Positions 1 through 64,000 of a stretch of DNA of 64,000 bases are shown piece after piece; the first letter of the stretch is position 1, and each line of letters opens with the position of its first letter. The translations under genes and the position numbers were made by a program. The DNA lies in IMG/VR virus record IMGVR_UViG_3300027668_001405, positions 62,001 to 126,000 of that record; one strand, 5' to 3'. The notes below the pieces were generated by a model. It saw only the letters and a list, made by a program, of their open reading frames with translations, did no database searches and was not told the DNA's origin. This DNA comes from a virus.

Positions 1-1019
1 AAGTACATAGGATGCCAGAAGCATGTGTATTAAAGAATAGAAGGTTTAACAGTGTAGCTGAATTTATAGACATGCATGGATATATTCCTAAACCTTTTAA
101 TGCACCAAGAGATGACCAAATCATTTTTGGAGAGCATATGATTACAGGAACATCAAATCCTGTACATAGAATATTCCATGGTACTAGAGAAGATACATTT
201 AACATATTTGATAAAAAAGCACCCTGGGCAGGCTGTGATGATTTAATTGATATTGCAGATCCCAATCAAGAACTAAACATAATTGAAGCAGTTGGCAAAC
301 CTAACTTTACAATGAGTTGGCCTAGTATTATGAGAGCAGGCAAGGACATTATAATTGATATACATGATTTTAATGGACCTACTAGACAGCTAGCTGAAAA
401 CTGGGTAGACCGTTTTAATGAGAAGTTTGGTTATAAGTTTAGAATTAATACAACTACAATGGGTGGACACACTGACGCAGTAATGGCACTTGTTAAACCT
501 GGGCTTATAATAAGTCATGTTAATGTAAACAAGTATGAAGAAACATTTCCAGGTTGGGATGTAATTAAAATAGATAGAACACACAACGATCATACAGTAG
601 CTTGGAACGAATTCCGTATCTCAGAAAAAGATAAATGGAGAGGTAACAAACTAAATCCAGTAGCAGATTATTGGATTGCAGGACAAGAACACAACGTAGC
701 ATTGAATAAATTTATTGACTTATACATGCACCCTAGCGTTGGCAGTTGTTTTGAAACAAACTTTGATGTAAACTGTGTAAGCATAGACGCTAATACAGTA
801 GTTGCAAGTGGACCTAGTAAAGTGTTAGAAGATAAGCTAGGCAAGCACAACGTAGATGTAATTACGTCTAACATGAGGCACAGATTCTTTTGGGATGGTG
901 GCTTACATTGTGCTACAGTTGATTTATACCGTGAAGGCGAGATGGAAGATTACTTTCCTGAACGCAGTGCAGGAGTTGATTTTGGTAAAGTGTGGGGCAA
1001 TAACGAAACACGCCGGTAA
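1..1019 (+). CDS. Amidinotransferase-like protein, 5' end cut by window edge
   Basis: The reading frame is open to the left edge, so the first ATG at 12 is probably internal. The protein aligns along its length with the complete amidinotransferase at 1958-3025, which has about 70 more residues at its N-terminus. It shows the hallmarks of the glycine amidinotransferase / arginine deiminase-like fold: a GGHTD motif holding catalytic His and Asp, and near the C-terminus WDGGLHCATVD with the nucleophilic Cys. Such enzymes move an amidino group from arginine to an amine. The actual acceptor is unknown. It opens the radical SAM gene island and has a paralog two genes on, so the two may act on related substrates or form a heteromer. 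Confidence 0.8.
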   Translation, partial: VHRMPEACVLKNRRFNSVAEFIDMHGYIPKPFNAPRDDQIIFGEHMITGTSNPVHRIFHGTREDTFNIFDKKAPWAGCDDLIDIADPNQELNIIEAVGKPNFTMSWPSIMRAGKDIIIDIHDFNGPTRQLAENWVDRFNEKFGYKFRINTTTMGGHTDAVMALVKPGLIISHVNVNKYEETFPGWDVIKIDRTHNDHTVAWNEFRISEKDKWRGNKLNPVADYWIAGQEHNVALNKFIDLYMHPSVGSCFETNFDVNCVSIDANTVVASGPSKVLEDKLGKHNVDVITSNMRHRFFWDGGLHCATVDLYREGEMEDYFPERSAGVDFGKVWGNNETRR

Positions 1020-1027
1020 ATTAATTG

Positions 1028-1035
1028 CATAAATA
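1028..1035 (+). promoter_or_regulatory. Possible T4-type late promoter box (CATAAATA)
   Basis: CATAAATA differs by one base from the T4 late consensus TATAAATA and lies 32 bases before the ATG of the next gene, in the only gap of the first 3 kb. The same octamer recurs at 14830. In an AT-rich genome such matches arise by chance, so this is weak. Confidence 0.25.
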
Positions 1036-1066
1036 TAATTATCAACGCATATAATAAAGGAAAACA

Positions 1067-1945
1067 ATGACTCGCATAGCTAAAGATATTACAGCAGGCA
1101 AGGACTTCATAGTCCATGTATTCGATGCATCTGAAGTTGACGTCAACGACAATTATAGATTATACGAAGCGTTTGAAAGTGGATGGCCTGTAGTTATTAA
1201 GAACTATAAAATAGAAGGACTTGATTACGATTACTATGATAATTTACCAGACTGGAATATTACAGATAACAAATGGGTAATGCCCTGGTACAATAGTCAT
1301 ATTAAGGCTCGTGACAGACTACGTAACGAGCGTGACTGGAGTGAAGATGAAATAGATTTGTTCCATAAAAAGCACAAACAATCAAACAAGGCATGGACTG
1401 ATAGTTTCGATAATATGTTTCCACAGTATAACACGACTGAGAAAATGCTCAGTCACAGGTACAATACATTAGTAGAGAACAAACTACACTTAGACGAGCT
1501 GGACGAACAGCATACTGGTAATGAACAGCAAATGCGTATGTTTGTACAGCTAGATAAAAAACGTCCTAGAGTATTATCATTTGGTCCTGACTTGGAAAAA
1601 ATGTACAATGATTACAAAGATGAGTTTAACTTGGGTGAGATTGACAAAAGCAATACACACAAATTTATAACTGAGATGCGTGATCGTTGTGTATGGAACG
1701 ACAAGGCTTGGGACCAGTTTCATCACCCACTACATTACATAACGTTTGATCCAGGTGACATTTGGTTCTTTAATGCACAATGGATTACACATCAAATTGT
1801 GTTTGGTACTAAGCTACAATGCTTTGAATGTGATATTCAAAACGATAGCTTACTACACCCAGAGTGGGCAATGAAGCAAAGAATACAAACTTTAGATAAC
1901 AACGACAATTCAGCATGGGGCGGTACTACCGTCAGCATGGAATAA
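1067..1945 (+). CDS. Unknown protein, possibly cupin/2OG-oxygenase-like
   Basis: A 292-residue soluble protein starting at ATG after an AAGGA ribosome site. I do not recognise the family with certainty. The segment near residues 40-45 (GWPVVIKNY) resembles the start of JmjC/cupin-type proteins, and the C-terminal part has FDPGDIWFFNAQWITHQ, which looks like the distal His strand of Fe(II)/2-oxoglutarate oxygenases. A clear HxD iron motif is not visible, so the catalytic assignment is weak. It sits between the two amidinotransferase genes in the same direction, which suggests a linked role. Confidence 0.4.
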   Translation: MTRIAKDITAGKDFIVHVFDASEVDVNDNYRLYEAFESGWPVVIKNYKIEGLDYDYYDNLPDWNITDNKWVMPWYNSHIKARDRLRNERDWSEDEIDLFHKKHKQSNKAWTDSFDNMFPQYNTTEKMLSHRYNTLVENKLHLDELDEQHTGNEQQMRMFVQLDKKRPRVLSFGPDLEKMYNDYKDEFNLGEIDKSNTHKFITEMRDRCVWNDKAWDQFHHPLHYITFDPGDIWFFNAQWITHQIVFGTKLQCFECDIQNDSLLHPEWAMKQRIQTLDNNDNSAWGGTTVSME

Positions 1946-1957
1946 CAAGGAATAATA

Positions 1958-3025
1958 ATGAATAAACCAGTAAACGCATGGAGCGAGTTTCAACCATTAC
2001 GAAAAGTAATGCTTGGTGCTCCATTTCCACCTGAAACATTTGATTGGCATAAGGACGAAGAAACTCGTCGTGTAATGCGACAGATTTTTGAAGAAACAGC
2101 AGAGGACATAGAAGTGCTGTCGGGGATATTAAAGGACAAAGGCATCGAAGTGGTGCGTCCTAAGAATATATTTACAATCACAGGTGAAGAGCAGATTCAA
2201 TTACCTTGGATGCATTGCGGATTTCCAAATCATCCGTTAATGCCTAGGGATACGTTAATGCCTTATGGCAATACAATATTTGAACTGTTTACAGGTAGCG
2301 ATAATCGCTACTTTGAGAATCTGGCCTACTACGATCATTGTTCGCAATGGTTTAGAGAAGGTGCAGGTTGGGTTAGTATGCCAGGAGTACTAGTAGAAAG
2401 TGGTAAGAAGTACGACCACTTTGTTAAAAACAATCGAGTACTATATCATGCGGCTAACATGATTAAGTGCGGAAGTCACGTTTTGTTTAGCCAACCCTAT
2501 GAGGGAGACAACAAACGTGGCAGAGGTACGGAGCTGGGCCGTGAATGGATTCAACGTGAAATAAAGTTGCGATATCCTAATACCAAATTTTTGGACATTC
2601 CAGTAGGAGGACATATCGATGGCAAAATAGCACTACTAAAACCTGGCGTACTAATGACTTGGAATAAGAACTGGGTTCCAGAAGAAATGAAACACTGGCA
2701 CATTATAGAAGTGGCTGATGAATTTGATATGCCACAGGATTTTCAACAAACTCGTAAACAACGTTTCCATAAAGATTATGTAAGCAAGTGGCTTAGTCAT
2801 TGGGTAGGTTGCCCAGACGAAAGTGTGTTTGACGTAAACGTATTATCACTAGATGAAAATACAGTTATATGCACAGGTAAAAATGAGGCCGCTTTTGCTG
2901 AGATGGAAGCACATGGTATCGAACCAATTTACTGGAACTTTAGACACCAGTATTTTTGGGACGGTGGCATACATTGTTTAACAAGTGATATTGTTCGAGA
3001 AGGCGAGTGTGAGGACTATATCTAA
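1958..3025 (+). CDS. Amidinotransferase (glycine amidinotransferase-like)
   Basis: 355 residues, the usual size for the family. The protein has the PRD motif (LMPRDT) near residue 97, GGHID with the catalytic His and Asp near residue 215, and WDGGIHCLTSD with the nucleophilic Cys close to the C-terminus. These are the active-site elements of AGAT/StrB1-type amidinotransferases, which transfer the guanidino carbon from arginine through a Cys-amidino intermediate. The start follows AAGGA at good spacing. It is a paralog of the gene at the left edge and is followed immediately by the first radical SAM gene. The acceptor amine cannot be deduced. Confidence 0.85.
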   Translation: MNKPVNAWSEFQPLRKVMLGAPFPPETFDWHKDEETRRVMRQIFEETAEDIEVLSGILKDKGIEVVRPKNIFTITGEEQIQLPWMHCGFPNHPLMPRDTLMPYGNTIFELFTGSDNRYFENLAYYDHCSQWFREGAGWVSMPGVLVESGKKYDHFVKNNRVLYHAANMIKCGSHVLFSQPYEGDNKRGRGTELGREWIQREIKLRYPNTKFLDIPVGGHIDGKIALLKPGVLMTWNKNWVPEEMKHWHIIEVADEFDMPQDFQQTRKQRFHKDYVSKWLSHWVGCPDESVFDVNVLSLDENTVICTGKNEAAFAEMEAHGIEPIYWNFRHQYFWDGGIHCLTSDIVREGECEDYI

Positions 3026-4072
3026 ATGCATTGGGCCAGACAAGTACATAATTTACAATTAGATATTTCTAGTCATTGTAATGCGGCTTGTGGTGCTTGT
3101 GTACGAAATAAAGATGGAGGAATAACAGAACCTCAACTAAGTCTAGATAATTTTGATGTTGCGTTATGGAAGCGTTTAGCATCAGAAGACACACGTGGCT
3201 GGTATGTAACTAAATTAACATTGAATGGTAATTGGGGTGATCCAATGATGCATCCAGATTTGATTGAGATGTTAGAAATATGGAATTATCATCACCCAGA
3301 ATCTTCGTTGTTTATTGCAACAAATGGAAGTATGCGAAGCAAACAGTTTTGGTTAGATCTTGCTAGAGTTTCTAGACAGTTTCCAAATTCTAAAGTTGAC
3401 TTTGCAGTTGATGGGTTAGCGGATACACATCATTTATATAGAAGAAAAACTATATTCTCTAAGCTAATAGAAAACATAAAACATTTTACAAGTGCCCAAG
3501 GCAATGCATGTATGATGATGACTGTGTTCAAACATAATCAACATCAAATTGAAGATGTAAGAGCATTAGCCGAAGAAACAAAGTGTAGGACATTTGTAGC
3601 AAGACGCAGTCACAGTGACGACATGCACATTAAAACTGATACTGAAGACTACACAATGTATGCTGGAGATACTAAGCAGTACAAGCAACAAACAAGATTT
3701 GATCAAGGTTGGAACAATAGTGATATCCGTGATGCTAGTGTGTATGGTCAAATTAACGAGCAATTTGATACACTATATGAATTTGCAGAGGATAGCAAGT
3801 GTCCTTGGTATAAGGATCAAGAAATACAAATAGACCCTTGGGGTGTTGTATGGCCTTGTTGTCATATAAGTCTACTAGGCGTAGATTTGGATAAACATAC
3901 ATTGACAGATTCAGCAGATAATAGTATAATAGAAGCTAGGAAGTCTAATAACTTGCACAACTATAGTCTGACTGAAGTACTATATAACGAATGGTTCTCA
4001 ACTACTGTACCGAATGCAGTAGAGAATGCATCGTGGCAGATATGTAGAAATAATTGCGGAGTATGTAAATAA
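3026..4072 (+). CDS. Radical SAM protein with C-terminal SPASM-like domain
   Basis: 348 residues. Cys18, Cys22 and Cys25 form the CxxxCxxC site for the SAM-binding [4Fe-4S] cluster right at the N-terminus. The usual GGEP motif is replaced by NWGDP followed by HPD. The C-terminal third has a lone Cys, a CC pair (WPCCHIS) and a closing CRNNCGVC, a SPASM-like auxiliary cluster site. The same layout is seen in the split pair at 17993 and 18609, which looks like this gene cut in two. The ATG directly follows the stop of the amidinotransferase gene. Substrate unknown; SPASM enzymes commonly modify peptides or small amino compounds. Confidence 0.85.
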   Translation: MHWARQVHNLQLDISSHCNAACGACVRNKDGGITEPQLSLDNFDVALWKRLASEDTRGWYVTKLTLNGNWGDPMMHPDLIEMLEIWNYHHPESSLFIATNGSMRSKQFWLDLARVSRQFPNSKVDFAVDGLADTHHLYRRKTIFSKLIENIKHFTSAQGNACMMMTVFKHNQHQIEDVRALAEETKCRTFVARRSHSDDMHIKTDTEDYTMYAGDTKQYKQQTRFDQGWNNSDIRDASVYGQINEQFDTLYEFAEDSKCPWYKDQEIQIDPWGVVWPCCHISLLGVDLDKHTLTDSADNSIIEARKSNNLHNYSLTEVLYNEWFSTTVPNAVENASWQICRNNCGVCK

Positions 4073-5325
4073 TGTATAACAACCCAATGTTAAATGATTC
4101 AAGATATCCAACGTGCTTGGCACCTTGGAATGCTCTTACGATCAAATGGGGTGGAGCAGTACTTCCTGATATTATATACAATGGCAAGTTTGGAAACATT
4201 ACAAGACAAACGCTACCAGAGATATTAAACAGTGACGAAGCAGTTGCATTACGTAAGTCGCATGCAAGTAGAATTATTCCACCTGCGTGTTTAGCATGTA
4301 CTAAGAAAGAGAAAAGTGGTAAGAGTCGTAGAATGTATTTCTGGGACAAACTAGATGTAGATGTTAAAAAGGGCAGTATTAAAAATACAGCTAACAGTAA
4401 GCCAGACATACGTTACTTAGATTTTACTATCAGTAATAAATGTAACCTAGCATGTATACATTGTAATCCATTTGTAAGTACAGGCTGGACTAAAGATGGT
4501 AAAAAGTTAAATAAAGAAAAGCCGGACTATTGGGAACAATCACCTATTGGTTATCATGGCGTTGAAGATATGACGTTTTTGGATAACTTGTTTGCTGACC
4601 CTGAATACTTTCGTAACCTACAATGGGTTGCGTTAAGAGGAGGAGAGCCATTGTATGACGAGAGTTGTAAAGCAATCCTACAATGGTTTATTGACCAAGG
4701 GCTAGCTAAGAACATTATGCTAGATATCAGTACAAATGCTACAGTGTTTGACAATGACTTCCAAGAGATATTTAAGCACTTTAAACACATTGAGCTACTT
4801 ATTAGTATTGAAGCAGTAGACGAACTGTACAGCGTTGTACGTGGAGGTAAGACTACCTCATTTGAGCAACTAGAAGATAACATTGAAAAGTTTTATACAT
4901 ACGATAACATTGAAGTTGTGTTTGCCGTTACAGTAATGATTACAAATATATTTGGATTAGATAAAGTATGGAATTGGTTTAAAGAAAAGCATATGCACAG
5001 AGCTAGTATTAGCATGAGCAATGTTGTAGTTAACCCAGCCTATCTTAATATTGCATATATGCCAGATGTACTAAAATGGATTATGCATGACAAGTTACTA
5101 CAGATACCAGATCAAAGTATTTGGCCTAAGGGTAGCTATCATTCAGATGAGATACATTATCAAACTGGTATCCATGCTATACGTGATGGATTGCAAGTTG
5201 AAGTAGATGAAGAACTACAAGAAAAGCAATGGAGTCATTTTGTTAAATATACTAAAGACCTTGATAGATTACGAGGCACAGATACATTTAAATTAATTAA
5301 GGAATTAGCTTTATACAATGAATAA
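4072..5325 (+). CDS. Radical SAM protein with degenerate N-terminal twitch-like domain
   Basis: 417 residues. The radical SAM core starts late, with Cys124, Cys128 and Cys131 (CNLACIHC) and RGGEP near residue 190. The first 90 residues match the N-terminal twitch-like domain of its paralogs: Cys15 in CLAPW and the pair Cys73/Cys76 (CLAC). The CC doublet that all the other copies have is missing; the equivalent place reads VLPDI. Auxiliary cluster binding may therefore be lost or altered. Start and the previous stop share a base (TAATG), as throughout this operon. Confidence 0.85.
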   Translation: MYNNPMLNDSRYPTCLAPWNALTIKWGGAVLPDIIYNGKFGNITRQTLPEILNSDEAVALRKSHASRIIPPACLACTKKEKSGKSRRMYFWDKLDVDVKKGSIKNTANSKPDIRYLDFTISNKCNLACIHCNPFVSTGWTKDGKKLNKEKPDYWEQSPIGYHGVEDMTFLDNLFADPEYFRNLQWVALRGGEPLYDESCKAILQWFIDQGLAKNIMLDISTNATVFDNDFQEIFKHFKHIELLISIEAVDELYSVVRGGKTTSFEQLEDNIEKFYTYDNIEVVFAVTVMITNIFGLDKVWNWFKEKHMHRASISMSNVVVNPAYLNIAYMPDVLKWIMHDKLLQIPDQSIWPKGSYHSDEIHYQTGIHAIRDGLQVEVDEELQEKQWSHFVKYTKDLDRLRGTDTFKLIKELALYNE

Positions 5326-6265
5326 AATACAATATGGCACAATGGATAAGCCATTATCAATTAATAATCCAGACTTTACAAAAACAGGAAACAGTGTATG
5401 GAATCAACAGTACATGGAATACCTGACAGAAAATTACTTTCCTAATATTGATCCTGCTACACTGCCACAAGAACAAGATACATTCTTAGCAAACTATCCA
5501 AAATGGATTGCTAGTAGTAAGCTGAACAAGTTCAAAGGACTAGATGCATTTAAGCACAGGTTTGTTAGCTTAGGTGTAACACAGGCACTTGACTATTGGC
5601 ACTATTGGTGTCAAGCTAATGGATATAACTTAAAAGTATATAGAGGTGAGTACCCGTACAATAGAGATGCACAAATTAATAACCCAATGGAATGGGGAGA
5701 TAGCATTGATGACATTCCACTACAAAAAGGTGACGCAGTAATAGTAAGTGTTCCGTTTAGTGGTACAGGTAAAAAACCAGAGCATTGGCAAAAACTAATT
5801 AATACATGCAACGACCTTGACATTCCAGTGTTTGTTGATTGTGCATGGTTTGGTACATGTTTTGGTATTGAAATAAACTTAAATGAAGAATGCATTAAGA
5901 TGGTTGCATTTAGTACTACCAAAGGATTAAGTTGTGGAAACTGGCGCAGTGGAATTACTTTCAGTAGAGAAAATAAAGGAAGCCTGGCAGTACAAACAGA
6001 ATGGTATCATGGGATACATCTTAACTTAGCTATTGCTAATAGTTTAATGAAGGAATTTAGTCCTGACACTATTGCAAAGAAATACAAAGAAGCACACGTA
6101 GCAGTATGTGAGCATTATGGGTTTGAAACAACAAATACAGTACACATTGGTATAGCACCCGCAGGCCCAGATTGGGATGCGTATCATAGAGATGGTACTT
6201 ACAATAGAATTAATATTGCTAAAGCAATAAAGCGTTACAAAAACAAAGGCAACTTTTATGAGTGA
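5318..6265 (+). CDS. PLP-dependent aminotransferase-like protein (fold type I)
   Basis: 315 residues. The middle holds VFVDCAWFG, like the D-x-A-[YW] PLP-ring strand of class I/II aminotransferases, and about 30 residues later FSTTKGLSCGNWRSG, like the S-x-x-K...G-x-R-x-G Schiff-base lysine loop. At 315 residues it is shorter than typical 380-400 residue enzymes, and the C-terminal small domain looks trimmed. It overlaps both neighbours by 8 bases. It may make or use an amine that the neighbouring amidinotransferases or radical SAM enzymes process; the substrate is unknown. Confidence 0.65.
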   Translation: MNKIQYGTMDKPLSINNPDFTKTGNSVWNQQYMEYLTENYFPNIDPATLPQEQDTFLANYPKWIASSKLNKFKGLDAFKHRFVSLGVTQALDYWHYWCQANGYNLKVYRGEYPYNRDAQINNPMEWGDSIDDIPLQKGDAVIVSVPFSGTGKKPEHWQKLINTCNDLDIPVFVDCAWFGTCFGIEINLNEECIKMVAFSTTKGLSCGNWRSGITFSRENKGSLAVQTEWYHGIHLNLAIANSLMKEFSPDTIAKKYKEAHVAVCEHYGFETTNTVHIGIAPAGPDWDAYHRDGTYNRINIAKAIKRYKNKGNFYE

Positions 6266-6710
6266 TAAACCTATTAATATTACTACATCTAGATCTAATG
6301 ATTTTCCGATAAGAGCTAATTATATGTTTGACAACATTGGCCCAGGAAATTGTGAAGATATTATTTGGCAAAATGTAGTAGATACAGTAGGCGAAATTGA
6401 ACAGAATGAAATTGGTGTAGGTGTAACTCAAAGTTATCAGTACACAAAATTACATGACAAACCAATTATTTTAACAAAATGGCAAGGTATGAAAACAGCT
6501 AATGGACCCGAGTTTAGAATTGGATTAGGAAAAGGCATACCAGGTAGTAAACAAACTCCACCTATAATGTCTGGAAACTTTAAAACGGGTGTTCAAGTTA
6601 ATAGTACACTATCAATACAATCAGTTAAACTAGGCAGTAGACAAGGTAAGTTTTGTATTCAAACAGATGGTAAATGGTATGCTATTCAAATAGGAGATCA
6701 AGTTGAATAA
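6258..6710 (+). CDS. Unknown protein in radical SAM operon
   Basis: 150 residues, no recognised family, no signal peptide or membrane segment, one internal Cys near residue 30 and one near residue 135. The sequence is rich in Gly, Ile and Thr and ends with beta-prone stretches (GKWYAIQIGDQVE). It overlaps the upstream gene by 8 bases and the downstream one by 8, so it is translated as part of the operon. Confidence 0.6.
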   Translation: MSDKPINITTSRSNDFPIRANYMFDNIGPGNCEDIIWQNVVDTVGEIEQNEIGVGVTQSYQYTKLHDKPIILTKWQGMKTANGPEFRIGLGKGIPGSKQTPPIMSGNFKTGVQVNSTLSIQSVKLGSRQGKFCIQTDGKWYAIQIGDQVE

Positions 6711-7836
6711 ACTACCTGACAATGCATGTGCATATCCTTTTAAGGCAAGTATGTTGATGCATGGTCAACCGGCAACACCTTGTTGCAGATTTCATACTAG
6801 GTTTCTTAAAGGCAATGGGTTTACTGAAATACGTGAAACAATGATGCGTAATGAATGGCATCCAGGATGTTACAAATGTAAGTCAGATGAAGAAGTTAAA
6901 GGTAGCAGTATGAGAACTGAAGCTGACGAATTCTTTGATGACTTTGATGACGTAGTACGTTTAGAGTACTTAGAAATAACTGTAGGCAGACTTTGTAATT
7001 TAGCATGTCTAAGTTGTGGTAGTGATTTTAGTACTACATGGGATAAAGATGAACTTGCATTAGGCATTAGTTCACCAGAGAAGATTAGCAAATTAAAAGA
7101 AGTACAGGAATACGATTTAGATAACATGGACCTAGATAATTTAAAACATATTAAGTTTATAAAAGTAACTGGTGGAGAACCGTTCTTGCATAAGCAGTTT
7201 TTAAATTTACTAACTAGACTAGCAGACAGTGGATTAGCTAAACAAATAGACATAGAAATATTTACAAATTGTACATACTATCCAGAGAAGAAGCTAGAGC
7301 TTGATAGCTTACTAGCGTTCAAACTAATACACATAAGTCCTAGTATTGATGGATATGGAACTACAAACGACCTCTTAAGATACCCTTCTAAGTGGAATAA
7401 AATTGAGGCAACACTTGACAAGTGGATAGAGCTAAAAGTAGCTACAGGACGCTTACACATAGCCACAGCCACCACTGTAAGCGTTATTAACGCCCCACAG
7501 CTACATGAGTTCATACATTGGGCGAGAATACATAAAGGAATAGATGTCGTGTTACAGACGGTATTTGAGCCACATTATTTAAGCGTAGAGCATTGGCCAA
7601 ATTGGTTCAAGCGTACACTAAAGTTAACAATTGATCAACAGTACACAGGCTTTAATAAGAACGCAGGTAAGTTTAAAGCTAGTCATAAACTATTAAAACA
7701 GTTATGTGAAACAAATACTACAACAGATAAGAGTGTACAATACGTAATAGAATTAAAGAAGATGCTGTCACATAGAGGGCAAGATATTAACATGGCACCT
7801 AAGTTTGCTAAGATATTGGAGTATCATGAAAGATAA
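6703..7836 (+). CDS. Twitch-type radical SAM protein
   Basis: 377 residues from a TTG start placed 6 bases after AGGAG (6692-6696); no ATG is available upstream of the first conserved Cys. N-terminal auxiliary site: Cys9, Cys27-Cys28 and Cys56/Cys59. Radical SAM core: Cys98, Cys102, Cys105 (CNLACLSC) and GGEP near residue 158. The order, twitch domain first and core second, is the reverse of common SPASM enzymes and matches what I recall of the NCBI family for twitch-containing radical SAM proteins. Substrate unknown. Confidence 0.85.
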   Translation: MNKLPDNACAYPFKASMLMHGQPATPCCRFHTRFLKGNGFTEIRETMMRNEWHPGCYKCKSDEEVKGSSMRTEADEFFDDFDDVVRLEYLEITVGRLCNLACLSCGSDFSTTWDKDELALGISSPEKISKLKEVQEYDLDNMDLDNLKHIKFIKVTGGEPFLHKQFLNLLTRLADSGLAKQIDIEIFTNCTYYPEKKLELDSLLAFKLIHISPSIDGYGTTNDLLRYPSKWNKIEATLDKWIELKVATGRLHIATATTVSVINAPQLHEFIHWARIHKGIDVVLQTVFEPHYLSVEHWPNWFKRTLKLTIDQQYTGFNKNAGKFKASHKLLKQLCETNTTTDKSVQYVIELKKMLSHRGQDINMAPKFAKILEYHER

Positions 7837-9061
7837 TAAAGAATTAAAAAAGAGTGAGACATTCTGTATGTTACCATTTATGCATATATATGGAACAGCA
7901 GGTGGCGACTTAGTGCCGTGCTGTGAAGCACAGGAAACTCCATTAAACAACCCAGGCGAGACAGCTCTAGAAAGTTGGAACAACGACAACTACAAAGAAC
8001 TAAGACGTGCTTTATCAAATGACGAAAGACCAGATCGCTGTGAAGTGTGCTGGCACAATGAGGACAGTGGAGTAGTAAGCAATCGCAAGCAATGGGAAGA
8101 CGACAATTGGGAAACGTTTTCTAATGAGATAGAAGTTAATGACGATTGGAGTGTTAACAATTCACCTAAGTGGGTGGAACTAAAAGTAAGTAATTTTTGC
8201 AACCTAAAATGTATTATGTGCAGTACGCATAGTAGTTACAAGCGTGTTAAAGACTTAGACATTATAAGCAAGTACACAGCAGATGGATATGAAACTAGAC
8301 TTTTACGCCCAACTACTTTATTTGCAAGTTTAAATGAATGGCCCGAGTTATGGGAAAATGTTCATACACTACAATTTACAGGTGGAGAACCAATTATTAA
8401 CCAAGAGCATTATGACTTGCTTGAAGGGATACCTAAAGACATACGAAAGAATATAAAGTTACGTTACGCTACAAACCTAAGCATGATTAAGTTTAAGAAA
8501 TATGACTTAGTAGAAATATGGAACGAGTTTGCCGCTGTAAATATTAAAGTAAGCATGGACGGCATCGAAGACGTGTACAATTATATTAGACAAGATGGTG
8601 ATTGGGATACAGTATATGCTAACATGCTAGTACTGAGCAGTGAACCTACAATTAATTTAGCAGTAGGCATTACAGTACAATCACATAACGTATTTCATAT
8701 GCCAGAGTTTTATGACTTCTGGGCAGACAATATAGTTAAGCTAGATTTTATTACAGCTAACGTATTACACACACCTAAGTATTTAAGTCCAGCACTTTGG
8801 CCTGCTAACGTTAGGAAGCCTATAGTTGATAAGTTAAAAGAAGCATTGCCCAGACACCCAGAAATGAGAAAGTTTATTACTTACATGTTAAGAAATAAAC
8901 CAAATGCATTGAACTATTCAAAGATGCGTAAGTATACCAGAGATTTAGAAGCACGATATCCTAAAGAAATTACATTAAAAAGTATGCTTAAAAAGTATCT
9001 TAAAATAAAACTAGAAGGCATGGACATAGTTGATGAGAGGTTGAAGAATGAAAAAAGGTGA
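7826..9061 (+). CDS. Twitch-type radical SAM protein
   Basis: 411 residues from the ATG at 7826, chosen because GGAG lies just upstream and the start overlaps the previous stop like its neighbours; a TTG 21 bases earlier is less likely. Auxiliary site Cys14 (FCMLPF), Cys32-Cys33, Cys72/Cys75; core Cys125, Cys129, Cys132 and FTGGEP near residue 187. Close in layout to the proteins at 13612, 18928 and 20587, with which it shares the FCxxPFxH opening. Confidence 0.87.
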   Translation: MKDNKELKKSETFCMLPFMHIYGTAGGDLVPCCEAQETPLNNPGETALESWNNDNYKELRRALSNDERPDRCEVCWHNEDSGVVSNRKQWEDDNWETFSNEIEVNDDWSVNNSPKWVELKVSNFCNLKCIMCSTHSSYKRVKDLDIISKYTADGYETRLLRPTTLFASLNEWPELWENVHTLQFTGGEPIINQEHYDLLEGIPKDIRKNIKLRYATNLSMIKFKKYDLVEIWNEFAAVNIKVSMDGIEDVYNYIRQDGDWDTVYANMLVLSSEPTINLAVGITVQSHNVFHMPEFYDFWADNIVKLDFITANVLHTPKYLSPALWPANVRKPIVDKLKEALPRHPEMRKFITYMLRNKPNALNYSKMRKYTRDLEARYPKEITLKSMLKKYLKIKLEGMDIVDERLKNEKR

Positions 9062-10334
9062 AAAGGATTGGGACTATCAATTTGTAAGTGATTGCGAAAT
9101 TGTGAATGTCTTTATTCCTAAGAATACTCACCTATCAGGTCACGAAGAATTAAAACAAAAGCTATTGTTATTACAGCAAGTTGAGTGTGATAATCACTTG
9201 ACATCAAGCATAGTTAACCTGTATAATACAAGTAGTATTGAGTGGATTGAACACGTTAGAAAAATGGGACACAAGTATGTTGCATTTTGGTTTGATGGCT
9301 GCTGGCCTAAATCAGATGGCATTGAAAAGAAAATACTAACATACATTAATAGACTTGAGAAGAAAGATTGGGTAACCGCAGTGCATCCAAAGTACTTGGA
9401 TAGTTTAATGTTATTGAACATTGACGAGTTTATTGCTTGGCCTGCTAAAGCACCTAACTTTGGAACATACGCATTTTGGGCAGAGAATTGGATTAGTGAT
9501 TGTACTGTAGAGTTAAGCAAAACTATAGAAAGAAACATTGTAGTTGGTGCTCCACAATCAGACCCACAGAACTTTTTAAATGGATTAATGGATAAGAAGT
9601 ATACAGACCACACAATATCCAGAGGCGCTAGAGTTATTATTAAACGTAAGAATATACCTAGCAGTCCTATATACTTTGTTAACACAGAACGCAGTAGCCC
9701 AACAGTAGCAGATGCAATAAAACACACAGTATTCAAGCAGTATGTAGGCGCAGTGGCTGGTTTTAAGCTTCTATACTACGCTTACACGTACGGTATTGAT
9801 ATAGACAGCACTAAGTTCGTCTGGTATGATTTCGACGCAAACAGCGTACAATTTAAGCGTGACACTATTAAAAATTGGGATGGAAATGACTATCCTACAT
9901 GGGTTAAGGAATGGGTACACGCACATCCAGAAGCAAATGCAGAATTACTAAAACACGTTGATAAAGAATGGTTAAATATAGTAAAGCAATTCGGCGGAAA
10001 GCAACAGTGGTTAGACTTCTGGGTTCAAGTACAGATGTGTGAACATGAGTTTCTTACTGTTGACTTAGTTAATAATCACAAGGAAATAACAGACAGATTA
10101 GTTAATGGTGCAAGTACATTCTTTTGGAGCAGTAACATATACAGCTATGTATTGCTAAAAGTAATAAGCAAACCATTTACATTAGAACGCAGTTTTGCAG
10201 AGTTAATCACAAGGCTACAACAAATAGAAACATGTTGGTTCTCAGGCACTGATCCCAATGACAACGATTTAACATGTGATGTTAAATGGATTCTAGGATA
10301 CAGTACTAATGACAGCATAGGAACAGGAATATGA
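9048..10334 (+). CDS. Large unknown protein, paralog of the next gene
   Basis: 428 residues, soluble, no Cys cluster. Family not recognised. It shares its plan with the 460-residue product of the next gene: an N-terminal segment on a predicted alpha/beta domain (KYVAFWFDGCW here, RLAVLWAEGN there), a DWVTA/EWATA segment, and a C-terminal half with FVWYDFDANSVQF versus VIWADFSTYAINW followed by W-x-G-x-D. The latter looks like strands beta4-beta5 of a Rossmann-type fold, so a methyltransferase or nucleotide-sugar-like enzyme is possible but unproven. Confidence 0.6.
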   Translation: MKKGEKDWDYQFVSDCEIVNVFIPKNTHLSGHEELKQKLLLLQQVECDNHLTSSIVNLYNTSSIEWIEHVRKMGHKYVAFWFDGCWPKSDGIEKKILTYINRLEKKDWVTAVHPKYLDSLMLLNIDEFIAWPAKAPNFGTYAFWAENWISDCTVELSKTIERNIVVGAPQSDPQNFLNGLMDKKYTDHTISRGARVIIKRKNIPSSPIYFVNTERSSPTVADAIKHTVFKQYVGAVAGFKLLYYAYTYGIDIDSTKFVWYDFDANSVQFKRDTIKNWDGNDYPTWVKEWVHAHPEANAELLKHVDKEWLNIVKQFGGKQQWLDFWVQVQMCEHEFLTVDLVNNHKEITDRLVNGASTFFWSSNIYSYVLLKVISKPFTLERSFAELITRLQQIETCWFSGTDPNDNDLTCDVKWILGYSTNDSIGTGI

Positions 10335-11713
10335 AATTAAACGTAAGAGACAATAAAGAGATATGCCACATAACACTAGATGAGCTTGTATGCCCAGAAC
10401 TAGATAGTGCATCTAATGATTACATATCAGTACTAAAGCATGTTACAAATATTAGTATTGTTAACACTGGAAATTCGTCATACATAATTAATGCAAAGCA
10501 AGAGCATCTAAATGATATATTTGCAGATTTAAAATCATTTGGATACAGGCTAGCAGTACTATGGGCAGAAGGAAATATGATTGATGAAGATTTAGATGCT
10601 GATTTAATTACGTGTGCAAATGAATGGGACGACAGTGAATGGGCAACAGCAGGTCATATACTTGATAGAAAGAATAACATGTATCCTACGTTTCATAATC
10701 AATGTGTAGTAATTAATTTAAAGACTGCAACGTACCTTAATCCAAAAGGCATAGTAAATGACTATGTAGCATCAAGTGAACATATGCATGATGACTACAC
10801 TCCAACCTGGATTAAAGGAGTATCAGATAGAATACCAAACAGCAGTGTAGAAAGCTATAATGTGTTTGACATGCTAATGAGAATGTCAATTAATAACGAA
10901 CAGCTAATATACAACTTGCCATTTAATGTACGAAAGAAAAAGATATGTGTGTACCCTGAAGATGATATACAATGGGCACAAGAAGCTATCTTTGAAGATT
11001 ACAGTAAGTTAACTGAACAACAAGCAATGGCTAAAATTTACGACATTCGAGATAACTATCCAGATAAGAAACCTTTGTTTGATTTTAAGGTAATGGAGCA
11101 TGCAGTTGTATACATAACTAATACAGAAGATGTACCACCGAGAAAGGACAGCCAAATAAACGTAGGTGTGTTTCCATGTAGTGGAATACATCAATTTAAG
11201 CATATTGCAAATAACATTAATACAATGGAAAAAGTAATATGGGCAGACTTTAGTACATACGCAATTAATTGGATGACAATAGTTGTAAATGAATGGAACG
11301 GTCAAGACTTTACTAAGTTCTACAAGGACAACATACACAGAATTAATTTTGCTGGCAATGCAGAATTTGACGAAGATTTAGTAGTACAGTTTTACGAAAG
11401 TTTTGCTGACAATGAATGGCTTGCAGTGTGGCATAAAATACAAAGTTTAGATCACGTGTTTCTAAAAGTCAATCTAATAGAACAATACGATATGGTGTTA
11501 CACCATATACCAAAGAATAAGAACGTATTACTGCAATGTAGTAACATATGGTTATACGAAGAAAATTACATTAACCGTGGATTCAAAGCCACCCACGCAG
11601 TACTTGATTATATTAAGCTAGCGTTAGATAAGTCCAACAAAGTTATATTTGTGGGCGATGCTAATGGTACGTTTTATGATTTAACAAACATAGGGAGAAA
11701 CAAATGGATATAG
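10331..11713 (+). CDS. Large unknown protein, paralog of previous gene
   Basis: 460 residues. See the preceding gene for the shared regions. Around residue 280 there is a stretch with GVFPCSGIHQF and then KVIWADFSTYAINW, which resembles the glycine loop and acidic strand of class I SAM-dependent methyltransferases; about 120 residues later comes LLQCSNIWLYEE. These hints are not enough to name a function. Start and stop overlap both neighbours (ATGA at the front, ATGGATATAG at the end). Confidence 0.6.
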   Translation: MKLNVRDNKEICHITLDELVCPELDSASNDYISVLKHVTNISIVNTGNSSYIINAKQEHLNDIFADLKSFGYRLAVLWAEGNMIDEDLDADLITCANEWDDSEWATAGHILDRKNNMYPTFHNQCVVINLKTATYLNPKGIVNDYVASSEHMHDDYTPTWIKGVSDRIPNSSVESYNVFDMLMRMSINNEQLIYNLPFNVRKKKICVYPEDDIQWAQEAIFEDYSKLTEQQAMAKIYDIRDNYPDKKPLFDFKVMEHAVVYITNTEDVPPRKDSQINVGVFPCSGIHQFKHIANNINTMEKVIWADFSTYAINWMTIVVNEWNGQDFTKFYKDNIHRINFAGNAEFDEDLVVQFYESFADNEWLAVWHKIQSLDHVFLKVNLIEQYDMVLHHIPKNKNVLLQCSNIWLYEENYINRGFKATHAVLDYIKLALDKSNKVIFVGDANGTFYDLTNIGRNKWI

Positions 11714-12564
11714 TACCAATGCCAGAAGCAAAGTCAATTGAGGAAATTGAACAAGAACAACATCATCATCAAGAGTTCCTTGATAAACGTAAGATACTTG
11801 AATACAAACATCATTTGTATCCTGAAGTAAACAAGCGTTGTAAAGACTTTATACAAAAATGGGGCGACAGTACAAAAGAACCTACTCGAGCAGATACAGA
11901 GCATGCACAAGGTCGCTTAGAAGAAGATTTTGAAGATGCCAATACAATTATTGATAATACTAGGCTACCTTGGGTACCAGTAAACATTTCAGTACCATGG
12001 AAGGACATTTGGTTAGAAGCTAGGCACTTGTTATACACCGAGTGCTTTACACCACACAGAACTGACGGCAGTGCAGGTTGGCTTAGTTTATGTATACATG
12101 GCATGTCGTCTGTGCATACAAACTGTGCAGAAGATTATAACTTGCCAGACGAAGCAGAAGAAGAATTAAGCGAATGGACAGACATAGCAAAGTTCTGCCC
12201 AATTACAGTTGAGTGGATGAAAGATGCAATGTTGTATGAGCAGTTTACTCGTGTAAGATTTATGTGTGTATTACCGGGTGGCTGGATTGAGCCTCACCGA
12301 GACACAGACAAAGTAGCTGGATTAGGTGCAACTAATGTTGCTATCAACAATCCAGATGGATGTAGACTAATTATGGAACAATATGGCGAGCTACCATTTA
12401 CACCTGGATCTGTTTTTAAAATAAATACTGGATATAATCATATGGTATATAATGATAGTAACGAGCCACGTTTTCATATGATATTTGACGGTCGACCAGA
12501 TGACACGTTTAAAAGGAAAGTAAACACTCAATATAATTGGATGTTCGACAAAAAGAAGAAATAA
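11704..12564 (+). CDS. Aspartyl/asparaginyl beta-hydroxylase-like 2OG-Fe(II) oxygenase
   Basis: 286 residues with a His-rich acidic N-terminus (EQEQHHHQ). The C-terminal half carries GGWIEPHRDTDK, giving the first iron His and acidic ligand, then VAINNPDGCRL, and NHMVYNDSNEPRFHMIFD with the distal His and the 2-oxoglutarate-binding Arg. This is the order found in the Asp/Asn (and proline) hydroxylase family. Likely hydroxylates a peptide side chain or a small molecule made by the island. An overlapping start after GGAG couples it to the gene before. Confidence 0.75.
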   Translation: MDIVPMPEAKSIEEIEQEQHHHQEFLDKRKILEYKHHLYPEVNKRCKDFIQKWGDSTKEPTRADTEHAQGRLEEDFEDANTIIDNTRLPWVPVNISVPWKDIWLEARHLLYTECFTPHRTDGSAGWLSLCIHGMSSVHTNCAEDYNLPDEAEEELSEWTDIAKFCPITVEWMKDAMLYEQFTRVRFMCVLPGGWIEPHRDTDKVAGLGATNVAINNPDGCRLIMEQYGELPFTPGSVFKINTGYNHMVYNDSNEPRFHMIFDGRPDDTFKRKVNTQYNWMFDKKKK

Positions 12565-12566
12565 TT

Positions 12567-13619
12567 ATGCCAAAGTGTTTAATGTTTAAAAATGGTGTTA
12601 CAATAGGACCGATCGGAAACGTTCGTCCTTGTTGTATGTACATGAATGACGACATTGAACAACGTTATAATGAAGATGGGTGGCGAGAAAAGTTTGACGA
12701 ACTATACGAACAAAGTCTAACTAAATGGCTGCCTAACTGTTATGAATGTAAAGCAGAAGAAGACCGAGGTGGCAACAGTCTACGCATGGATGCTAACAAA
12801 TGGTTTGACGGTAAAGAAGGAATTCAATATTGGGATTTAAAATTGCACAACACATGTAATCTTACGTGTGTAATGTGTAATCCAATAAGCAGTAGCAAAT
12901 GGCAGAAGCTAGTAAATGAGAATCCTGAAGAAGATTTCTTACGTGTTGTTAAAAGCGAAGCAAAGATTAAAACAGGGTGGCATAAAGATATACTTCCATT
13001 AATGATGGAACAGCTATATGACACTAAGTATTTAAAGTTTACAGGCGGAGAGCCTTTCTTAATACCACATGTAAGAAAGATTATTAAACGTTTGTATGAA
13101 GAAGAAGTATCACCAGCAGTACGACTAAGTATTATTACAAACGGCACAGTTCCAATTGATGCTGAAATGCTTAAAATGTTACTAACGTTTAAAGACGTAG
13201 TATTCCTAGTAAGCATAGATGGAATAGAAGAACGCTTTGAGTATATAAGACAAGGCGCTAACTGGAAAGAAGTAGAACAGAACCTAAAGACATTTAAGGA
13301 AATTGAGGTGAATAATAACAACTTCCACCTCAACATAAATTACTTGCCTATGTCAATAAATGCCGCACAAAACGAATCAGCAACAGAATGGGCTAAGAAG
13401 TTAAAAATTAACCTTAGTAAGAGTGTTGAAATATATAGGCCAAAGTATTTGACATATGCCAGTTTAAGTGTTAAACTAAGGGATAGATATAATATAACCT
13501 CAGTACATGAGTATGACGAGGAGCAATATAACCAATTATTAAAACATATGGCTATAAAAGATAAGTTACTAGGCACCGACTTTAAGAGTGCTTGCCCGGA
13601 GTTCTTTGAAGATGAGTAA
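12567..13619 (+). CDS. Twitch-type radical SAM protein
   Basis: 350 residues from the ATG at 12567, two bases after the previous stop; it is the shortest twitch-type copy in the island, with Cys4 almost at the N-terminus. Auxiliary site Cys4, Cys22-Cys23, Cys58/Cys61; core Cys97, Cys101, Cys104 (CNLTCVMC); FTGGEPF near residue 162. Confidence 0.86.
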   Translation: MPKCLMFKNGVTIGPIGNVRPCCMYMNDDIEQRYNEDGWREKFDELYEQSLTKWLPNCYECKAEEDRGGNSLRMDANKWFDGKEGIQYWDLKLHNTCNLTCVMCNPISSSKWQKLVNENPEEDFLRVVKSEAKIKTGWHKDILPLMMEQLYDTKYLKFTGGEPFLIPHVRKIIKRLYEEEVSPAVRLSIITNGTVPIDAEMLKMLLTFKDVVFLVSIDGIEERFEYIRQGANWKEVEQNLKTFKEIEVNNNNFHLNINYLPMSINAAQNESATEWAKKLKINLSKSVEIYRPKYLTYASLSVKLRDRYNITSVHEYDEEQYNQLLKHMAIKDKLLGTDFKSACPEFFEDE

Positions 13620-14838
13620 AAAATTACCCAGCGATACTTTTTGTGTATTGCCATTTATGCATGCCGCAGTTAATCCTGGTGGTGGCTTTCGTGTTTGTTG
13701 TAACAGCAATCCAGCTAACAACAAGGTACTAAGAGATGACGGAAGTGGTAAAGCATATAGAATATTCAAAGACGACATTAACGAAATGTGGAACAGTCAA
13801 TGGCTACAAAAGATTCGTAAGGAATTTATTGCAGGCGAACGTCCTGAAACTTGCCAGAGATGTTTCCGTGAAGAAGATGCAGGCATACGTAGTCCACGTG
13901 CAGGTTATAATGAAAAGTGGTACAAGGAAGATGTTAAAGTAGCAGAAGTAATTCCATTAGACATACGTTATGTAGATCTACGTTTGGGTAACTTGTGCAA
14001 CTTGAAGTGTCGTATGTGTAATCCATGGAGCTCTAGCATGTGGGTAAAGGATTGGAACAAAGTTACTGGAACAGCAGAGCTTACACCAAACGAACCACTA
14101 AGCAAATCAGACCTTGAGTTTATGGAAGTAATGCAGGAATGGCCAGACCGTAAACAAACTGGTGTTAACTTTGTAGAGATTGCAAGCACTATAGAAGAAA
14201 TATATTTAACAGGTGGAGAGCCTACTTTAGCTATATCGCAGTATGCATTATTTGACTATTGTATTGAGAATGATTTAGCCAGCAATATTAAACTAAAATA
14301 CAATACTAACCTAACAAACATTCCACAGAAAATGATTGACTATTGGAGTCACTTCAAAGGTGTGCAACTTAATTGTAGTATTGATGCAACAGGTGCCAGA
14401 GACAGGTACGTTAGGTATCCAAGTAGTTGGATGAAAATAGAACAAACATTTGATAAGCTATTAGCACTACCTAATGTAGGTATTCAAGTGCATTGTACAG
14501 TACAAGTATTAAATATGTGTGCTATGAGTGAATTGTTTGATTGGACTAGAAGCAAAGGTATACCAGACAAAGATATATACTTAAACATTCTTAATCATCC
14601 TGAGATGTACAATATTCGTACACTACCTACAGACTTAAAACAACTAGCAGAACAACGTTTACAGAATTATTTAGACATTCCAAAAGTTGCAGACTGCATT
14701 AAGTATATGTGGGCTGAAGATTGGTATGATAAGCGTTGGCAAGAGTTTATTGACTTTAACAATAAGACAGATCAACTACAGAAAGGTAACCTACTTGAGG
14801 TGTGTCCAGAATTTACTAATTATATTGACCATAAATAG
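13612..14838 (+). CDS. Twitch-type radical SAM protein
   Basis: 408 residues from the ATG at 13612, which overlaps the previous stop by 8 bases; a GTG 24 bases upstream in frame is less likely. Auxiliary site Cys11 (FCVLPF), Cys29-Cys30, Cys81/Cys84; core Cys129, Cys133, Cys136 (CNLKCRMC); LTGGEP near residue 200. The gap after this gene contains a CATAAATA box and a strong ribosome site. Confidence 0.87.
   Translation: MSKKLPSDTFCVLPFMHAAVNPGGGFRVCCNSNPANNKVLRDDGSGKAYRIFKDDINEMWNSQWLQKIRKEFIAGERPETCQRCFREEDAGIRSPRAGYNEKWYKEDVKVAEVIPLDIRYVDLRLGNLCNLKCRMCNPWSSSMWVKDWNKVTGTAELTPNEPLSKSDLEFMEVMQEWPDRKQTGVNFVEIASTIEEIYLTGGEPTLAISQYALFDYCIENDLASNIKLKYNTNLTNIPQKMIDYWSHFKGVQLNCSIDATGARDRYVRYPSSWMKIEQTFDKLLALPNVGIQVHCTVQVLNMCAMSELFDWTRSKGIPDKDIYLNILNHPEMYNIRTLPTDLKQLAEQRLQNYLDIPKVADCIKYMWAEDWYDKRWQEFIDFNNKTDQLQKGNLLEVCPEFTNYIDHK
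14830..14837 (+). promoter_or_regulatory. Possible T4-type late promoter box (CATAAATA)
   Basis: Same octamer as at 1028, again inside one of the few gaps of the plus-strand island and 20 bases before an ATG that has its own strong AAAGGGGAG site. A promoter here would restart transcription in mid-island. It overlaps the stop codon of the previous gene. Confidence 0.25.
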
Positions 14839-14856
14839 TAGAAAGGGGAGAACAAC

Positions 14857-15537
14857 ATGGAATATTTAGATATATTAAAAAATAGAAGTACTACGTTCAG
14901 CTGGACAACCGAGATGATTCCAGATGATGTGCTACTTGAAGTATGTGAAGAAGTACATTTATATTGCCCAAGTAAGAATAAGAAAATACCTTATGTAGTT
15001 CATATAGTTGAAAATACAGAGCAAGAACAACGCAAAACAATACACTTAGCTTGTCATCGAAATACTGATAAATCTACAGCAGAAGATGGCGGCAATCCAC
15101 AAGTATTAGCTCCTACCCTAATAGCATTTGTTAAACGTGAGGTTGAAGAAGCAGAAACAAGATACCAAACAATTGAGAAACGTGACGAACTAGGTACTGC
15201 TAATACAGACAATATTGAAATTGGAATGGTTGCAGTAACATTTTTAAATGCACTTACTAGACGAGGATGGGATACAGGATTATGTCAATGTATAAGAGAC
15301 AGAGACGGACTTGGAGCCTTGTTAGGTTTAGGCGGCCCAATAGATTTGTTTATTGGAGTAGGTAGACGAGAGTTAGAATCTACTGAAGGTGCTGTAACAG
15401 AAAAAGTATTTGATGAATTTCATTGGCCAGCTTATAGAGATCCAAGAGATGACTTAATGAAGAAAATTCCATATCCGTATGGAATGAATCCGTATCCAAA
15501 ACCGGAATTCAATGACGTATATAAAATTAAAAAGTAA
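14857..15537 (+). CDS. Nitroreductase-like protein
   Basis: 226 residues. The opening LKNRSTTFSWTTEMIPDDVL, then PSKNKKIPYVVHIV, follows the pattern of the FMN-binding nitroreductase family (R-R-S...F...IP...L; PS..N.Q). The second half has IEIGMVAVTFLNALTRRGWDTG, like the central helix and G-loop of that fold. Typical members use FMN and NAD(P)H; in peptide clusters relatives oxidise azolines. A second, diverged member lies at 59930. The family call is by pattern only. Confidence 0.55.
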   Translation: MEYLDILKNRSTTFSWTTEMIPDDVLLEVCEEVHLYCPSKNKKIPYVVHIVENTEQEQRKTIHLACHRNTDKSTAEDGGNPQVLAPTLIAFVKREVEEAETRYQTIEKRDELGTANTDNIEIGMVAVTFLNALTRRGWDTGLCQCIRDRDGLGALLGLGGPIDLFIGVGRRELESTEGAVTEKVFDEFHWPAYRDPRDDLMKKIPYPYGMNPYPKPEFNDVYKIKK

Positions 15538-15546
15538 AGACACACT

Positions 15547-16110
15547 ATGAGAATAATTGCAACAGGAAACCCTAACTTTGGCGTAGCAAGTGCTATCGCT
15601 GAACGATGGCCAGAAACTACATTTGTTAATAGAACAGATTGGGGCTACGATTTATGCCAAGATGGATACAAAAAGAAGCTAGCAGAAAAGACTCTTAACT
15701 ATGACGTCTTTATTAACTGTTCCGCACTATGGCAGTACCACCAAACTCTCCTACTAGATGTAGTCTATAAAAACGCTTTAAAGAACCGTAAACGACTACA
15801 TATAGTTAGTTTAGGTAGCACTACTGACCGGGCCACTAAAGGCTCTGATTGGCACTATCAGCAAGAAAAGAAAGCGTTACGTAGTACAAGCAACGCATTG
15901 GGCTTAAAAAGCATATGGGCAGGCGGTCCTAAGGTAAGTTATGTTACATTTGGAACACTTGAGAACAATGCACACAAGCACCCAGGTAGAGCTGTAATGC
16001 AACTAAGTGAAGCAGTAGATATGATTGAATATGTAATTAGTCTTCCAGATCATTTAAACCTAAATGAAATAAGCATGGACCCAATACAAACAGAGTGGCC
16101 GAATGTCTGA
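15547..16110 (+). CDS. Short-chain dehydrogenase/reductase-like protein
   Basis: 187 residues, shorter than the usual 250. The start MRIIATGNPNFGVASAIAER has a Rossmann beta-alpha start with a TG-x(3)-G-x-G-like loop (TGNPNFG), there is an NCSAL stretch like the NNAG strand, then a Ser in IVSLGST and YQQEKKAL giving the Y-x-x-x-K pair. The Ser-Tyr-Lys order is that of classical SDRs. Overlaps the next gene by 8 bases. Confidence 0.65.
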   Translation: MRIIATGNPNFGVASAIAERWPETTFVNRTDWGYDLCQDGYKKKLAEKTLNYDVFINCSALWQYHQTLLLDVVYKNALKNRKRLHIVSLGSTTDRATKGSDWHYQQEKKALRSTSNALGLKSIWAGGPKVSYVTFGTLENNAHKHPGRAVMQLSEAVDMIEYVISLPDHLNLNEISMDPIQTEWPNV

Positions 16111-17281
16111 AGATAAAATGTGCTACATGCCTTGGCACGGAATTACGCTGAGTGCTAATGGCGATATTAAACCTTGTTGTCAATTTAGTAACAAAGGACG
16201 TAGACCTAATACTGAACACGACACTATTATGGAAAACTTTAATAGTGAACGTATGCAAGAATTACGTGGACAGTTTCTAATAGGTGAACAACCTAAAGCA
16301 TGTAACAGTTGTTGGGAGAGAGAAGACTTAGTAGGCAAGAGTAGACGCTTATGGTTCAATGAAAAGTTTATGAAAGACGACGAAGCTTTTCAACAAGGAT
16401 ACAACCCGTCAGACCTAGTAGTACCTAATCCTAAATTATATCAAGCAGATATTAACTTGTCAAACGTATGCAATTTGAAGTGTCGTATGTGTGGAAGTTG
16501 GGCCAGTAACAGTTGGTTCAAAGAAGAAATAGCACTAGCAAAAATAGACAAACGTTATGAGAAGAATGAACGTGTTGTTCCAATACAACAATACGACTTA
16601 GAAGATTTACGCAATATGCTACCTCACTTGAAAGAAGTCAAACGTATAGACTTCAAGGGTGGCGAGCCTATGATGGCAAAGCATCACAATCAATTCCTGC
16701 AATGGCTTATTGAAGAAGATATGACAGACATAGAATTGTTTTACACTACCAACGGAACAGTACAGAATCCTAAAATTATGGACTTGCTCAAACACTTCAA
16801 ACGTGTTAGTATATGTTTTAGTATAGAAGGTACTGGAGATTTATATAGATACATCAGAGGCGGTAGGTATGACATAGAAGGTTTTGAAAAATGCGTAGCA
16901 GTTTACGACAAATTAGAAAACGTACAAATTATGTTTAATGTAACATTACAGAACTATAACGTATTCAACTTGCCTGAACTACATGAGTTTTTACACGATT
17001 TAGAAGATAAATATAACAGAGTAAGTGCTAAACATAGTTTTGGTACAATCTGTAATAAACCTGCTTACCTAAGCCCAATTAATTTACCAGACGATTTACG
17101 TGATCAAGCAGTTGAGCGTTTATCATTATATGAAGATTTCGACCAATTGGTAAAGAGTATGAATAAGCGTGTATTCGACCCAGAACTATGGGAAGTGTTT
17201 ATTAACTTTACTAACGACCTAGACAAAATGCGAGGAGACAGTGTGTTAAAATCTGTGCCTGAGCTAAAGGATCATTTTTAA
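16103..17281 (+). CDS. Twitch-type radical SAM protein
   Basis: 392 residues. Auxiliary site Cys7 (CYMPW), Cys25-Cys26, Cys67/Cys70; core Cys123, Cys127, Cys130 (CNLKCRMC); here the SAM motif reads FKGGEPMM. The ATG lies inside the end of the SDR-like gene. Confidence 0.87.
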   Translation: MSEDKMCYMPWHGITLSANGDIKPCCQFSNKGRRPNTEHDTIMENFNSERMQELRGQFLIGEQPKACNSCWEREDLVGKSRRLWFNEKFMKDDEAFQQGYNPSDLVVPNPKLYQADINLSNVCNLKCRMCGSWASNSWFKEEIALAKIDKRYEKNERVVPIQQYDLEDLRNMLPHLKEVKRIDFKGGEPMMAKHHNQFLQWLIEEDMTDIELFYTTNGTVQNPKIMDLLKHFKRVSICFSIEGTGDLYRYIRGGRYDIEGFEKCVAVYDKLENVQIMFNVTLQNYNVFNLPELHEFLHDLEDKYNRVSAKHSFGTICNKPAYLSPINLPDDLRDQAVERLSLYEDFDQLVKSMNKRVFDPELWEVFINFTNDLDKMRGDSVLKSVPELKDHF

Positions 17282-18000
17282 TGCTAGTAGGAATTGAAGA
17301 CAACCATGCACCCAAAGACGAGTTACTTCGAGTAGAATGGAACTTAGGCAAACGTTGTAACTATAACTGTAGCTACTGTGGTAACGAACTACATAACAAG
17401 ACAAGCGACCATATGAATTGGGAAGTGTACACAGCTACAATTGATAAAATTGTTGCGGCAGCTAATGGCAAGAAGATTAAAATTAGTTTTACAGGTGGGG
17501 AACCATTTGTACATCCACAATTTATTGATATGATGAAGTATGCTAAAGAGAATGGCGTATACAGATTAAGTGTAACTACCAACGGAAGTCCACCACCAAA
17601 GATATATAAGAAAGCATTGCCGTACTTGCATTACGTAGTAATAAGCTACCACTTTGAATTTGCTTACCACGACAAAGTTATTAATAACATTGTAGGCATG
17701 TGGTCAGACATTCAAGAGTATCGCAAGCAAGATCAGTGGAAAGGTATGCACGTACACATTATGGCACTACCTGGAAAGCTAGCACAATGGCAAGAGATTA
17801 TAACAGAATTAAAAGACTGTGGAGTTGAATATACAATACGTAAAATTAGACCACGTGTTAACATGGCTCGAACAGGCTGGAACAAACCACATCAAGATGG
17901 AATGTTAGGGCAACACCCTACTCACGAAGAAACCGAGAAGTATGCAGGACAATATTATAGTCCGGAAGAAGAGGAATGGCTTACTGCCCAAAATGCTTAA
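17281..18000 (+). CDS. Short radical SAM protein without auxiliary domain
   Basis: 239 residues. Core Cys26, Cys30, Cys33 (CNYNCSYC) and FTGGEPFVHP near residue 64. It resembles the N-terminal 230 residues of the radical SAM protein at 21875, but lacks that protein's C-terminal Cys-rich domain. A free-standing copy of such a domain is encoded at 20228, so the two may work together. The TAATG junction couples it to the previous gene, and its own stop overlaps the next start in ATGCTTAA. Confidence 0.83.
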   Translation: MLVGIEDNHAPKDELLRVEWNLGKRCNYNCSYCGNELHNKTSDHMNWEVYTATIDKIVAAANGKKIKISFTGGEPFVHPQFIDMMKYAKENGVYRLSVTTNGSPPPKIYKKALPYLHYVVISYHFEFAYHDKVINNIVGMWSDIQEYRKQDQWKGMHVHIMALPGKLAQWQEIITELKDCGVEYTIRKIRPRVNMARTGWNKPHQDGMLGQHPTHEETEKYAGQYYSPEEEEWLTAQNA

Positions 18001-18619
18001 TCAATCAGATGACAAATTGGAAATTGAACTAACTAGCAAGTGTGCATTACAATGCCCAGCTTGTGCAAGAGTGACACAATCTGATATGAAACAAGAATGG
18101 GATGCAGGACATTTAAGCAAAGAATTATTATTTAGAATATGTGACACTACAAACTTTCATAGATATCAATTTGTAGGTTGTTACGGAGATCCTATATACC
18201 ATCCTGACTTTTTGGAAATATGTAAATATTTTATGGCAGCAGGTAAGAAGATACTAGTGCATACAAATGGTAGTGCAAAGCCAGAAAAGTTTTGGAAGGA
18301 AGCAGCAGACATAGTTTGGAAAGGATGTATATTTACATTCAGCGTTGATGGACTAGAAGATACTAACCACATATATCGTAAGGGTTCTAAGTGGAAGCAA
18401 ATATTAACAGCAATGAAATATATGGCTAGTATACCTAGAGAAAACAGACCAACATTAGAATGGAAGTTTTTAGTATTCCCATACAATAAGCATCAAATAG
18501 AAGAAGCACGTACACTAGCAAACGAGCTAGGGTTTACAAAGTTTGAAGCATGGGATAGTTATAGAAATGCTAATTCTTATAACGTACCAGCAGAGGAGCT
18601 TCATAACTATGTTTCATAA
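17993..18619 (+). CDS. Radical SAM protein, core half of a split SPASM enzyme
   Basis: 208 residues from the ATG at 17993, chosen because it overlaps the previous stop (ATGCTTAA) and leaves the core Cys17, Cys21, Cys24 (CALQCPAC) at the same distance from the N-terminus as in the 348-residue homolog at 3026. Both share GDP...HPDF in place of GGEP, the SVDGLEDTNHIYRK segment and NKHQIEEAR. The protein stops where the homolog continues into its SPASM part, and the next gene supplies that part in another frame. Confidence 0.8.
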   Translation: MLNQSDDKLEIELTSKCALQCPACARVTQSDMKQEWDAGHLSKELLFRICDTTNFHRYQFVGCYGDPIYHPDFLEICKYFMAAGKKILVHTNGSAKPEKFWKEAADIVWKGCIFTFSVDGLEDTNHIYRKGSKWKQILTAMKYMASIPRENRPTLEWKFLVFPYNKHQIEEARTLANELGFTKFEAWDSYRNANSYNVPAEELHNYVS

Positions 18620-18938
18620 GAATTTAGATCCTCAGTGTAGAAAAGAGAACATGCAGGAAAAGAATAATATTCAGCTTAGTGCTACTGGTTATTTAAAACC
18701 TTGTTGTTTTTATGGTACAAGCATTAACTGGAAACAGCTAATGACATGGGCAGACAATCGAGGACTTGATATAGAGAATTTGAATATTACTAAACATAGT
18801 GTAGAGAAGATATATAACTCTCCATTATGGGCAAACATGTTGCTAGGACAAGTTACAGGCGACTTACCAACTCCATGTTGGGACCTGTGCAGAGTTAATA
18901 GCACAAATAAAATAGATGTAAAAAAACATGCAAAATAG
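18609..18938 (+). CDS. Free-standing SPASM-like domain (other half of split enzyme)
   Basis: 109 residues from the ATG at 18609, which overlaps the previous stop by 11 bases and lies in the +1 frame. It holds Cys9, a CC pair in YLKPCCFYG and a closing CWDLC, matching the C-terminal auxiliary-cluster region of the protein at 3026 (WPCCHIS...CRNNC). No radical SAM core of its own. Probably a partner that gives the preceding protein its auxiliary cluster. Confidence 0.75.
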   Translation: MFHKNLDPQCRKENMQEKNNIQLSATGYLKPCCFYGTSINWKQLMTWADNRGLDIENLNITKHSVEKIYNSPLWANMLLGQVTGDLPTPCWDLCRVNSTNKIDVKKHAK

Positions 18939-20235
18939 AGACCACGAACAACTAGCAATAAAGGAAGCTAAGGCCTGGTTACTCGAGCCTGGTAATAACT
19001 TCTGTGCTATGCCGTTTATACATATGGCAATTGAAGCCACTGGCGACATACGTCCATGTTGCATGGGCAAGCCTTTAGAAGGAATGAGTATAATAGGTAG
19101 TACAGTTGCAGAACAGTTCAGGTCTCCAATAAGAGAAGAGTTTGTAGAAAAATTTAGAAACAATTCAAAGCCAGCTGAGTGTTCAGCGTGTTGGAAAGAT
19201 CCTTTTATTAGAGCAAAGTTTTCAACCTCACCTGGAGCATTATCATCTACAATAAATTTTATGAACACTGGATCTATTGAGAAAGAACTAATATGGTTAG
19301 AGATTAAGCCGGGCAATAGATGTAATTTAAAGTGCAGGATATGTGGAGTACACAACAGTAGTGCATGGGCAAAAGATGCTAACTCATTACGCAATTTTAA
19401 ATTTGGCGAGAATGTTCCTTTTAAAGAAAGTGAAGCATTCCAAGTAACACAAGCTGGCGAGTGGATTGAAGATGAAAACTTCTGGACTCAACTGTCTGGA
19501 TTTGAGTCTATTGAGTTTTTACATTTTATGGGCGGAGAACCTTTTATGGTACCTGAACATTTTCAAATGCTAGAACACCTGGTTGCAATGCCACACTTGG
19601 ATACATCAAGAATAACGTTAGCTTACAATACAAATGGCACATATTTTCCTAGCGAAGAGAACTTAGAACTATATAAGAATTTTAAGAAAGTACATATGTC
19701 ACTAAGTATAGACGACTTTGGACCTAGATTTGAATATCAACGTAAACTAGCTGAATGGGACCAAGTAAAAGAGAACCTTAGAAAGTTTGCTTTATTAGGA
19801 GAAGATGATAAGTTCTTTGTTAATCTAGATCCTACTGTAAGTAACTATAACATATTTTACATGGCAGAGATTTGGGACGAGTTCACTAAACTTGGCTTTA
19901 GGTTTCAAAGAGGTGGATTGAATCATTTTGTATTTACTGGTCCAGATGCAATTATTAATATTCCAGTTGAGATGAAGAAAATAATAACTGATAAATATGA
20001 GTATGCACGTACAAATACAGGACTTGTTGAAGCCTATACAGTGTCAGCAATAGATTACATGAATAGTCAAAGACCAAATCCTGAAGCTTGGAGTGACTTC
20101 ATAAATAAAACTATGCACTTGGACAGTATCAGAAAAGAATCGTTTGAACAGACGTTTCCAGAGATGCATGCACTAATAAAGGGTACAGATGGTTTTAAGA
20201 GACAGATGGCTATAATGGAATCCATGAATGAATAA
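18928..20235 (+). CDS. Twitch-type radical SAM protein
   Basis: 435 residues, the longest copy. Auxiliary site Cys26 (FCAMPF), Cys44-Cys45, Cys85/Cys88; core Cys132, Cys136, Cys139 (CNLKCRIC); FMGGEPFM near residue 207. It has a 12-residue N-terminal extension relative to most copies. Starts 11 bases inside the previous gene. Confidence 0.87.
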   Translation: MQNRDHEQLAIKEAKAWLLEPGNNFCAMPFIHMAIEATGDIRPCCMGKPLEGMSIIGSTVAEQFRSPIREEFVEKFRNNSKPAECSACWKDPFIRAKFSTSPGALSSTINFMNTGSIEKELIWLEIKPGNRCNLKCRICGVHNSSAWAKDANSLRNFKFGENVPFKESEAFQVTQAGEWIEDENFWTQLSGFESIEFLHFMGGEPFMVPEHFQMLEHLVAMPHLDTSRITLAYNTNGTYFPSEENLELYKNFKKVHMSLSIDDFGPRFEYQRKLAEWDQVKENLRKFALLGEDDKFFVNLDPTVSNYNIFYMAEIWDEFTKLGFRFQRGGLNHFVFTGPDAIINIPVEMKKIITDKYEYARTNTGLVEAYTVSAIDYMNSQRPNPEAWSDFINKTMHLDSIRKESFEQTFPEMHALIKGTDGFKRQMAIMESMNE

Positions 20236-20590
20236 TTTTAAAAACTTAATCAAGCACTATGATGATAAACCGTCTGAAGAGGATAACGCAAACAATGTTA
20301 TGGCTCGTGATGAGAATGATTTCCGTGGATGGGAATGTTGGGCAGGAGTACAAAACATTACTATTAGTAATACGGGAGATGTGTACAGAGCAATATGTAA
20401 AGTGGGTGGTAAACTTGGAAACATTTATGATGGATTTGAGATGCCCCAAGAAACAATTATATGTAATAAGCCTAGATGTATTTGTTCAGCAGATGTGCAG
20501 TTATCTAAAGCGTTACCAGAGCACGTACATAAATTAAGAATAGGCAATGAATCAAACCAATTAAACTTTGATGACATATATAGATCATGA
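20228..20590 (+). CDS. Free-standing SPASM-like domain
   Basis: 120 residues. The middle part (GWECWAGVQNITISNTGDV, then GNIYDGF, then C-x(3)-RCIC and SADVQL) aligns with the C-terminal 90 residues of the radical SAM protein at 21875 (GWECSSGYRSIIIREPDGS, GNIETGF, CTTDSCVSSAD). Thus it is the auxiliary domain alone, without a CxxxCxxC core. A likely partner is the domain-less radical SAM protein at 17281. Overlaps both neighbours by 4-8 bases. Confidence 0.7.
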   Translation: MNNFKNLIKHYDDKPSEEDNANNVMARDENDFRGWECWAGVQNITISNTGDVYRAICKVGGKLGNIYDGFEMPQETIICNKPRCICSADVQLSKALPEHVHKLRIGNESNQLNFDDIYRS

Positions 20591-21885
20591 ACAATTATAA
20601 CAAATTTAAAGAACGAGCAATAGGCAAGCTACATGGGATGCCAGTAGACAAAGAAACATTTTGTCCACTACCATTTGTACATGTTAGCACAATGCCACAT
20701 GGTGAAGTTAAACTATGTTGTAGAGCTCAACCACCTAAGAACGGAACAAACCCTAACGTTAAGAATCCTGAGTTTAATCTTAAAGATTATTGGCACAGTG
20801 AATATATGAATGAGGTGCGTGATGACTTAATATTAGGTGTAAAGAATTCACAGTGTAGTAATTGCTGGAAGATGGAAGACAACGAAATTGTTAGTTTACG
20901 TATGAATAGAATTACTGACTTAATGGACAACGATACATACAAACAGAATATAAACAAGTACCTAGTAGAACGTGAAGTAGATTTTAGTATTCCACTAATT
21001 GAACTTAAACTAAGCAACGTGTGCAACTTTAAGTGTCGCATGTGTTGGCCAAAGGATAGTTCAAAGTGGGTAACAGACTGGGATAAAGTTTCTAAATTTT
21101 ACAGTGAAGGCGACCAGCGTTACATAGAAGAGATTGTAGATAGCAACGGCCTACGTAAATCTAGGGTAATGAATTTATATGAGAAGGATAAAGACTTTGT
21201 TGATCAATTACTTGAATTGATGTCAACAGTTGAAGAAATAGAATTTGCCGGAGGCGAACCATTAATGGATCCAATACATTATCGTGTATTAAACAACATA
21301 CCAAATCCTGAGAATGTTACACTAAAATACAGCACAAACCTAAGCATTATGAAGATGGGCAAAAACAACGTAATTGACTTGTGGAAGAAGTTCAAGAGCA
21401 TTAAACTTACAATTAGCATAGATGGATATAAAGATCTTAATGCTAAAATTAGACGTGGTGCTGACTGGGACCTACTAAAGCATAACATTGCACTTGTTAA
21501 AGAGCATTGTCCTAACATAGATGTAATCAAAGGATCAACATGTATTAGCGGTATGAACGCAGAAGACTTGGGCAAAACAGCTGAAGCTATTGTGTTTGAA
21601 TTAGGTATACATTGGCACACAAGTCGTGTACAATGGCCCGATTTTTTACATGCTAACGTATTAAGCCCTGTACAACTAAAACGCGGTATTGATAGCTTAC
21701 AGACGCTCTTAGACACCCTGCCGGGGCGTGATAACGTACCCAGACAGTTTATGATGGAAACACATATTAAAGGTGCAATGAGCTGGTTAGAGTCATGTAT
21801 AGAGAAAAACGAACACCACAACAAATACACAAAATTTACTGAATTTAATGCAAAAATAACGGAGATGGATACAAATGGAAAATAA
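20587..21885 (+). CDS. Twitch-type radical SAM protein
   Basis: 432 residues. Auxiliary site Cys26 (FCPLPF), Cys44-Cys45, Cys90/Cys93; core Cys146, Cys150, Cys153 (CNFKCRMC); the SAM motif reads FAGGEPLMDP. Its closest relative by eye is the protein at 7826: both have the YSTNLSIMK / YATNLSMIK segment and similar C-termini. Confidence 0.87.
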   Translation: MNNYNKFKERAIGKLHGMPVDKETFCPLPFVHVSTMPHGEVKLCCRAQPPKNGTNPNVKNPEFNLKDYWHSEYMNEVRDDLILGVKNSQCSNCWKMEDNEIVSLRMNRITDLMDNDTYKQNINKYLVEREVDFSIPLIELKLSNVCNFKCRMCWPKDSSKWVTDWDKVSKFYSEGDQRYIEEIVDSNGLRKSRVMNLYEKDKDFVDQLLELMSTVEEIEFAGGEPLMDPIHYRVLNNIPNPENVTLKYSTNLSIMKMGKNNVIDLWKKFKSIKLTISIDGYKDLNAKIRRGADWDLLKHNIALVKEHCPNIDVIKGSTCISGMNAEDLGKTAEAIVFELGIHWHTSRVQWPDFLHANVLSPVQLKRGIDSLQTLLDTLPGRDNVPRQFMMETHIKGAMSWLESCIEKNEHHNKYTKFTEFNAKITEMDTNGK

Positions 21886-23062
21886 AGAAGACTTGAAATG
21901 GAGCGAATATGACTTTACTAAAACACCATACGATAAGTTGGTGCGTGTGGGTCAGCGTAATATTCTGTACCGCGACATGTTTACTGTTAGTTGGTTGCTT
22001 GGCCGTTTTTGCAACTATAATTGTAGCTACTGTTGGCCTTACGCTAGGAGTGGTAAAAAAGATCACAGACCTACTGAACTAAATTTAAAGACTATTGATG
22101 AGATTAAACGTCAAGCACGTGAACGTGGATTTAATAGTTTCCACTTTAGTCTAAGTGGAGGCGAACCAACTTTCCATCCAGGCTACTTAGACATGTTAAA
22201 GCATCTAAGTGATGATGCACATAACACAAACTATACAAGTGTACACATGACATCAAATTGTAGTCGTAATATGAAATGGTTTAAGACATATTGTGAATAC
22301 GCAAGTAAATTCCATCGTGCAAGTATTACAGCTAGTTTGCATACTGAACATGTTAACACACCTGAGAAGATGCAAGACTTGGCAGAGAAATTAATCATGT
22401 GTCAAGAACATGATGTACAGGTAACTATTAACATGGTTATGGTTCCTGATCTATTCCAAGAATATTATGATAATGCATTATTTTATCATAACCAAGGAAT
22501 TAACGTTACGCTAAAACCTCAATCAGATCCAACAGCAAGTAAAATTGTAGATGGTTACACACCTGAGATGTTAGCTAAGTTGCACAACGGTATGCCACAA
22601 CGTAGTTACACAGAAGCTAAAGCACAACATAAGCAGTTAGTGGTTAGACCTAAGCCTACATTTAAAATTGATAAAGACGATCATTATCGTAAGCAAACAG
22701 CGGCAGTGCCGTGGAATATGCAAGTAGAATTTAGAGACGATAAAGGTGATCCATATTACATGGACCAAGCAGAACGTTTTAATGCGTTTAACTTTAATAA
22801 GTTTAAAGGGTGGGAATGTAGTAGTGGATATCGTAGTATTATTATCCGTGAACCTGATGGAAGTGTGAAGCGTAGTTATAGCTGTCACGATCAACCTCTA
22901 GGTAACATTGAAACAGGATTTAAGTTGTTTGATGGACCTAAGGTGTGTACAACAGATTCATGTGTTAGTAGTGCAGATAGTAAAATCCCCAAACGAGCGC
23001 CGGGGACTAAGTTGCCTTTATGGCCAGGTGATAAAACATATGAGCATGGAACGTTTGACTAA
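21875..23062 (+). CDS. Radical SAM protein with C-terminal SPASM-like domain
   Basis: 395 residues. Core Cys46, Cys50, Cys53 (CNYNCSYC) and LSGGEPTFHP near residue 95. The C-terminal 90 residues carry GWEC, SCHD and CTTDSC, a Cys-rich auxiliary domain that also exists alone at 20228. Last gene of the plus-strand island; its stop is one base from the stop of the convergent SprT-like gene and no terminator hairpin is evident. Confidence 0.85.
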   Translation: MENKEDLKWSEYDFTKTPYDKLVRVGQRNILYRDMFTVSWLLGRFCNYNCSYCWPYARSGKKDHRPTELNLKTIDEIKRQARERGFNSFHFSLSGGEPTFHPGYLDMLKHLSDDAHNTNYTSVHMTSNCSRNMKWFKTYCEYASKFHRASITASLHTEHVNTPEKMQDLAEKLIMCQEHDVQVTINMVMVPDLFQEYYDNALFYHNQGINVTLKPQSDPTASKIVDGYTPEMLAKLHNGMPQRSYTEAKAQHKQLVVRPKPTFKIDKDDHYRKQTAAVPWNMQVEFRDDKGDPYYMDQAERFNAFNFNKFKGWECSSGYRSIIIREPDGSVKRSYSCHDQPLGNIETGFKLFDGPKVCTTDSCVSSADSKIPKRAPGTKLPLWPGDKTYEHGTFD

Positions 23063-23063
23063 G

Positions 23064-23534
23064 CTATTTTATGTTAGCCCACTTCTTTTCTGAACAGCCT
23101 TCTTTCTGTGCCCAACGAATAAACAATCCACACTCTCTACCATTAGCTTCAATCTCCCAAGGCAGATCCCAATAGTCTGTGGCATCACTAATCATTTGAT
23201 CTTTCCACTTCCAATACTTTGCTTTACTGGCCTGTGTGTTTGAGTGTACGTAGTCAGTCATCTCTCTACGAGCATACTGTTTAACATGTACCATTTCGTG
23301 TGCAACAGTTTCTAGCATTGTACGCAAGCCTACAGTATGATCAACTTCAATAAAGAAGTCTCTATCTGTCTCACGCAAACAATATCCGTTTGCATCACCT
23401 TTTAGTTTTGTTAGTTTAACCTCTATTCTAAGACTTGCCATACGTGGCATTAATTTCTTTATGCAATAATTAACCATAGAACGAGCATACTCACGTTGGC
23501 GAGTCTTGCCTCCTATAATTTCAATATCATTCAT
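23064..23534 (-). CDS. SprT-like zinc metallopeptidase
   Basis: 156 residues with the zincin motif HEMVH in a TVAHEMVHVKQYARRE helix and a downstream DLPWEIEANGRE segment with the third ligand, as in SprT-like proteins common in phages. May process host or phage proteins on DNA; target unknown. Last gene of the transcript that begins at the promoter 24149-24177. Confidence 0.75.
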   Translation of the reverse strand: MNDIEIIGGKTRQREYARSMVNYCIKKLMPRMASLRIEVKLTKLKGDANGYCLRETDRDFFIEVDHTVGLRTMLETVAHEMVHVKQYARREMTDYVHSNTQASKAKYWKWKDQMISDATDYWDLPWEIEANGRECGLFIRWAQKEGCSEKKWANIK

Positions 23535-23538
23535 AATA

Positions 23539-23754
23539 TTATCTTTCTAATACACAAAACGAACCAAAGTGCTTATCAAAAACACTTACTAAATTTTCAT
23601 AATCCCCTGACATCATTTCTTTTGTAATTAATGCGCCGTCCATATTAAGTTGTCTAGCAAAGTTGCTAGCATGAGCCATCATATTAAACGCATTACCTTC
23701 AGGGCCTGTTAAGTCAATAACTACCTCAGTAACTGGTTGCTTTTCTCTAATCAT
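23539..23754 (-). CDS. Small unknown phage protein
   Basis: 71 residues, soluble. The first half (EVVIDLTGPEGNAFNMMAHA) has a beta-turn-helix look; no domain recognised. Overlaps the upstream gene by 4 bases (ATGA type) within a three-gene transcript. Confidence 0.6.
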   Translation of the reverse strand: MIREKQPVTEVVIDLTGPEGNAFNMMAHASNFARQLNMDGALITKEMMSGDYENLVSVFDKHFGSFCVLER

Positions 23755-24113
23755 TTGCTAATTCCTAAAAAGTCTGTTTTCAACACTTCCAATTGATTAA
23801 TTGAATCAGGGTACTTTGTAAGCAAATCTACTGGATCAAGTTTATCTGCCATCTCTTCAAACGATTGATAAAAAGCTTCTGGTGTTTCAAACTTATCACC
23901 AACTGCCATAAAACAATCAGCATCAACATAGTTCCAATTAATAGCTCCATCTTCGTCTATGTTCTCAGAATTAGCAATAGCTTTTATCATAGTTGTTTCC
24001 AACATATCTTGTTGCTTCAATGTGTTCCAAAGACTTTCAGGAATAACTTGGTAGCCCATAATTGTTTTTGCGTTACAGTATTCTGCGTAAGTATTATATT
24101 TGCTTGCTATCAT
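23751..24113 (-). CDS. Unknown phage protein
   Basis: 120 residues, acidic and mostly helical by eye, no recognised family. First gene behind the sigma-70 promoter at 24149-24177, so probably early; the leader is about 30 bases. Confidence 0.6.
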   Translation of the reverse strand: MIASKYNTYAEYCNAKTIMGYQVIPESLWNTLKQQDMLETTMIKAIANSENIDEDGAINWNYVDADCFMAVGDKFETPEAFYQSFEEMADKLDPVDLLTKYPDSINQLEVLKTDFLGISK

Positions 24114-24127
24114 TTTGTAGTTCCTTG

Positions 24128-24184
24128 CTTTGTTTAACTTATACTACTATTATAGCAAGAACTCTTGGTACTGTCAACCTTTTT
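24128..24184. repeat. 57-bp promoter repeat, copy 1
   Basis: Matches 50898-50954 over 57 bases with 4 mismatches, covering a full minus-strand promoter plus 21 bases downstream of the -10 box. The mismatches fall at the centre of the inverted repeat and beside the -35 box. Confidence 0.8.
24149..24177 (-). promoter_or_regulatory. Sigma-70 promoter with operator-like inverted repeat
   Basis: Read on the minus strand: TTGACA (24172-24177), 17-base spacer, TATAAT (24149-24154), with TGC before the -10 box (extended -10). The spacer holds the inverted repeat CAAGA-NN-TCTTG at 24156-24167. Drives the genes 24113 down to 23064. Confidence 0.85.
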
Positions 24185-24190
24185 ATTCAT

Positions 24191-24217
24191 TAAAAAACCC
24201 TGTAAAAACAAGGCTTT
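24191..24217 (-). terminator. Rho-independent terminator
   Basis: On the minus strand AAAGCCTTG pairs with CAGGGTTTT (two G-U pairs) around a short loop, followed by a run of T. It ends the transcript of the gene 24245-24751 just before the next promoter. Confidence 0.6.
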
Positions 24218-24244
24218 ATAATTTATTTTGATTTAATTTTAAAT

Positions 24245-24751
24245 TTATCTAACTATTTGGTTGATTATTCCCTGATCTACGCCATTAGCCTTCAGTTCTT
24301 TTTCCTTAGGAGGCAATGCAAAACGTTTAATCCTGTCAAACGTAAACTCATCATTGCTTATTAGGCCACCCTTTTGCTCTTCTTTAACTTTAAACTGGCC
24401 TTCCATTGGAGTACCTTCTTCTGCCTTCTGCTTCATGCCTTGCATCTTCTTTGCATTCTCTTTTGTGTATGGCATTCTGTAATACGTTGGTCTAGGTTCG
24501 TCAGCATGCCTAACCAAAAAGTAAATGTTGGGCTTTTGTACTTCTGCCCATAACACTGTTACTTCACCTTTTGGTAGTGCATCAACTGGCGTACCTTGTA
24601 GTACATATATCGAATAGCCTGTAAATATACTGCTCACTAATACAAGTGGGATTAAAAAGAACGTAATAACGTTATTCTTTCCAGTTTGTATAATAGCATA
24701 TATAGCAACCACTGCTAACATGAACAGTAAAATTGTAGCTAGGTAAATCAT
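24245..24751 (-). CDS. Membrane protein of unknown function
   Basis: 168 residues from the ATG at 24751, chosen for AAAGG six bases upstream and for the TAATG junction with the 34-residue gene before it; an ATG 42 bases earlier lacks a good site. Two hydrophobic segments (about residues 2-20 and 28-50) then a 115-residue charged soluble part with many Lys and Glu. Probably an inner-membrane protein with a cytoplasmic tail. Confidence 0.65.
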   Translation of the reverse strand: MIYLATILLFMLAVVAIYAIIQTGKNNVITFFLIPLVLVSSIFTGYSIYVLQGTPVDALPKGEVTVLWAEVQKPNIYFLVRHADEPRPTYYRMPYTKENAKKMQGMKQKAEEGTPMEGQFKVKEEQKGGLISNDEFTFDRIKRFALPPKEKELKANGVDQGIINQIVR

Positions 24752-24855
24752 TATATACCTTTCAGTTTCGTAAAGCCTGAAAATGAACGACATTTTGCTG
24801 CCTGAGATCTTTGAAAACGATTCAATCCTCTAGCTAAAAATATATCTTGTATCAT
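24751..24855 (-). CDS. Very small ORF (34 aa) with strong ribosome site
   Basis: Codes for a basic 34-residue peptide starting MIQDIFLARGLNRF. The evidence is translational: AGGAGG sits 8 bases before the ATG, the ATG overlaps the stop of the oxygenase-like gene, and its stop forms TAATG with the next start. It could be a real small protein or a coupling leader. Confidence 0.5.
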   Translation of the reverse strand: MIQDIFLARGLNRFQRSQAAKCRSFSGFTKLKGI

Positions 24856-25934
24856 TGGGTTTCCTCCTGTTTAAGTGGATGTGCAGGATCTACATTTAAG
24901 TATTTCCCCCACTCTGCATAGTAATGACGCATACCAACTTCATCGTGTATAGTATTGTTTTCGTGTCTACCATGTAGTATGTTTCTTCGTTCTGTTCCTG
25001 GTGCCATTGCTACACCCTGTCCTGTTACTCCTAGCAAATCTTCATGTAAGTTACGACCAAATGGACCCCATATAGAGTTATGATCATTTACACGTTGCTT
25101 TCGTTCTTCTGGAGTATCTTTTAATAATCCGTATCCACGGAATTCAATTAATACGCTGTTTGGTCCTAGTGGAGTAATACTATCACTACGATACGCACTA
25201 CCACGTAGGTTAAAATTGTAACCTGGAAACAAGTCTACCATGTACCACTGATTTGGTGGAACACCTGGAAAGCTCAATGCTCCTCTATCTGCGGCTCCTT
25301 CAAACTTATCATACTGCACTTCAAAGCTACCAACATTAACATGCCCGTTGTCAAACCCTGTACATGCACGAGCAAAGTACTCAGGAGTGAATCCGGTAAT
25401 TCTATTAAAGTAATGCATGTAATCGTGATAGAACTCACTGTTAGTATCATGCCATAGTTTATAGTTTGTAGGTATAATTGCTTTATGATAATGGAACACT
25501 TCTAGTTCCTCTGTATCAATAGCTGTATCAATACAATCAAATGCACCGTCTGTCCATTCTTCAACACTCATACTTGGTTCAGGATTTAGTGTTGTCCATA
25601 CCATGCCTCCGTGTTTTACTTCACAAGGTAATTCCTTTGCACCAACAAGATTAGCCCAGGTTGTAATACCTGCTACGCCACGTATGTTACCAGGATTAAT
25701 ATATGATTTAATATGGTCACCGTGATTTACTATGACTATGTTTTGAAATGCAATCTGTGATGTTCTATAGCTACCTATTTCTTTTATTTCACTTTTATGT
25801 ATAATTGGGATCCATACTTTAGCAAAGATTTCTTTAATCTCTTCTTCGTATATTTCTTGACTGCTGTAGCACTCGCTACTAATATATTCAACTGTTGGTT
25901 CTTCTAACCAATTTTTATGATTACGGGCTGGCAT
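24852..25934 (-). CDS. Rieske-type oxygenase alpha-subunit-like protein lacking the Rieske cluster
   Basis: 360 residues. The N-terminus (YEEEIKEIFAKVWIPIIHKSEI) and GSYRTSQIAFQNIVIVNHGD are those of ring-hydroxylating oxygenase alpha subunits, and the catalytic half keeps NSEFYHDYMHYF (N-x-x-E-x-YH-x-x-x-H) and a later LHEDLLGVTGQG with the likely Asp. But the C-x-H and C-x-x-H ligands of the [2Fe-2S] cluster are absent; the whole loop is replaced by a short GNIRGVAGITTWAN stretch. Without the cluster it cannot take electrons in the usual way. Confidence 0.75.
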   Translation of the reverse strand: MPARNHKNWLEEPTVEYISSECYSSQEIYEEEIKEIFAKVWIPIIHKSEIKEIGSYRTSQIAFQNIVIVNHGDHIKSYINPGNIRGVAGITTWANLVGAKELPCEVKHGGMVWTTLNPEPSMSVEEWTDGAFDCIDTAIDTEELEVFHYHKAIIPTNYKLWHDTNSEFYHDYMHYFNRITGFTPEYFARACTGFDNGHVNVGSFEVQYDKFEGAADRGALSFPGVPPNQWYMVDLFPGYNFNLRGSAYRSDSITPLGPNSVLIEFRGYGLLKDTPEERKQRVNDHNSIWGPFGRNLHEDLLGVTGQGVAMAPGTERRNILHGRHENNTIHDEVGMRHYYAEWGKYLNVDPAHPLKQEETQ

Positions 25935-25965
25935 AATTAATCTCCTATGCGTTATCCTTCTTCAA

Positions 25966-25973
25966 TATTTATC
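25966..25973 (-). promoter_or_regulatory. Possible T4-type late promoter box (GATAAATA)
   Basis: Lies in the 40-base gap before the oxygenase-like gene; one base from TATAAATA. Weak evidence given AT-richness. Confidence 0.2.
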
Positions 25974-25974
25974 A

Positions 25975-26574
25975 TTATGGCATTGCTCCACCATTTGGAA
26001 CAACATTTTTAAAGTGCTGGAATATTTCTGTAACAAATCCTTCTGCATCTATCGTAAACGCAGGCAATCTATTAATTTCTCGCTTTCTAGTTATAACACC
26101 TGATATGCTGTATACTTCTCTATAAGGGTTAACCTTTAGTACAGTAACAGTATAGTCAACTGGCTCTGGTCCACGCTTGGAATATCCATGCACTGATACA
26201 AAATAGTCGCCTGGTATAATACCTCTAATAGTTGCTGTTTCTCTATTAGACTTTACGACTAGTGTTACTCCGTCAACAACAATCCTATCGTTGGCATGTC
26301 CTAGATCATCTCTGTCTAGGTGTACAGGAGTATTTTCTCTATTACTAAATCCTACAGGGTGGTCTTCATCACGTGCAACCCATAAGTCCATGTCATCTGT
26401 CAGTTCTTTGTTCCATTCTAAGATGATAACAAATTCTGCCTTATTGGGTATGTCAGCTTTTTTGCTTATGGGATTGATTAGCAGAAATGCTATTACAAAT
26501 AATAGCACAAAGCCAATCAGAACATTGAATAGCAGGTCCACAAAGGACAAATTAGAATGAAATCTTCTAGCCAT
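25975..26574 (-). CDS. ExbD/TolR-like protein with periplasmic beta domain
   Basis: 199 residues. One membrane span at about residues 10-33 with an Asp at residue 13 (SFVDLLFNVL), as in ExbD/TolR/MotB where this Asp carries protons. The periplasmic part has ILEWNKELTDDMDLWV and later GDYFVSVHGYS, which resembles DUF2135-type domains rather than the ExbD periplasmic fold. Its start overlaps the end of the ExbB-like gene by 8 bases, so the two very likely form a membrane complex. Confidence 0.65.
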   Translation of the reverse strand: MARRFHSNLSFVDLLFNVLIGFVLLFVIAFLLINPISKKADIPNKAEFVIILEWNKELTDDMDLWVARDEDHPVGFSNRENTPVHLDRDDLGHANDRIVVDGVTLVVKSNRETATIRGIIPGDYFVSVHGYSKRGPEPVDYTVTVLKVNPYREVYSISGVITRKREINRLPAFTIDAEGFVTEIFQHFKNVVPNGGAMP

Positions 26575-27007
26575 GCTCTTCTTCTTGCATTACTATTTGT
26601 ACCTTAACAAACAAGCTAGCAACAAGTCCACACAATGTAGTTAACAATGCTGTACTCATACCACTTGCCATGTCTGTGATAACTTGTTTCATACTATCAA
26701 CATTACTTGGGTCAATGTTAGCAAAACTACTTCCTAGCATTAGCATGAAACCTATTACAGTTCCTACCATGCCTATAGTCATGCACGACTCTGCCATAAA
26801 GAACGGCAGATCTAAATTAATTTTTTGTTTGAAATTACGGTAACCTACTATCAGTGTAGCTGTTGCCCATATGGTTATGATTACAAAGCTCAACTTGGTT
26901 ACATCATTGTCTATAAGAAATTGGATAGCATCAAAATATACTGCTATACCTACGGCGATTGCTTGCACAACTGCAATTAACCACCAGATTAAAAACGTTC
27001 TATTCAT
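26567..27007 (-). CDS. MotA/TolQ/ExbB-like proton channel protein
   Basis: 146 residues with spans near 6-24, 38-56, 76-92 and 118-138. GMVGTVIGFMLML and ALLTTLCGLVAS match the two conserved channel helices of the ExbB/TolQ/MotA family (G-T-V-x-G and T-T-x-x-G). Paired with the ExbD-like gene directly downstream. Would use proton flow to drive motion of its partner in the periplasm. Confidence 0.75.
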   Translation of the reverse strand: MNRTFLIWWLIAVVQAIAVGIAVYFDAIQFLIDNDVTKLSFVIITIWATATLIVGYRNFKQKINLDLPFFMAESCMTIGMVGTVIGFMLMLGSSFANIDPSNVDSMKQVITDMASGMSTALLTTLCGLVASLFVKVQIVMQEEEHG

Positions 27008-27026
27008 CTTAGTCCCTCTATATTAT

Positions 27027-27302
27027 TTACCTAATATTATTAGATAAACGCATCAGCATAGCCTGCTTTTCATCAAGCAGTAAGTACACTTTCATTGGTG
27101 TATCATCTGAAATACAACAACGTTCTAACTCACTCCATATTTCTGTAACAGTACCAATAGCGGCCTTGCTGTTACCTACGAAGAAAATCTTCTGGTCTTG
27201 ATACTCTTTTACTACTTGCTTTATATAGGCGGGAGTGCCCGTCAGTTTAAAAGATATTAAATTACCCATGTGTTCCGGACCATTTTCAATAGTCAGTTTC
27301 AT
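27027..27302 (-). CDS. Unknown phage protein
   Basis: 91 residues from the ATG at 27302 (a GTG one codon earlier is possible). Alternating beta and helix by eye (FKLTGTPAYIKQVVKEY; KVYLLLDEKQAML). It sits after the clamp-loader pair, the place RegA has in T4, but shows no clear similarity to RegA. Confidence 0.55.
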   Translation of the reverse strand: MKLTIENGPEHMGNLISFKLTGTPAYIKQVVKEYQDQKIFFVGNSKAAIGTVTEIWSELERCCISDDTPMKVYLLLDEKQAMLMRLSNNIR

Positions 27303-28212
27303 CACATAATACCTTCGCTAAGAATTTGCTATTAGTAATTAGTTTCAATCTTGTAAACTCATCTGCACAGACAAAGGTATCATAAAACGTATTATACAGT
27401 TCTATGTTAGGTTGGATATGTAGTTTTTGTTCACATATGTATTTATAATAATCCTTACTAGTATCCTTGTTTAGAAGTTTATCCATGTATATTATGTCGT
27501 CTTGTATCTCAACTACATCACTAATGTCTTCATCATCAATATTGAATTTAAATTCTTTAACCCATTTCTTTGTGACAATTTTATTCATAGAAGCTAGGCC
27601 TCTAACAATTGCCATCTCTGCAAGTGATACTGGCTTCTCGTCTAGCCATAGTTTAGTATCTTCTAATGGACCATCAATTTGTTCAGCTATTTTAGTTAGC
27701 ACTGTGTCGTAGCTAATATCTTCATCTACTGATCCAAGATCAAATACACGCTTTAGTTTGTTTATATTACTTGCACATATTACGTTCGTACTTCCATAAT
27801 TAAAACGCTTGTTCCAATCCCAAATATATAATGCACCAGTTTGTCTTACTAAAAACTTAGGTTGATCATCTGGTAGGTTTATGTTGTACGTGCTGTGTGG
27901 TAATACAAATTTAAAATGACTGTCGAGTAAAGGTAGATCTTCTATGTCAGTACAAGGCTTTAAGGCCTTATTTAATAGTCCAATGTGATCTGGTGCCAGC
28001 TCTAGAGCTTTAAGGTTTTTGTGAATGTTGCTAGGGCCAATTACATCTTCCCCATCTTCATTTTTAAAATAGGTTTGTTTATTCCACATGTCATCTAAAC
28101 TCTGTGGAAACGCACCCATGTCATGAGAGTAGGTCAGCAAGTGATCTAATACACTTGACTGCCCACACGCATTTCTATGATTTATGTTTACTAGAAGATT
28201 ATTTATTGCCAT
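27286..28212 (-). CDS. Unknown protein following clamp-loader gene
   Basis: 308 residues from the ATG at 28212, which overlaps the stop of the gp44-like gene (ATGGCAATAAATAA); a TTG seven codons earlier is the alternative. The position directly after gp44 is that of gp62 in T4, but at 308 residues it is much longer than the 187 of T4 gp62 and I see no conserved motif. Late part is helical and acidic (NIDDEDISDVVEIQDD). Confidence 0.6.
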   Translation of the reverse strand: MAINNLLVNINHRNACGQSSVLDHLLTYSHDMGAFPQSLDDMWNKQTYFKNEDGEDVIGPSNIHKNLKALELAPDHIGLLNKALKPCTDIEDLPLLDSHFKFVLPHSTYNINLPDDQPKFLVRQTGALYIWDWNKRFNYGSTNVICASNINKLKRVFDLGSVDEDISYDTVLTKIAEQIDGPLEDTKLWLDEKPVSLAEMAIVRGLASMNKIVTKKWVKEFKFNIDDEDISDVVEIQDDIIYMDKLLNKDTSKDYYKYICEQKLHIQPNIELYNTFYDTFVCADEFTRLKLITNSKFLAKVLCDETDY

Positions 28213-29131
28213 TAAGTGTTCTACTGATTTCAATCAATGTAGCACTTAGGTTAATCTCTGGATCGGCTACCTGTGTATGCTTAATCATGCCTTCGCGAAT
28301 TGCAAGTACACAACTATCATATGTGAAGTCGTCATGTGTATATAAATCCAAGTTCTTGTATAGCCAAGTAAAGATGTCATTGTATTCATCTGCCCTTGCA
28401 CTGCCTACAATAAGTTTACGTGCATCTTGTATCTTACCTGCTCTAAACAGTTCTACCATGTTAACACGCCACTCGCTTGTACTTCCACCATCTTCTGGTA
28501 GTAGTAGCTTGTTATCAACAATAGTCATTTGCACTGTGTTAATAGTTTTACGCAAGTCTGGATAGTTTGCACGAACCATTGCATCTAATGTTTCTAAGTC
28601 AAAGTCAACTTTATTGTCTGCAAGTATTTCAGCAACCCGTACTGTAAAGTCTGTTTGGTCTAATGATTCAATGTGGAATCCTTGACACCTACTGTGTAAT
28701 GCAGGAATAATCATGTTAGGATAGTTACACGTTAAAATAAATCGTACACTGTGATGATACTGTTCCATAACTCCACGCAATGCCGCTTGACCTTCTGGAC
28801 TAATATGATCAGCCTCATCAAGTAGAATAACTTTAAAGTCACCCCATGGCATAGTTTCACTAAACGCTGAAATCTTCTTACGAATCATTTCAACACCATT
28901 GTCTCGACTAGCGTTAATGTAAAGTACATCTGCTGGTTCTAGGCCCAACTCTTTAATTAGTACTTTAGCTAGTGTAGTTTTACCTGTGCCAGGACTACCA
29001 CTAAACAATAGATGAGGAATGCCTTTATCGTCAATCCAGTTTTGCACTTGCTTACGCTGTGCTTCATCTTTAAATACGTACTCTTTTACATTGTCTGGTC
29101 GATACTTTTCAACCCATAAATCTCTAGCCAT
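28199..29131 (-). CDS. 44: Sliding-clamp loader large subunit (gp44-like, RFC-type AAA+)
   Basis: 310 residues (T4 gp44 is 319). Walker A GSPGTGKT at 45-52, Walker B VILLDEAD at 101-108, sensor 1 ILTCNYPN near 132, and SRC arginine finger at 147-149, all in RFC small-subunit order. The N-terminal LWVEKYRPDNVKEYVF is the classic RFC opening. It loads the sliding clamp onto primed DNA for the polymerase at 53009; the clamp gene itself is not in the window. Confidence 0.92.
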   Translation of the reverse strand: MARDLWVEKYRPDNVKEYVFKDEAQRKQVQNWIDDKGIPHLLFSGSPGTGKTTLAKVLIKELGLEPADVLYINASRDNGVEMIRKKISAFSETMPWGDFKVILLDEADHISPEGQAALRGVMEQYHHSVRFILTCNYPNMIIPALHSRCQGFHIESLDQTDFTVRVAEILADNKVDFDLETLDAMVRANYPDLRKTINTVQMTIVDNKLLLPEDGGSTSEWRVNMVELFRAGKIQDARKLIVGSARADEYNDIFTWLYKNLDLYTHDDFTYDSCVLAIREGMIKHTQVADPEINLSATLIEISRTLNGNK

Positions 29132-29133
29132 CT

Positions 29134-29295
29134 TTAATCAATCTCCATTAGTTTTTCGTCTTCATCATCATAAGGTACCTCAGGGTTTAAATCCTGTACT
29201 TCTTGTTGTGTATAACAGCTTGGGTCTTTAATACCGTACTTGTTCATCATACCAAGTGCCCATGTAGACACGTCATCTCTAGTTTTAAAAGTCAT
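29134..29295 (-). CDS. Small acidic phage protein (53 aa)
   Basis: 53 residues, MTFKTRDDVSTWALGM start and a strongly acidic tail (YDDEDEKLMEID). Preceded by AGAGGTAAC at good spacing and by a sigma-70 promoter at 29325-29353, and it ends 2 bases before the clamp-loader start. Function unknown. Confidence 0.65.
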   Translation of the reverse strand: MTFKTRDDVSTWALGMMNKYGIKDPSCYTQQEVQDLNPEVPYDDEDEKLMEID

Positions 29296-29324
29296 GTTAC
29301 CTCTATGTTTCATTGTTATAGTTT

Positions 29325-29353
29325 ATTATACAGTAATATGACACTAAAGTCAA
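29325..29353 (-). promoter_or_regulatory. Sigma-70 promoter before clamp-loader operon
   Basis: Minus strand TTGACT (29348-29353), 17 bases, TATAAT (29325-29330). Expected start of transcription near 29318 gives a leader of about 23 bases for the 53-residue gene. No CAAGA-NN-TCTTG repeat in the spacer. Confidence 0.75.
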
Positions 29354-29505
29354 TCACTGATAATTTTGGTTTCCCAATTCTCAGCACAATCTTCTGCATA
29401 TCTTTTACTATGACCTTGACAGTCACGTATATGAACAAGTTTGCCTTCTTCATCATACATCTCTACAATGTATGATTTTACTTCTTTAACTATCGCTTTT
29501 CTCAT
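29350..29505 (-). CDS. Small phage protein (51 aa)
   Basis: 51 residues, beta-hairpin look at the start (IVKEVKSYIVEMYDEEG), two Cys. Overlaps the upstream coiled-coil gene by 20 bases, and its end overlaps the -35 box of the next promoter. Function unknown. Confidence 0.55.
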   Translation of the reverse strand: MRKAIVKEVKSYIVEMYDEEGKLVHIRDCQGHSKRYAEDCAENWETKIISD

Positions 29506-29674
29506 TTTGTTTGATCCGTTCTTGAATCAGCACATGTTGTTCTTCAATTAGTTTACGTTGTCGTTCTAATTCAAGGTACTGTTCTTCGATGTCATCTAAA
29601 CGTTGTTTCTTAATATCCGGAAATTGCAATACATTATCATCCATCCATTTAGACTTGAAAACTTTATCTGTCAT
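29486..29674 (-). CDS. Small coiled-coil protein
   Basis: 62 residues from the ATG at 29674, inside the end of the upstream gene. Residues 15-58 form a charged heptad-like helix (DDIEEQYLELERQRKLIEEQ). Unknown role; overlaps neighbours on both sides. Confidence 0.6.
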   Translation of the reverse strand: MTDKVFKSKWMDDNVLQFPDIKKQRLDDIEEQYLELERQRKLIEEQHVLIQERIKQNEKSDS

Positions 29675-29906
29675 CTTGCTTATCTTTCTTTGCTGGAAAT
29701 TGTGAAGGGAATGCTCTTTCAAGCATATCTGCGATCATTATGATCAATACAGTCGCCCAACCTAATGGACCTGCTACAAACAAGTAAGTAAACATTTGCC
29801 AATTCTTTGCTTCCTTACCTACATGTTTCTTTGCGTACATAATTATACACATAAACCAAACTATTGCAACTATTATACATAGTAGCATCATTGCATATTT
29901 TTCCAT
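29664..29906 (-). CDS. Small two-span membrane protein
   Basis: 80 residues, hydrophobic segments at about 5-25 and 40-62, charged C-terminal tail (PAKKDKQDDR). Part of a run of small genes after prs; unknown function. Confidence 0.6.
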   Translation of the reverse strand: MEKYAMMLLCIIVAIVWFMCIIMYAKKHVGKEAKNWQMFTYLFVAGPLGWATVLIIMIADMLERAFPSQFPAKKDKQDDR

Positions 29907-29907
29907 T

Positions 29908-30117
29908 TTACCACCATCCTAATGTTCTACCGTTGCCGGCTATAATTGCCATACAAGTTGCAACGTGTAGTACTATCCAAAATGTTCTAAACGCTAGTGC
30001 CTTTTTAACATCACTTTGGAGAATAGGCAAAAATTCTGGCTTGTCCTCGTCTGTAATCCCAATTGGCATACCTACTGTTCTAGCCCATACTTTTAAGAAT
30101 CTTCGTTGCCCACTCAT
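29908..30117 (-). CDS. Small membrane-associated phage protein
   Basis: 69 residues with one hydrophobic segment near residues 45-62. Starts on the stop codon of prs (TAATG). Function unknown. Confidence 0.55.
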   Translation of the reverse strand: MSGQRRFLKVWARTVGMPIGITDEDKPEFLPILQSDVKKALAFRTFWIVLHVATCMAIIAGNGRTLGWW

Positions 30118-31064
30118 TAAATCTTATGTGTAAACAAACTGCTTACACTTTCTTCATTACTTACTCTTCGAATTGCTTCACCAAACATAGTTGATACACT
30201 TACTACTCGTGTTTTCTTACAATTGCTTGGACAGCTAAATTCAATACTATCTGTAATAACAAGTTCTTCAAGAGCACTGTCTTCTACTTTCTGACATGCT
30301 TTATTAGTCAGTACACCGTGTGTGATATAAGCTCGTACACTTAATGCACCTGCGTCCATAATTGCTTGTGCGGCATTACATAACGTTCCACCACTATCAA
30401 TAATGTCGTCTACTAGAATAGCATGTTGTCCTTCAACAACACCAATCAACCCCATAACTTCACTCTCACCAGCTCGTGGTCGACGTTTGTCTACAATAGC
30501 AATATCACCACCAAACATATCTGCAAATTTACGAGCTCGTACTGTACCGCCTGCATCAGGACTTACAAATACTGTACCAGCACTAGTGTCTACATTATAT
30601 TTAATATCTTTTGCGAATGCAATGCGTGATGTTAAATCATCAACAGGAATATCAAAGAAGCCCTGTATCTGTCCTGCGTGTAAATCCATTGTAAGGATTC
30701 TATCTGCACCGGATTCAGTAATTAGGTTTGCTACTAGTTTTGCTGTAATAGGTGTGCGACTTGCACTTTTACGATCTTGTCGAGCGTAACCAAAGTAAGG
30801 GATAACTGCTGTGATACGTCTAGCACTGCTACGTTTAGCGGCGTCTATCATTATCATTAGTTCCATTAGGTTGTCGTTAACAGGTGTACTTGTTGATTGT
30901 ATGATGAAAACATCCTCGCCTCTAATGTTTTCGTTAAACTCAACACTAGTCTCGCCGTCTGGAAAAGACTTAATTTCAGCTGGTACAAGTGTCGCAAAAC
31001 AATGGTCCGCAATTTTGGTTGCCATTTCAATGTTACTGTTGCCTGCGATTATTTTCATCTTCAT
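30117..31064 (-). CDS. prs: Ribose-phosphate pyrophosphokinase (PRPP synthetase)
   Basis: 315 residues, the standard bacterial length. It makes PRPP and AMP from ribose 5-phosphate and ATP. Seen: ATP loop [10 protein letters not shown], the metal and ribose-phosphate region [14 protein letters not shown], and the PRPP loop [12 protein letters not shown]. No truncation. Together with RpiB (33468) and Apt (34728) it forms a route from ribulose 5-phosphate to AMP. It has its own promoter at 31104-31132. Confidence 0.95.
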
Positions 31065-31103
31065 TCAGTTCCCATTCTCTTTGATTGTTTGTAAGTTATG
31101 TAT

Positions 31104-31132
31104 ATTATAGTATACTTTAGGATGCTTGTCAA
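31104..31132 (-). promoter_or_regulatory. Sigma-70 promoter of prs
   Basis: Minus strand TTGACA (31127-31132), 17 bases, TATAAT (31104-31109). Placed between the clpP terminator and prs. Confidence 0.82.
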
Positions 31133-31153
31133 TAGCTATTTCAAACTATTTGG

Positions 31154-31189
31154 AAAAAAAGCTACAGCAAACAGGCCGCCTGCTGTAGC
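31154..31189 (-). terminator. Rho-independent terminator after clpP-like gene
   Basis: GCTACAGCA (minus strand) pairs perfectly with TGCTGTAGC, a 9-bp stem with an 11-base GC-rich loop, followed by seven T on the minus strand (31154-31160). The clearest terminator of the window. Confidence 0.9.
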
Positions 31190-31199
31190 CAATAATTAA

Positions 31200-31841
31200 C
31201 TAGTAAGTGTCAACTATTTTATCTGCGATACCGTGTTTTACCGCTTCTTCTGCACTTAACCATACATCTTCTGCAGGTAGTAAGATTTCTCTGATTTTCT
31301 TTTCAGGTAATCCTGTGCAACGTTTATAGTGTTCTATCATACGTGCTGTTGATAGTTCAAACTCTTTAACACGTGCAAATAGTTCGTGTTCTTTACCTAC
31401 TGAACCCCAACTATATTGGTGTGATAAGATACTTGTATTTCGTGTTAAAATACGTCTACCCTTTTCGCCTGCCATAAATGCAAGCACTCCACATGATGCA
31501 ATCATTCCTAAGCCAACTGTCTTAATTGGTATAGCTGATCCTTTCATAGTATCAATCATACCAAAAGCGGCATGTACTGATCCTCCAGGACTGTTAATAA
31601 TCAGTGTTAGTTCATTAGGACGCTCACTATCTGGTAGTAAGTTTTTCTCAATAATCCATTGAACTACGGGTTTTGTTGTTTCGTAAGTAAACCCATCTGC
31701 AAAGTAGTATACACCTGCATCCCACATCATTTGTCCAGGTTGCTTTGGTTGTCCTAATGGTGCTGGCTTTGCGCCTGCTGGACCACCTTCTAGGGCATCG
31801 CCCATTTGTGCAATTGCACTTTGTAATTTATCAAAATCCAT
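31200..31841 (-). CDS. clpP: ClpP-like serine peptidase
   Basis: 213 residues. After a 35-residue Pro/Gly/Ala-rich lead comes the ClpP core: INSPGGSV, GMIASCGVLAFMAG with Ser116, LSHQYSWG with His141 and AEDVWLSAEEA with Asp192, forming the catalytic triad. Such phage copies may work with a host ATPase on host or phage proteins. Followed by a strong terminator. Confidence 0.88.
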   Translation of the reverse strand: MDFDKLQSAIAQMGDALEGGPAGAKPAPLGQPKQPGQMMWDAGVYYFADGFTYETTKPVVQWIIEKNLLPDSERPNELTLIINSPGGSVHAAFGMIDTMKGSAIPIKTVGLGMIASCGVLAFMAGEKGRRILTRNTSILSHQYSWGSVGKEHELFARVKEFELSTARMIEHYKRCTGLPEKKIREILLPAEDVWLSAEEAVKHGIADKIVDTY

Positions 31842-31897
31842 TTATATTCCTTGTTTAATTTTAAAGTTGTTTACGACTTATCTCGTCGCCTTAATTG

Positions 31898-32275
31898 TTA
31901 ACCTACTGCGACACGACTAGTGTCATCTGATGGTCGTTTACGTACTGACTTTGGAAGTATTGCAATTGTATTATCTTCCATTGGGTTAGTGTCATTTACT
32001 GCTAGGCACTCGTCGTTGTCAATTAGATAAAGTTTTAAATCTTCGTTAATCTTTAGTCCATTACTCCAACGTCCATGTGCAACCATGACGTACTCACCTT
32101 CTTTAATAAAGTCAATTTCTGACCCAACACTGTATACCTTAAACCAACGTGGTCTAACTGCATTCTCAGTAGCATCTTTTTCTGTAAGTATAATGCCACC
32201 TTGTGTTGTTATTGTTTGATCTGGCTTATCAATCATCTCTGCCAAAATCTTATTTTTTGTTGCTTTAACTATCAT
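31898..32275 (-). CDS. GroES-like co-chaperonin (gp31-type role)
   Basis: 125 residues. The core resembles GroES: KNKILAEMIDKPDQTITTQGGIIL as the first strand plus mobile loop, then a VYSVG strand, KEGEYVMVAHGRW, and a late LYLIDNDECLAV, the IxxDEILAV-like end of GroES. Extended by a 25-residue tail. Could replace host GroES on GroEL for capsid protein folding, as T4 gp31 does. Call by pattern only. Confidence 0.6.
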   Translation of the reverse strand: MIVKATKNKILAEMIDKPDQTITTQGGIILTEKDATENAVRPRWFKVYSVGSEIDFIKEGEYVMVAHGRWSNGLKINEDLKLYLIDNDECLAVNDTNPMEDNTIAILPKSVRKRPSDDTSRVAVG

Positions 32276-32278
32276 TGT

Positions 32279-32650
32279 TTACTCCGTTTCAATGTCTTCC
32301 ATTGTTCCATCACTGTACTCAACCTCAAAATACTGACTTCCGTTATCTCTGGTTCTTGCAGTACGTGATACTTCTGTTACTTTCGTAGCAGTCTTCTTAG
32401 CAGGTTTGTCTACGGGCGTAGTGTCTGTCTCTGGCGCCTGTATACTTACTGGTTCTGTTACACCTGGCACTGTCTTGTCATAGTACTTATTAGCAATATC
32501 TTCTCTTGATATTTCTACGTTGTTTCTATTATCAATAATGTCGCCACGTGCATTCATGTTCAAGTTGCTTACTGCCCTTGTGTTTTCATGTTTTGCCGCC
32601 AATGCTGCCATATCTAGCACTTGGCCTTTAGCTGTTTTTACTCTTTTCAT
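32279..32650 (-). CDS. Unknown low-complexity phage protein
   Basis: 123 residues, basic N-terminus, a Thr/Pro/Lys-rich middle (PETDTTPVDKPAKKTATK) and an acidic end. The last 25 residues (NGSQYFEVEYSDGTMEDIE) look like a small beta element. Function unknown; lies between the GroES-like and DnaE-like genes. Confidence 0.55.
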   Translation of the reverse strand: MKRVKTAKGQVLDMAALAAKHENTRAVSNLNMNARGDIIDNRNNVEISREDIANKYYDKTVPGVTEPVSIQAPETDTTPVDKPAKKTATKVTEVSRTARTRDNGSQYFEVEYSDGTMEDIETE

Positions 32651-33153
32651 TTTAAGAACTCCTTGATATCAAGTTTATATTTTATGCTATCTATGCGATG
32701 CACACCTAGCAAGTACAGGCAGTAACTAGCTACACTACTACCTCTTCCCACGCCTAGTACTATGTCATTTTTATCACAAGTATCAACTAGGTATTTTAGG
32801 AATTTTAACACAATTACCATGCCTCTGTTTTCATATTCAAGAAGCTCGGTATATACTCTGTCACGTTGCTGTGCTGTAGTACAACGTTCCATTAACATCT
32901 CATTTATATTTATGTTCAAATATTCGTCGGGCATATTCCATTTACGCAAACATTCCTCAACATATGTATCACTGTTATCTTCGTAGTCTGCATTAACCAA
33001 TTCATCTAGGTCAAATGTTTCACACCACTCGTTATAAGTGTTAATTGGTGCAACATCGTCCATAATAACGTTATTTACATTACTACCGCTTAGCCAGCCG
33101 TCAACAATGTCCTGTTCGGAAATAACGTATTGCTTATTTTTGTTCATATGCAT
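32647..33153 (-). CDS. Fragment-like protein with a DNA polymerase III alpha (DnaE) motif
   Basis: 168 residues. The last 65 residues match the start of the DnaE palm region: VYTELLEYENRGMVIVLKFL, then VLGVGRGSSVASYCLYLLG and IDSIKYKLDIKEFL, which follow the DnaE pattern GPGRGSAAGSLVAYLLG...LLFERFL. The protein stops before the PDxDxD catalytic segment, so it cannot polymerise. It may be a relic or may bind nucleotide or a partner. The phage has its own family B polymerase. Confidence 0.65.
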   Translation of the reverse strand: MHMNKNKQYVISEQDIVDGWLSGSNVNNVIMDDVAPINTYNEWCETFDLDELVNADYEDNSDTYVEECLRKWNMPDEYLNININEMLMERCTTAQQRDRVYTELLEYENRGMVIVLKFLKYLVDTCDKNDIVLGVGRGSSVASYCLYLLGVHRIDSIKYKLDIKEFLK

Positions 33154-33165
33154 CCTACTATTATA

Positions 33166-33471
33166 TTACTTTTTGGCATAAAAGTCAAGCATTTCTTTAA
33201 TTGATTCTGCCTCTGGTATTTCTTCTGGTAGTATAACTTCGCCAATTTCTAGCACTGATCCATCTATTTTATCATTTTTCATCATAGCTGTTTGCACGAT
33301 CTGGTTCTTGTGATCTCTAATTAAGTCAATAAACAAATTAATTTGATCTAACATCTCACCACTCATCTGTGCTTTGGCAGCGGCTAGTACCTTCTTAAGC
33401 ATTTGCTTTTCAAATTCAATAGTCTCTTCCATTGTAAGTGTTTCAAGTGCTTTATCTTTGTAATTAATCAT
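33166..33471 (-). CDS. Unknown helical phage protein
   Basis: 101 residues, mostly helical with heptad-like stretches (IEFEKQMLKKVLAAAKAQM). No known domain. Overlaps the rpiB stop by 4 bases. Confidence 0.6.
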   Translation of the reverse strand: MINYKDKALETLTMEETIEFEKQMLKKVLAAAKAQMSGEMLDQINLFIDLIRDHKNQIVQTAMMKNDKIDGSVLEIGEVILPEEIPEAESIKEMLDFYAKK

Positions 33472-33914
33472 CTCATCATGTCCACTCGTTTTTGGTGTCT
33501 TCCACCTTCGAACTTTGTAGTAAAGAATGTTTTAATTATGGACTTAGCTTTTTGTAAACTAGTAAAATCAGCACCCAAGCATAATACATTTGCATCATTG
33601 TGCTTACGTGCCATTTCAGCTTCTTTTTCTGTTCTACAAACTACTGCTCTTACGCCCGGTACTCTGTTAGCTGTAATTGAAACTCCATAACCTGACCCAC
33701 AAATTAAAATACCTACATTTGATGCTTTACTAGATATTTCAATAGCTAGCTTGTTTGCAATTATAGGGTAATCTGTTTTAACTTCTGTGTGTGGTCCAAC
33801 ATCGTAGAACACAGAGATATCAAAAGTAAGATCTTTATCAATTGGAGTTAACCATTTTGATAATTGGTCTTTAAATTCATAACCTCTATGGTCTGAAGCA
33901 ATGCACAAATCCAT
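33468..33914 (-). CDS. rpiB: Ribose-5-phosphate isomerase B
   Basis: 148 residues, normal for RpiB/LacAB. N-terminal IASDHRGYEFKDQL phosphate/active loop, catalytic Cys72 in LICGSGYGV, and KHNDANVLCLGA. Interconverts ribulose 5-phosphate and ribose 5-phosphate. Supplies the substrate of Prs encoded upstream in the same direction. Confidence 0.92.
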   Translation of the reverse strand: MDLCIASDHRGYEFKDQLSKWLTPIDKDLTFDISVFYDVGPHTEVKTDYPIIANKLAIEISSKASNVGILICGSGYGVSITANRVPGVRAVVCRTEKEAEMARKHNDANVLCLGADFTSLQKAKSIIKTFFTTKFEGGRHQKRVDMMR

Positions 33915-34322
33915 CTAGATATCTCCGTCCTGACGGTTTTCACTATAGTATGCATCAAAGTCACCACCTGGGTAACGTGCTTTAAGTTTGTCAATGTTCA
34001 TTTGAATAACTTCATTTGGATCAATTTTTAGTGCCATGCACCCTTGCATCCAATACCACATTACATCGCCTAGTTCACGTTGCATATGATAAATGTTGTC
34101 TTCGGACATTGGCTTACCTTGAAACATAGCTTTTTTAACTATCTCAGTAAACTCTCCGGCTTCTGCACCTAGTCCACAACTTGCGGTTAGTAAACGTGGC
34201 ATATCCACGTTCTTGTTTAGATCGTTCCAGTTAGCAATAAACGCATCATTGTTTTTGCTTTGTTCACTGGTAACGGCATCTACGAATTCTTCGTACTTCT
34301 TTAGATCAATTTGTTTAGTCAT
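33915..34322 (-). CDS. MazG-like nucleotide pyrophosphohydrolase
   Basis: 135 residues from the ATG at 34322 (an ATG 36 bases earlier lacks a better site). It has GLGAEAGEFTEIVKKAMFQ (E-x-x-E) and RELGDVMWYWMQ (E-x-x-D), the metal-binding pattern of the MazG superfamily. Hydrolyses (d)NTPs or ppGpp-like nucleotides; common in marine phages. Confidence 0.85.
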   Translation of the reverse strand: MTKQIDLKKYEEFVDAVTSEQSKNNDAFIANWNDLNKNVDMPRLLTASCGLGAEAGEFTEIVKKAMFQGKPMSEDNIYHMQRELGDVMWYWMQGCMALKIDPNEVIQMNIDKLKARYPGGDFDAYYSENRQDGDI

Positions 34323-34335
34323 TTTACTCTCTCTG

Positions 34336-34731
34336 TTATTTAGATACGTTAACTTCACTAGCTAACTTATACGCTGAGTCATTAGCTTCTATTTTATCCA
34401 TATCAAAGTTTACGCTTTCTCCACATCCACAACTACTGCTTGATGCTGGATTAACTACTTCTAACATGGTACCCATAAGGTCTTGTTTTAGTTCCAGTGT
34501 CGTTCCAAATAAGAACATAATGCTTGCACTGTCAACGGCCATTTTGTGCCCGTTATCCATTATTATAACATGATCTGCTTTAGTGTCAAGCTCTGATTCT
34601 TCTTTTAATTTCCATTCATAACTAAATCCTGCACAACCACCGCCACGTAATCCTAATACAGGAACTTTGTTTTCGTTCATTTCACTTATATTAGTTAAGT
34701 GGTGCATTGCTTTGTCTGTTACTTTTATCAT
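34336..34731 (-). CDS. IscA/HesB-type iron-sulfur carrier
   Basis: 131 residues from the ATG at 34731, which overlaps the apt stop by 4 bases. Cys33 in GGGCAGF and Cys101/Cys103 in SCGCG are the three conserved cluster ligands of A-type carriers (IscA, ErpA, SufA). About 20 residues longer than usual at the C-terminus. Delivers [4Fe-4S] clusters to apo-proteins; part of the Fe-S set of this block. Confidence 0.92.
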   Translation of the reverse strand: MIKVTDKAMHHLTNISEMNENKVPVLGLRGGGCAGFSYEWKLKEESELDTKADHVIIMDNGHKMAVDSASIMFLFGTTLELKQDLMGTMLEVVNPASSSSCGCGESVNFDMDKIEANDSAYKLASEVNVSK

Positions 34732-35273
34732 TTTTCTATCTCCAAAGAGTTTACTGTCCAAAAGTTACTCTTACTAACTTCGGGTGAGTTGAGATATTGC
34801 AAGTTTACAATAGACACACCACCTAAAACTTGTGCGCCTGTCTGCTTTATCAATCTCTTGGTAGCAATCATACTACCTCCTGTTGCTATAAGATCGTCTG
34901 CAATAATAACTCTTGCAGTATGACCAAGTATACCTTCTTGTATTGTAAGTGTATCACTTCCATATTCAAGTTCATACGTTTCTTCTAATAGCTGTCCTGG
35001 GTATTTAGCGCCTTTCTTCCGAACCATTGTAAAAGGCAAGCCCATAGCATATGCTAAAGCCGCTCCAATTACAAATCCTCTGCTCTCAATACCAACAATA
35101 TGAGTAGGGAATAGAAACGCTTCGTCACATTCCTTTGCCATATGTTTTACTAACGGATTCCACATAGGACTACTGAACAAACTATTTACATCGTAGAAGT
35201 TAACTCCTGCAATTGGATAGTCTGGTACTGTTCTAATGAAATCTTTAATGTTTGTTATGTCTAATTCTTCCAT
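34728..35273 (-). CDS. apt: Adenine phosphoribosyltransferase
   Basis: 181 residues, normal length. Seen: GIESRGFVIGAALA, VRKKGAKYPG, and the PRPP loop VIIADDLIATGGSM at 122-135. Joins adenine and PRPP to AMP. With RpiB and Prs it completes a short salvage route. Adenine could come from 5'-deoxyadenosine, the by-product of radical SAM enzymes, if the host nucleosidase acts first; that link is inference. Confidence 0.93.
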   Translation of the reverse strand: MEELDITNIKDFIRTVPDYPIAGVNFYDVNSLFSSPMWNPLVKHMAKECDEAFLFPTHIVGIESRGFVIGAALAYAMGLPFTMVRKKGAKYPGQLLEETYELEYGSDTLTIQEGILGHTARVIIADDLIATGGSMIATKRLIKQTGAQVLGGVSIVNLQYLNSPEVSKSNFWTVNSLEIEK

Positions 35274-35285
35274 GTGTTTTTATCC

Positions 35286-36245
35286 TTATATGTCGTATGT
35301 GTTTACTTTTTTATAGTCTCGTTCAATTCTAATCATTCTACCATCAAATAACGGCAAACCTTTTAGTTTTACTATTTTAAATATATCATTCCATAAAGAA
35401 TGAGAAGTAGATCGACCACTTTTATAAGTATTCTTTTCAGCCCACAGGCCTAATATTTTATATGGGTTTTCTTTTAACCATCTTGATTTATTAAATCGTA
35501 CAGTATGTGCAAAGAATAAATCATCTGGAGATGTGCTAATACCATCACTATTATAATTAAGTCCAACATTACTTGTAAGATATGTTTCTGCCTCCCAATT
35601 ATGAATCTGATAGTGGGTACCATTGACTTGGGAATGATATGAAAAATCATTAAAAATCATTAGAAGTTGATGAGCAAAATCACTGTAGTACTGTGTCATT
35701 TCTTCTCGTTGATCCTGGCTCAGTCTTTCTTCATCATACCAGTACTTCTTTCCCATTCTAACATCCCATCTCATTCTCAATACAATATCGTATTCAGCTG
35801 TTGGTACTAAGTTGTATGCATGAAATGCACTAACAATCTGCCCATAAGCCATTGGAGACACTTTCTCGTAAAATTCCATTAACTGCTTATCTGTTAATGT
35901 ACTAAACTTATGTGTCTCGTCCCAGCCAACTTTGTAAGGTAATCTATGTGCTAGGTCTTGTCTTACCCATTCCCAAATCTCTTTTTGGTTGCTTTGCTTA
36001 AATGCTACTTGGTTATGCAGTGGATCAGGAAGTTCACATTGATCCCATGTATGCCCAAAATTATCCATAGTAACTACTGGTTCTGGAGAATGACGTCCAG
36101 TCATCTGCTTTACTAATTGCTTCCTAACTTCATAAAAGAAGTTTTGATTAGATTCCCTAATCGATACCTCTTTATTACCGTCTTGGTGATTAAAATTGCG
36201 TGTTAGTCCACTGTAACAAATTGCTATTCTTATGGGATGTGCCAT
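35286..36245 (-). CDS. Putative glycosyltransferase-like protein
   Basis: 319 residues. The start RIAICYSGLTRNF, then GHTWD, then YDIVLRMRWDVRM resemble a group of polysaccharide-type glycosyltransferase-like proteins that begin with a Ser-Gly loop and carry a late YD-x-V-x-R-x-R-x-D element. No metal DxD proof. Between IscS and Apt genes in the operon. Confidence 0.5.
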   Translation of the reverse strand: MAHPIRIAICYSGLTRNFNHQDGNKEVSIRESNQNFFYEVRKQLVKQMTGRHSPEPVVTMDNFGHTWDQCELPDPLHNQVAFKQSNQKEIWEWVRQDLAHRLPYKVGWDETHKFSTLTDKQLMEFYEKVSPMAYGQIVSAFHAYNLVPTAEYDIVLRMRWDVRMGKKYWYDEERLSQDQREEMTQYYSDFAHQLLMIFNDFSYHSQVNGTHYQIHNWEAETYLTSNVGLNYNSDGISTSPDDLFFAHTVRFNKSRWLKENPYKILGLWAEKNTYKSGRSTSHSLWNDIFKIVKLKGLPLFDGRMIRIERDYKKVNTYDI

Positions 36246-37460
36246 TTAATGAGCGGCCCAAACTACTGTGTTTAGATCAATTCCATCTTTATACATATCC
36301 CATAAAGGTGACAGATCTCTTAATTTCTTTACCTTGTCTCTAACAAGTCTAATTGCTTCGTCTACTTCGGCTTCAGTTGTGTAACGTCCTACACTAAAAC
36401 GTATAGAACTAGCTGATAACTCATCTGCTAAACCTAATGCTCTAAGAACATAAGATGGTTCTAAACTTGATGATGTACAAGCAGAGCCTGATGATACTGC
36501 AATGTCTGATACTGCCATTAGTAACGATTCACCTTCTACATAGCTAAAGCTAATATTTAAGTTACTGCCAATACGTTGTTCCATATCGCCATTTACTTTT
36601 ACTTCTTCCATATCTGAGAAGCCAGCGTACAATCTATCTCTAAGAGCACGTGTTCTAACTTCTTCGTCTGCCATACATTCTTGAGCAATTTCAAATGCTT
36701 CGCCTATCCCAACAATTTGATGAGTAGCTAGTGTACCTGAACGCATTCCACGTTCGTGCCCACCTCCATGCATTTGTGCTTCAAGTCTGACTCGAGGCTT
36801 ACGTGATACATAAAGAGCTCCCATGCCTTTTGGCCCGTATATCTTATGTGCTGAAAAGCTCATTAAGTCTACTGGAAGTGCTTTTAAGTCTATTGGAATT
36901 TTACCAACTGACTGTGCAGCATCGACGTGAAAAAATACTTTGTTTGCTCTGCATATATCGCCTATAGCTTGTAAGTCTTGTATTACACCAATCTCATTAT
37001 TAACGTGCATAAATGACGCTAAGATTGTGTCTTCTCTTACTGTAGCTTTAAATTCTTCAATGTCTAATAGCCCACTAGGTAACGGAGTCATATAAGTTAC
37101 TTCGAATCCTTCACGTTCTAATTGACGACAAGTATCAAGTACTGCTTTATGTTCTGTCTTTAGGGTAATAATATGCTTGCCTTGTTTTTGGTAAAACTGT
37201 GCAATACCTTTAAGTGCTAAGTTGTTTGATTCTGTTGCACCCGAAGTCCATACTATTGCTCTAGGATCACAATTTACTAAATCTGCTACTTGGTTACGAG
37301 CTTTCTCTACTGCCGCTTCTGCTTGCCAGCCATACATGTGTGAACGTGATGCTGGGTTTCCAAAGGTACCTGTTAATGTTAAACACTCTGCCATTTTCTG
37401 TGCTACTCTGGCATCTACTGGTGTTGTTGATGAGTAATCCATATACGTTGGAGTCTTCAT
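36246..37460 (-). CDS. iscS: Cysteine desulfurase IscS/NifS
   Basis: 404 residues from the ATG at 37460, the same length as E. coli IscS; the ATG is preceded by AGGAAGG and starts [19 protein letters not shown] lysine Lys206 in [18 protein letters not shown] strand, and the persulfide Cys328 in [17 protein letters not shown]. Residue numbers fit E. coli IscS exactly. It takes sulfur from cysteine for Fe-S cluster building. The next gene upstream encodes a NifU-like scaffold. Confidence 0.97.
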
Positions 37461-37461
37461 A

Positions 37462-37836
37462 TTAGCCTTCCTCTTGTTGATCACTTTCTGTTGGGCCGTA
37501 GTCATCATAAGAGCTTAGTCCATCATCAGGGAAATCATACATTGCCATCGGGTCCGAAGTATAATACGGGTCATTAAATGCCGGATCATCTTCGCCTGTT
37601 ACACCTTTAACTTCTGGAACAAAATGCATTAGTGTGCTTTCAACACCTTGCTTTAATGTTGCCATACTACTAGCACAACCACTGCAACTTCCGCTTAGTT
37701 GTGTTTTTAAAATACCGCTATCCATATTAAAGTCAATAACGTTAACTTGTCCACCATGCGCCGCTACATTGGGCGTAACATACTCGTCCATGACTGATGA
37801 AATTTGCTCGAGTATATCTTCTTTACTTCTACTCAT
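37462..37836 (-). CDS. NifU C-terminal/NfuA-like Fe-S scaffold
   Basis: 124 residues. The first 85 residues are the NifU C-terminal domain: [10 protein letters not shown], then [19 protein letters not shown] with the cluster ligands Cys51 and Cys54. It is followed by an acidic Tyr/Asp/Pro tail not typical of the family. Directly before iscS with one base between the genes. Confidence 0.9.
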
Positions 37837-37978
37837 ATTTGTACCTCGTTTTTTTAACAGCCATCATGTGGATGCTACGTTCTGGTTTATCTTTACGTGT
37901 TGCAAATTGATAGCCGCTAATAAATGAAATTACTATTACTGTTGCGATTGCTAAAACATGCCATACTATAAATGTCAT
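37829..37978 (-). CDS. Small single-span membrane protein (49 aa)
   Basis: 49 residues: hydrophobic residues 3-22 then a basic tail. Starts within ATATGA at the end of the previous small gene, after AGGAGA, and overlaps the NfuA-like start by 8 bases. Function unknown; a membrane anchor or regulator is possible. Confidence 0.6.
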   Translation of the reverse strand: MTFIVWHVLAIATVIVISFISGYQFATRKDKPERSIHMMAVKKTRYKYE

Positions 37979-38133
37979 ATTGACTCTCCTGTCTGTTTAA
38001 TATAATGGTGCTTATATGCTTTCATGCTTGAAAGTTTAATACGCTCCATGTGCTTAGTTGCTTCTTGTTGGTTATTATATTCACCAACAACTACTTCATT
38101 CTCAAATCTCGGTATATATACAACTTGAAACAT
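37975..38133 (-). CDS. Small phage protein (52 aa)
   Basis: 52 residues, starts [20 protein letters not shown] and looks like beta-beta-helix. Linked by TAATG to the ferredoxin gene before it and by ATATGA to the next one. Function unknown. Confidence 0.6.
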   Translation of the reverse strand: MFQVVYIPRFENEVVVGEYNNQQEATKHMERIKLSSMKAYKHHYIKQTGESI

Positions 38134-38495
38134 TATTCGTCTCCTTTTCCAGGTTCTGCTGAAAGCAGTTCTCGTTTATTCGGTTTGCCTTTCCATTCGG
38201 CTGCATCGGGTGGAACATCATCTGGTCGAGCCAATGTAATATTCGGCCAGGCATTTTCACCCTCGCTATACTTAGTATTTATATCCATCCAGTATTGTAG
38301 TTCAGAACCTTCCAAAACATTATCAGCCCTAATAGCATCTACTGGGCATTCAGGCTCACAAACTCCACAGTCGATACACTCGTCTGGGTTAATTACTAGG
38401 AAGTTTTCACCTTCGTAAAAACAATCAACTGGACAAACTTCTACACAGTCCATATGCTTACATTTAATACAATCTTCTGTTACTAGATACGTCAT
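38133..38495 (-). CDS. fdxA: Seven-iron ferredoxin (FdxA type)
   Basis: 120 residues. Cys9, 17, 21, 25, 40, 43, 46 and 50 match, shifted by one, those of Azotobacter ferredoxin I, including the non-ligand Cys12. This predicts one [3Fe-4S] and one [4Fe-4S] cluster. The C-terminal part (WPNIT...DAAEW) also follows that protein. Likely electron donor, possibly for the radical SAM or oxygenase proteins of the phage. Confidence 0.95.
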
Positions 38496-38508
38496 AATTC
38501 GCCTTTAA

Positions 38509-38799
38509 TTAAAATCCTAAAATCATTCTTGTTTCTTCGCTCATCTGGTCTGGACCAAATGTAGGTTCAAATGTAACTCTTACATCACATGTATCTACAC
38601 TTTCTACTAGACAAACTGCATCATGGACTTCTGCTACGATTGCATCAGCGAATGCACAAAACGCACTTGTTAAAGTCATAACGATATCAACATGTGCTTC
38701 CTTAATATTTATTTCATAAATCAATCCCAAATCATATACGTTTATACTAATCTCTGGGTCATATACTTTTCTCAGTTCTTCAATTATCTGTTCTTTCAC
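38509..38799 (-). CDS. DUF59/MIP18 (SufT-like) Fe-S assembly protein
   Basis: 96 residues: LRKVYDPEISINVYDLGLIY is the DUF59 signature (DPE...NI-x-DLGL), followed by a VDIVMTLTSAFCAFAD loop with a Cys and a final GPDQMSEETRMILGF. Members help in Fe-S cluster maturation. Next to ferredoxin and the isc-type genes. Confidence 0.9.
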   Translation of the reverse strand: MKEQIIEELRKVYDPEISINVYDLGLIYEINIKEAHVDIVMTLTSAFCAFADAIVAEVHDAVCLVESVDTCDVRVTFEPTFGPDQMSEETRMILGF

Positions 38800-39629
38800 T
38801 TCTTCATTCCTTTCGATAAAATCTCAGCTATTAAAAATTGCCCTTTTTGATTGATATGCATACAACCACAAAGAAAGTCTTTCTTATAGTTGGGACGCAT
38901 TGCAACCTGCTCTCTAACACTGTATCCAAGAGTTAAACAACGTTCTAATTCGTAGTCTGTTATGTGTTCCATCATTTCTTGTACTGCTACGTTAACTTCG
39001 TAATTATACCAGTAAAACTCTTTGTTATGTGCTTTACACAACAATTGCACTACTCGTATAAATTCTAGTTGACGTTGCTGTATATGCTTTGTATTGCTCA
39101 TATACAGTTTTGTTAGCTTCACGTATTCTTGTATATTTCTTAACTCGTCTACGTTAGGCGCATCACCGCAATTGTCTTTACCGTACAAATTGTCTTGCAA
39201 AGTACGAAGTGACTCTGCGTGACTAGTTCCCAATCGTTGACTCATTGTTTCTTCTATACACAATTGATAAGGTCTACTTGCAACCCCGTCTACTGTATTA
39301 AACTCTCTGCTATAGTAAATCTCTTCTTTACTACTTTGCTTGAGTTCTGGCTTATTTTCTAAGTTGTCAAATGGTATTGGAACATAATCGTAATTGAGCC
39401 GAGGCTCAATTACTAATGTTGAACAATCATCTAAATAGCCACTGTTAAAAGCGTAGGTTATCTGAGCTAACATTGTTTCGTTGTTAATGCCCGATAACCC
39501 AAAGTTTTTAACAGGCCTATCTAGTAGGTGCCCGATATACTCGCAATATGATTTGGGTACTAATCCACTTTCAAAGTCATTGCAGACTCCTTGTGTATGA
39601 CTAGTGCCAAAAAATGCAAGTGTATTCAT
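38796..39629 (-). CDS. SGNH/GDSL hydrolase-like protein
   Basis: 277 residues. FFGTSHTQGV at the N-terminus looks like block I (G-x-S/T-H form), NFGLSGINNETM like block II/III, and CMHINQKGQFLIAE like block V with the catalytic His. Possibly an acyl-esterase or acyltransferase acting on a glycan or lipid. A second SGNH-like protein lies at 47574. Confidence 0.65.
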   Translation of the reverse strand: MNTLAFFGTSHTQGVCNDFESGLVPKSYCEYIGHLLDRPVKNFGLSGINNETMLAQITYAFNSGYLDDCSTLVIEPRLNYDYVPIPFDNLENKPELKQSSKEEIYYSREFNTVDGVASRPYQLCIEETMSQRLGTSHAESLRTLQDNLYGKDNCGDAPNVDELRNIQEYVKLTKLYMSNTKHIQQRQLEFIRVVQLLCKAHNKEFYWYNYEVNVAVQEMMEHITDYELERCLTLGYSVREQVAMRPNYKKDFLCGCMHINQKGQFLIAEILSKGMKK

Positions 39630-40150
39630 TATTCAGGAGCCAAAGCTTCTGAACTTAAAGTAGCCTGTTGCTCTACTCTATTTTTTGGTAGCAAGATTAC
39701 TGCGTTAGGTGTGTATATTGCACTGTTAGCACCATGCTCTGATACTTCAGCACTTTCCACCCAACAACGTCCATCTGTCTTTTTACGGATCAAGCTGTCT
39801 GCAAAATTAAATGCATGTTCTGCAAATTTCTCTGCACCAACTCCATCAAACAGTCTAATCTCTGCAAGGTTCAAAGCATCTAGTTCTTTAAACTTTTCAA
39901 GGTGTGGATCTGTTCTGTCTAAACATAGTTTATGATCGAAGTTATCTTCAAGCCACGCTTTCAACGGTTTTAGTCCGCCGAAGTCTACTGCCCAGTTATT
40001 ATTGTCCAAATGGCTAGCACCAAATGTAAATTTAAATGCTAGACTGTACCCATGTAGCAAATGACAATGTGAGTGATCTGCATTGGGTTGACGGAATACT
40101 GCACTTAGTCCAATATTGTGTCCGTATGTTTTTGTGCTTAAATAAGCCAT
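39629..40150 (-). CDS. 6-pyruvoyl-tetrahydropterin synthase/QueD-like protein, altered zinc site
   Basis: 173 residues. Seen: HSHCHLLHGYSLAFKF, FDHKLCLD and VSEHGANSAIY, in the order of QueD/PTPS. But the canonical zinc pair HGH is HGY here and the upstream AAH is SAVF, so at least one zinc His is replaced; nearby HSHCH could give substitutes. No queE, queC or queF is visible, so a full preQ0 route is not encoded here. Confidence 0.7.
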   Translation of the reverse strand: MAYLSTKTYGHNIGLSAVFRQPNADHSHCHLLHGYSLAFKFTFGASHLDNNNWAVDFGGLKPLKAWLEDNFDHKLCLDRTDPHLEKFKELDALNLAEIRLFDGVGAEKFAEHAFNFADSLIRKKTDGRCWVESAEVSEHGANSAIYTPNAVILLPKNRVEQQATLSSEALAPE

Positions 40151-40221
40151 AGTTATTCTCCATTAATAATTGCGGCAGAGTATTTTACGAGGGATGACGC
40201 AGTAAGGCCTCAGGTGTAAAT

Positions 40222-40428
40222 TTACGCTGTTTGTAAGTTTACTGCTGAAGAACCTCTTTGACCTTCTTCAACTTCAAACGACAGTTCGTCGCCTTCATTT
40301 AATCCGTTCATTCCTGAACTTCTAACTGCTGAAGAATGTACAAATACATCCTTTTCTTTGTCGTGTCTTTCGATAAATCCGTAGCCTTTAGTAGCATCGA
40401 ACCATTTTACTTTTCCTGTTATTGTCAT
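40222..40428 (-). CDS. Cold-shock domain protein
   Basis: 68 residues. [15 protein letters not shown] is RNP-1 and [12 protein letters not shown]-2 of CspA-type single-strand nucleic acid binding proteins; standard length. Has its own sigma-70 promoter at 40487-40515, so strong expression is likely. Probably an RNA chaperone or antiterminator-like factor during infection. Confidence 0.95.
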
Positions 40429-40486
40429 GTTTTCCTTAGTTTGTTAATTGTTGTTTTCTAACAGCAATGTTTATATTACTAATGTA

Positions 40487-40515
40487 ATTATACACTTATT
40501 TGTGCTGTTTGTCAA
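40487..40515 (-). promoter_or_regulatory. Sigma-70 promoter of the cold-shock gene
   Basis: Minus strand TTGACA (40510-40515), 17 bases, TATAAT (40487-40492). The -35 box lies inside the end of the upstream oxygenase gene. Leader of about 50 bases. Confidence 0.82.
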
Positions 40516-41239
40516 GAGCATATCTTACGTGTTGGCGAATTACATTATTTGGGGTTGCATCACGTTTGTGCAAGACCTTATAATTGTTATATATAAGTAA
40601 TTCGTTTGGTTTCCAGTGATGTGTATACATATGCTCTTGTTTATATACTGCTTCTTTCAACTGTTCTTCCAAATCTGTTTCAGTGTATGCTTCACTATAA
40701 AAGTAAAATGGGCCATAATCATCTTCCCATACTAGATCGTGTGTCGCTCTGTTTTTCCGTCTCCAAGCTCTTTCTTGTAAGTCGCTTTTAAATGTATACG
40801 GATATTCTTTTTGTGTCATATACTTTGTAATGCTATTTAAGCATTTAACGCCTTTAGCTGACGCTTTTAAAGCGTCTGTGCTTGCGTTGTACACACTTTG
40901 CATGTCTAAGTAGTGTGTTGGGCTACTGCCTTTATCAGCTTTAATACAGTACAATCCTACAAATGGGTGTATATCTTTGCTGTATGCACGATCGTGATGC
41001 CATAGCATATCGTCTGCATGATTTAGCTTTTCGCCTTCTTCGTCTTCAATGCCTATTGTTACTTCTTTTCTGCCATACATATCTTGATTGAGTAAATTAC
41101 CAAATAATTCAATAGTTCCTCTACCTGCGTTTTGAACGCATATGATGCCGTATGCTCCATTGTGAAAATCTTTCACTAATTCAGGAGTAATCCAATCTAC
41201 GTCGACTTCGTGTTTAAATTTATATTTTTCTGTAGTCAT
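40496..41239 (-). CDS. TauD/TfdA-like 2OG-Fe(II) dioxygenase
   Basis: 247 residues. Iron ligands: MLWHHDRAY (H-x-D), and LLIYNNYKVLHKRDATPNN with the distal His, followed by an Arg for 2-oxoglutarate (RQHVRYAL). Order and spacing fit TauD. Substrate unknown. Overlaps the next upstream gene by 20 bases. Confidence 0.82.
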   Translation of the reverse strand: MTTEKYKFKHEVDVDWITPELVKDFHNGAYGIICVQNAGRGTIELFGNLLNQDMYGRKEVTIGIEDEEGEKLNHADDMLWHHDRAYSKDIHPFVGLYCIKADKGSSPTHYLDMQSVYNASTDALKASAKGVKCLNSITKYMTQKEYPYTFKSDLQERAWRRKNRATHDLVWEDDYGPFYFYSEAYTETDLEEQLKEAVYKQEHMYTHHWKPNELLIYNNYKVLHKRDATPNNVIRQHVRYALDKQHK

Positions 41240-41783
41240 TTGTTAACGGATTTTCACCCCTCCATATAATATGTTGCCAGCATTCGTCACCTTCACCTGG
41301 TGCAGTTTGCCACTCATAATCTTCTAAGACCCAATCCTTGTGTCTACAATTATAATTTAACCCTCTGTGCAAATTACGCATTACTTTATGATTACCATGT
41401 TCTCTGCTTACAAAGTGTTTAGTTAAGCCGTTAGCAATTGCAAATTCAACTTGTTGATCTGCATGTTCTGCTGTAAATGTGCTTAATCCTTTAACATGGT
41501 ATTTGTGTATACGCAATCCTTTTTGTGCTACGTTTAATTTCTTGCTAGTGTAGTACCTACTAAGTACTCTAACACCACCATTATAAAAATCTCTTGTTCT
41601 AGCTACACTACCTGCAATTGGATCACCATCATCGTCCCATGTTACACTATAGCATAAGTTTTCGTCACTGCTTAAACTTTCTATATCGTAATTATGAGGC
41701 AATCTATTCAAAGGATCTTTTAGCGACTCTTCAAATAGTGCTATAAGTTCCAATGGTATCCAATCTGTAGTTTCTGTGTGCAT
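41220..41783 (-). CDS. GNAT-like acetyltransferase candidate
   Basis: 187 residues. YSVTWDDDGDPIAGSVARTRD then VRVLSRYYTS looks like beta strands 2-4 of a GNAT fold, and the rest keeps the plan of the protein at 43862, of which it seems a distant paralog. The acetyl-CoA loop (R/Q-x-x-G-x-G/A) is not clear. Lies between the two TauD-like genes. Confidence 0.45.
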   Translation of the reverse strand: MHTETTDWIPLELIALFEESLKDPLNRLPHNYDIESLSSDENLCYSVTWDDDGDPIAGSVARTRDFYNGGVRVLSRYYTSKKLNVAQKGLRIHKYHVKGLSTFTAEHADQQVEFAIANGLTKHFVSREHGNHKVMRNLHRGLNYNCRHKDWVLEDYEWQTAPGEGDECWQHIIWRGENPLTNDYRKI

Positions 41784-42733
41784 TAGCTTTCTTTAAGAGT
41801 TTTGTAATTAAATGCAATACGGTAAAGTAACCGATCACCTTTAACTGCATTACGTGCATGGTAACTCATAAACTGATCGTTAATGATTAAGTCACCTGTT
41901 TTCCAATGATGATGATACATATACTGTGGCTGGAATAAGTGTTTATGCAAAGCGTCTAATAATGGCTTTGCTTCTTCCAATGTAATCTCTTCTTTGGTTT
42001 CTTTGTTCCTAAGTTTACGCATAACACCAAAGTGTCCTGTGTAAATTGCTTTAGGACTATTCTCTTGATCCCACCAGCCAGGAATAGTTCTAAAAGGATG
42101 TTGAACAATTAATGGTTTCCAACTACCTCTTACTGGATTGAGCTCCTTGTCACCTTTACGTCCTGTACTTTTTAAGTTACCTTCAAATATTGCTAGTAAC
42201 TCGTCCATGCCTTTATTTAAATTCTCATCATCAAATTGATATATGCTATTATCTTTGTCGAACTGTGCCCAATACTCGTACTTGTCCGCTGCTTCTTTTA
42301 AGTCCTGTGGTAAATCTACATATGCTTGATGACTATTTAAATAACTAGTTACAACTTGCTCTCCGGGCTTAACACAATAGAACGCAATGCAAGATTCCCT
42401 TACATGTTTCCAATGACGCCAGTTTCCATTGTTATGCCAACCTAATTCACTTTCGGGAAATAAGCCAACAAACTTTCCATCTTCATCTTTTTCATTTGTT
42501 ACTCTACTTATGCCAGGATAGTCTTTGTGTTCAAAGTAAACATCAAAACCGGCTTTGCGTGGACTGTACAATGTGCCAATACTTGTTGCACCTGCTAGCA
42601 GTTCTTCTTCATTGAGATTGGCACCTGGAATATACGCAATAATATCCTTTGGTTGGTTACGAATAACCTCATGCCAGTTCTCTGGATCTCTCATATCTAA
42701 ATTATATTCTGTCGCTGTAAACTTATAGTCCAT
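41783..42733 (-). CDS. TauD-like protein with HxN in place of HxD
   Basis: 316 residues with the TauD plan: SELGWHNNGNW for the first iron motif, IINDQFMSYHARN with distal His and LLYRIAFNY with the 2OG Arg. In family members the first motif is WHxD; here it reads H-N-N, so the carboxylate ligand is replaced by Asn. This may change the chemistry or abolish iron binding. A good paralog for comparison is the gene at 40496. Confidence 0.75.
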   Translation of the reverse strand: MDYKFTATEYNLDMRDPENWHEVIRNQPKDIIAYIPGANLNEEELLAGATSIGTLYSPRKAGFDVYFEHKDYPGISRVTNEKDEDGKFVGLFPESELGWHNNGNWRHWKHVRESCIAFYCVKPGEQVVTSYLNSHQAYVDLPQDLKEAADKYEYWAQFDKDNSIYQFDDENLNKGMDELLAIFEGNLKSTGRKGDKELNPVRGSWKPLIVQHPFRTIPGWWDQENSPKAIYTGHFGVMRKLRNKETKEEITLEEAKPLLDALHKHLFQPQYMYHHHWKTGDLIINDQFMSYHARNAVKGDRLLYRIAFNYKTLKES

Positions 42734-42736
42734 TCT

Positions 42737-43462
42737 TTACCTCTTAATTAATCTTATAAACCAAGCACCCGGGTCTAATTGCCAGAAGTGCTTTCCTATT
42801 TTCCAATTCCTGGAGTCTTCATGATGGTTTTTATGCCACCCTTCACCACCTGTTAAAATATTAGCAATCCAACTATTCTTAGGTTTGCCTGATTCCGTAT
42901 GTGGTATTAAATTGACAAGGCCGTAGCCGTGAAATGCTAACACTACTGGCATACAAAATCCAAACAAGAATAATGTAGGACTCATTACTAGTAATACTAG
43001 CATTAAACCTAAAATTAATGTAAAGTAGTGAGTGTGAAAAAACTTTATACAAGGTGTATTTAAACCTTTAATCATTTTTCTTTCGATAGTTACGTCATTG
43101 CCCCATTGACTAGTATAAACTTTAAAGAATCCTTTGAGTGTAGGACTATGTGGATCCTTATGTGTATCAGTGTATGCATGATGCATTCTATGTGTAGCCG
43201 CCCAAGTCAACACTGGACCTGGATTTGCAAACAATCCAATAATTTGAGCATACCACTCATACCATGGACCTGTTTCAAACGACCTGTGACTAAAGTATCT
43301 GTGATATCCAGAACTTATAGCCGAAGCCGCTATCCACTGCCACCATAAAAAACTACATACAAACATCCATAACTCACCAACTATAATAGCTGGTATAATC
43401 ATAATGTGACATAACGCATGTATTGAAAGAAGTTTGCTAGTTACTGAAACTTTTTTGAACAT
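42737..43462 (-). CDS. Membrane fatty acid desaturase (delta-9, acyl-CoA type)
   Basis: 241 residues. Three His boxes: HRYFSH (54-59), HRMHH (91-95) and HKNHH near residue 215, with hydrophobic spans before, between and after. Matches the stearoyl-CoA desaturase type of bacteria and cyanobacteria, somewhat short. Adds a double bond to fatty acyl chains in the host membrane; needs electrons that a ferredoxin may give. Confidence 0.92.
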   Translation of the reverse strand: MFKKVSVTSKLLSIHALCHIMIIPAIIVGELWMFVCSFLWWQWIAASAISSGYHRYFSHRSFETGPWYEWYAQIIGLFANPGPVLTWAATHRMHHAYTDTHKDPHSPTLKGFFKVYTSQWGNDVTIERKMIKGLNTPCIKFFHTHYFTLILGLMLVLLVMSPTLFLFGFCMPVVLAFHGYGLVNLIPHTESGKPKNSWIANILTGGEGWHKNHHEDSRNWKIGKHFWQLDPGAWFIRLIKR

Positions 43463-43477
43463 GCTTTACCCTTCAAA

Positions 43478-43750
43478 TTACGTAGTTACTGTAGAGTCTA
43501 CTGTAGTAGTGTATGCCGCGGCTGCAATTTCATCTGCGTGTGCAGTAGTAAATGCATCACTTGTTGATTCATCAGGGAATGTAAGAACGACAACAACGCC
43601 TGTTCCTGCTTCCGTTACATCCATAGTACCGTTTGTTACATATTCTGTGTTGTAAACACCACATTTACCGTGCTCGGCTATCCATTCAGCAGCAGTTGCA
43701 TAGGTATTACTATTCTCTGTTACTAGGGTAGCTGTTTTAACATAAGCCAT
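43478..43750 (-). CDS. Small Thr/Val/Ala-rich protein
   Basis: 90 residues, starts MAYVKTATLVTENSNTYATAAEW after AAGGAGAT, ends in alternating Thr/Val. One Cys. Beta-rich and hydrophilic; a small structural or decoration protein is possible but not shown. Own promoter at 43792-43820. Confidence 0.6.
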   Translation of the reverse strand: MAYVKTATLVTENSNTYATAAEWIAEHGKCGVYNTEYVTNGTMDVTEAGTGVVVVLTFPDESTSDAFTTAHADEIAAAAYTTTVDSTVTT

Positions 43751-43791
43751 ATTTAATCTCCTTTATACACCTTCTAGTGTATTATACTGTT

Positions 43792-43820
43792 ATATTACAT
43801 TATTTATCATCTTTTGTCAA
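43792..43820 (-). promoter_or_regulatory. Sigma-70 promoter, minus side of divergent pair
   Basis: Minus strand TTGACA (43815-43820), 17 bases, TAATAT (43792-43797). Its -35 box is 7 bases from the -35 box of the plus-strand promoter at 43828. Confidence 0.65.
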
Positions 43821-43827
43821 CTAGATA

Positions 43828-43855
43828 TTGACAGATAAATAAAGTAGTATATAAT
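43828..43855 (+). promoter_or_regulatory. Sigma-70 promoter, plus side; likely leaderless transcript
   Basis: TTGACA (43828-43833), 16 bases, TATAAT (43850-43855). Transcription should start near 43862, which is the ATG of the next gene, so the mRNA would have almost no leader and no ribosome site is seen. Confidence 0.75.
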
Positions 43856-43861
43856 AAAGTT

Positions 43862-44374
43862 ATGATAATAAAAGAAAATCCAGGCAAAAGAGACATAGAG
43901 TTCTTCGGTTACATATGTGAAGACATGGGTTACATGAATAATGCTAGTCTCGAAGCTATGAAATATGAGTGGTGTTTACAACACGAAGGCATGTGGTGGG
44001 CGGCCTATAGTGACAATGTGATTGTTTCTATGGCAGGATGTCATAAGTTTCATGATGGACATAGAATGATGTTCAGAGGTGTACAAAGCATGGTAGCTCA
44101 AGGTGGATTAGGTAAAAGTCATATGACAAGTATCCCATGGAAGTGGATACTGCCAAAACAATTAGAATGGGCACAGAGCTCGGATACACAACCTGCATAC
44201 ATAACAACAAATGTTGAAAATGATGCAAGTGGCAAAATGAATAGAACAGATAGATTGTTTCATTTGTTAGCTAAACAAGGAATCGTTGATCATTACACTG
44301 AAGAAGAGATTTACGGAACACTTCAATCAGTATGGAAACTCAACATTAGGAAATATTATGAAACATTGGTTTGA
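43862..44374 (+). CDS. GNAT-like phage protein
   Basis: 170 residues. EGMWWAAYSDNVIVSMAGCHKFHDGHRMMFRG reads as GNAT-type beta strands and the overall plan resembles the protein at 41220. No clear acetyl-CoA loop. First gene of the inverted island; the ATG lies at the predicted transcription start. Confidence 0.45.
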   Translation: MIIKENPGKRDIEFFGYICEDMGYMNNASLEAMKYEWCLQHEGMWWAAYSDNVIVSMAGCHKFHDGHRMMFRGVQSMVAQGGLGKSHMTSIPWKWILPKQLEWAQSSDTQPAYITTNVENDASGKMNRTDRLFHLLAKQGIVDHYTEEEIYGTLQSVWKLNIRKYYETLV

Positions 44375-44648
44375 TTGGAAACATTTAAGAATAGCAGAAT
44401 ACTTAAACAGCGATAAAAGAGACAATTTTATTGTATTGTATTTTAAACATATGTGGGTAGGATTTAGAGAAGCAGGTAAGCAATTGCTTATGTGTTTTGC
44501 AAGTATTATACATGCAATCTTTCCACCATTGTTTAATTTTAAATTATTAGAAATAGTAATTAACCAAGCAATAGGATTGCATAAGTTTTTACCACAACAT
44601 CCTGACTGGAAAAAATTAAAAGATGAACTTAACAAAGATAATAAGTAA
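44358..44648 (+). CDS. Small membrane-associated protein (DUF6356-like)
   Basis: 96 residues from the ATG at 44358, after AGGA and overlapping the previous stop. HMWVGFREAGKQLLMCFASIIHAIFPPLF is a hydrophobic amphipathic region with an H-A-I-x-P motif that I recall from DUF6356; ends in a charged helix. The family link is from memory and uncertain. Confidence 0.5.
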   Translation: MKHWFDWKHLRIAEYLNSDKRDNFIVLYFKHMWVGFREAGKQLLMCFASIIHAIFPPLFNFKLLEIVINQAIGLHKFLPQHPDWKKLKDELNKDNK

Positions 44649-45300
44649 CGGTACAACAATACGTACAAGTGGAACTACAGGTCCTAGTAAGCCTATATGG
44701 CAAAGTCCTGAGAAATTAGAGCATGCAAATAAAGCCGCAATAAAATGTCAGGGTATTACTGCTACTAGTAAAGTTCTTACAGTGTGTTCGTTAGATCACG
44801 CAGGTGGTTTACTAGCTCAAACACTGCCAGCAATAAGTGTTGGTGCTCCTGTAACTATAACACCGTTTAATGCATTTAAATGGATTAGCGAAATTACAAA
44901 GTTTACACACAGTCACTTAACACCTAATATGGCAAGGGCTGTTATGGGTACTAAGACATTTAAAACAATAGACATGACAGGTATTGTTATTATGTGTGGC
45001 AGTGATAGAGTACAGTCAGATATTATACAAGCATTCATTAACAAGGGTGCTACGTTTATTGTAAATTGGGGCATGAGTGAAGTAGGTCCTGTAGCTATAA
45101 ACAAAACATACAAGCCAGGTGATGAAGTGTTACACACAGATATCATTATGGGTGATACTACTTACTGTGAAACTAAAATTATAGATAACGAACTGTATGT
45201 ATACGGTGAAATTAGTGTTTATGATGATTGGTTTGCAACAGGTGATTTAGTAGAATACAAAGACGGTAGTTTTTGGTACTTAGGGAGAAAACATGCGTAA
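44623..45300 (+). CDS. Minimal AMP-binding (ANL superfamily) protein
   Basis: 225 residues against about 500 for full enzymes. Present: TSGTTGPSKP (16-25, ATP loop), NWGMSEVGPVA (the YGxTE-like motif) and WFATGDLVEYKDGSFWYLGRKHA (TGD and GR motifs). The N-terminal substrate part before the ATP loop is missing and it ends right at the hinge, so the C-terminal Lys domain is lacking too. It may still adenylate or merely bind an acid. Continues into the sulfotransferase-like genes. Confidence 0.8.
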   Translation: MNLTKIISNGTTIRTSGTTGPSKPIWQSPEKLEHANKAAIKCQGITATSKVLTVCSLDHAGGLLAQTLPAISVGAPVTITPFNAFKWISEITKFTHSHLTPNMARAVMGTKTFKTIDMTGIVIMCGSDRVQSDIIQAFINKGATFIVNWGMSEVGPVAINKTYKPGDEVLHTDIIMGDTTYCETKIIDNELYVYGEISVYDDWFATGDLVEYKDGSFWYLGRKHA

Positions 45301-46048
45301 ATTAAAAAACAAACATGTGTTCATAAGCTTCGAACAAGGTGCAAGTGGACATAAGCTAGCTAGAGTATTAGCTACTATGCCGTGTATGCATTGGTATAGC
45401 TGTGAAGAAAATGGGATAAACCCATGGAACGTTTCTAAACCAAATAGTTACAGTGGACAACGACAACAAAGTAAATATCACTTTGATAGGATTACACCAA
45501 AGGGTAAACTTCCACCCACACATGACTATGTAGAGAAGTATCTACCTAATGAAAAAGCGTACTATAAAATATTTGACGAAGTGTTTGAAAAGAATGGTGG
45601 AGCAGATATTATAAATGATGGCAAGAGAGTACTGTATCCAACTCATAGCATGCCAAGTAAGCTATTAGAATATTTTCCCAATAGCTTAATCATTAATATT
45701 GTGCATGATGCAGATATAACTACAGACAGATACATGGATATTGTTACTAAGTTTCCAGGCTACGTTAAGCATTATGGCATTGTGCCGCCTGATAATGAAT
45801 ACTTAAAGTTTTTAGAGATTCTACATGGTAGAAAATCAGACTTAACAATAGCAGATATTTGGGCTTTTGAACGTAAGAAGAAATTTTACTCAGAAGTATA
45901 CGAAGATAAACTACGTAAAGAAGTTTATGCTAGAATGTTTTCAAATAGAGTTTTTAGAAATGCAGTTGATCACCCGAACGTGTTCAGCACTACAACAAAA
46001 TTTGATTACAAAGGAATAAAGGAATGGTTAAATGAGCGACTACAATAA
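45293..46048 (+). CDS. Sulfotransferase-like protein
   Basis: 251 residues. FISFEQGASGHKLARVLATM resembles the P-loop-like PAPS 5'-phosphate site of sulfotransferases, and YPTHSMPSKLLEYFPNSLIINIVHD their second strand. No textbook 3'-phosphate motif seen. Paired with a clearer family member in the next gene. Confidence 0.5.
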   Translation: MRKLKNKHVFISFEQGASGHKLARVLATMPCMHWYSCEENGINPWNVSKPNSYSGQRQQSKYHFDRITPKGKLPPTHDYVEKYLPNEKAYYKIFDEVFEKNGGADIINDGKRVLYPTHSMPSKLLEYFPNSLIINIVHDADITTDRYMDIVTKFPGYVKHYGIVPPDNEYLKFLEILHGRKSDLTIADIWAFERKKKFYSEVYEDKLRKEVYARMFSNRVFRNAVDHPNVFSTTTKFDYKGIKEWLNERLQ

Positions 46049-46778
46049 CGTGACGTATATGAGCGACCACGCACCAGACTTTAGTAATGTAATTTTTGTT
46101 ACAGGTGCTCCTGGTAGTAAATGGAGTGCAGTAAGTTGGGTACTAAGTGAGTCACCAATGTTAGATGTTAGTACAAGTGATAGAACTGACAAACGTCTTA
46201 TGGTGCATGATGCAATATATGGTGGAGTAAGACACACAGGTGTTTACTTTGGCCCAGGAAATGAACTAGGAAAAAACTTTGACAATATTGACACGTTGTC
46301 TAGACGAGCAGTTCATAAAGAAATTAAGAAGGCGTGGAAAGAGTGGGATATGAACAAGCATTATATTGTACGTTGCCATCAATTCATATATAATTGGGAT
46401 CATATGATTAAAACATTTCCCGAAGCTAAGTTTGTAACTGTTACAAGGCCTCCAGAAAGTTGTGTAGCAGGCTGGACAAGTGTTGGTGGTATTGATACAC
46501 CTTATCCACACTACAAAGAATTCTATAAAACACAAGAAAATGCAATCAAGCAAATTAAACTAGAATCAAAATTAGCACATAAGGCATTTCATGAACATTC
46601 AATGGATGTACATGTAGCAAGCCGTGGTCATTTTTATCAGGATTTTTTACTAGACCCAGAAGAAGAGTCTGGTTTAGACAAATACATTAAACATTTAGAG
46701 GGGTATCAATGGACTAACACCGGAGATCCACTTATGAATCTAAAACATGATGTTCTGATCGGTTACCTAAATTTCTAG
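46032..46778 (+). CDS. Sulfotransferase-like protein
   Basis: 248 residues. VIFVTGAPGSKWSAVSWVL is a PAPS-binding P-loop and FPEAKFVTVTRPPESCVAGW fits the strand with the 3'-phosphate Arg and Ser. Probably transfers sulfate to a glycan or small molecule. Its last 47 bases overlap tail to tail with the convergent gene. Confidence 0.6.
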   Translation: MSDYNNVTYMSDHAPDFSNVIFVTGAPGSKWSAVSWVLSESPMLDVSTSDRTDKRLMVHDAIYGGVRHTGVYFGPGNELGKNFDNIDTLSRRAVHKEIKKAWKEWDMNKHYIVRCHQFIYNWDHMIKTFPEAKFVTVTRPPESCVAGWTSVGGIDTPYPHYKEFYKTQENAIKQIKLESKLAHKAFHEHSMDVHVASRGHFYQDFLLDPEEESGLDKYIKHLEGYQWTNTGDPLMNLKHDVLIGYLNF

Positions 46779-47583
46779 TAACCTCTGTTACTTTACCTTT
46801 TGCATTAAACTCAAATTGAGTATTGCCAATTTGTATATGGCCGTGCTGTAAATCTTGCCATGCATCAATTGCATAACTTCTCCAATTCGCTTTATACTGT
46901 AAAAATTCATTACCTTCACTGAACCTCATAAAGTTCCAAGGCTTATCTGTTTTTACATGATCCCAATTCCACTCTGAATCCATTGTTCTTGTTTTTATTT
47001 CTTCTACTTCTAATTTAGGGAATGCAGGATATGTGTCAACATGCATAGTAATTGGTCGTGTCATTGAGGGAGTTGTAAATTCTTTTGGTATACTCGTACC
47101 AATGTCACTTGTTATACGAAAACTTTCACCCGGTGGTGCAAAACCCGGTTCGTCAAAGTGAGTGTAAATACATTTTATAGTTTGAAACCCACATAACCAT
47201 AAAGCCATAAGTCTTCCACTGCCTGGATGTACTCTATATCTATTATGCCAAGGCTCATGCACTATTTGTGGATAGAATATTAATTGATCGTATTGTATAA
47301 GCTCTGCAAGATAGAATATTTTACTAACATCTTCCAGTATTTCTCTATATGGCATTTCATTGTTGGTTATTTTTTCTTCTTGAAATGCTAGTACGTGTTC
47401 AATAGGTAATTGTCTATATTCTTCTAGCTTAGAAACTAGATCTTTCATTGGCGAATGTAGTAAATCCCAACCAACATAACTAGACGCTATATAACCACCC
47501 ATCTTTTCGTGATGTGTTAGCCAGTGTTTAAACATGTAATGGCTTGCAAATTCTTTTAAATGCTCGTAATGTTCTACAGGCAC
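46732..47583 (-). CDS. Unknown protein
   Basis: 283 residues, soluble, rich in aromatic residues and His. A striking HPGSGRLMALWLCGFQ follows VHEPWHNRYRV near residue 115-135; the end is beta-rich. Family not recognised. Coupled to the SGNH-like gene by a 10-base overlap, so a glycan-related role is possible. Confidence 0.55.
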   Translation of the reverse strand: MPVEHYEHLKEFASHYMFKHWLTHHEKMGGYIASSYVGWDLLHSPMKDLVSKLEEYRQLPIEHVLAFQEEKITNNEMPYREILEDVSKIFYLAELIQYDQLIFYPQIVHEPWHNRYRVHPGSGRLMALWLCGFQTIKCIYTHFDEPGFAPPGESFRITSDIGTSIPKEFTTPSMTRPITMHVDTYPAFPKLEVEEIKTRTMDSEWNWDHVKTDKPWNFMRFSEGNEFLQYKANWRSYAIDAWQDLQHGHIQIGNTQFEFNAKGKVTEVTRNLGNRSEHHVLDS

Positions 47584-48278
47584 AACATACCAGCCATATT
47601 GGTATGCCAGTCGTGTCCAGGATGATCGTTATCACGTGCTAACGGATAATCGTCTTTAGGTAATTGACTAATGTGTGTTTGTTTTAGTTCAATATCGTTA
47701 GCTACACAATAAGAAGTTAGTAACATTTTATTCTTTTTGTAGTTATAGTCGTCTGCTTTGCTATTCATTAATGATGCATAACCACTTATCCATGTAGGTG
47801 ATTTCATCTCTGCTTTTATAGCTTCATCTGATAGATTTTTAAATTTGTCTAGTCCGCCTTTTGCACTAATGTATTCTCTGCGTTCTTTAAACGTCCATAA
47901 TACATGTATAACGGTCGGTTTAAACGTCTTACAATATGCAATTGCAAGCCTTGCTATTAGATCGTTGCTAGCACCGTTTATACCGCAATTTACAGCGTCT
48001 AGCATGCCAGGCCAGTGTATGTTTACTCCATATCCAAACGTATAACTACACCCAAATGCTGCCGATGCTCCCATTGCAGGAACCATTCTACCTCGATAGC
48101 GCCAGTCATTAATAAAGTAGTCTACACTCTGTGGTTTCCAGCCCTGTGCTACGCCCTGATCCTTCTCATTTTGATCTAGCCAAATACGCATTCCTGGCCT
48201 TTCGTGTCCTAACGTAAAAACACTGAACCAATCTGATTCAGTGTGTTTTGCTTCCATAAAGTCTGTATGTTTGATCAT
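47574..48278 (-). CDS. SGNH hydrolase-like protein
   Basis: 234 residues from the ATG at 48278, four bases after the upstream stop. AFGCSYTFGYGV (Ser nucleophile), NCGINGASND (blocks II/III) and DNDHPGHDWH with the late Asp/His pair follow the SGNH order. Possibly an esterase or acyltransferase for cell-surface glycans. Confidence 0.65.
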   Translation of the reverse strand: MIKHTDFMEAKHTESDWFSVFTLGHERPGMRIWLDQNEKDQGVAQGWKPQSVDYFINDWRYRGRMVPAMGASAAFGCSYTFGYGVNIHWPGMLDAVNCGINGASNDLIARLAIAYCKTFKPTVIHVLWTFKERREYISAKGGLDKFKNLSDEAIKAEMKSPTWISGYASLMNSKADDYNYKKNKMLLTSYCVANDIELKQTHISQLPKDDYPLARDNDHPGHDWHTNMAGMLCL

Positions 48279-48282
48279 TAAC

Positions 48283-48954
48283 TTAGTATGCCCAACGATA
48301 AAAATAGTGCGAACCAACTTGAGTGATTCGTGCCATGCCTCGATCATGTATCCAATTAGGACTGATAGCTACGGTGTGATAGTGTGTACTGCCTTCTGTA
48401 ACGTCTGGTAGCAATTGCTCTGACCCAGGTAGTGTTGCTTGAAGAACCATTGTTGCAATATCCTTAGCAAGCCAATACGAAGCTTCGTCCTTCATCTCAT
48501 CAGCTTTTCCATCACAGAACCAGCTAAACTGACATCTGTTCTTAACAGGAAAGTATACACGTTCTGCATCAATTAAATCAGTATCTTGCCTAGTTTTCCA
48601 ACTCTCTTTTGTTGGACCTTGCCTTACTACATCACAAATAGTATCAGGATAACGAGGATCGTCTACACGATTTAACACAACCATTGTAGTTGCATACATA
48701 CCAGCATAACCATCGCTTCGTGCTTCAAAGTACATGTTCTCAGTTAAACATAATGCTTCTTCGCCACTGTAACCTGTTGTAAATTGAGTATCCATTAGAT
48801 ATGCATTACTATTAAGTATCTCATAAGCTGGCAGTACGCCTGTAGTATCTGCTTTTACTGGCCAAATGCCTATTGATAACATAAAGAGTGCTGTTGCTGC
48901 CGCACAATTCATTACGCCACCAACTGCTAATCCTAATAATTTCATTTTTTTCAT
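48283..48954 (-). CDS. Cell wall hydrolase, SleB-like, with signal peptide
   Basis: 223 residues. Signal peptide about 1-35 (long hydrophobic h-region ending PVKA). Then ALCLTENMYFEARSDGYAGM with catalytic Glu73, VLNRVDDPRYPDTICDVV, CQFSWFCDG and THYHT...W...HYFYRW, the hydrolase_2/SleB pattern. It cuts peptidoglycan in the periplasm, most likely for lysis or for recycling of the wall. Own operator-type promoter. Confidence 0.9.
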   Translation of the reverse strand: MKKMKLLGLAVGGVMNCAAATALFMLSIGIWPVKADTTGVLPAYEILNSNAYLMDTQFTTGYSGEEALCLTENMYFEARSDGYAGMYATTMVVLNRVDDPRYPDTICDVVRQGPTKESWKTRQDTDLIDAERVYFPVKNRCQFSWFCDGKADEMKDEASYWLAKDIATMVLQATLPGSEQLLPDVTEGSTHYHTVAISPNWIHDRGMARITQVGSHYFYRWAY

Positions 48955-48989
48955 GTTAACTACCTATTATTTGTTTTGTTTATATACAT

Positions 48990-49018
48990 ATTATACTGTA
49001 AGATGTCTTGGTTGTCAA
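48990..49018 (-). promoter_or_regulatory. Sigma-70 promoter with operator-like inverted repeat
   Basis: Minus strand TTGACA (49013-49018), 17 bases, TATAAT (48990-48995). The spacer has TAAGA-TG-TCTTG at 48999-49010 (one base off the shared repeat). Drives the cell wall hydrolase gene. Confidence 0.83.
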
Positions 49019-49021
49019 CCT

Positions 49022-50269
49022 TTAATTTGAAGAAACATGTTGATAATTTTTTCTCCAATCATTTCCTGTTACTTGTTTTAATGAGTAATCTACTACCTTT
49101 ACTATAGGTTTGACTGATTCAACTGAGCTGATACAAAGTGCATTAAATCCAGTAATTTCGTCAATTCCTTCTCGTACATGGAACATTCTCATTGAAGCAT
49201 GCATATCATCTGACCTAGTTGGATCAAACTTTACACCAGTTACTTCTTTCATCATTACAGCTATTCCATATGCGTGTTGATGAGTAAACTTACGAGCTAA
49301 GTCTTTACTAACAGCGTTCCTTACTTTTGCATGCCACTTCCTGCTTTTAAACTTATCCCAATCAACAATAGCTAAGTTAACTAGTTCTGCTGATGCTGTT
49401 AATTTCTTCTGTAACTTTGGTGGTACCTCTGCACCCCATAGTTTAGCAATGTAAACATAACCAAGTGCTGACTGTACTCCTAATGAGTGATACCATTGAG
49501 CTCTAGAACCTCTAAACGAATTATTATTAATATATCCATCATCAAAGAATAGTTTGCTTATTTCTTTGAACCTAAAGTTAATTTCTTTAGCGGCAAGCTT
49601 CTTATCACCTGTCCAGGCTGCATAAGTTAATGTTGTCATTCCACCATTAGCAAATTGATAAAAACCTGAATCTTTTTTCCCCCATACATCGGGCTTCATA
49701 AACCTCTTCCACATTCCTTCAACATATTTGTCTATGATTGCAATTTCTGCTTTAGTCATGCTAGATTTTAATTTAATTACGTTAGTTAAGTAGTGACCAA
49801 AGAAATGCATTGCACCTTGATACTCGTGATAATAACATGGTGCGTTAGGGTCATTATTTTCCCAACACTTTGGCTTATGCTGTAATTCGGCACGATTAAT
49901 AGTGTTATATAATTGATTTGCCTCTGCAAGATCTACTGCAAGGTCTATTGCAATTTGAATGTTAGCTTCGTTGTTATTAACTAGTGCATTGTGTGTAGCT
50001 ACTTTCCATTTTTTAACAGGACCAATCATAGCCTGCCCACTATCAAGTGATGTACCATTTTTTGTGTGTTCTTCACTCCAATCAAATCCAAGAATATTTT
50101 GGAAATCTTCAAGTAAGAACTTAGAACTAAAAGTGTTATTAGGCATAGCATCACACTGCTTAACCTCTTCAGTAAAGAAATGGTTTGCAAAGGTAATATC
50201 TTTGCCTGTAGTTTTTGCTAACGCTGATGTTGATAATAATGTTATTAAAATAATCGCATAGTATTTCAT
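49022..50269 (-). CDS. Secreted protein, possible polysaccharide lyase
   Basis: 415 residues. Signal peptide 1-18 (cleavage after SALA). The mature part is long-helical with FFGHYLTNVIKL, FYQFANGGMTTLTYAAW, SRAQWYHSLGVQSALGYVY and THQHAYGIAVMMKE, a pattern of Asn/Gln-His-Tyr on helices seen in alpha/alpha-toroid lyases such as alginate lyases. The enzyme class is a guess; secretion is clear. It may break host surface or matrix polysaccharide. Confidence 0.55.
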   Translation of the reverse strand: MKYYAIILITLLSTSALAKTTGKDITFANHFFTEEVKQCDAMPNNTFSSKFLLEDFQNILGFDWSEEHTKNGTSLDSGQAMIGPVKKWKVATHNALVNNNEANIQIAIDLAVDLAEANQLYNTINRAELQHKPKCWENNDPNAPCYYHEYQGAMHFFGHYLTNVIKLKSSMTKAEIAIIDKYVEGMWKRFMKPDVWGKKDSGFYQFANGGMTTLTYAAWTGDKKLAAKEINFRFKEISKLFFDDGYINNNSFRGSRAQWYHSLGVQSALGYVYIAKLWGAEVPPKLQKKLTASAELVNLAIVDWDKFKSRKWHAKVRNAVSKDLARKFTHQHAYGIAVMMKEVTGVKFDPTRSDDMHASMRMFHVREGIDEITGFNALCISSVESVKPIVKVVDYSLKQVTGNDWRKNYQHVSSN

Positions 50270-50271
50270 AA

Positions 50272-50460
50272 TTACTCCGTTAGGGTTGTGTTAATAGATG
50301 GTGCTTCTACACATAGAAACACTGCTGAAGGATTTGGGCTTTCATTGGATACTGTAACCAATGCTTCATAGCAAAATTCTTCATACTTAAAGTCAGCTAC
50401 CTTTAAGGCACTAACCTGTGGGTCCTCAATACTTATTAATACCAAAACTAAAAGCCACAT
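50272..50460 (-). CDS. Small secreted or membrane protein
   Basis: 62 residues, hydrophobic N-terminus (MWLLVLVLISI) that may be a weak signal or anchor, three Cys. Linked by a TAATG junction to the gene before. Unknown. Confidence 0.5.
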   Translation of the reverse strand: MWLLVLVLISIEDPQVSALKVADFKYEEFCYEALVTVSNESPNPSAVFLCVEAPSINTTLTE

Positions 50461-50882
50461 TATGCTACAGCCCTCTCCAGGTATTCACACGTGTAGTTTA
50501 ACCTTTCACCTGCTGGTCCCATTAGATAGGATTCTGATTTGCCTGAATAATCACCGTTCCAATAGGCTTCGGCTTTGGTGAACTTAGTGGCAGTATACTC
50601 CCCACCAAATAGGCTTTTGGTTACGTTCCAAGGAGTTTCCCATGACTCGCACACAATAGCATTATTCTGCTCTACAGTAGAACTCTCGATTGTTTCACTG
50701 CTACCAAAATCAGCATGCTCTACGAACCGAGCGATCATTAACGCATCTTGCTCGGTGGTAGTACCAGCCATAACAAAGGTGGAACCACCCTTGAACTTCC
50801 AATATTGTGGACATTCGCCCGTACCGTCCCAATCATGGGCGCCATAATTCTCTTTAAACTGTGTTTGAATTACTAATTTCAT
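50460..50882 (-). CDS. Unknown phage protein (early type)
   Basis: 140 residues, starts MKLVIQTQFKENYGAHDWDG, acidic, with a Trp/Gly-rich middle. Resembles phage proteins of unknown role; no motif named. Behind the repeat-type promoter at 50919-50947, with a 30-base leader. Confidence 0.6.
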   Translation of the reverse strand: MKLVIQTQFKENYGAHDWDGTGECPQYWKFKGGSTFVMAGTTTEQDALMIARFVEHADFGSSETIESSTVEQNNAIVCESWETPWNVTKSLFGGEYTATKFTKAEAYWNGDYSGKSESYLMGPAGERLNYTCEYLERAVA

Positions 50883-50897
50883 ATTACGTTCTCCTAA

Positions 50898-50954
50898 CTT
50901 TGTTTAACTTATACTACTATTATAGCAAGAGTTCTTGGTGTTGTCAACCTTTTT
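50898..50954. repeat. 57-bp promoter repeat, copy 2
   Basis: Near-copy of 24128-24184 (4 mismatches in 57). See copy 1. Confidence 0.8.
50919..50947 (-). promoter_or_regulatory. Sigma-70 promoter with operator-like inverted repeat
   Basis: Minus strand TTGACA (50942-50947), 17 bases, TATAAT (50919-50924) with extended -10 TGC. Inverted repeat CAAGA-GT-TCTTG at 50926-50937 in the spacer. Confidence 0.85.
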
Positions 50955-51137
50955 TTACCAAAAATACATAAAATTTGGGTCATTTTTCAATAAAACAGTA
51001 ACATTATTAGATAGTGTCATTGCATTACTGCTTATTTCTACTACTTTAACTGCTTTAAACCCACTGTATTTGTATTCATCTTGATCTGTGCTTTTGGGCC
51101 AAAGTGTTACATAATTTCCTATTTTTACATTTTCCAT
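50955..51137 (-). CDS. Small beta-rich phage protein (60 aa)
   Basis: 60 residues, MENVKIGNYVTLWPKSTD start, predicted small beta barrel by eye (VKVVEISSNAMTLSNNVTVLL). Shares a base pair junction with the upstream gene. Function unknown. Confidence 0.55.
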   Translation of the reverse strand: MENVKIGNYVTLWPKSTDQDEYKYSGFKAVKVVEISSNAMTLSNNVTVLLKNDPNFMYFW

Positions 51138-51334
51138 TAATCTAAATCACACACCCATTCTTTGCCTGTGAATTCTGCAACCAATGTATCCGTGCTTAGA
51201 CCAAATGGTGAACGGATAGTTGCTAGTGGCTTAGTAGTGAATTCGCATATAGTGCTAGACACAACATCTACTTTCTTAACGCCATAGTCTGTGTCATACC
51301 CGCGATTTAAAAAGTGTACATTTAGTTTTTGCAT
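51137..51334 (-). CDS. Small phage protein (65 aa)
   Basis: 65 residues, two Cys, beta-prone; no domain seen. First gene behind the promoter at 51372-51400. Confidence 0.55.
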   Translation of the reverse strand: MQKLNVHFLNRGYDTDYGVKKVDVVSSTICEFTTKPLATIRSPFGLSTDTLVAEFTGKEWVCDLD

Positions 51335-51371
51335 TGTGTTTTCCTTCTTAATTTATCTAACTTGTACTTAT

Positions 51372-51400
51372 AGTATATAGCAAGACGTCTTGCTTGTCAA
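51372..51400 (-). promoter_or_regulatory. Sigma-70 promoter with perfect palindromic operator
   Basis: Minus strand TTGACA (51395-51400), 17 bases, TATACT (51372-51377). The spacer contains CAAGA-CG-TCTTG (51381-51392), extending to the perfect 14-base palindrome GCAAGACGTCTTGC (51380-51393). Confidence 0.82.
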
Positions 51401-51585
51401 CCACTTTCTTCCACTTCTGAGTATATTTCTTTTAGCATTGTTTGTAAACACCTAGCCATTTTGAGTTGTGTTGGAGTTAGGCTAGCAATGAAATCTGAAC
51501 ATTCTTTTGCTGTTTCTAATTCTTGCATATGCTCTAGCATTACAACTTGCATATAGGTTAAGTCTGCTATGTCATATGTTTGCAT
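51397..51585 (-). CDS. Small helical phage protein (62 aa)
   Basis: 62 residues, all-helical by eye with Met and Glu rich helices (QVVMLEHMQELETAKE). Unknown. Its end overlaps the -35 box of the next promoter. Confidence 0.55.
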   Translation of the reverse strand: MQTYDIADLTYMQVVMLEHMQELETAKECSDFIASLTPTQLKMARCLQTMLKEIYSEVEESG

Positions 51586-51617
51586 GGTGTTTCCTTTGTG
51601 TTTGTTTCCTTAATACA

Positions 51618-51646
51618 GTTATAGCAAATGATTAAGGTTTACGCAA
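51618..51646 (-). promoter_or_regulatory. Probable weak sigma-70 promoter
   Basis: Minus strand TTGCGT (51641-51646), 17 bases, TATAAC (51618-51623), upstream of the 62-residue gene and just after a terminator. Confidence 0.45.
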
Positions 51647-51688
51647 CCGAACAGAAGTATAAAAAATGGTATAAGAAGTATAGGTCAC

Positions 51689-51710
51689 AAAAAAACCCCA
51701 ACTAAGGGGC
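51689..51710 (-). terminator. Rho-independent terminator
   Basis: Minus strand GCCCC-TTAGTT-GGGG followed by seven T. Short but GC-pure stem directly after the 61-residue gene. Confidence 0.75.
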
Positions 51711-51721
51711 AAATGTATAAG

Positions 51722-51907
51722 TTATTGTTTTCCGTGCCATCGAAATATAATATCATATAGTCGTTGCAAGTAATATTGTGTAAACCGTAGTCTAGTTTCT
51801 TTAAATGGTTCTGGATGCGGTATCATACCTCTCTGACCATACAATGGCCACTTTGAAGATCCGCCGTATGTGTTACGCATATAATTATCATAGATAACAC
51901 TTTTCAT
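51722..51907 (-). CDS. Small basic phage protein (61 aa)
   Basis: 61 residues from the ATG at 51907, after GGGGAT and two bases past the upstream stop; an ATG 54 bases upstream would overlap that gene. Basic and aromatic (LRFTQYYLQRLYDIIFRWHG). Unknown. Confidence 0.6.
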   Translation of the reverse strand: MKSVIYDNYMRNTYGGSSKWPLYGQRGMIPHPEPFKETRLRFTQYYLQRLYDIIFRWHGKQ

Positions 51908-51908
51908 T

Positions 51909-52163
51909 TTATCCCCAATCCTTATGGTCACCAAATTCTTCATTTTGTCTATAGCCTTCATTGTAGGCTAGGATTTCTGCTTCTGTCATATCCTCTTCTT
52001 TTACTTTTGTAGAATTATGTGTTCCCCCTAGGAAGTAATGAGGGCGTCCTGGGCGTCGATAATAACTATCAGCTCCACCTCTGTCGTGTGGACCACCATG
52101 TCGTTTGTCAAACTCAGTAAGTTTGTCAATTGTATTTTGAATATCGTGTCCAAGAGTTTCCAT
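51909..52163 (-). CDS. Small charged phage protein (84 aa)
   Basis: 84 residues, rich in Gly, His, Arg (RHGGPHDRGGADSYYRRPGR), then an acidic helix. Unknown. Own promoter at 52199-52227. Confidence 0.6.
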   Translation of the reverse strand: METLGHDIQNTIDKLTEFDKRHGGPHDRGGADSYYRRPGRPHYFLGGTHNSTKVKEEDMTEAEILAYNEGYRQNEEFGDHKDWG

Positions 52164-52198
52164 AGTTTTATTCCTTATATTTTCTATGTAGTAGTTCT

Positions 52199-52227
52199 AC
52201 AATAACATGTAAAGAACTGTATGTCAA
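52199..52227 (-). promoter_or_regulatory. Sigma-70 promoter
   Basis: Minus strand TTGACA (52222-52227), 17 bases, TATTGT (52199-52204). No full inverted repeat in the spacer. Confidence 0.65.
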
Positions 52228-52233
52228 CCTAAA

Positions 52234-52809
52234 CTAGGTAAAGTCTTTAAAAAAGTCTTTCCTATACAGACATGCCATTATTTCTCTTATAAGATATACG
52301 TACTTACTACCTTGTTCGCTCCATGGTGAAATGTGTAACGCAAGTTCAATTGCTGATGTAGATTTCCATATTGTATTTTGCCATTCTAGTTCTTTTCTAA
52401 AGTCTGCATATACCTCTAAGTTACTAAGTATCCACATATAGTGTTTAATACTTTCACAGTAGTTTGCATATTTCTTAACACCCCAAGGTGCGTTTGGATT
52501 TCCTTTAGCTTTCATTTGTGGATCCTCTTTATTCCACGTTCTAATACCAAATAAATTATTTCCTTCTACTGCAAATCTGCTTTTGCCCCATGCTGTTTCA
52601 TGTGCGGCCATTGCAACGATAAGTTCTATTGGAATTTGTGTGTTTTTAGGATAGGCGGTTGTATCGGCATATATAACATCAACGCATCGTTTGATATCAT
52701 ATGCAAAGTCTCTACTACTTATTTCTGATGCATTTGCCTGTAATGTAAACATAGCAACTGCAAGGAACGCTAGTATTCTTTTCACTAAATATTTATTAAT
52801 ATTTGGCAT
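52234..52809 (-). CDS. Glucosaminidase (GH73/Bax-like) with signal peptide
   Basis: 191 residues. Signal peptide about 1-28 (KRILAFLAVAMFTLQANA). The mature part has MAAHETAWGKSRFAVEGNNLFGIRTW with catalytic Glu71, the mark of GH73-type N-acetylglucosaminidases such as Bax and FlgJ. Second peptidoglycan-cutting enzyme of the window. The ATG lies about 2 bases from the expected transcription start, so translation may be leaderless, or begin at a GTG eight codons on. Confidence 0.88.
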   Translation of the reverse strand: MPNINKYLVKRILAFLAVAMFTLQANASEISSRDFAYDIKRCVDVIYADTTAYPKNTQIPIELIVAMAAHETAWGKSRFAVEGNNLFGIRTWNKEDPQMKAKGNPNAPWGVKKYANYCESIKHYMWILSNLEVYADFRKELEWQNTIWKSTSAIELALHISPWSEQGSKYVYLIREIMACLYRKDFFKDFT

Positions 52810-52817
52810 ATAGTAAT

Positions 52818-52846
52818 ATTATACGTTTACTTCGATTAGTTGTCAA
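52818..52846 (-). promoter_or_regulatory. Sigma-70 promoter of the glucosaminidase gene
   Basis: Minus strand TTGACA (52841-52846), 17 bases, TATAAT (52818-52823). The -35 box lies in the last codons of the small lipoprotein gene; transcription would begin near 52811. Confidence 0.8.
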
Positions 52847-53009
52847 TGGTTCTTTTACTGGGTTTTTTGCGTATTTTGTCTATTATTTTCTTCTTTATAG
52901 GCGAAATAGCAACATCTCCAACAGTAACAGTACCAATTCCCTTTAATGTAAACAGTGAAGGGCCACATGCATTAAGCATTAAAAAGCAACTAATCAATAG
53001 TAATCGCAT
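52836..53009 (-). CDS. Small lipoprotein (57 aa)
   Basis: 57 residues: MRLLLISCFLMLNACGPS is a lipoprotein signal with lipobox LNAC (lipid Cys at 15), followed by a short basic domain (KKKIIDKIRKKPSKR). It starts on the stop of the polymerase gene (TAATG), which couples its translation. Small phage lipoproteins of this kind may be outer-membrane spanins or exclusion proteins; its place before a muralytic gene favours a lysis role, but no inner-membrane partner is identified. Confidence 0.7.
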   Translation of the reverse strand: MRLLLISCFLMLNACGPSLFTLKGIGTVTVGDVAISPIKKKIIDKIRKKPSKRTIDN

Positions 53010-55702
53010 TACCACTCAAATAGGTTAGTGAACGTTGTTTTAGCTGCCGCTTTATCTAAGCCCCAATCGAGAACACCAAGTAAGTTTTCTAACTTCTTAC
53101 TTACTACAATTTCTTCCATTTGATCATCATCAAAAGGCAATACCTTAAACCATTCTGGGAGCCTTGTTTCGTCTGTGGGATATCCTACACTTGTAAAGCC
53201 CATTGGATTATCTTTCAAACGACATACAATTGTTTTCATACCATCTGTAATTTCTACTGCATAATTATCGCTGTTAATCTGACGTAACTTATTCCAATTC
53301 AATGCCGCTGTAACGTGTCCAGGCATAGCAGGCTTCTTAACATCTTTAAGAGCTTTGCCGTTGTTGTGTGCATGATTACGATCTTTATCATAACGTGCCA
53401 TTTTACCTCGATACGCTGTTAAGTTATTAACACGCTTTGGACTACCTTTTTGCCAACTAGGCTTTTCACGATACTCTTTACGGAACTCAATAATACGTTC
53501 AAGTACTTCTTGTTCTTCTGTACCAGTAAGTACTTTTAACAATAGCTCTTTGAGAAAGTCTTGCATCCATACAGGAGTATCACTACGTTTTAGATCTAAG
53601 CCCATTGCTTTAATGTAACCATCTTTGCCGTCATTGTCCTCACGTTTACCTTCATTATCAAACACAAGCATTGCATAACGCTTCTTTGTAATAAAGATAC
53701 CTGCACTACCAACCATTTCTCGTCCTGCGGCAATAATCTCACCTAGTTCAAGTGTTGTGTGAAATGACTTATTCATAAAGCCAGGAAACGTTTTGTTTAC
53801 TTCTTCACAAACTGCATCATAGTAAGCAATAATATTATCTCTATCCCAATTAATTTCACCCTTGTTAATCTGTTCCTTTAACATAGGATATGCACTAAAG
53901 TAAGTAGAGTCAGTATCACCATATACAATTGCATCACCTTGGTGATCATAAACGCCTGCCATAACCTTATTAAGTTCGCCTGCCATGTGTTTAGCAATGC
54001 AACGACCTGTAAGTGTTGTACTCTGTCCCAAGCGACTATCAAAGAATCTACTACCAGGATTAAGTAACGCACCATATAAACTGTTCAAGTTAATCTTCTT
54101 AACCAACTGTCGCTTATCCCAATACGCAAACTTATCGCCACCTTCATCACGTGCCGCACGTGCTTTTGATTGTAAAACTTTACGTTCAGCATACCAACGC
54201 TCTAGCAATCCAGGAATAACACCTTTCTTTTCATATGTAAAGATTGTGCCGTTTGCACTCATTATCCAAGGCTGTCCACTATTAAATACAATTTCATATA
54301 TCTCTGCACCTGTTGCTTCAAAACTAGTTCCGTCTTCAAAGTCTAAGTGTAGTATTTCTTCAATATCTTTTTCCATTACCTTTTCATATTCCGGACACGC
54401 AAATCGTCCTTCCCATGCTTCAGCAACTGTCTTAGCATTTGCAATTAATTCTTTTGTGTACACTTGTCTAACTTGACCAATAATAGTTTCAGTACTCATA
54501 TTACAACTACGGATAATACTAGGATACAGTGAGTTCAAGTCAATACTGCCTACCCATTTATGCATACCTTTTTTAGGTGTTGCAACATATGCACCTGCCG
54601 CTGATGTTGTGTCTTTGTCATAACGTTTGTCTGGACAGATAAGACCCTGTGCATGTGCTTCGTTAAGAATAGCTTGGTCTGTTTGTGCAACTGCACCCAT
54701 TGTTGTTTGTAGTAGAACTGTGTTAGAGTGTGCTAGTACATTAGCTAAGTCAATAAACTGTAGCTTTGCATCTAGTTTAACAAGCAAGTCAACGTCTTGC
54801 CTCGAATATGCAATAAACTTTTCAAAGTCATTGTTGTATAACTGATCTAGTGTGCCTTCGTATTCTACTTTACGCTCACCAAGCTCATAATCACCAATTG
54901 CATCTAATGCATAACTGTGCATTTCATGATATGTATACTTGCGATAAAGTTGCATGTAATCCATGTGTACACGCCCAATAGTATCATACGTTTGTTGTAC
55001 AGCACCAAAGCGTTCAAACTCACGTGGCTTAGGAAACTTATCCCATAAACAAAATCTACGTGTGTGACTCTTGCTTAATACTTTTGCTACACGATTAACA
55101 AGATATGGAATATCAAAGCCTTCGCTGTTCCAACCAGTCATTACGTCTGCATCATCAATTAGATCTAAAAATGCTTCAAGCATTTCACGTTCAGTACTAA
55201 ACAAAATAGTATTTTCAAACTTATCAGTAATTTCAGTAGCCGCGGCCATTGTTAATGTCTTAGGTGCAATAGATAAACATATAGTTGTATTCATCCAACT
55301 GTTGTGTAAGCTAATTGCTGTTACTGCGTTAAATGGATCATGTGGTGGAGCAAAGCCTACATCTTTATTAAAGTCTGTCTCAATATCAAAGAAACAAATA
55401 TTAAGATCTGGTGTTTCAGTAGGATCATAATTCTCTGCGAATGTTTTAAAGATTACATTCACATCACTCTCATACAAGCCTTTGTGTCCGTTAATCTTTT
55501 TCTCAGTATTAAACTTCTTGCTAGTGTTGCATACAACACGCTCAAGCTTCTCGCCAAATATACTAGTATACTTGCCACGTTGCTCTTTATAATAAAATGT
55601 ATACTTTGCTGGAATTTCTTTAAATTCACGTTTACCATTAACACGTTCTACAACGTGTACAATGTCTTTATCTCTGTCGTGTGTTGCGTCTACATAGCTC
55701 AT
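53009..55702 (-). CDS. 43: Family B DNA polymerase (T4 gp43-like)
   Basis: 897 residues, against 898 in T4 gp43. Exonuclease motif I DIETDF with Asp106 and Glu108, further exo acidic sites (NSEGFDIPYLV; YSRQDVDLLV), polymerase motif A SIDLNSLYPSIIR near 390, motif B KKINLNSLYGALLN near 560 and motif C YGDTDST near 605. Full proofreading and polymerase function expected. It replicates the phage genome with the gp44-type clamp loader at 28199. Confidence 0.97.
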   Translation of the reverse strand: MSYVDATHDRDKDIVHVVERVNGKREFKEIPAKYTFYYKEQRGKYTSIFGEKLERVVCNTSKKFNTEKKINGHKGLYESDVNVIFKTFAENYDPTETPDLNICFFDIETDFNKDVGFAPPHDPFNAVTAISLHNSWMNTTICLSIAPKTLTMAAATEITDKFENTILFSTEREMLEAFLDLIDDADVMTGWNSEGFDIPYLVNRVAKVLSKSHTRRFCLWDKFPKPREFERFGAVQQTYDTIGRVHMDYMQLYRKYTYHEMHSYALDAIGDYELGERKVEYEGTLDQLYNNDFEKFIAYSRQDVDLLVKLDAKLQFIDLANVLAHSNTVLLQTTMGAVAQTDQAILNEAHAQGLICPDKRYDKDTTSAAGAYVATPKKGMHKWVGSIDLNSLYPSIIRSCNMSTETIIGQVRQVYTKELIANAKTVAEAWEGRFACPEYEKVMEKDIEEILHLDFEDGTSFEATGAEIYEIVFNSGQPWIMSANGTIFTYEKKGVIPGLLERWYAERKVLQSKARAARDEGGDKFAYWDKRQLVKKINLNSLYGALLNPGSRFFDSRLGQSTTLTGRCIAKHMAGELNKVMAGVYDHQGDAIVYGDTDSTYFSAYPMLKEQINKGEINWDRDNIIAYYDAVCEEVNKTFPGFMNKSFHTTLELGEIIAAGREMVGSAGIFITKKRYAMLVFDNEGKREDNDGKDGYIKAMGLDLKRSDTPVWMQDFLKELLLKVLTGTEEQEVLERIIEFRKEYREKPSWQKGSPKRVNNLTAYRGKMARYDKDRNHAHNNGKALKDVKKPAMPGHVTAALNWNKLRQINSDNYAVEITDGMKTIVCRLKDNPMGFTSVGYPTDETRLPEWFKVLPFDDDQMEEIVVSKKLENLLGVLDWGLDKAAAKTTFTNLFEW

Positions 55703-56166
55703 ATTTTATACTCAAAGTTTTGGGTAGTAGGATTAATGTTAATTAACCTAGCACCGTTTCTAATGTGATAATGTGTCGCCATTGGCGTTAGTGGTGATAA
55801 TGTCATAATAGTTTCTATGTTACCTTTTGTCCTCATAAATTTTAAAAGCTCTTCCATGATCTTTTTGCCTGCACCTTTTTTCAAAGACCAAACTGTGTAT
55901 GCTATTGCTATCTTGCCATCTACGTGACTCATAAGATCTAGTTCTTTAACAGTAGTCGGAATTTCATCTGTGTACGCAATACAAATAACACCTTCTATAT
56001 CGCCATCGTATTGTAGTCCAAATATCTTCCTACCTTTGTCTTTGCGAAATTCGTTGCTTAGTTCGGGCCTAACAGGATCATGTGTTATATCAATGCTATC
56101 TAATTCTACTATTTCTGCTCGCTTGATCCAACTATAAAAGTCGAAATCGTATCCTGCTATTTTCAT
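55699..56166 (-). CDS. GNAT-family acetyltransferase
   Basis: 155 residues. IFGLQYDGDIEGVICIAYTD, then VDGKIAIAYTVWSLKKGAGKKIMEELLKFM: the strand plus the K-x-G-A-G-K acetyl-CoA loop and helix 3, then a late strand THYHIRNGAR. Fits GNAT. Substrate unknown. Confidence 0.75.
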   Translation of the reverse strand: MKIAGYDFDFYSWIKRAEIVELDSIDITHDPVRPELSNEFRKDKGRKIFGLQYDGDIEGVICIAYTDEIPTTVKELDLMSHVDGKIAIAYTVWSLKKGAGKKIMEELLKFMRTKGNIETIMTLSPLTPMATHYHIRNGARLININPTTQNFEYKI

Positions 56167-57347
56167 AAATTGATTTTCCAGTATTTTTCTAATTGTGGGA
56201 TATAGTTAAGTATACTTGTTTTTCTGTGTTTGTCAAGTATTTCCGTTGTTTTACAGAAGAAATTCCAATCATCTATATCTTCTTCTGTGCGAGGTTTTCT
56301 AAGTGAATATATTAATGCGTCTGTATATTTTGAATTAGCTTCTAACCAATCTGCTAATTCCAACTTGTACTCTACATCAGGGTGAACTGACATACGCAAG
56401 TATCTAGGAAATGCAAGTGGGCTATTAAATAAGCCGGCGTTATGTGTTAAAACATGTTCACTACCCCATTCAACATATTCTTTAATGTTATACACATTGA
56501 GTAGTTGTGGAGTATATGACATACTAATTTTAAAATTGTGCTGTTGTTCTATAATTCTATCTTGTATTAACTTACCTTTATACTTTCCAATTGGTGTGCT
56601 TGGACGAATGTATTCATACAAATGATTTATGCCGTCCATACTTACAATTAGTTTTGCATTTAGTTTTGTTAATTTCTTTACAATATCATCTTTTACTAAT
56701 GTAAGATTAGTTATAATTTTTAACTCTCCTTTGTAGCTGTGTTCATTTAACTTATCCAATAGGTAAACAAACTGCGGTGTATAAAAAGGTTCGCCACCAC
56801 TTACATCAATTAATGATGCATTTAAAAACTCTTGTAAATTATCATCTACAACATTACTTGGTAGCCCATAATCTCTGCCTTTGGGATTAAAAATTGCTCT
56901 TCCAACTTCGTCTCCTAATGCATCGGATAATACTTTAGCATCTTTATACCAACCTGTGCTTCTATGTGGACTGCACATAGTACATCTTAGATTACATGCA
57001 TTACTAAAGTCTATCTTAATCTTACGTAGTTTTCCCGGTTGAGTTCCTTTGGTTGCTCCATGAGCAAATTCGCTAAAGTTATTATAACGCATACTTTGAC
57101 CAACAGCTTCTTCACCATTAATACAAAGTTCACATCCAGATGGTAAAATATTAGTAAGTGTTTGCTTTCTTGCTAACTGATAATCTTCACTATCAAATGC
57201 TTGCTGTATACTCATGTCGTTAATGTTTCCAACAAAGCCTTTATGTATGCAACAGAATCCTATACGTCCTTCTTGATCAACGTGTACTTCGTTATGTGGA
57301 CTTACGCAATAAGTGTTATCTGGACTGGGTCTATTTTGTGAAGACAT
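56163..57347 (-). CDS. Twitch-type radical SAM protein outside the island
   Basis: 394 residues from the ATG at 57347; an earlier GTG-type start would add a stretch from the overlapping gene. Auxiliary site Cys14, Cys32-Cys33, Cys72/Cys75; core Cys118, Cys122, Cys125 (CNLRCTMC); VSGGEPFYTP near residue 170. Same order as the eight copies on the plus strand, but lies between a methyltransferase and a GNAT gene, upstream of DNA polymerase. A role linked to DNA or nucleotides is possible from position only. Confidence 0.86.
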   Translation of the reverse strand: MSSQNRPSPDNTYCVSPHNEVHVDQEGRIGFCCIHKGFVGNINDMSIQQAFDSEDYQLARKQTLTNILPSGCELCINGEEAVGQSMRYNNFSEFAHGATKGTQPGKLRKIKIDFSNACNLRCTMCSPHRSTGWYKDAKVLSDALGDEVGRAIFNPKGRDYGLPSNVVDDNLQEFLNASLIDVSGGEPFYTPQFVYLLDKLNEHSYKGELKIITNLTLVKDDIVKKLTKLNAKLIVSMDGINHLYEYIRPSTPIGKYKGKLIQDRIIEQQHNFKISMSYTPQLLNVYNIKEYVEWGSEHVLTHNAGLFNSPLAFPRYLRMSVHPDVEYKLELADWLEANSKYTDALIYSLRKPRTEEDIDDWNFFCKTTEILDKHRKTSILNYIPQLEKYWKINL

Positions 57348-58440
57348 ACACACCCTCGAATTTTTCTCTACCCTCTTTCTTATCATTGCCCACACCGGGT
57401 CTAGTGTTAAGCATCATCTTAATTGTTTCTGTGTGTTTAAACCCACACTTCTCAGCTAATTCAATCCAACGGTCAACTACAAAGTATTCTTTATTACCAT
57501 AGCTTTTATAATCAGCAATGTTAGTAGCAAATACTCCATCTGAGTTTAAACCTTTGTGTATGTTTTGCATTGTGGGTGCAACATATCCTTCAAACCAATC
57601 ATCCATTGTAGTGTATTTAACCATGCACTGCGTTGGTTCGTCTGAGTATTTTTCTAAATTAAAATAAGGTGGGCTACTAAATGCTAAGTCAATATTTTCG
57701 CATTGGTATTCTTCTGAAGGTGAACAAATAATCTCAGAATCATTTCCCATTAATTTATCTAAATAATTTAAATAGTTAAATGTTTCTGTGTTTGGATCTG
57801 TGCCAATATAAGTGTAGTTCATGTTACTACTATTGATACCCAACAACCTACCTCCGTATCCACAACTGTAATCATATACTCTGCCCCATAGTACAGGACA
57901 TAAACGTTCTGCAATTGCCCTTGCATTTTTAGGTTTAAAGTTTTGTACGTTCTCACCTGTTACTAATTCAAGTGAACGTCTAACGGCTGTAGGATATACT
58001 AACTTGTTGCCTTCTCTAAACTCAAAACATATTCTTATAGCTCTGCGTAGTTTTGCATCATTAAAGAACCTGTCTTTTAAACTATTACTACCTCGGCCTT
58101 TTGGTTCAGCTGTTTGCATATTAGTAAATACAAACCTGTTGATTGTTTGACCTTGATTATTTCCAAGTCCTATTCTATTGTTTTCTACTTTGTTGTAAGA
58201 TGAAGATTTAAAATTCTTAATTGCAGTTTTTAAACCTTGTTCAGTGAAATAGATAATTGGTACAATACCTCTGTTACGATAGATATTGAATACACGCTCT
58301 ATTGTGTCTTGTGGATCTTTTTGATATACTTCGTTGGTAAACGTATCCAATTCACTATAGTGATCTTCATATCCTGTGAACTCATCATTGTGAATGTGTT
58401 CTGGTTTGATACCCCAGAATGAATGGATACGCTCTATCAA
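57331..58440 (-). CDS. DNA methyltransferase (N4/N6 amino type)
   Basis: 369 residues from a TTG start at 58440, 7 bases after AGGAGAG and 1 base after the previous stop. DYSCGYGGRLLG is the SAM-binding motif and DLAFSSPPYFNLE carries the SPPY catalytic motif of amino-MTases. A 180-residue N-terminal part precedes them and may recognise DNA. No partner nuclease is visible, so an orphan phage methylase that protects or marks DNA is likely. Confidence 0.82.
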   Translation of the reverse strand: MIERIHSFWGIKPEHIHNDEFTGYEDHYSELDTFTNEVYQKDPQDTIERVFNIYRNRGIVPIIYFTEQGLKTAIKNFKSSSYNKVENNRIGLGNNQGQTINRFVFTNMQTAEPKGRGSNSLKDRFFNDAKLRRAIRICFEFREGNKLVYPTAVRRSLELVTGENVQNFKPKNARAIAERLCPVLWGRVYDYSCGYGGRLLGINSSNMNYTYIGTDPNTETFNYLNYLDKLMGNDSEIICSPSEEYQCENIDLAFSSPPYFNLEKYSDEPTQCMVKYTTMDDWFEGYVAPTMQNIHKGLNSDGVFATNIADYKSYGNKEYFVVDRWIELAEKCGFKHTETIKMMLNTRPGVGNDKKEGREKFEGVYVFTK

Positions 58441-58441
58441 T

Positions 58442-58768
58442 TTACTCTCCTAGAAAGTACTTGAGTAATCCGGTTGTGTAAATGAAAATGGCAACTCCGT
58501 TAATAAAGACTAAGGCTCTATCATGCCATATCATACCAACTACTAACCAACCAGTAACTCCAATAAGAGAAATAAGCATACTCCATGGATGAACGTTTGC
58601 ACTTACTAACGCCATACCACAAAGAATAAAGAAACTAGCTGTCCATTTAATATACCAGTCTGTAGTATGTAATGGAGTAATTTTCTTAAAGACTCTAGTG
58701 GAGTCTAACTTCTTGATCTTCTCATCAAGTTTTACCCGAGCTACTTGCTCAATACTTTCCTTGGCCAT
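58442..58768 (-). CDS. Small multi-span membrane protein
   Basis: 108 residues: a charged N-terminal 36 residues, then three hydrophobic segments at about 42-60, 65-80 and 85-103. Sits between the dsbA-like and methyltransferase genes. Function unknown. Confidence 0.6.
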   Translation of the reverse strand: MAKESIEQVARVKLDEKIKKLDSTRVFKKITPLHTTDWYIKWTASFFILCGMALVSANVHPWSMLISLIGVTGWLVVGMIWHDRALVFINGVAIFIYTTGLLKYFLGE

Positions 58769-59025
58769 TAGTCTGCTCGTCCAACAACTTCGAGAATAGT
58801 TTCAAGTGTATCGAAATCATCTCTGTGCTTGTGGAATTCTGCTTTGTGTGCAACTTTGATTGCTTTAGTTAACACTCCGGGCTTAATGCCCATTTCTTCA
58901 GCAATATGTTTTACAGTATCTCGAAGACCCTCATTTAAAGTCTCGACCTCTGTCATAACATGTGTGCCTTCTGTGATAAGCTGTTTTAGCTTATTGATAT
59001 CTTCCGTACCGAACGTAATGCTCAT
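58768..59025 (-). CDS. dsbA: DsbA-like dsDNA-binding late-transcription protein
   Basis: 85 residues (T4 DsbA has 89). The pattern LKQLITEG...LNEGLRDTVKHIAEEMGIKPGVLTKAIKVAHK and a final DTLETILEVVG agrees with the DsbA family of T4-like phages, which bind DNA near late promoters. Own consensus promoter at 59053-59081 and AGGAGA ribosome site. Confidence 0.8.
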   Translation of the reverse strand: MSITFGTEDINKLKQLITEGTHVMTEVETLNEGLRDTVKHIAEEMGIKPGVLTKAIKVAHKAEFHKHRDDFDTLETILEVVGRAD

Positions 59026-59052
59026 AGTTTACTTCTCCTGTGTTAATATGTT

Positions 59053-59081
59053 ATTATACAGTTATTTTAAGCAATTGTCAA
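59053..59081 (-). promoter_or_regulatory. Sigma-70 promoter of the dsbA-like gene
   Basis: Minus strand TTGACA (59076-59081), 17 bases, TATAAT (59053-59058). The -35 box is inside the last codons of the upstream gene. Leader about 20 bases. Confidence 0.83.
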
Positions 59082-59933
59082 TTGATTTCTGATGATATTT
59101 TGTACCTTTTGCGTGATTAGTTTAATATCTGCTTCTTCGCCACGGTTTCTACGAACGGCTTCTAGCGTTGCTAGTGCAAACATTGTTTTAGCTTGTAAGG
59201 TCTCAAAATTGTGTTGATACTGCTGATACAGGTAACTAATTGTCTTTAACTTGTTAGCTACTGTGTTAAGGTTGATATCCCATTTGTGATATCCGTTATG
59301 TTGCTTATATTCAGTTATCCATGGTTTCATATTTGTATTAGGTTTAATTCCTAACTTGCTATATGTTGCTGTAGCATCTTCTAACCAATCGTCCATTTCT
59401 AGTATTACATCTGTATGTCTTGCCCAGTCAATGTCTTGATTTTGATATTGGTTATATACGTACTTCCAGGTTTCTTTTAAACTTACAAACTTATTCATTT
59501 CGTCGCTGTATTCACGCTTTAAGAATAAGTCCATATACTTATAACTGTTTTTGCCCATTGCAGTAGTAATTACTTTGATTGGGAGGTTATGCGTATCTCT
59601 CCATTCAATTAATTGTTCTGTGTTTGTAGCATGTGTAAACAATGCAATATTCTTATCTGTGGATAAGTTTTTCCATTGTAAACATAAATCTTGGATTGTT
59701 TTAAGAGACATCGTTTCATTGTTTCTTGCGGTGTGAGTGTATATTGATGCATACGAAGTTGGAATATTCCACCAATCTTCTATTACTGTTGCACTGTTAA
59801 ACTCTGCACCGGGTTCTTCTAGCCAAAGGTTTTTGTGTACTATATTATAAAATTCAGGGCTTTGATTAATTATGTATGTTAACGCACTTGCACTGATTGC
59901 ACTACGGGTACATACTAGATATATTTGATTCAT
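59067..59933 (-). CDS. Sulfotransferase-like protein, uncertain
   Basis: 288 residues. Start IYLVCTRSAISASALTYIIN has a P-loop-like Ser-rich turn (R-S-A-x-S-A-S), as in some sulfotransferase-like phage proteins, but the signature residues are weak. Later part helical. Overlaps the nitroreductase-like gene by 4 bases. Confidence 0.4.
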   Translation of the reverse strand: MNQIYLVCTRSAISASALTYIINQSPEFYNIVHKNLWLEEPGAEFNSATVIEDWWNIPTSYASIYTHTARNNETMSLKTIQDLCLQWKNLSTDKNIALFTHATNTEQLIEWRDTHNLPIKVITTAMGKNSYKYMDLFLKREYSDEMNKFVSLKETWKYVYNQYQNQDIDWARHTDVILEMDDWLEDATATYSKLGIKPNTNMKPWITEYKQHNGYHKWDINLNTVANKLKTISYLYQQYQHNFETLQAKTMFALATLEAVRRNRGEEADIKLITQKVQNIIRNQLTIA

Positions 59934-60712
59934 TTATTCATGAATACTTTGGGTAGGTAGTTCCATGCTTTGCCTTGTATTTTCCATTGCATATAATCGT
60001 ATCCTTCCCATTGAGTAAATCGGGGTAATGATGGGTCAAACACTTTACGAGTAACGGGATCAGTAAACTGTTCGGCTTCTGGTCCAAAGCATACTGCTAC
60101 ACCTGGGTCGAACCAAATAGCATCATTAGCCTGTTCATTGGAAACCTGGTTGGGCTTTGTTCCATCTCTATTACCAAAGATTCCTGTTAGCTTGTCTTCA
60201 TAATTATTCCACATCCAGTTAGTAAAGTATGCTATTTTCTGGTCTTCATTGCCTTCATGAAACTGACCTTCTGTGCAACGAAATGTTCCTACTTTATGTC
60301 CTAGGTTTAATATCTCACTAAGTAGTACACCAAGTCCCATACCTTCGTGTCTAGTAGCTAATTCGTGTATAACTTTTTCTTTATGTTCTTCTGAATACAA
60401 CCATGTGCTTGGTCCACTCTTAACACATAGGAACATAGCTGGTGCTTGTGCTACTGGTATCATGTACTCACGTGGAATATCGGGATGTTTAACATCATTT
60501 TTAGGCTGCCAGTATATGTTTTTAAGTAGCCAGTGTCTTATATCTGAATCGCTATCGTCAAGATAGATCCAAATATCAGATTTAGCATCACATTGTAATG
60601 GTAGGTTGTTTAGAACTGTTTCTAGATGATCTATATGTTCTTTAGGTATTGTTCGGTTGGTCTCTGAAAATTTTCTAACGGTATATCGATTAGTCCACTG
60701 TTTAGCGTCCAT
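59930..60712 (-). CDS. Nitroreductase-like protein
   Basis: 260 residues. YTVRKFSETNRTIPKEHIDHL is the R-x-S/F...IP start of nitroreductases, and THRHEGMGLGVLLSEILNLGHKVG... (EGMGLGVLLSEILNLG) matches their central helix and Gly loop. Diverged relative of the protein at 14857. FMN oxidoreductase activity is likely; substrate unknown. Confidence 0.6.
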   Translation of the reverse strand: MDAKQWTNRYTVRKFSETNRTIPKEHIDHLETVLNNLPLQCDAKSDIWIYLDDSDSDIRHWLLKNIYWQPKNDVKHPDIPREYMIPVAQAPAMFLCVKSGPSTWLYSEEHKEKVIHELATRHEGMGLGVLLSEILNLGHKVGTFRCTEGQFHEGNEDQKIAYFTNWMWNNYEDKLTGIFGNRDGTKPNQVSNEQANDAIWFDPGVAVCFGPEAEQFTDPVTRKVFDPSLPRFTQWEGYDYMQWKIQGKAWNYLPKVFMNK

Positions 60713-60715
60713 TGC

Positions 60716-61000
60716 CTATCGCCTCTTTTTCTCAAGTGCTTTTATACGTTTTTCTAATTCTTCTATTTTTATAGTTAGTTTTGGATTGGCTGCTTTCCAT
60801 GCATCTGGGTTATGCTGTAACCAAGTAAAGCCCCAACGATTAACTAAAAAGTCTAACGTTGCTTGCCACTTGTTAATAGCCCAAAAAGCCATGTAAGTAT
60901 CTTTAATCCAATATATGAATAAAGCACCAAATATACTACCTGCTAGTGCTGTCCAGATCCATAACCTGTTTGTCGCCATTTCTAATATAGTATCCCACAT
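60716..61000 (-). CDS. Small membrane protein with coiled-coil tail
   Basis: 94 residues: hydrophobic segment at about 10-32, Trp-rich middle (WATNRWGFTW type), and a C-terminal coiled coil (IEELEKRIKALEKKRR). Function unknown. Confidence 0.6.
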   Translation of the reverse strand: MWDTILEMATNRLWIWTALAGSIFGALFIYWIKDTYMAFWAINKWQATLDFLVNRWGFTWLQHNPDAWKAANPKLTIKIEELEKRIKALEKKRR

Positions 61001-62076
61001 TATGCGTTCGCCCTGTTAAGTGTTAGCTGTGCCCACTGTTCTCTACCTGCACCAGCTTGTGTTGGTATAATACTAATGCTTGTCGAAGCACTATGTCCGC
61101 CTCGTCTAAAGGCAATTAAATCATTTTCGTTTTTAATCATTGCAAACTTTTGGTTAGGAAAACTGCATAGCAATAATGCATCAAAGTCATCTCTATTTTT
61201 ATACCATGCAAAGTTAGCTTTTAAATAAGCATCTTCTATTGCTATTGGATCATCTGTCGATTCAAATGCTTTTACAACAGGATCTGCAAAACTATCTAAA
61301 TCCATTTTTAGTAGCTCTGACATTAAAGCCCTTCTATTATTTCTACTGGCTGGATCCGATAATGGTAAGTCAATTGCTAGTGCTTTAATAAATGGACCAA
61401 GACCTAAACTGCCGCCTTTGCCTCCAATAGCACCTATAATTGATTCAAGACCCAATTGATTAGCAAATTTGTCTAGTATTGAACGTTTAGCTTTTTGTGA
61501 TCCGCCGCCGTAACCTATACGTCCGCCTGTGCTTGATACTGCTGATTTTAATTCAACTTTACCAATGCCATCAATTTCTAGATCACCTTCGCCACTTGCT
61601 AGTCTAATTTTATTACTTAAACATGCTAGTGCGTATTCGCCTGGGCCTTTTTGTTTACGCCCTGTTCCGTAGTTCTTTAAATCGTGGAATACTTTTAGTG
61701 CTGTTGGGTGTGTAAATACATTTGAAAAACTTGTTAATGGTGAGTCCAAACTTCCGATATCAATAACTCCACCTTTTCCTAGCTGGTCTGTCATTTCTGA
61801 TATTGACTTATAATCACTATCTGCATCAGCAATAATTTTAGTTAAGTCTTGCATAACTAAAGTCTTTTCTTTATCACTTAATGGTTCACCTTCTAAAGGA
61901 ACGTTAAACGCTTGTGCGACATTATCGCCAATTACTCCGGTATTTAATATTCTATAAATTTTGTCTAACAGTTTAGCATCTTCTTCATTGTCTGCTTTTA
62001 AGCCTGCAATCTTGGACACAATGTTTTGTTGTTCCGTTGACAAGTCTTCATATTCGAATAATTTTTGTAGTCTCAT
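61000..62076 (-). CDS. Unknown phage protein with possible PD-(D/E)xK-like site
   Basis: 358 residues, starts MRLQKLFEYEDLS after AAAGGA. Midway GPGEYALACLSNKIRLASGEGDLEIDGIGKVELKSA gives an Asp then Glu-x-Lys (GDLEI...VELK), which is what a PD-(D/E)xK nuclease core shows; then a Gly-rich segment (GYGGGSQKAKRS and GGKGGSLGLG). A nuclease or recombination function is a hypothesis only. Confidence 0.5.
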   Translation of the reverse strand: MRLQKLFEYEDLSTEQQNIVSKIAGLKADNEEDAKLLDKIYRILNTGVIGDNVAQAFNVPLEGEPLSDKEKTLVMQDLTKIIADADSDYKSISEMTDQLGKGGVIDIGSLDSPLTSFSNVFTHPTALKVFHDLKNYGTGRKQKGPGEYALACLSNKIRLASGEGDLEIDGIGKVELKSAVSSTGGRIGYGGGSQKAKRSILDKFANQLGLESIIGAIGGKGGSLGLGPFIKALAIDLPLSDPASRNNRRALMSELLKMDLDSFADPVVKAFESTDDPIAIEDAYLKANFAWYKNRDDFDALLLCSFPNQKFAMIKNENDLIAFRRGGHSASTSISIIPTQAGAGREQWAQLTLNRANA

Positions 62077-62102
62077 AGTTTTACTTCCTTTTGTATACAG
62101 TA

Positions 62103-62750
62103 CTATTTATAATAAAAACCTATTTGTGCATTGGACAAATTGCCATCTGCATCATCTTCGGCTTTCTTAAAAACATATCCACATTGTTCAAATTCCATGA
62201 ACATTTGCGGGTCTTCATGTGCCCATATAGGTATAACTATATTTGCCCACTTAGGGTAACTAATGTTGTGCTTAAGATGCACTTCAATTACTTTCCCACC
62301 CTTAAAATCAATGTTTATATGCTTTGCCGCTGTTAACGTGTCGACCCAATCCGGTAGTTCTAACTTAGGCAGTGGATCAACTCTTGTCCATTTGTTAAAC
62401 GTTGTAAGGTTGCTCATATGATGATGGCCTTGCATCGCTTGCTGTGGATATAACTCTCCTTTACGGAAAGTATAATCTACACTAATTAAATCACCTTCAA
62501 AAAACTCACACCAAAAATGTCCTGGTGTGGTAATAGTTTCACCTTCTTTAAGTTCTACTATCCTAGCTGATACAGACATATTACTTAAATTGATAATAGG
62601 TCTCTCAACATACTTGCCAGTCTTTGGAACTGGCACTGTGCTAGGTCCACATAAGTATCCAAGTTTTTCACTTAGTTCTAACTTATTGTAAACCCATTTT
62701 AACGTTGGATAATTAACCCAACTATCTGCGTTCTTTAATAGATCGTCCAT
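62103..62750 (-). CDS. Unknown phage protein
   Basis: 215 residues, soluble. Contains YLCGPSTVPVPKTGKYVERPIINLSNMS near residue 32-58 and FWCEFFEGDLISVDY; these have a faint look of ATP-grasp-type protein but no proof. Overlaps the upstream zinc-ribbon gene by 29 bases. Confidence 0.55.
   Translation of the reverse strand: MDDLLKNADSWVNYPTLKWVYNKLELSEKLGYLCGPSTVPVPKTGKYVERPIINLSNMSVSARIVELKEGETITTPGHFWCEFFEGDLISVDYTFRKGELYPQQAMQGHHHMSNLTTFNKWTRVDPLPKLELPDWVDTLTAAKHINIDFKGGKVIEVHLKHNISYPKWANIVIPIWAHEDPQMFMEFEQCGYVFKKAEDDADGNLSNAQIGFYYK
62104..62111 (-). promoter_or_regulatory. Possible T4-type late promoter box (TATAAATA)
   Basis: An exact TATAAATA on the minus strand 28 bases upstream of the start at 62076, with a good AAAGGA ribosome site between. 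The only exact match found in an intergenic position. Confidence 0.35.
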
Positions 62751-62943
62751 TTTGTATTCCAGTACACTGTGTACATCTACAACTATCGCATGCTTTTATT
62801 GAATATGGCTGATGGCCATTGTTTGCATCGACTGCATAGTGTTTCACTTGTTCCCAACGTGCAGACCCACAGTGACTTGGACTTCCACAATTCTGGCAAC
62901 TACTGCCTGTATGTCCTACTGCTTTGTTAACGAATTCTACCAT
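62722..62943 (-). CDS. Small zinc-ribbon-like protein
   Basis: 73 residues with Cys pairs in SCQNCGSPSHCG and CDSCRCTQCTG, enough for one or two zinc sites. Basic tail (GRSIKERR). May bind nucleic acid; function unknown. Confidence 0.6.
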   Translation of the reverse strand: MVEFVNKAVGHTGSSCQNCGSPSHCGSARWEQVKHYAVDANNGHQPYSIKACDSCRCTQCTGIQNGRSIKERR

Positions 62944-63002
62944 TTGGCGATCGCTTTATACAACTGTTGTTGGGTATTTGCGTTCTGAAATCTGTTAATC
63001 AA

Positions 63003-63266
63003 TTACTTGATTGCTTTCCATAACTGTGTTACTAACTTGTCTTTAGTAAGCCGTCTATCAAGTTCAATACCATGTATTCTACCAATCTCTTCTAGCTTGG
63101 CTTTTGATAATGAAGAAAGATCTTTCTTTGCTTTAAAAGTAGGCTTGATTACTAATTCGTTTGTAACGTCTTTAGCTTTCTTAGCTGTCTTCTTAACTTC
63201 TTTTGTCAGTACTAATGCTTCTTCAACTGGTGCTGAGTGAAACATTGTTGTTATCCATTTAAACAT
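63003..63266 (-). CDS. Small protein with SAP/HeH-like C-terminal domain
   Basis: 87 residues: Lys-rich helical N-terminal half, then LSSLSKAKLEEIGRIHGIEL followed by LTKDKLVTQLWKAI, the two-helix pattern of SAP/HeH/LEM-like DNA-binding motifs. Strong AGGAGA site. Possibly a DNA-binding accessory protein. Confidence 0.6.
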   Translation of the reverse strand: MFKWITTMFHSAPVEEALVLTKEVKKTAKKAKDVTNELVIKPTFKAKKDLSSLSKAKLEEIGRIHGIELDRRLTKDKLVTQLWKAIK

Positions 63267-63298
63267 ATTTTTCTCCTAGTTTAACTAATACGGATGTA

Positions 63299-64000
63299 TT
63301 AGCTTTTCTTTCTGTTTGCCAGCCATTTAACTCTTTCCTCAATTCGGTTAGCGTTGTTACGACTGTCTTCTTTCTTAGTTATATATCTTAATAACTGTGT
63401 TTTAACTCCTGTTGGAACACCTTCTTCATACTCTTTGGTATCCATTTTGTAGACACTAATGTCTTCATCACTAAATGGTGTACCGCCTTGTATATCATGT
63501 CCAACATGAATCTGTGATTTGTTTCCACTTGTATTATTATAGTCTATTCTTGCGTCTAAGTCAAGTGCTTTTACTTCTTTATCTGAAGCTTTTTCTACGC
63601 CTACAAAGTTAGCTTTATCGTTCTGTCTATGTCCACCACCTGTTACAGTACCAGTATTACGGTATGATACTTTATAGTACTCACCATCTGGACCATTAAT
63701 GTAGTCAACATTTTTTGCTAACAAGTCTAATTCGTTTAACGAGTGTTGCTTGGCATCTACTCTTACGTGTGGTACTTTATGTACAACGTTTGCAACTTCA
63801 AGTAAACCTAAATTATCTAATTCATCATTTATCCACTGATACGGGTCGCCATCTCTAGCTTTTTGTGTACCATATGGCATATCGCCGTTGTCTGAAAAGT
63901 ATGAAAATAATTCATAGTATATTTCATCAAAGTCCATAATATCAGCACCTTGCTTTAACTGTTCCCATTCTTTTGGATACTTAGCTAATATGGTTTCTGG
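63299..64000 (-). CDS. Unknown phage protein, 5' end beyond right edge
   Basis: The frame is open to the edge: before the ATG at 63937 another 21 codons (reading AKYPKEWEQLKQGADI near the ATG) fit a coding sequence, so the true start probably lies outside. The visible part is over 230 residues, acidic, with a central DYNNTSGNKSQIHVGHD segment. No family recognised. Confidence 0.55.
   Translation of the reverse strand, partial: PETILAKYPKEWEQLKQGADIMDFDEIYYELFSYFSDNGDMPYGTQKARDGDPYQWINDELDNLGLLEVANVVHKVPHVRVDAKQHSLNELDLLAKNVDYINGPDGEYYKVSYRNTGTVTGGGHRQNDKANFVGVEKASDKEVKALDLDARIDYNNTSGNKSQIHVGHDIQGGTPFSDEDISVYKMDTKEYEEGVPTGVKTQLLRYITKKEDSRNNANRIEERVKWLANRKKS

Follow-up and report, generated by a model that had tools for sequence, protein, structure and literature searches.

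A radical SAM-rich operon of T4-like phages that shares its core with Bdellovibrionota chromosomes

The abundance of radical SAM (rSAM) genes in certain phage genomes has been puzzling since 2010. Campylobacter phages CP220 and CPt10 carry interchangeable clusters with five rSAMs and a glycine amidinotransferase (Timms 2010, PMC2853527); the module lies near tail genes, undergoes modular exchange and includes nucleotide-sugar-transferase-like genes. The T4-like marine genome TARA_ERS488813_N000010 combines 12 rSAM genes with an A-type carrier (Nishimura 2017, PMC5332604), and the pelagimyophages, likewise T4-like and marine, bear exchangeable rSAM cassettes near tail genes, within their host recognition cluster, for which no pathway was described (PMC7029224).

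The locus analysed here belongs to a 137.8-kb record from a large marine bacteriophage, of which positions 62001-126000 form the window, a stretch of 64,000 nucleotides; coordinates are those of the window unless given as record positions. Its phage context includes a T4-type DNA polymerase (53009-55702). The window resembles CP220/CPt10, a distant T4-like relative, in its tight run of rSAMs with an amidinotransferase (24% identical), but it has 12-15 rSAMs rather than five, and the Campylobacter rSAMs are only about 20-30% alike and are not the core trio considered below. A search for orthologs in the CP220/CPt10 module order yielded none, the matches (~20-30%) being to rSAMs in general, and the available excerpt of the CP220/CPt10 description does not mention MetK, a nucleosidase or other support genes. 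TARA_ERS488813_N000010 shares with the window many rSAMs accompanied by Fe-S assembly genes; it is set apart by description only, the portion of its account at hand containing no operon, core module, MetK or adenine-recycling genes. A BLAST search of pelagimyophage HTVC008M returned no homolog of the rSAM core. The initial annotation had ranked the region as its leading candidate for an undescribed system, which holds only in part. Phage rSAM clusters were already published (PMC2853527, PMC5332604), but two elements are new here: a core of two orphan proteins and three rSAMs shared with Bdellovibrionota, and the rSAM upkeep genes carried by the virus (SAM synthetase, Fe-S assembly, nucleosidase, APRT and PRPP synthetase). 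The operon genes in the window, and one rSAM outside the operon, are as follows.

12-1019, plus strand: second pentein, amidinotransferase-like, 402 aa (true start at record 61811, upstream of the window); alignable with amidinotransferases, with conserved GGH.D and GG.HC; phrog_25854
1067-1945, plus strand: conserved orphan, 2OG/cupin-like oxygenase by eye; 61-79% identity in 13 of 15 relatives, where its homologs lie on the minus strand; no match in Pfam or in a PDB profile search
1958-3025, plus strand: amidinotransferase-like pentein, catalytic His/Asp/Cys kept; PDB profile matches HsvA (9e-30), SxtG, StrB1 and AGAT
3026-4072, plus strand: rSAM of C-terminal SPASM type; one or two copies in relatives
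4072-5325, plus strand: rSAM with N-terminal twitch (N_Twi_rSAM), NF033640 250 bits; in 15/15 relatives
5318-6265, plus strand: PLP aminotransferase-like, PF00155 9e-6, invariant lysine loop ST.KG; in 15/15 relatives; no match in a PDB profile search
6258-6710, plus strand: 150-aa protein, patchy among relatives
6703-7836, plus strand: N_Twi rSAM, NF033640 222 bits; in 15/15 relatives
7805-9061, plus strand: N_Twi rSAM, NF033640 311 bits; in 15/15 relatives
9048-10334, plus strand: conserved orphan, in 15/15 relatives; poor fold model (pLDDT 56) with no PDB match
10331-11713, plus strand: adjoining conserved orphan, from comparison with relatives
11704-12564, plus strand: aspartyl/asparaginyl hydroxylase-type 2OG oxygenase, PF05118 7.5e-11; in 14/15 relatives
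12537-13619, plus strand: N_Twi rSAM, PF04055 9e-14, NF033640 196 bits
13588-14838, plus strand: rSAM with N-terminal SPASM/twitch, PF04055 and PF13186
14857-15537, plus strand: nitroreductase-family protein, PF00881 4e-5; in few relatives
15547-16110, plus strand: small Rossmann-type protein, SDR-like by eye, no Pfam match; 32-41% homologs in Bdellovibrionota clusters
16103-17281, plus strand: rSAM with N-terminal SPASM/twitch, PF04055 1e-11, PF13186 7e-8
17281-18000, plus strand: rSAM core only, PF04055 6e-15; its missing C-terminal domain is resembled by ORF 20228-20590
17942-18619, plus strand: rSAM core, first half of a split pair, PF04055 3e-10
18543-18938, plus strand: C-terminal Fe-S (SPASM-like) half of the pair; split identical in locus L199, analogous in L201 and a 183.8-kb contig
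18928-20235, plus strand: rSAM with N-terminal SPASM/twitch, PF04055 4e-12
20228-20590, plus strand: free-standing C-terminal domain, Cys-rich and similar to that of 21875; 77-87% in relatives
20587-21885, plus strand: N_Twi rSAM, NF033640 297 bits
21875-23062, plus strand: core rSAM and last gene (record 83875), 54-66% identical and intact on Bdellovibrionota chromosomes (alignment, tree)
56163-57395, minus strand: rSAM outside the operon, CX3CX2C, PF04055 1.6e-11

The twelve intact-site rSAMs in one direction that had been noticed at 3026-23062 are borne out: all are on the plus strand, and the profile search then proposed places all 12 in the radical SAM superfamily by CX3CX2C and PF04055 (11 at the DNA level, E 1e-8 to 1e-16). 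ORF 3026 matches PF04055 at the protein level (E 6e-8), and 6703 is just under the Pfam cut-off at that level and above that of NF033640. This latter family of twitch radical SAM proteins, a name without assigned function (curated cut-off 170), was scanned against nine operon rSAMs; five pass (4072, 6703, 7805, 12537, 20587) and four fall outside (3026, 17281, 17942, 21875). Starts and stops overlap nearly throughout, as first described, at 18 of 20 junctions, the remaining two being gaps of 9 and 18 nt, and the coding fraction is 0.9987. Scans for promoters and terminators found no signal exceeding that in shuffled controls. The aminotransferase-like, 2OG oxygenase and nitroreductase-like proteins do lie between the rSAMs, and the SDR-like protein keeps its label by eye without a Pfam match to back it; the amidinotransferases, however, lie just upstream. 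Nor does the run begin at 3026: the operon starts at record 57168, and the extension adds three rSAMs, a nucleosidase, two amidinotransferase-like proteins and one oxygenase-like protein, for about 15 rSAMs in 28 kb (the full record has 23 rSAM ORFs). From its invariant GGH.D and GG.HC motifs and PDB profile matches down to 9e-30, the product of 1958-3025 belongs to the AGAT/StrB amidinotransferase family as a putative enzyme, with a Pfam ADI score under the cut-off. A programmed frameshift was rejected for the split rSAM pairs, which are kept as two ORFs with frames -1, +1, -1, +1 and are thus two genes. Prokaryotic viperin (pVip) and a defence role were also discarded, the best NF038283 score being 63.9 bits (17281) against a cut-off of 180.

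The same gene set had been proposed for a search of other phage contigs, and 15 related viral loci carry it in the same order, with pairwise dN/dS values of 0.02-0.29 that indicate purifying selection. The 183.8-kb relative contig is syntenic with the record, and the rSAM complement changes step by step between phages. One 58-aa ORF is present in three loci only. That the region could be a bacterial cluster misjoined to a phage contig is an idea to which the chromosomal location of part of the pathway in bacteria lends something; phage genes nevertheless flank the operon in constant order in many assemblies, including the 183.8-kb contig, and the tree of rSAM 83875 groups phage sequences apart from bacterial ones. 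Decaying copies are likewise at odds with the dN/dS range. We therefore exclude chimera and decay on the constant order in 15 viral loci and on purifying selection, and regard either as extremely improbable. A 108-kb contig labelled 'Gammaproteobacteria MED685' was rejected as bacterial; it is a T4-like phage.

The core common to phage and Bdellovibrionota chromosomes consists of a GT-A protein (record 17255), an orphan (17946) and rSAMs 21061, 57168 and 83875. The latter two, the rSAMs that open and close the operon, have homologs of 49-66% identity in Bdellovibrionota, which adjoin each other in all 13 loci inspected; the system is therefore not purely phage. Neither 17255 nor 83875 had a match among 50,697 deposited phages. 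Maintenance of the operon in other phages, together with the core on bacterial chromosomes, thus argues for a real, working pathway, and the multi-enzyme phage pathway of the initial annotation is strongly supported as real and selected. The core also forms short chromosomal operons in bacteria, so its chemistry could be tested without a phage isolate. The minimal such operon, at locus L321, comprises homologs of the GT-A protein, 57168, 83875 and 21061.

The model of 17255 (pLDDT 90.7, DXD kept) has as leading PDB fold matches only GT-A glycosyltransferases (RmlT, SunS, a mannosyltransferase and WrtF; E 5e-5), and the PBCV-1 capsid glycosyltransferase is also among its matches; TM-scores are low (0.35-0.44), and we therefore confidently predict a GT-A glycosyltransferase fold with DXD at class level only. 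PDB profile searches with 17255 and 17946 gave no match. In bacteria, the core trio adjoins two GT2 transferases at one locus (L312) and Bac_transf and Polysacc_synt_2 at another (L316), and is near epimerase-like and GT2-like ORFs, by eye, at a third (L319); the neighbourhoods at L317 and L321 contain no glycan genes. The rSAM clusters of other phages adjoin NodU-type carbamoyltransferase, cytidylyltransferase, DegT aminotransferase, Gfo/Idh and epimerase genes; one such cluster, in a T4-like phage, is next to genes for tail and baseplate proteins. The record itself encodes a carbamoyltransferase, a UDP-sugar dehydrogenase and an epimerase. This gene context favours a sugar or glycan as product, and our tentative but leading proposal is a multi-rSAM pathway tailoring a glycan or sugar moiety on the virion (tail) or infected cell surface. 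The GT-A transferase, its partner 17946 and rSAMs 21061, 57168 and 83875 would be the pathway core, to which phages would add the amidinotransferase, oxygenases, PLP-type and nitroreductase-like enzymes and many twitch/SPASM rSAMs; the tailored glycan may then alter recognition. The sugar substrate, the order of steps and the place and purpose of the product are what we infer here. Should the product indeed be a glycan, both its sugar chemistry and this way of tailoring a phage surface would be new.

SPASM/twitch rSAMs are known above all for modifying peptides and proteins, which counts against a glycan. The rSAMs, the Asp/Asn hydroxylase-type oxygenase and the amidinotransferase could instead modify a virion protein (tail fibre, adhesin) or a RiPP-like peptide, as the PF05118 hydroxylase inside the operon, the PDB profile matches of 57168 (SkfB alone, weak) and 83875 (including anSME) and the tail/baseplate genes beside the cluster in one T4-like phage would suggest. 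We consider this unlikely, though a serious contender: the window operon has no room for a RiPP precursor, no small ORF is kept across relatives, and the recurring neighbours are the GT-A protein and sugar-nucleotide genes. Rather improbable is a small-molecule pathway, for instance to a guanidino compound or cofactor during infection. The kinship of the amidinotransferase with HsvA, SxtG and StrB1, the PLP-like, oxygenase and nitroreductase-like enzymes, and a Paenibacillus cluster where a cellular twitch rSAM accompanies acyl-carrier- and ketosynthase-like genes (by eye) are compatible with it, but the bacterial core loci lack the amidinotransferase and the operon has no recognised release, export or carrier genes. 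The PLP protein, despite an empty pattern scan of bacterial genomes, has 29-32% homologs within those core loci. Hypermodification of DNA is frequent in phages and can involve rSAM, PLP and transferase enzymes; such a role for the operon seems more improbable still, as FolE, QueD and QueE-like genes for 7-deazaguanine, separate in the record, can account for DNA modification, and the core is found on bacterial chromosomes.

The glycan-tailoring proposal is accompanied by support genes, most of them above curated cut-offs, with which the phage may run rSAM chemistry in a small marine cell. Those in the window are as follows.

30117-31064, minus strand: PRPP synthetase, NF002320 453 bits (cut-off 297)
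33468-33914, minus strand: ribose-5-phosphate isomerase B, TIGR01120 over cut-off
34336-34761, minus strand: A-type Fe-S carrier, TIGR00049 69 bits (cut-off 59), PF01521
34728-35273, minus strand: adenine phosphoribosyltransferase (APRT), NF002636 166 bits (cut-off 125)
36246-37508, minus strand: IscS cysteine desulfurase, TIGR02006 707 bits (cut-off 643), SAHK and SACTSS loops intact
37462-37836, minus strand: NfuA/NifU C-terminal domain, PF01106 3e-20
38509-38799, minus strand: MIP18/PaaD-type Fe-S assembly protein, PF01883 5.5e-17

The virus also encodes SufE and MetK (methionine adenosyltransferase; TIGR01034 421 bits, cut-off 309; GHPDK kept). MetK would supply SAM; IscS, SufE and the NfuA-, A- and MIP18-type proteins would assemble Fe-S clusters; the operon nucleosidase may cleave 5'-deoxyadenosine; and APRT with PRPP synthetase would return adenine to AMP. 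The nucleosidase belongs to PF01048, with catalytic residues that look kept by eye, and scores below the NCBIfam equivalog cut-offs for MTA/SAH nucleosidase. From these genes it seems that a virus is able to provide most of what an expensive cofactor system needs for its maintenance, a point of relevance to phage reprogramming of metabolism in small marine cells. More speculatively, one glycan-building module, so far undescribed, may be common to T4-like phages of the sea and certain predatory Bdellovibrionota. Several rSAMs would act in series on a single sugar product, and in the phages the module would have grown to at least a dozen of these enzymes, run during infection with the help of an almost closed cofactor loop (SAM synthesis, Fe-S assembly, 5'-deoxyadenosine recycling). 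MetK is associated with rSAM-rich phages overall (p = 0.004); without the window's own phage group p = 0.07, and as a marker it is thus only suggestive. In two phage groups the nucleosidase gene is internal to the run of rSAMs, and in one of these groups MetK adjoins it.

The twelve radical SAM (rSAM) ORFs that the initial annotation had placed in one direction between window positions 3026 and 23062 were all recovered, on the + strand and each with a CX3CX2C motif and a PF04055 match, and their tight joining was borne out (18 of 20 junctions overlap and genes fill 99.87% of the interval). The bounds hold only in part: the run does cover this interval, but its true start lies upstream, at record 57168, and the added stretch encodes three more rSAMs, a PF01048 nucleosidase, two amidinotransferase-like penteins and an oxygenase-like orphan. 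The whole 137,797-base record, of which the window spans bases 62001-126000, contains 23 rSAM ORFs, and it comes from a phage, with a T4-type DNA polymerase whose nearest counterparts are in large myophages (for example Phosso and Atu_ph07). In three rSAMs the core and the C-terminal Fe-S part are encoded by two overlapping ORFs, a split kept in relatives:

Record 2168-3147: core ORF plus C-terminal Fe-S ORF
Record 37638-38617: core ORF plus C-terminal Fe-S ORF
Window 17942-18938: core ORF plus C-terminal Fe-S ORF

When IMG/VR was scanned, one rSAM as query returned 13 loci and an orphan operon protein 21, the two sets sharing some contigs. Across 15 compared loci, some cut at contig ends and a few near-copies of one another, gene order is kept (oxygenase-like, amidinotransferase, rSAM, rSAM, PLP, rSAM, rSAM, orphan, orphan, hydroxylase, rSAM, rSAM, SDR-like). 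The N_Twi rSAMs 4072, 6703 and 7805, the PLP aminotransferase-like 5318 and the orphan 9048 occur in 15/15 loci and most remaining genes in 11-14, while the gene content of the 3' part and the copy number of SPASM-type rSAMs like 3026 vary. Among relatives dN/dS is 0.02-0.29, and a 183.8-kb contig represents a long syntenic genome with the same operon. Three relatives carry between two operon genes a 58-59 aa protein (84-88% alike) that is absent from the window:

L009, 11239-11415: 58-59 aa protein
L012, 12020-12199: 58-59 aa protein
L013, 11251-11430: 58-59 aa protein

The system had been proposed as undescribed, which needs qualification, since multi-rSAM phage clusters are already published. 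Like this operon, clusters in Campylobacter phages combine several rSAMs with an amidinotransferase (PMC2853527), and a T4-like genome from Tara data resembles this phage in its many rSAMs, 12 in that case (PMC5332604); for neither is a product given. What is new is the operon and its conservation, the core that this phage shares with Bdellovibrionota, the GT-A assignment of one core protein and the support set as a whole; we found no description of these in the open-licence papers searched.

The core consists of a GT-A protein (record 17255), the orphan 17946 and rSAMs 21061, 57168 and 83875 (the last being window gene 21875-23062). A twitch-rSAM profile scan of bacterial and archaeal genomes matched chiefly assemblies of Bdellovibrionota and Bacteroidota; in many of them several rSAMs are grouped, and some have close homologs of individual phage rSAMs. 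Among 291 genomes sampled from the phylum to which one profile match belongs (labelled Bdellovibrionia), 15 have a 57168 homolog (51-64% identity). An 83875 homolog (54-66%) lies within 20 kb of it in all 13 bacterial loci inspected, one truncated at a contig end; homologs of 21061 (39-43%), the GT-A protein and the orphan occur in 10, 9 and 7 of the 13, respectively. These bacterial copies are chromosomal, because the four-gene run of L321 (GT-A, 57168, 83875, 21061) is flanked by ordinary chromosomal genes and L316 sits on a 1.6-Mb contig. In our phage the three rSAMs are dispersed, 57168 and 83875 being the first and last operon genes and 21061 lying elsewhere, around record 21 kb, with 17255 and 17946 close by. 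The core is compact in contig G017, with 24 rSAMs in 76 kb, and in a T4-like phage from a mislabelled assembly (L217, L323-L327). In the 83875 tree, phage sequences separate from bacterial ones (support 100/100); in the 57168 tree, the phage sequence is nested within them. Neither 83875 nor 17255 has a match among 50,697 deposited phages. The virus contig G017 (L328-L330) also carries MetK, an amidinotransferase homolog and more CX3CX2C proteins outside the twitch family. The mislabelled contig (G074:C3, 108 kb) had been binned as a Gammaproteobacterium, an assignment we reject: it is a T4-like phage, carrying portal and baseplate genes, and its rSAM/glycan island adjoins tail genes.

As to the product, a glycan is our best guess, a tentative one that falls just short of probable, on account of the 17255 model, the amidinotransferase matches and the sugar-gene neighbours. 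The predicted structure of 17255 (pLDDT 90.7, pTM 0.86) matches a GT-A glycosyltransferase-type protein: such enzymes head its PDB list (E 5e-5, TM-score 0.35-0.44), and the DXD motif is kept. In the amidinotransferase the catalytic residues are intact, and profile searches match it to HsvA, SxtG, StrB1 and AGAT. Neighbours include GT2 transferases, Bac_transf and Polysacc_synt_2 beside the bacterial core, and NodU-type carbamoyltransferase, cytidylyltransferase, DegT, Gfo/Idh and epimerase genes in other phages; a Halobacteriovorax twitch rSAM adjoins carbamoyltransferase-, GmhA- and cytidylyltransferase-like genes (named by eye). A NodU/TobZ-type carbamoyltransferase (record 4009-5517) lies distant from the operon, and its homolog adjoins the rSAM cluster in other phages.

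The support set comprises MetK, IscS, an A-type carrier (TIGR00049), APRT, PRPP synthetase and RpiB, all over curated cut-offs, and, by Pfam, SufE, an NfuA/NifU domain, a MIP18/PaaD-type protein and a PNP_UDP nucleosidase. Several of these genes overlap: SufE with MetK (by 4 nt, as also in contigs L082, L095 and L098), the A-type carrier with APRT, and IscS with the NfuA-type gene. The nucleosidase is embedded in the rSAM run of this record, of three relatives and of further phage clusters that also enclose MetK; MTA/SAH nucleosidases split 5'-deoxyadenosine, a candidate role for the phage enzyme. Of 13 operon-bearing contigs, many of them fragments, 8 carry MetK, as does 1 of 21 polymerase-matched controls, which include fragments of close relatives; outside the window's own phage group, MetK and rSAM density are weakly associated. 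Environmental viral contigs often carry MetK (327 confirmed stretches in IMG/VR); of 80 IMG/VR loci (L026-L105), 17 have an APRT homolog at a distance of no more than 10 kb.

The record also holds 7-deazaguanine genes (PTPS/QueD, GTP cyclohydrolase I, QueE-like) and a candidate that resembles a DpdA transglycosylase by eye, with neither a Pfam nor a PHROG match:

Window 39629-40150: 7-deazaguanine gene
Record 30485-31171: 7-deazaguanine gene
Record 40002-40793: 7-deazaguanine gene
Record 25106-26602: DpdA-like candidate

A TctA-type transporter subunit (PF01970) stands beside a TctC-like protein, recognized by eye, at record 7821-10407, with homologs in the 183.8-kb relative, and a ring-hydroxylating oxygenase is weakly matched at window 24852-25934, with a fatty acid desaturase at window 42737-43462.
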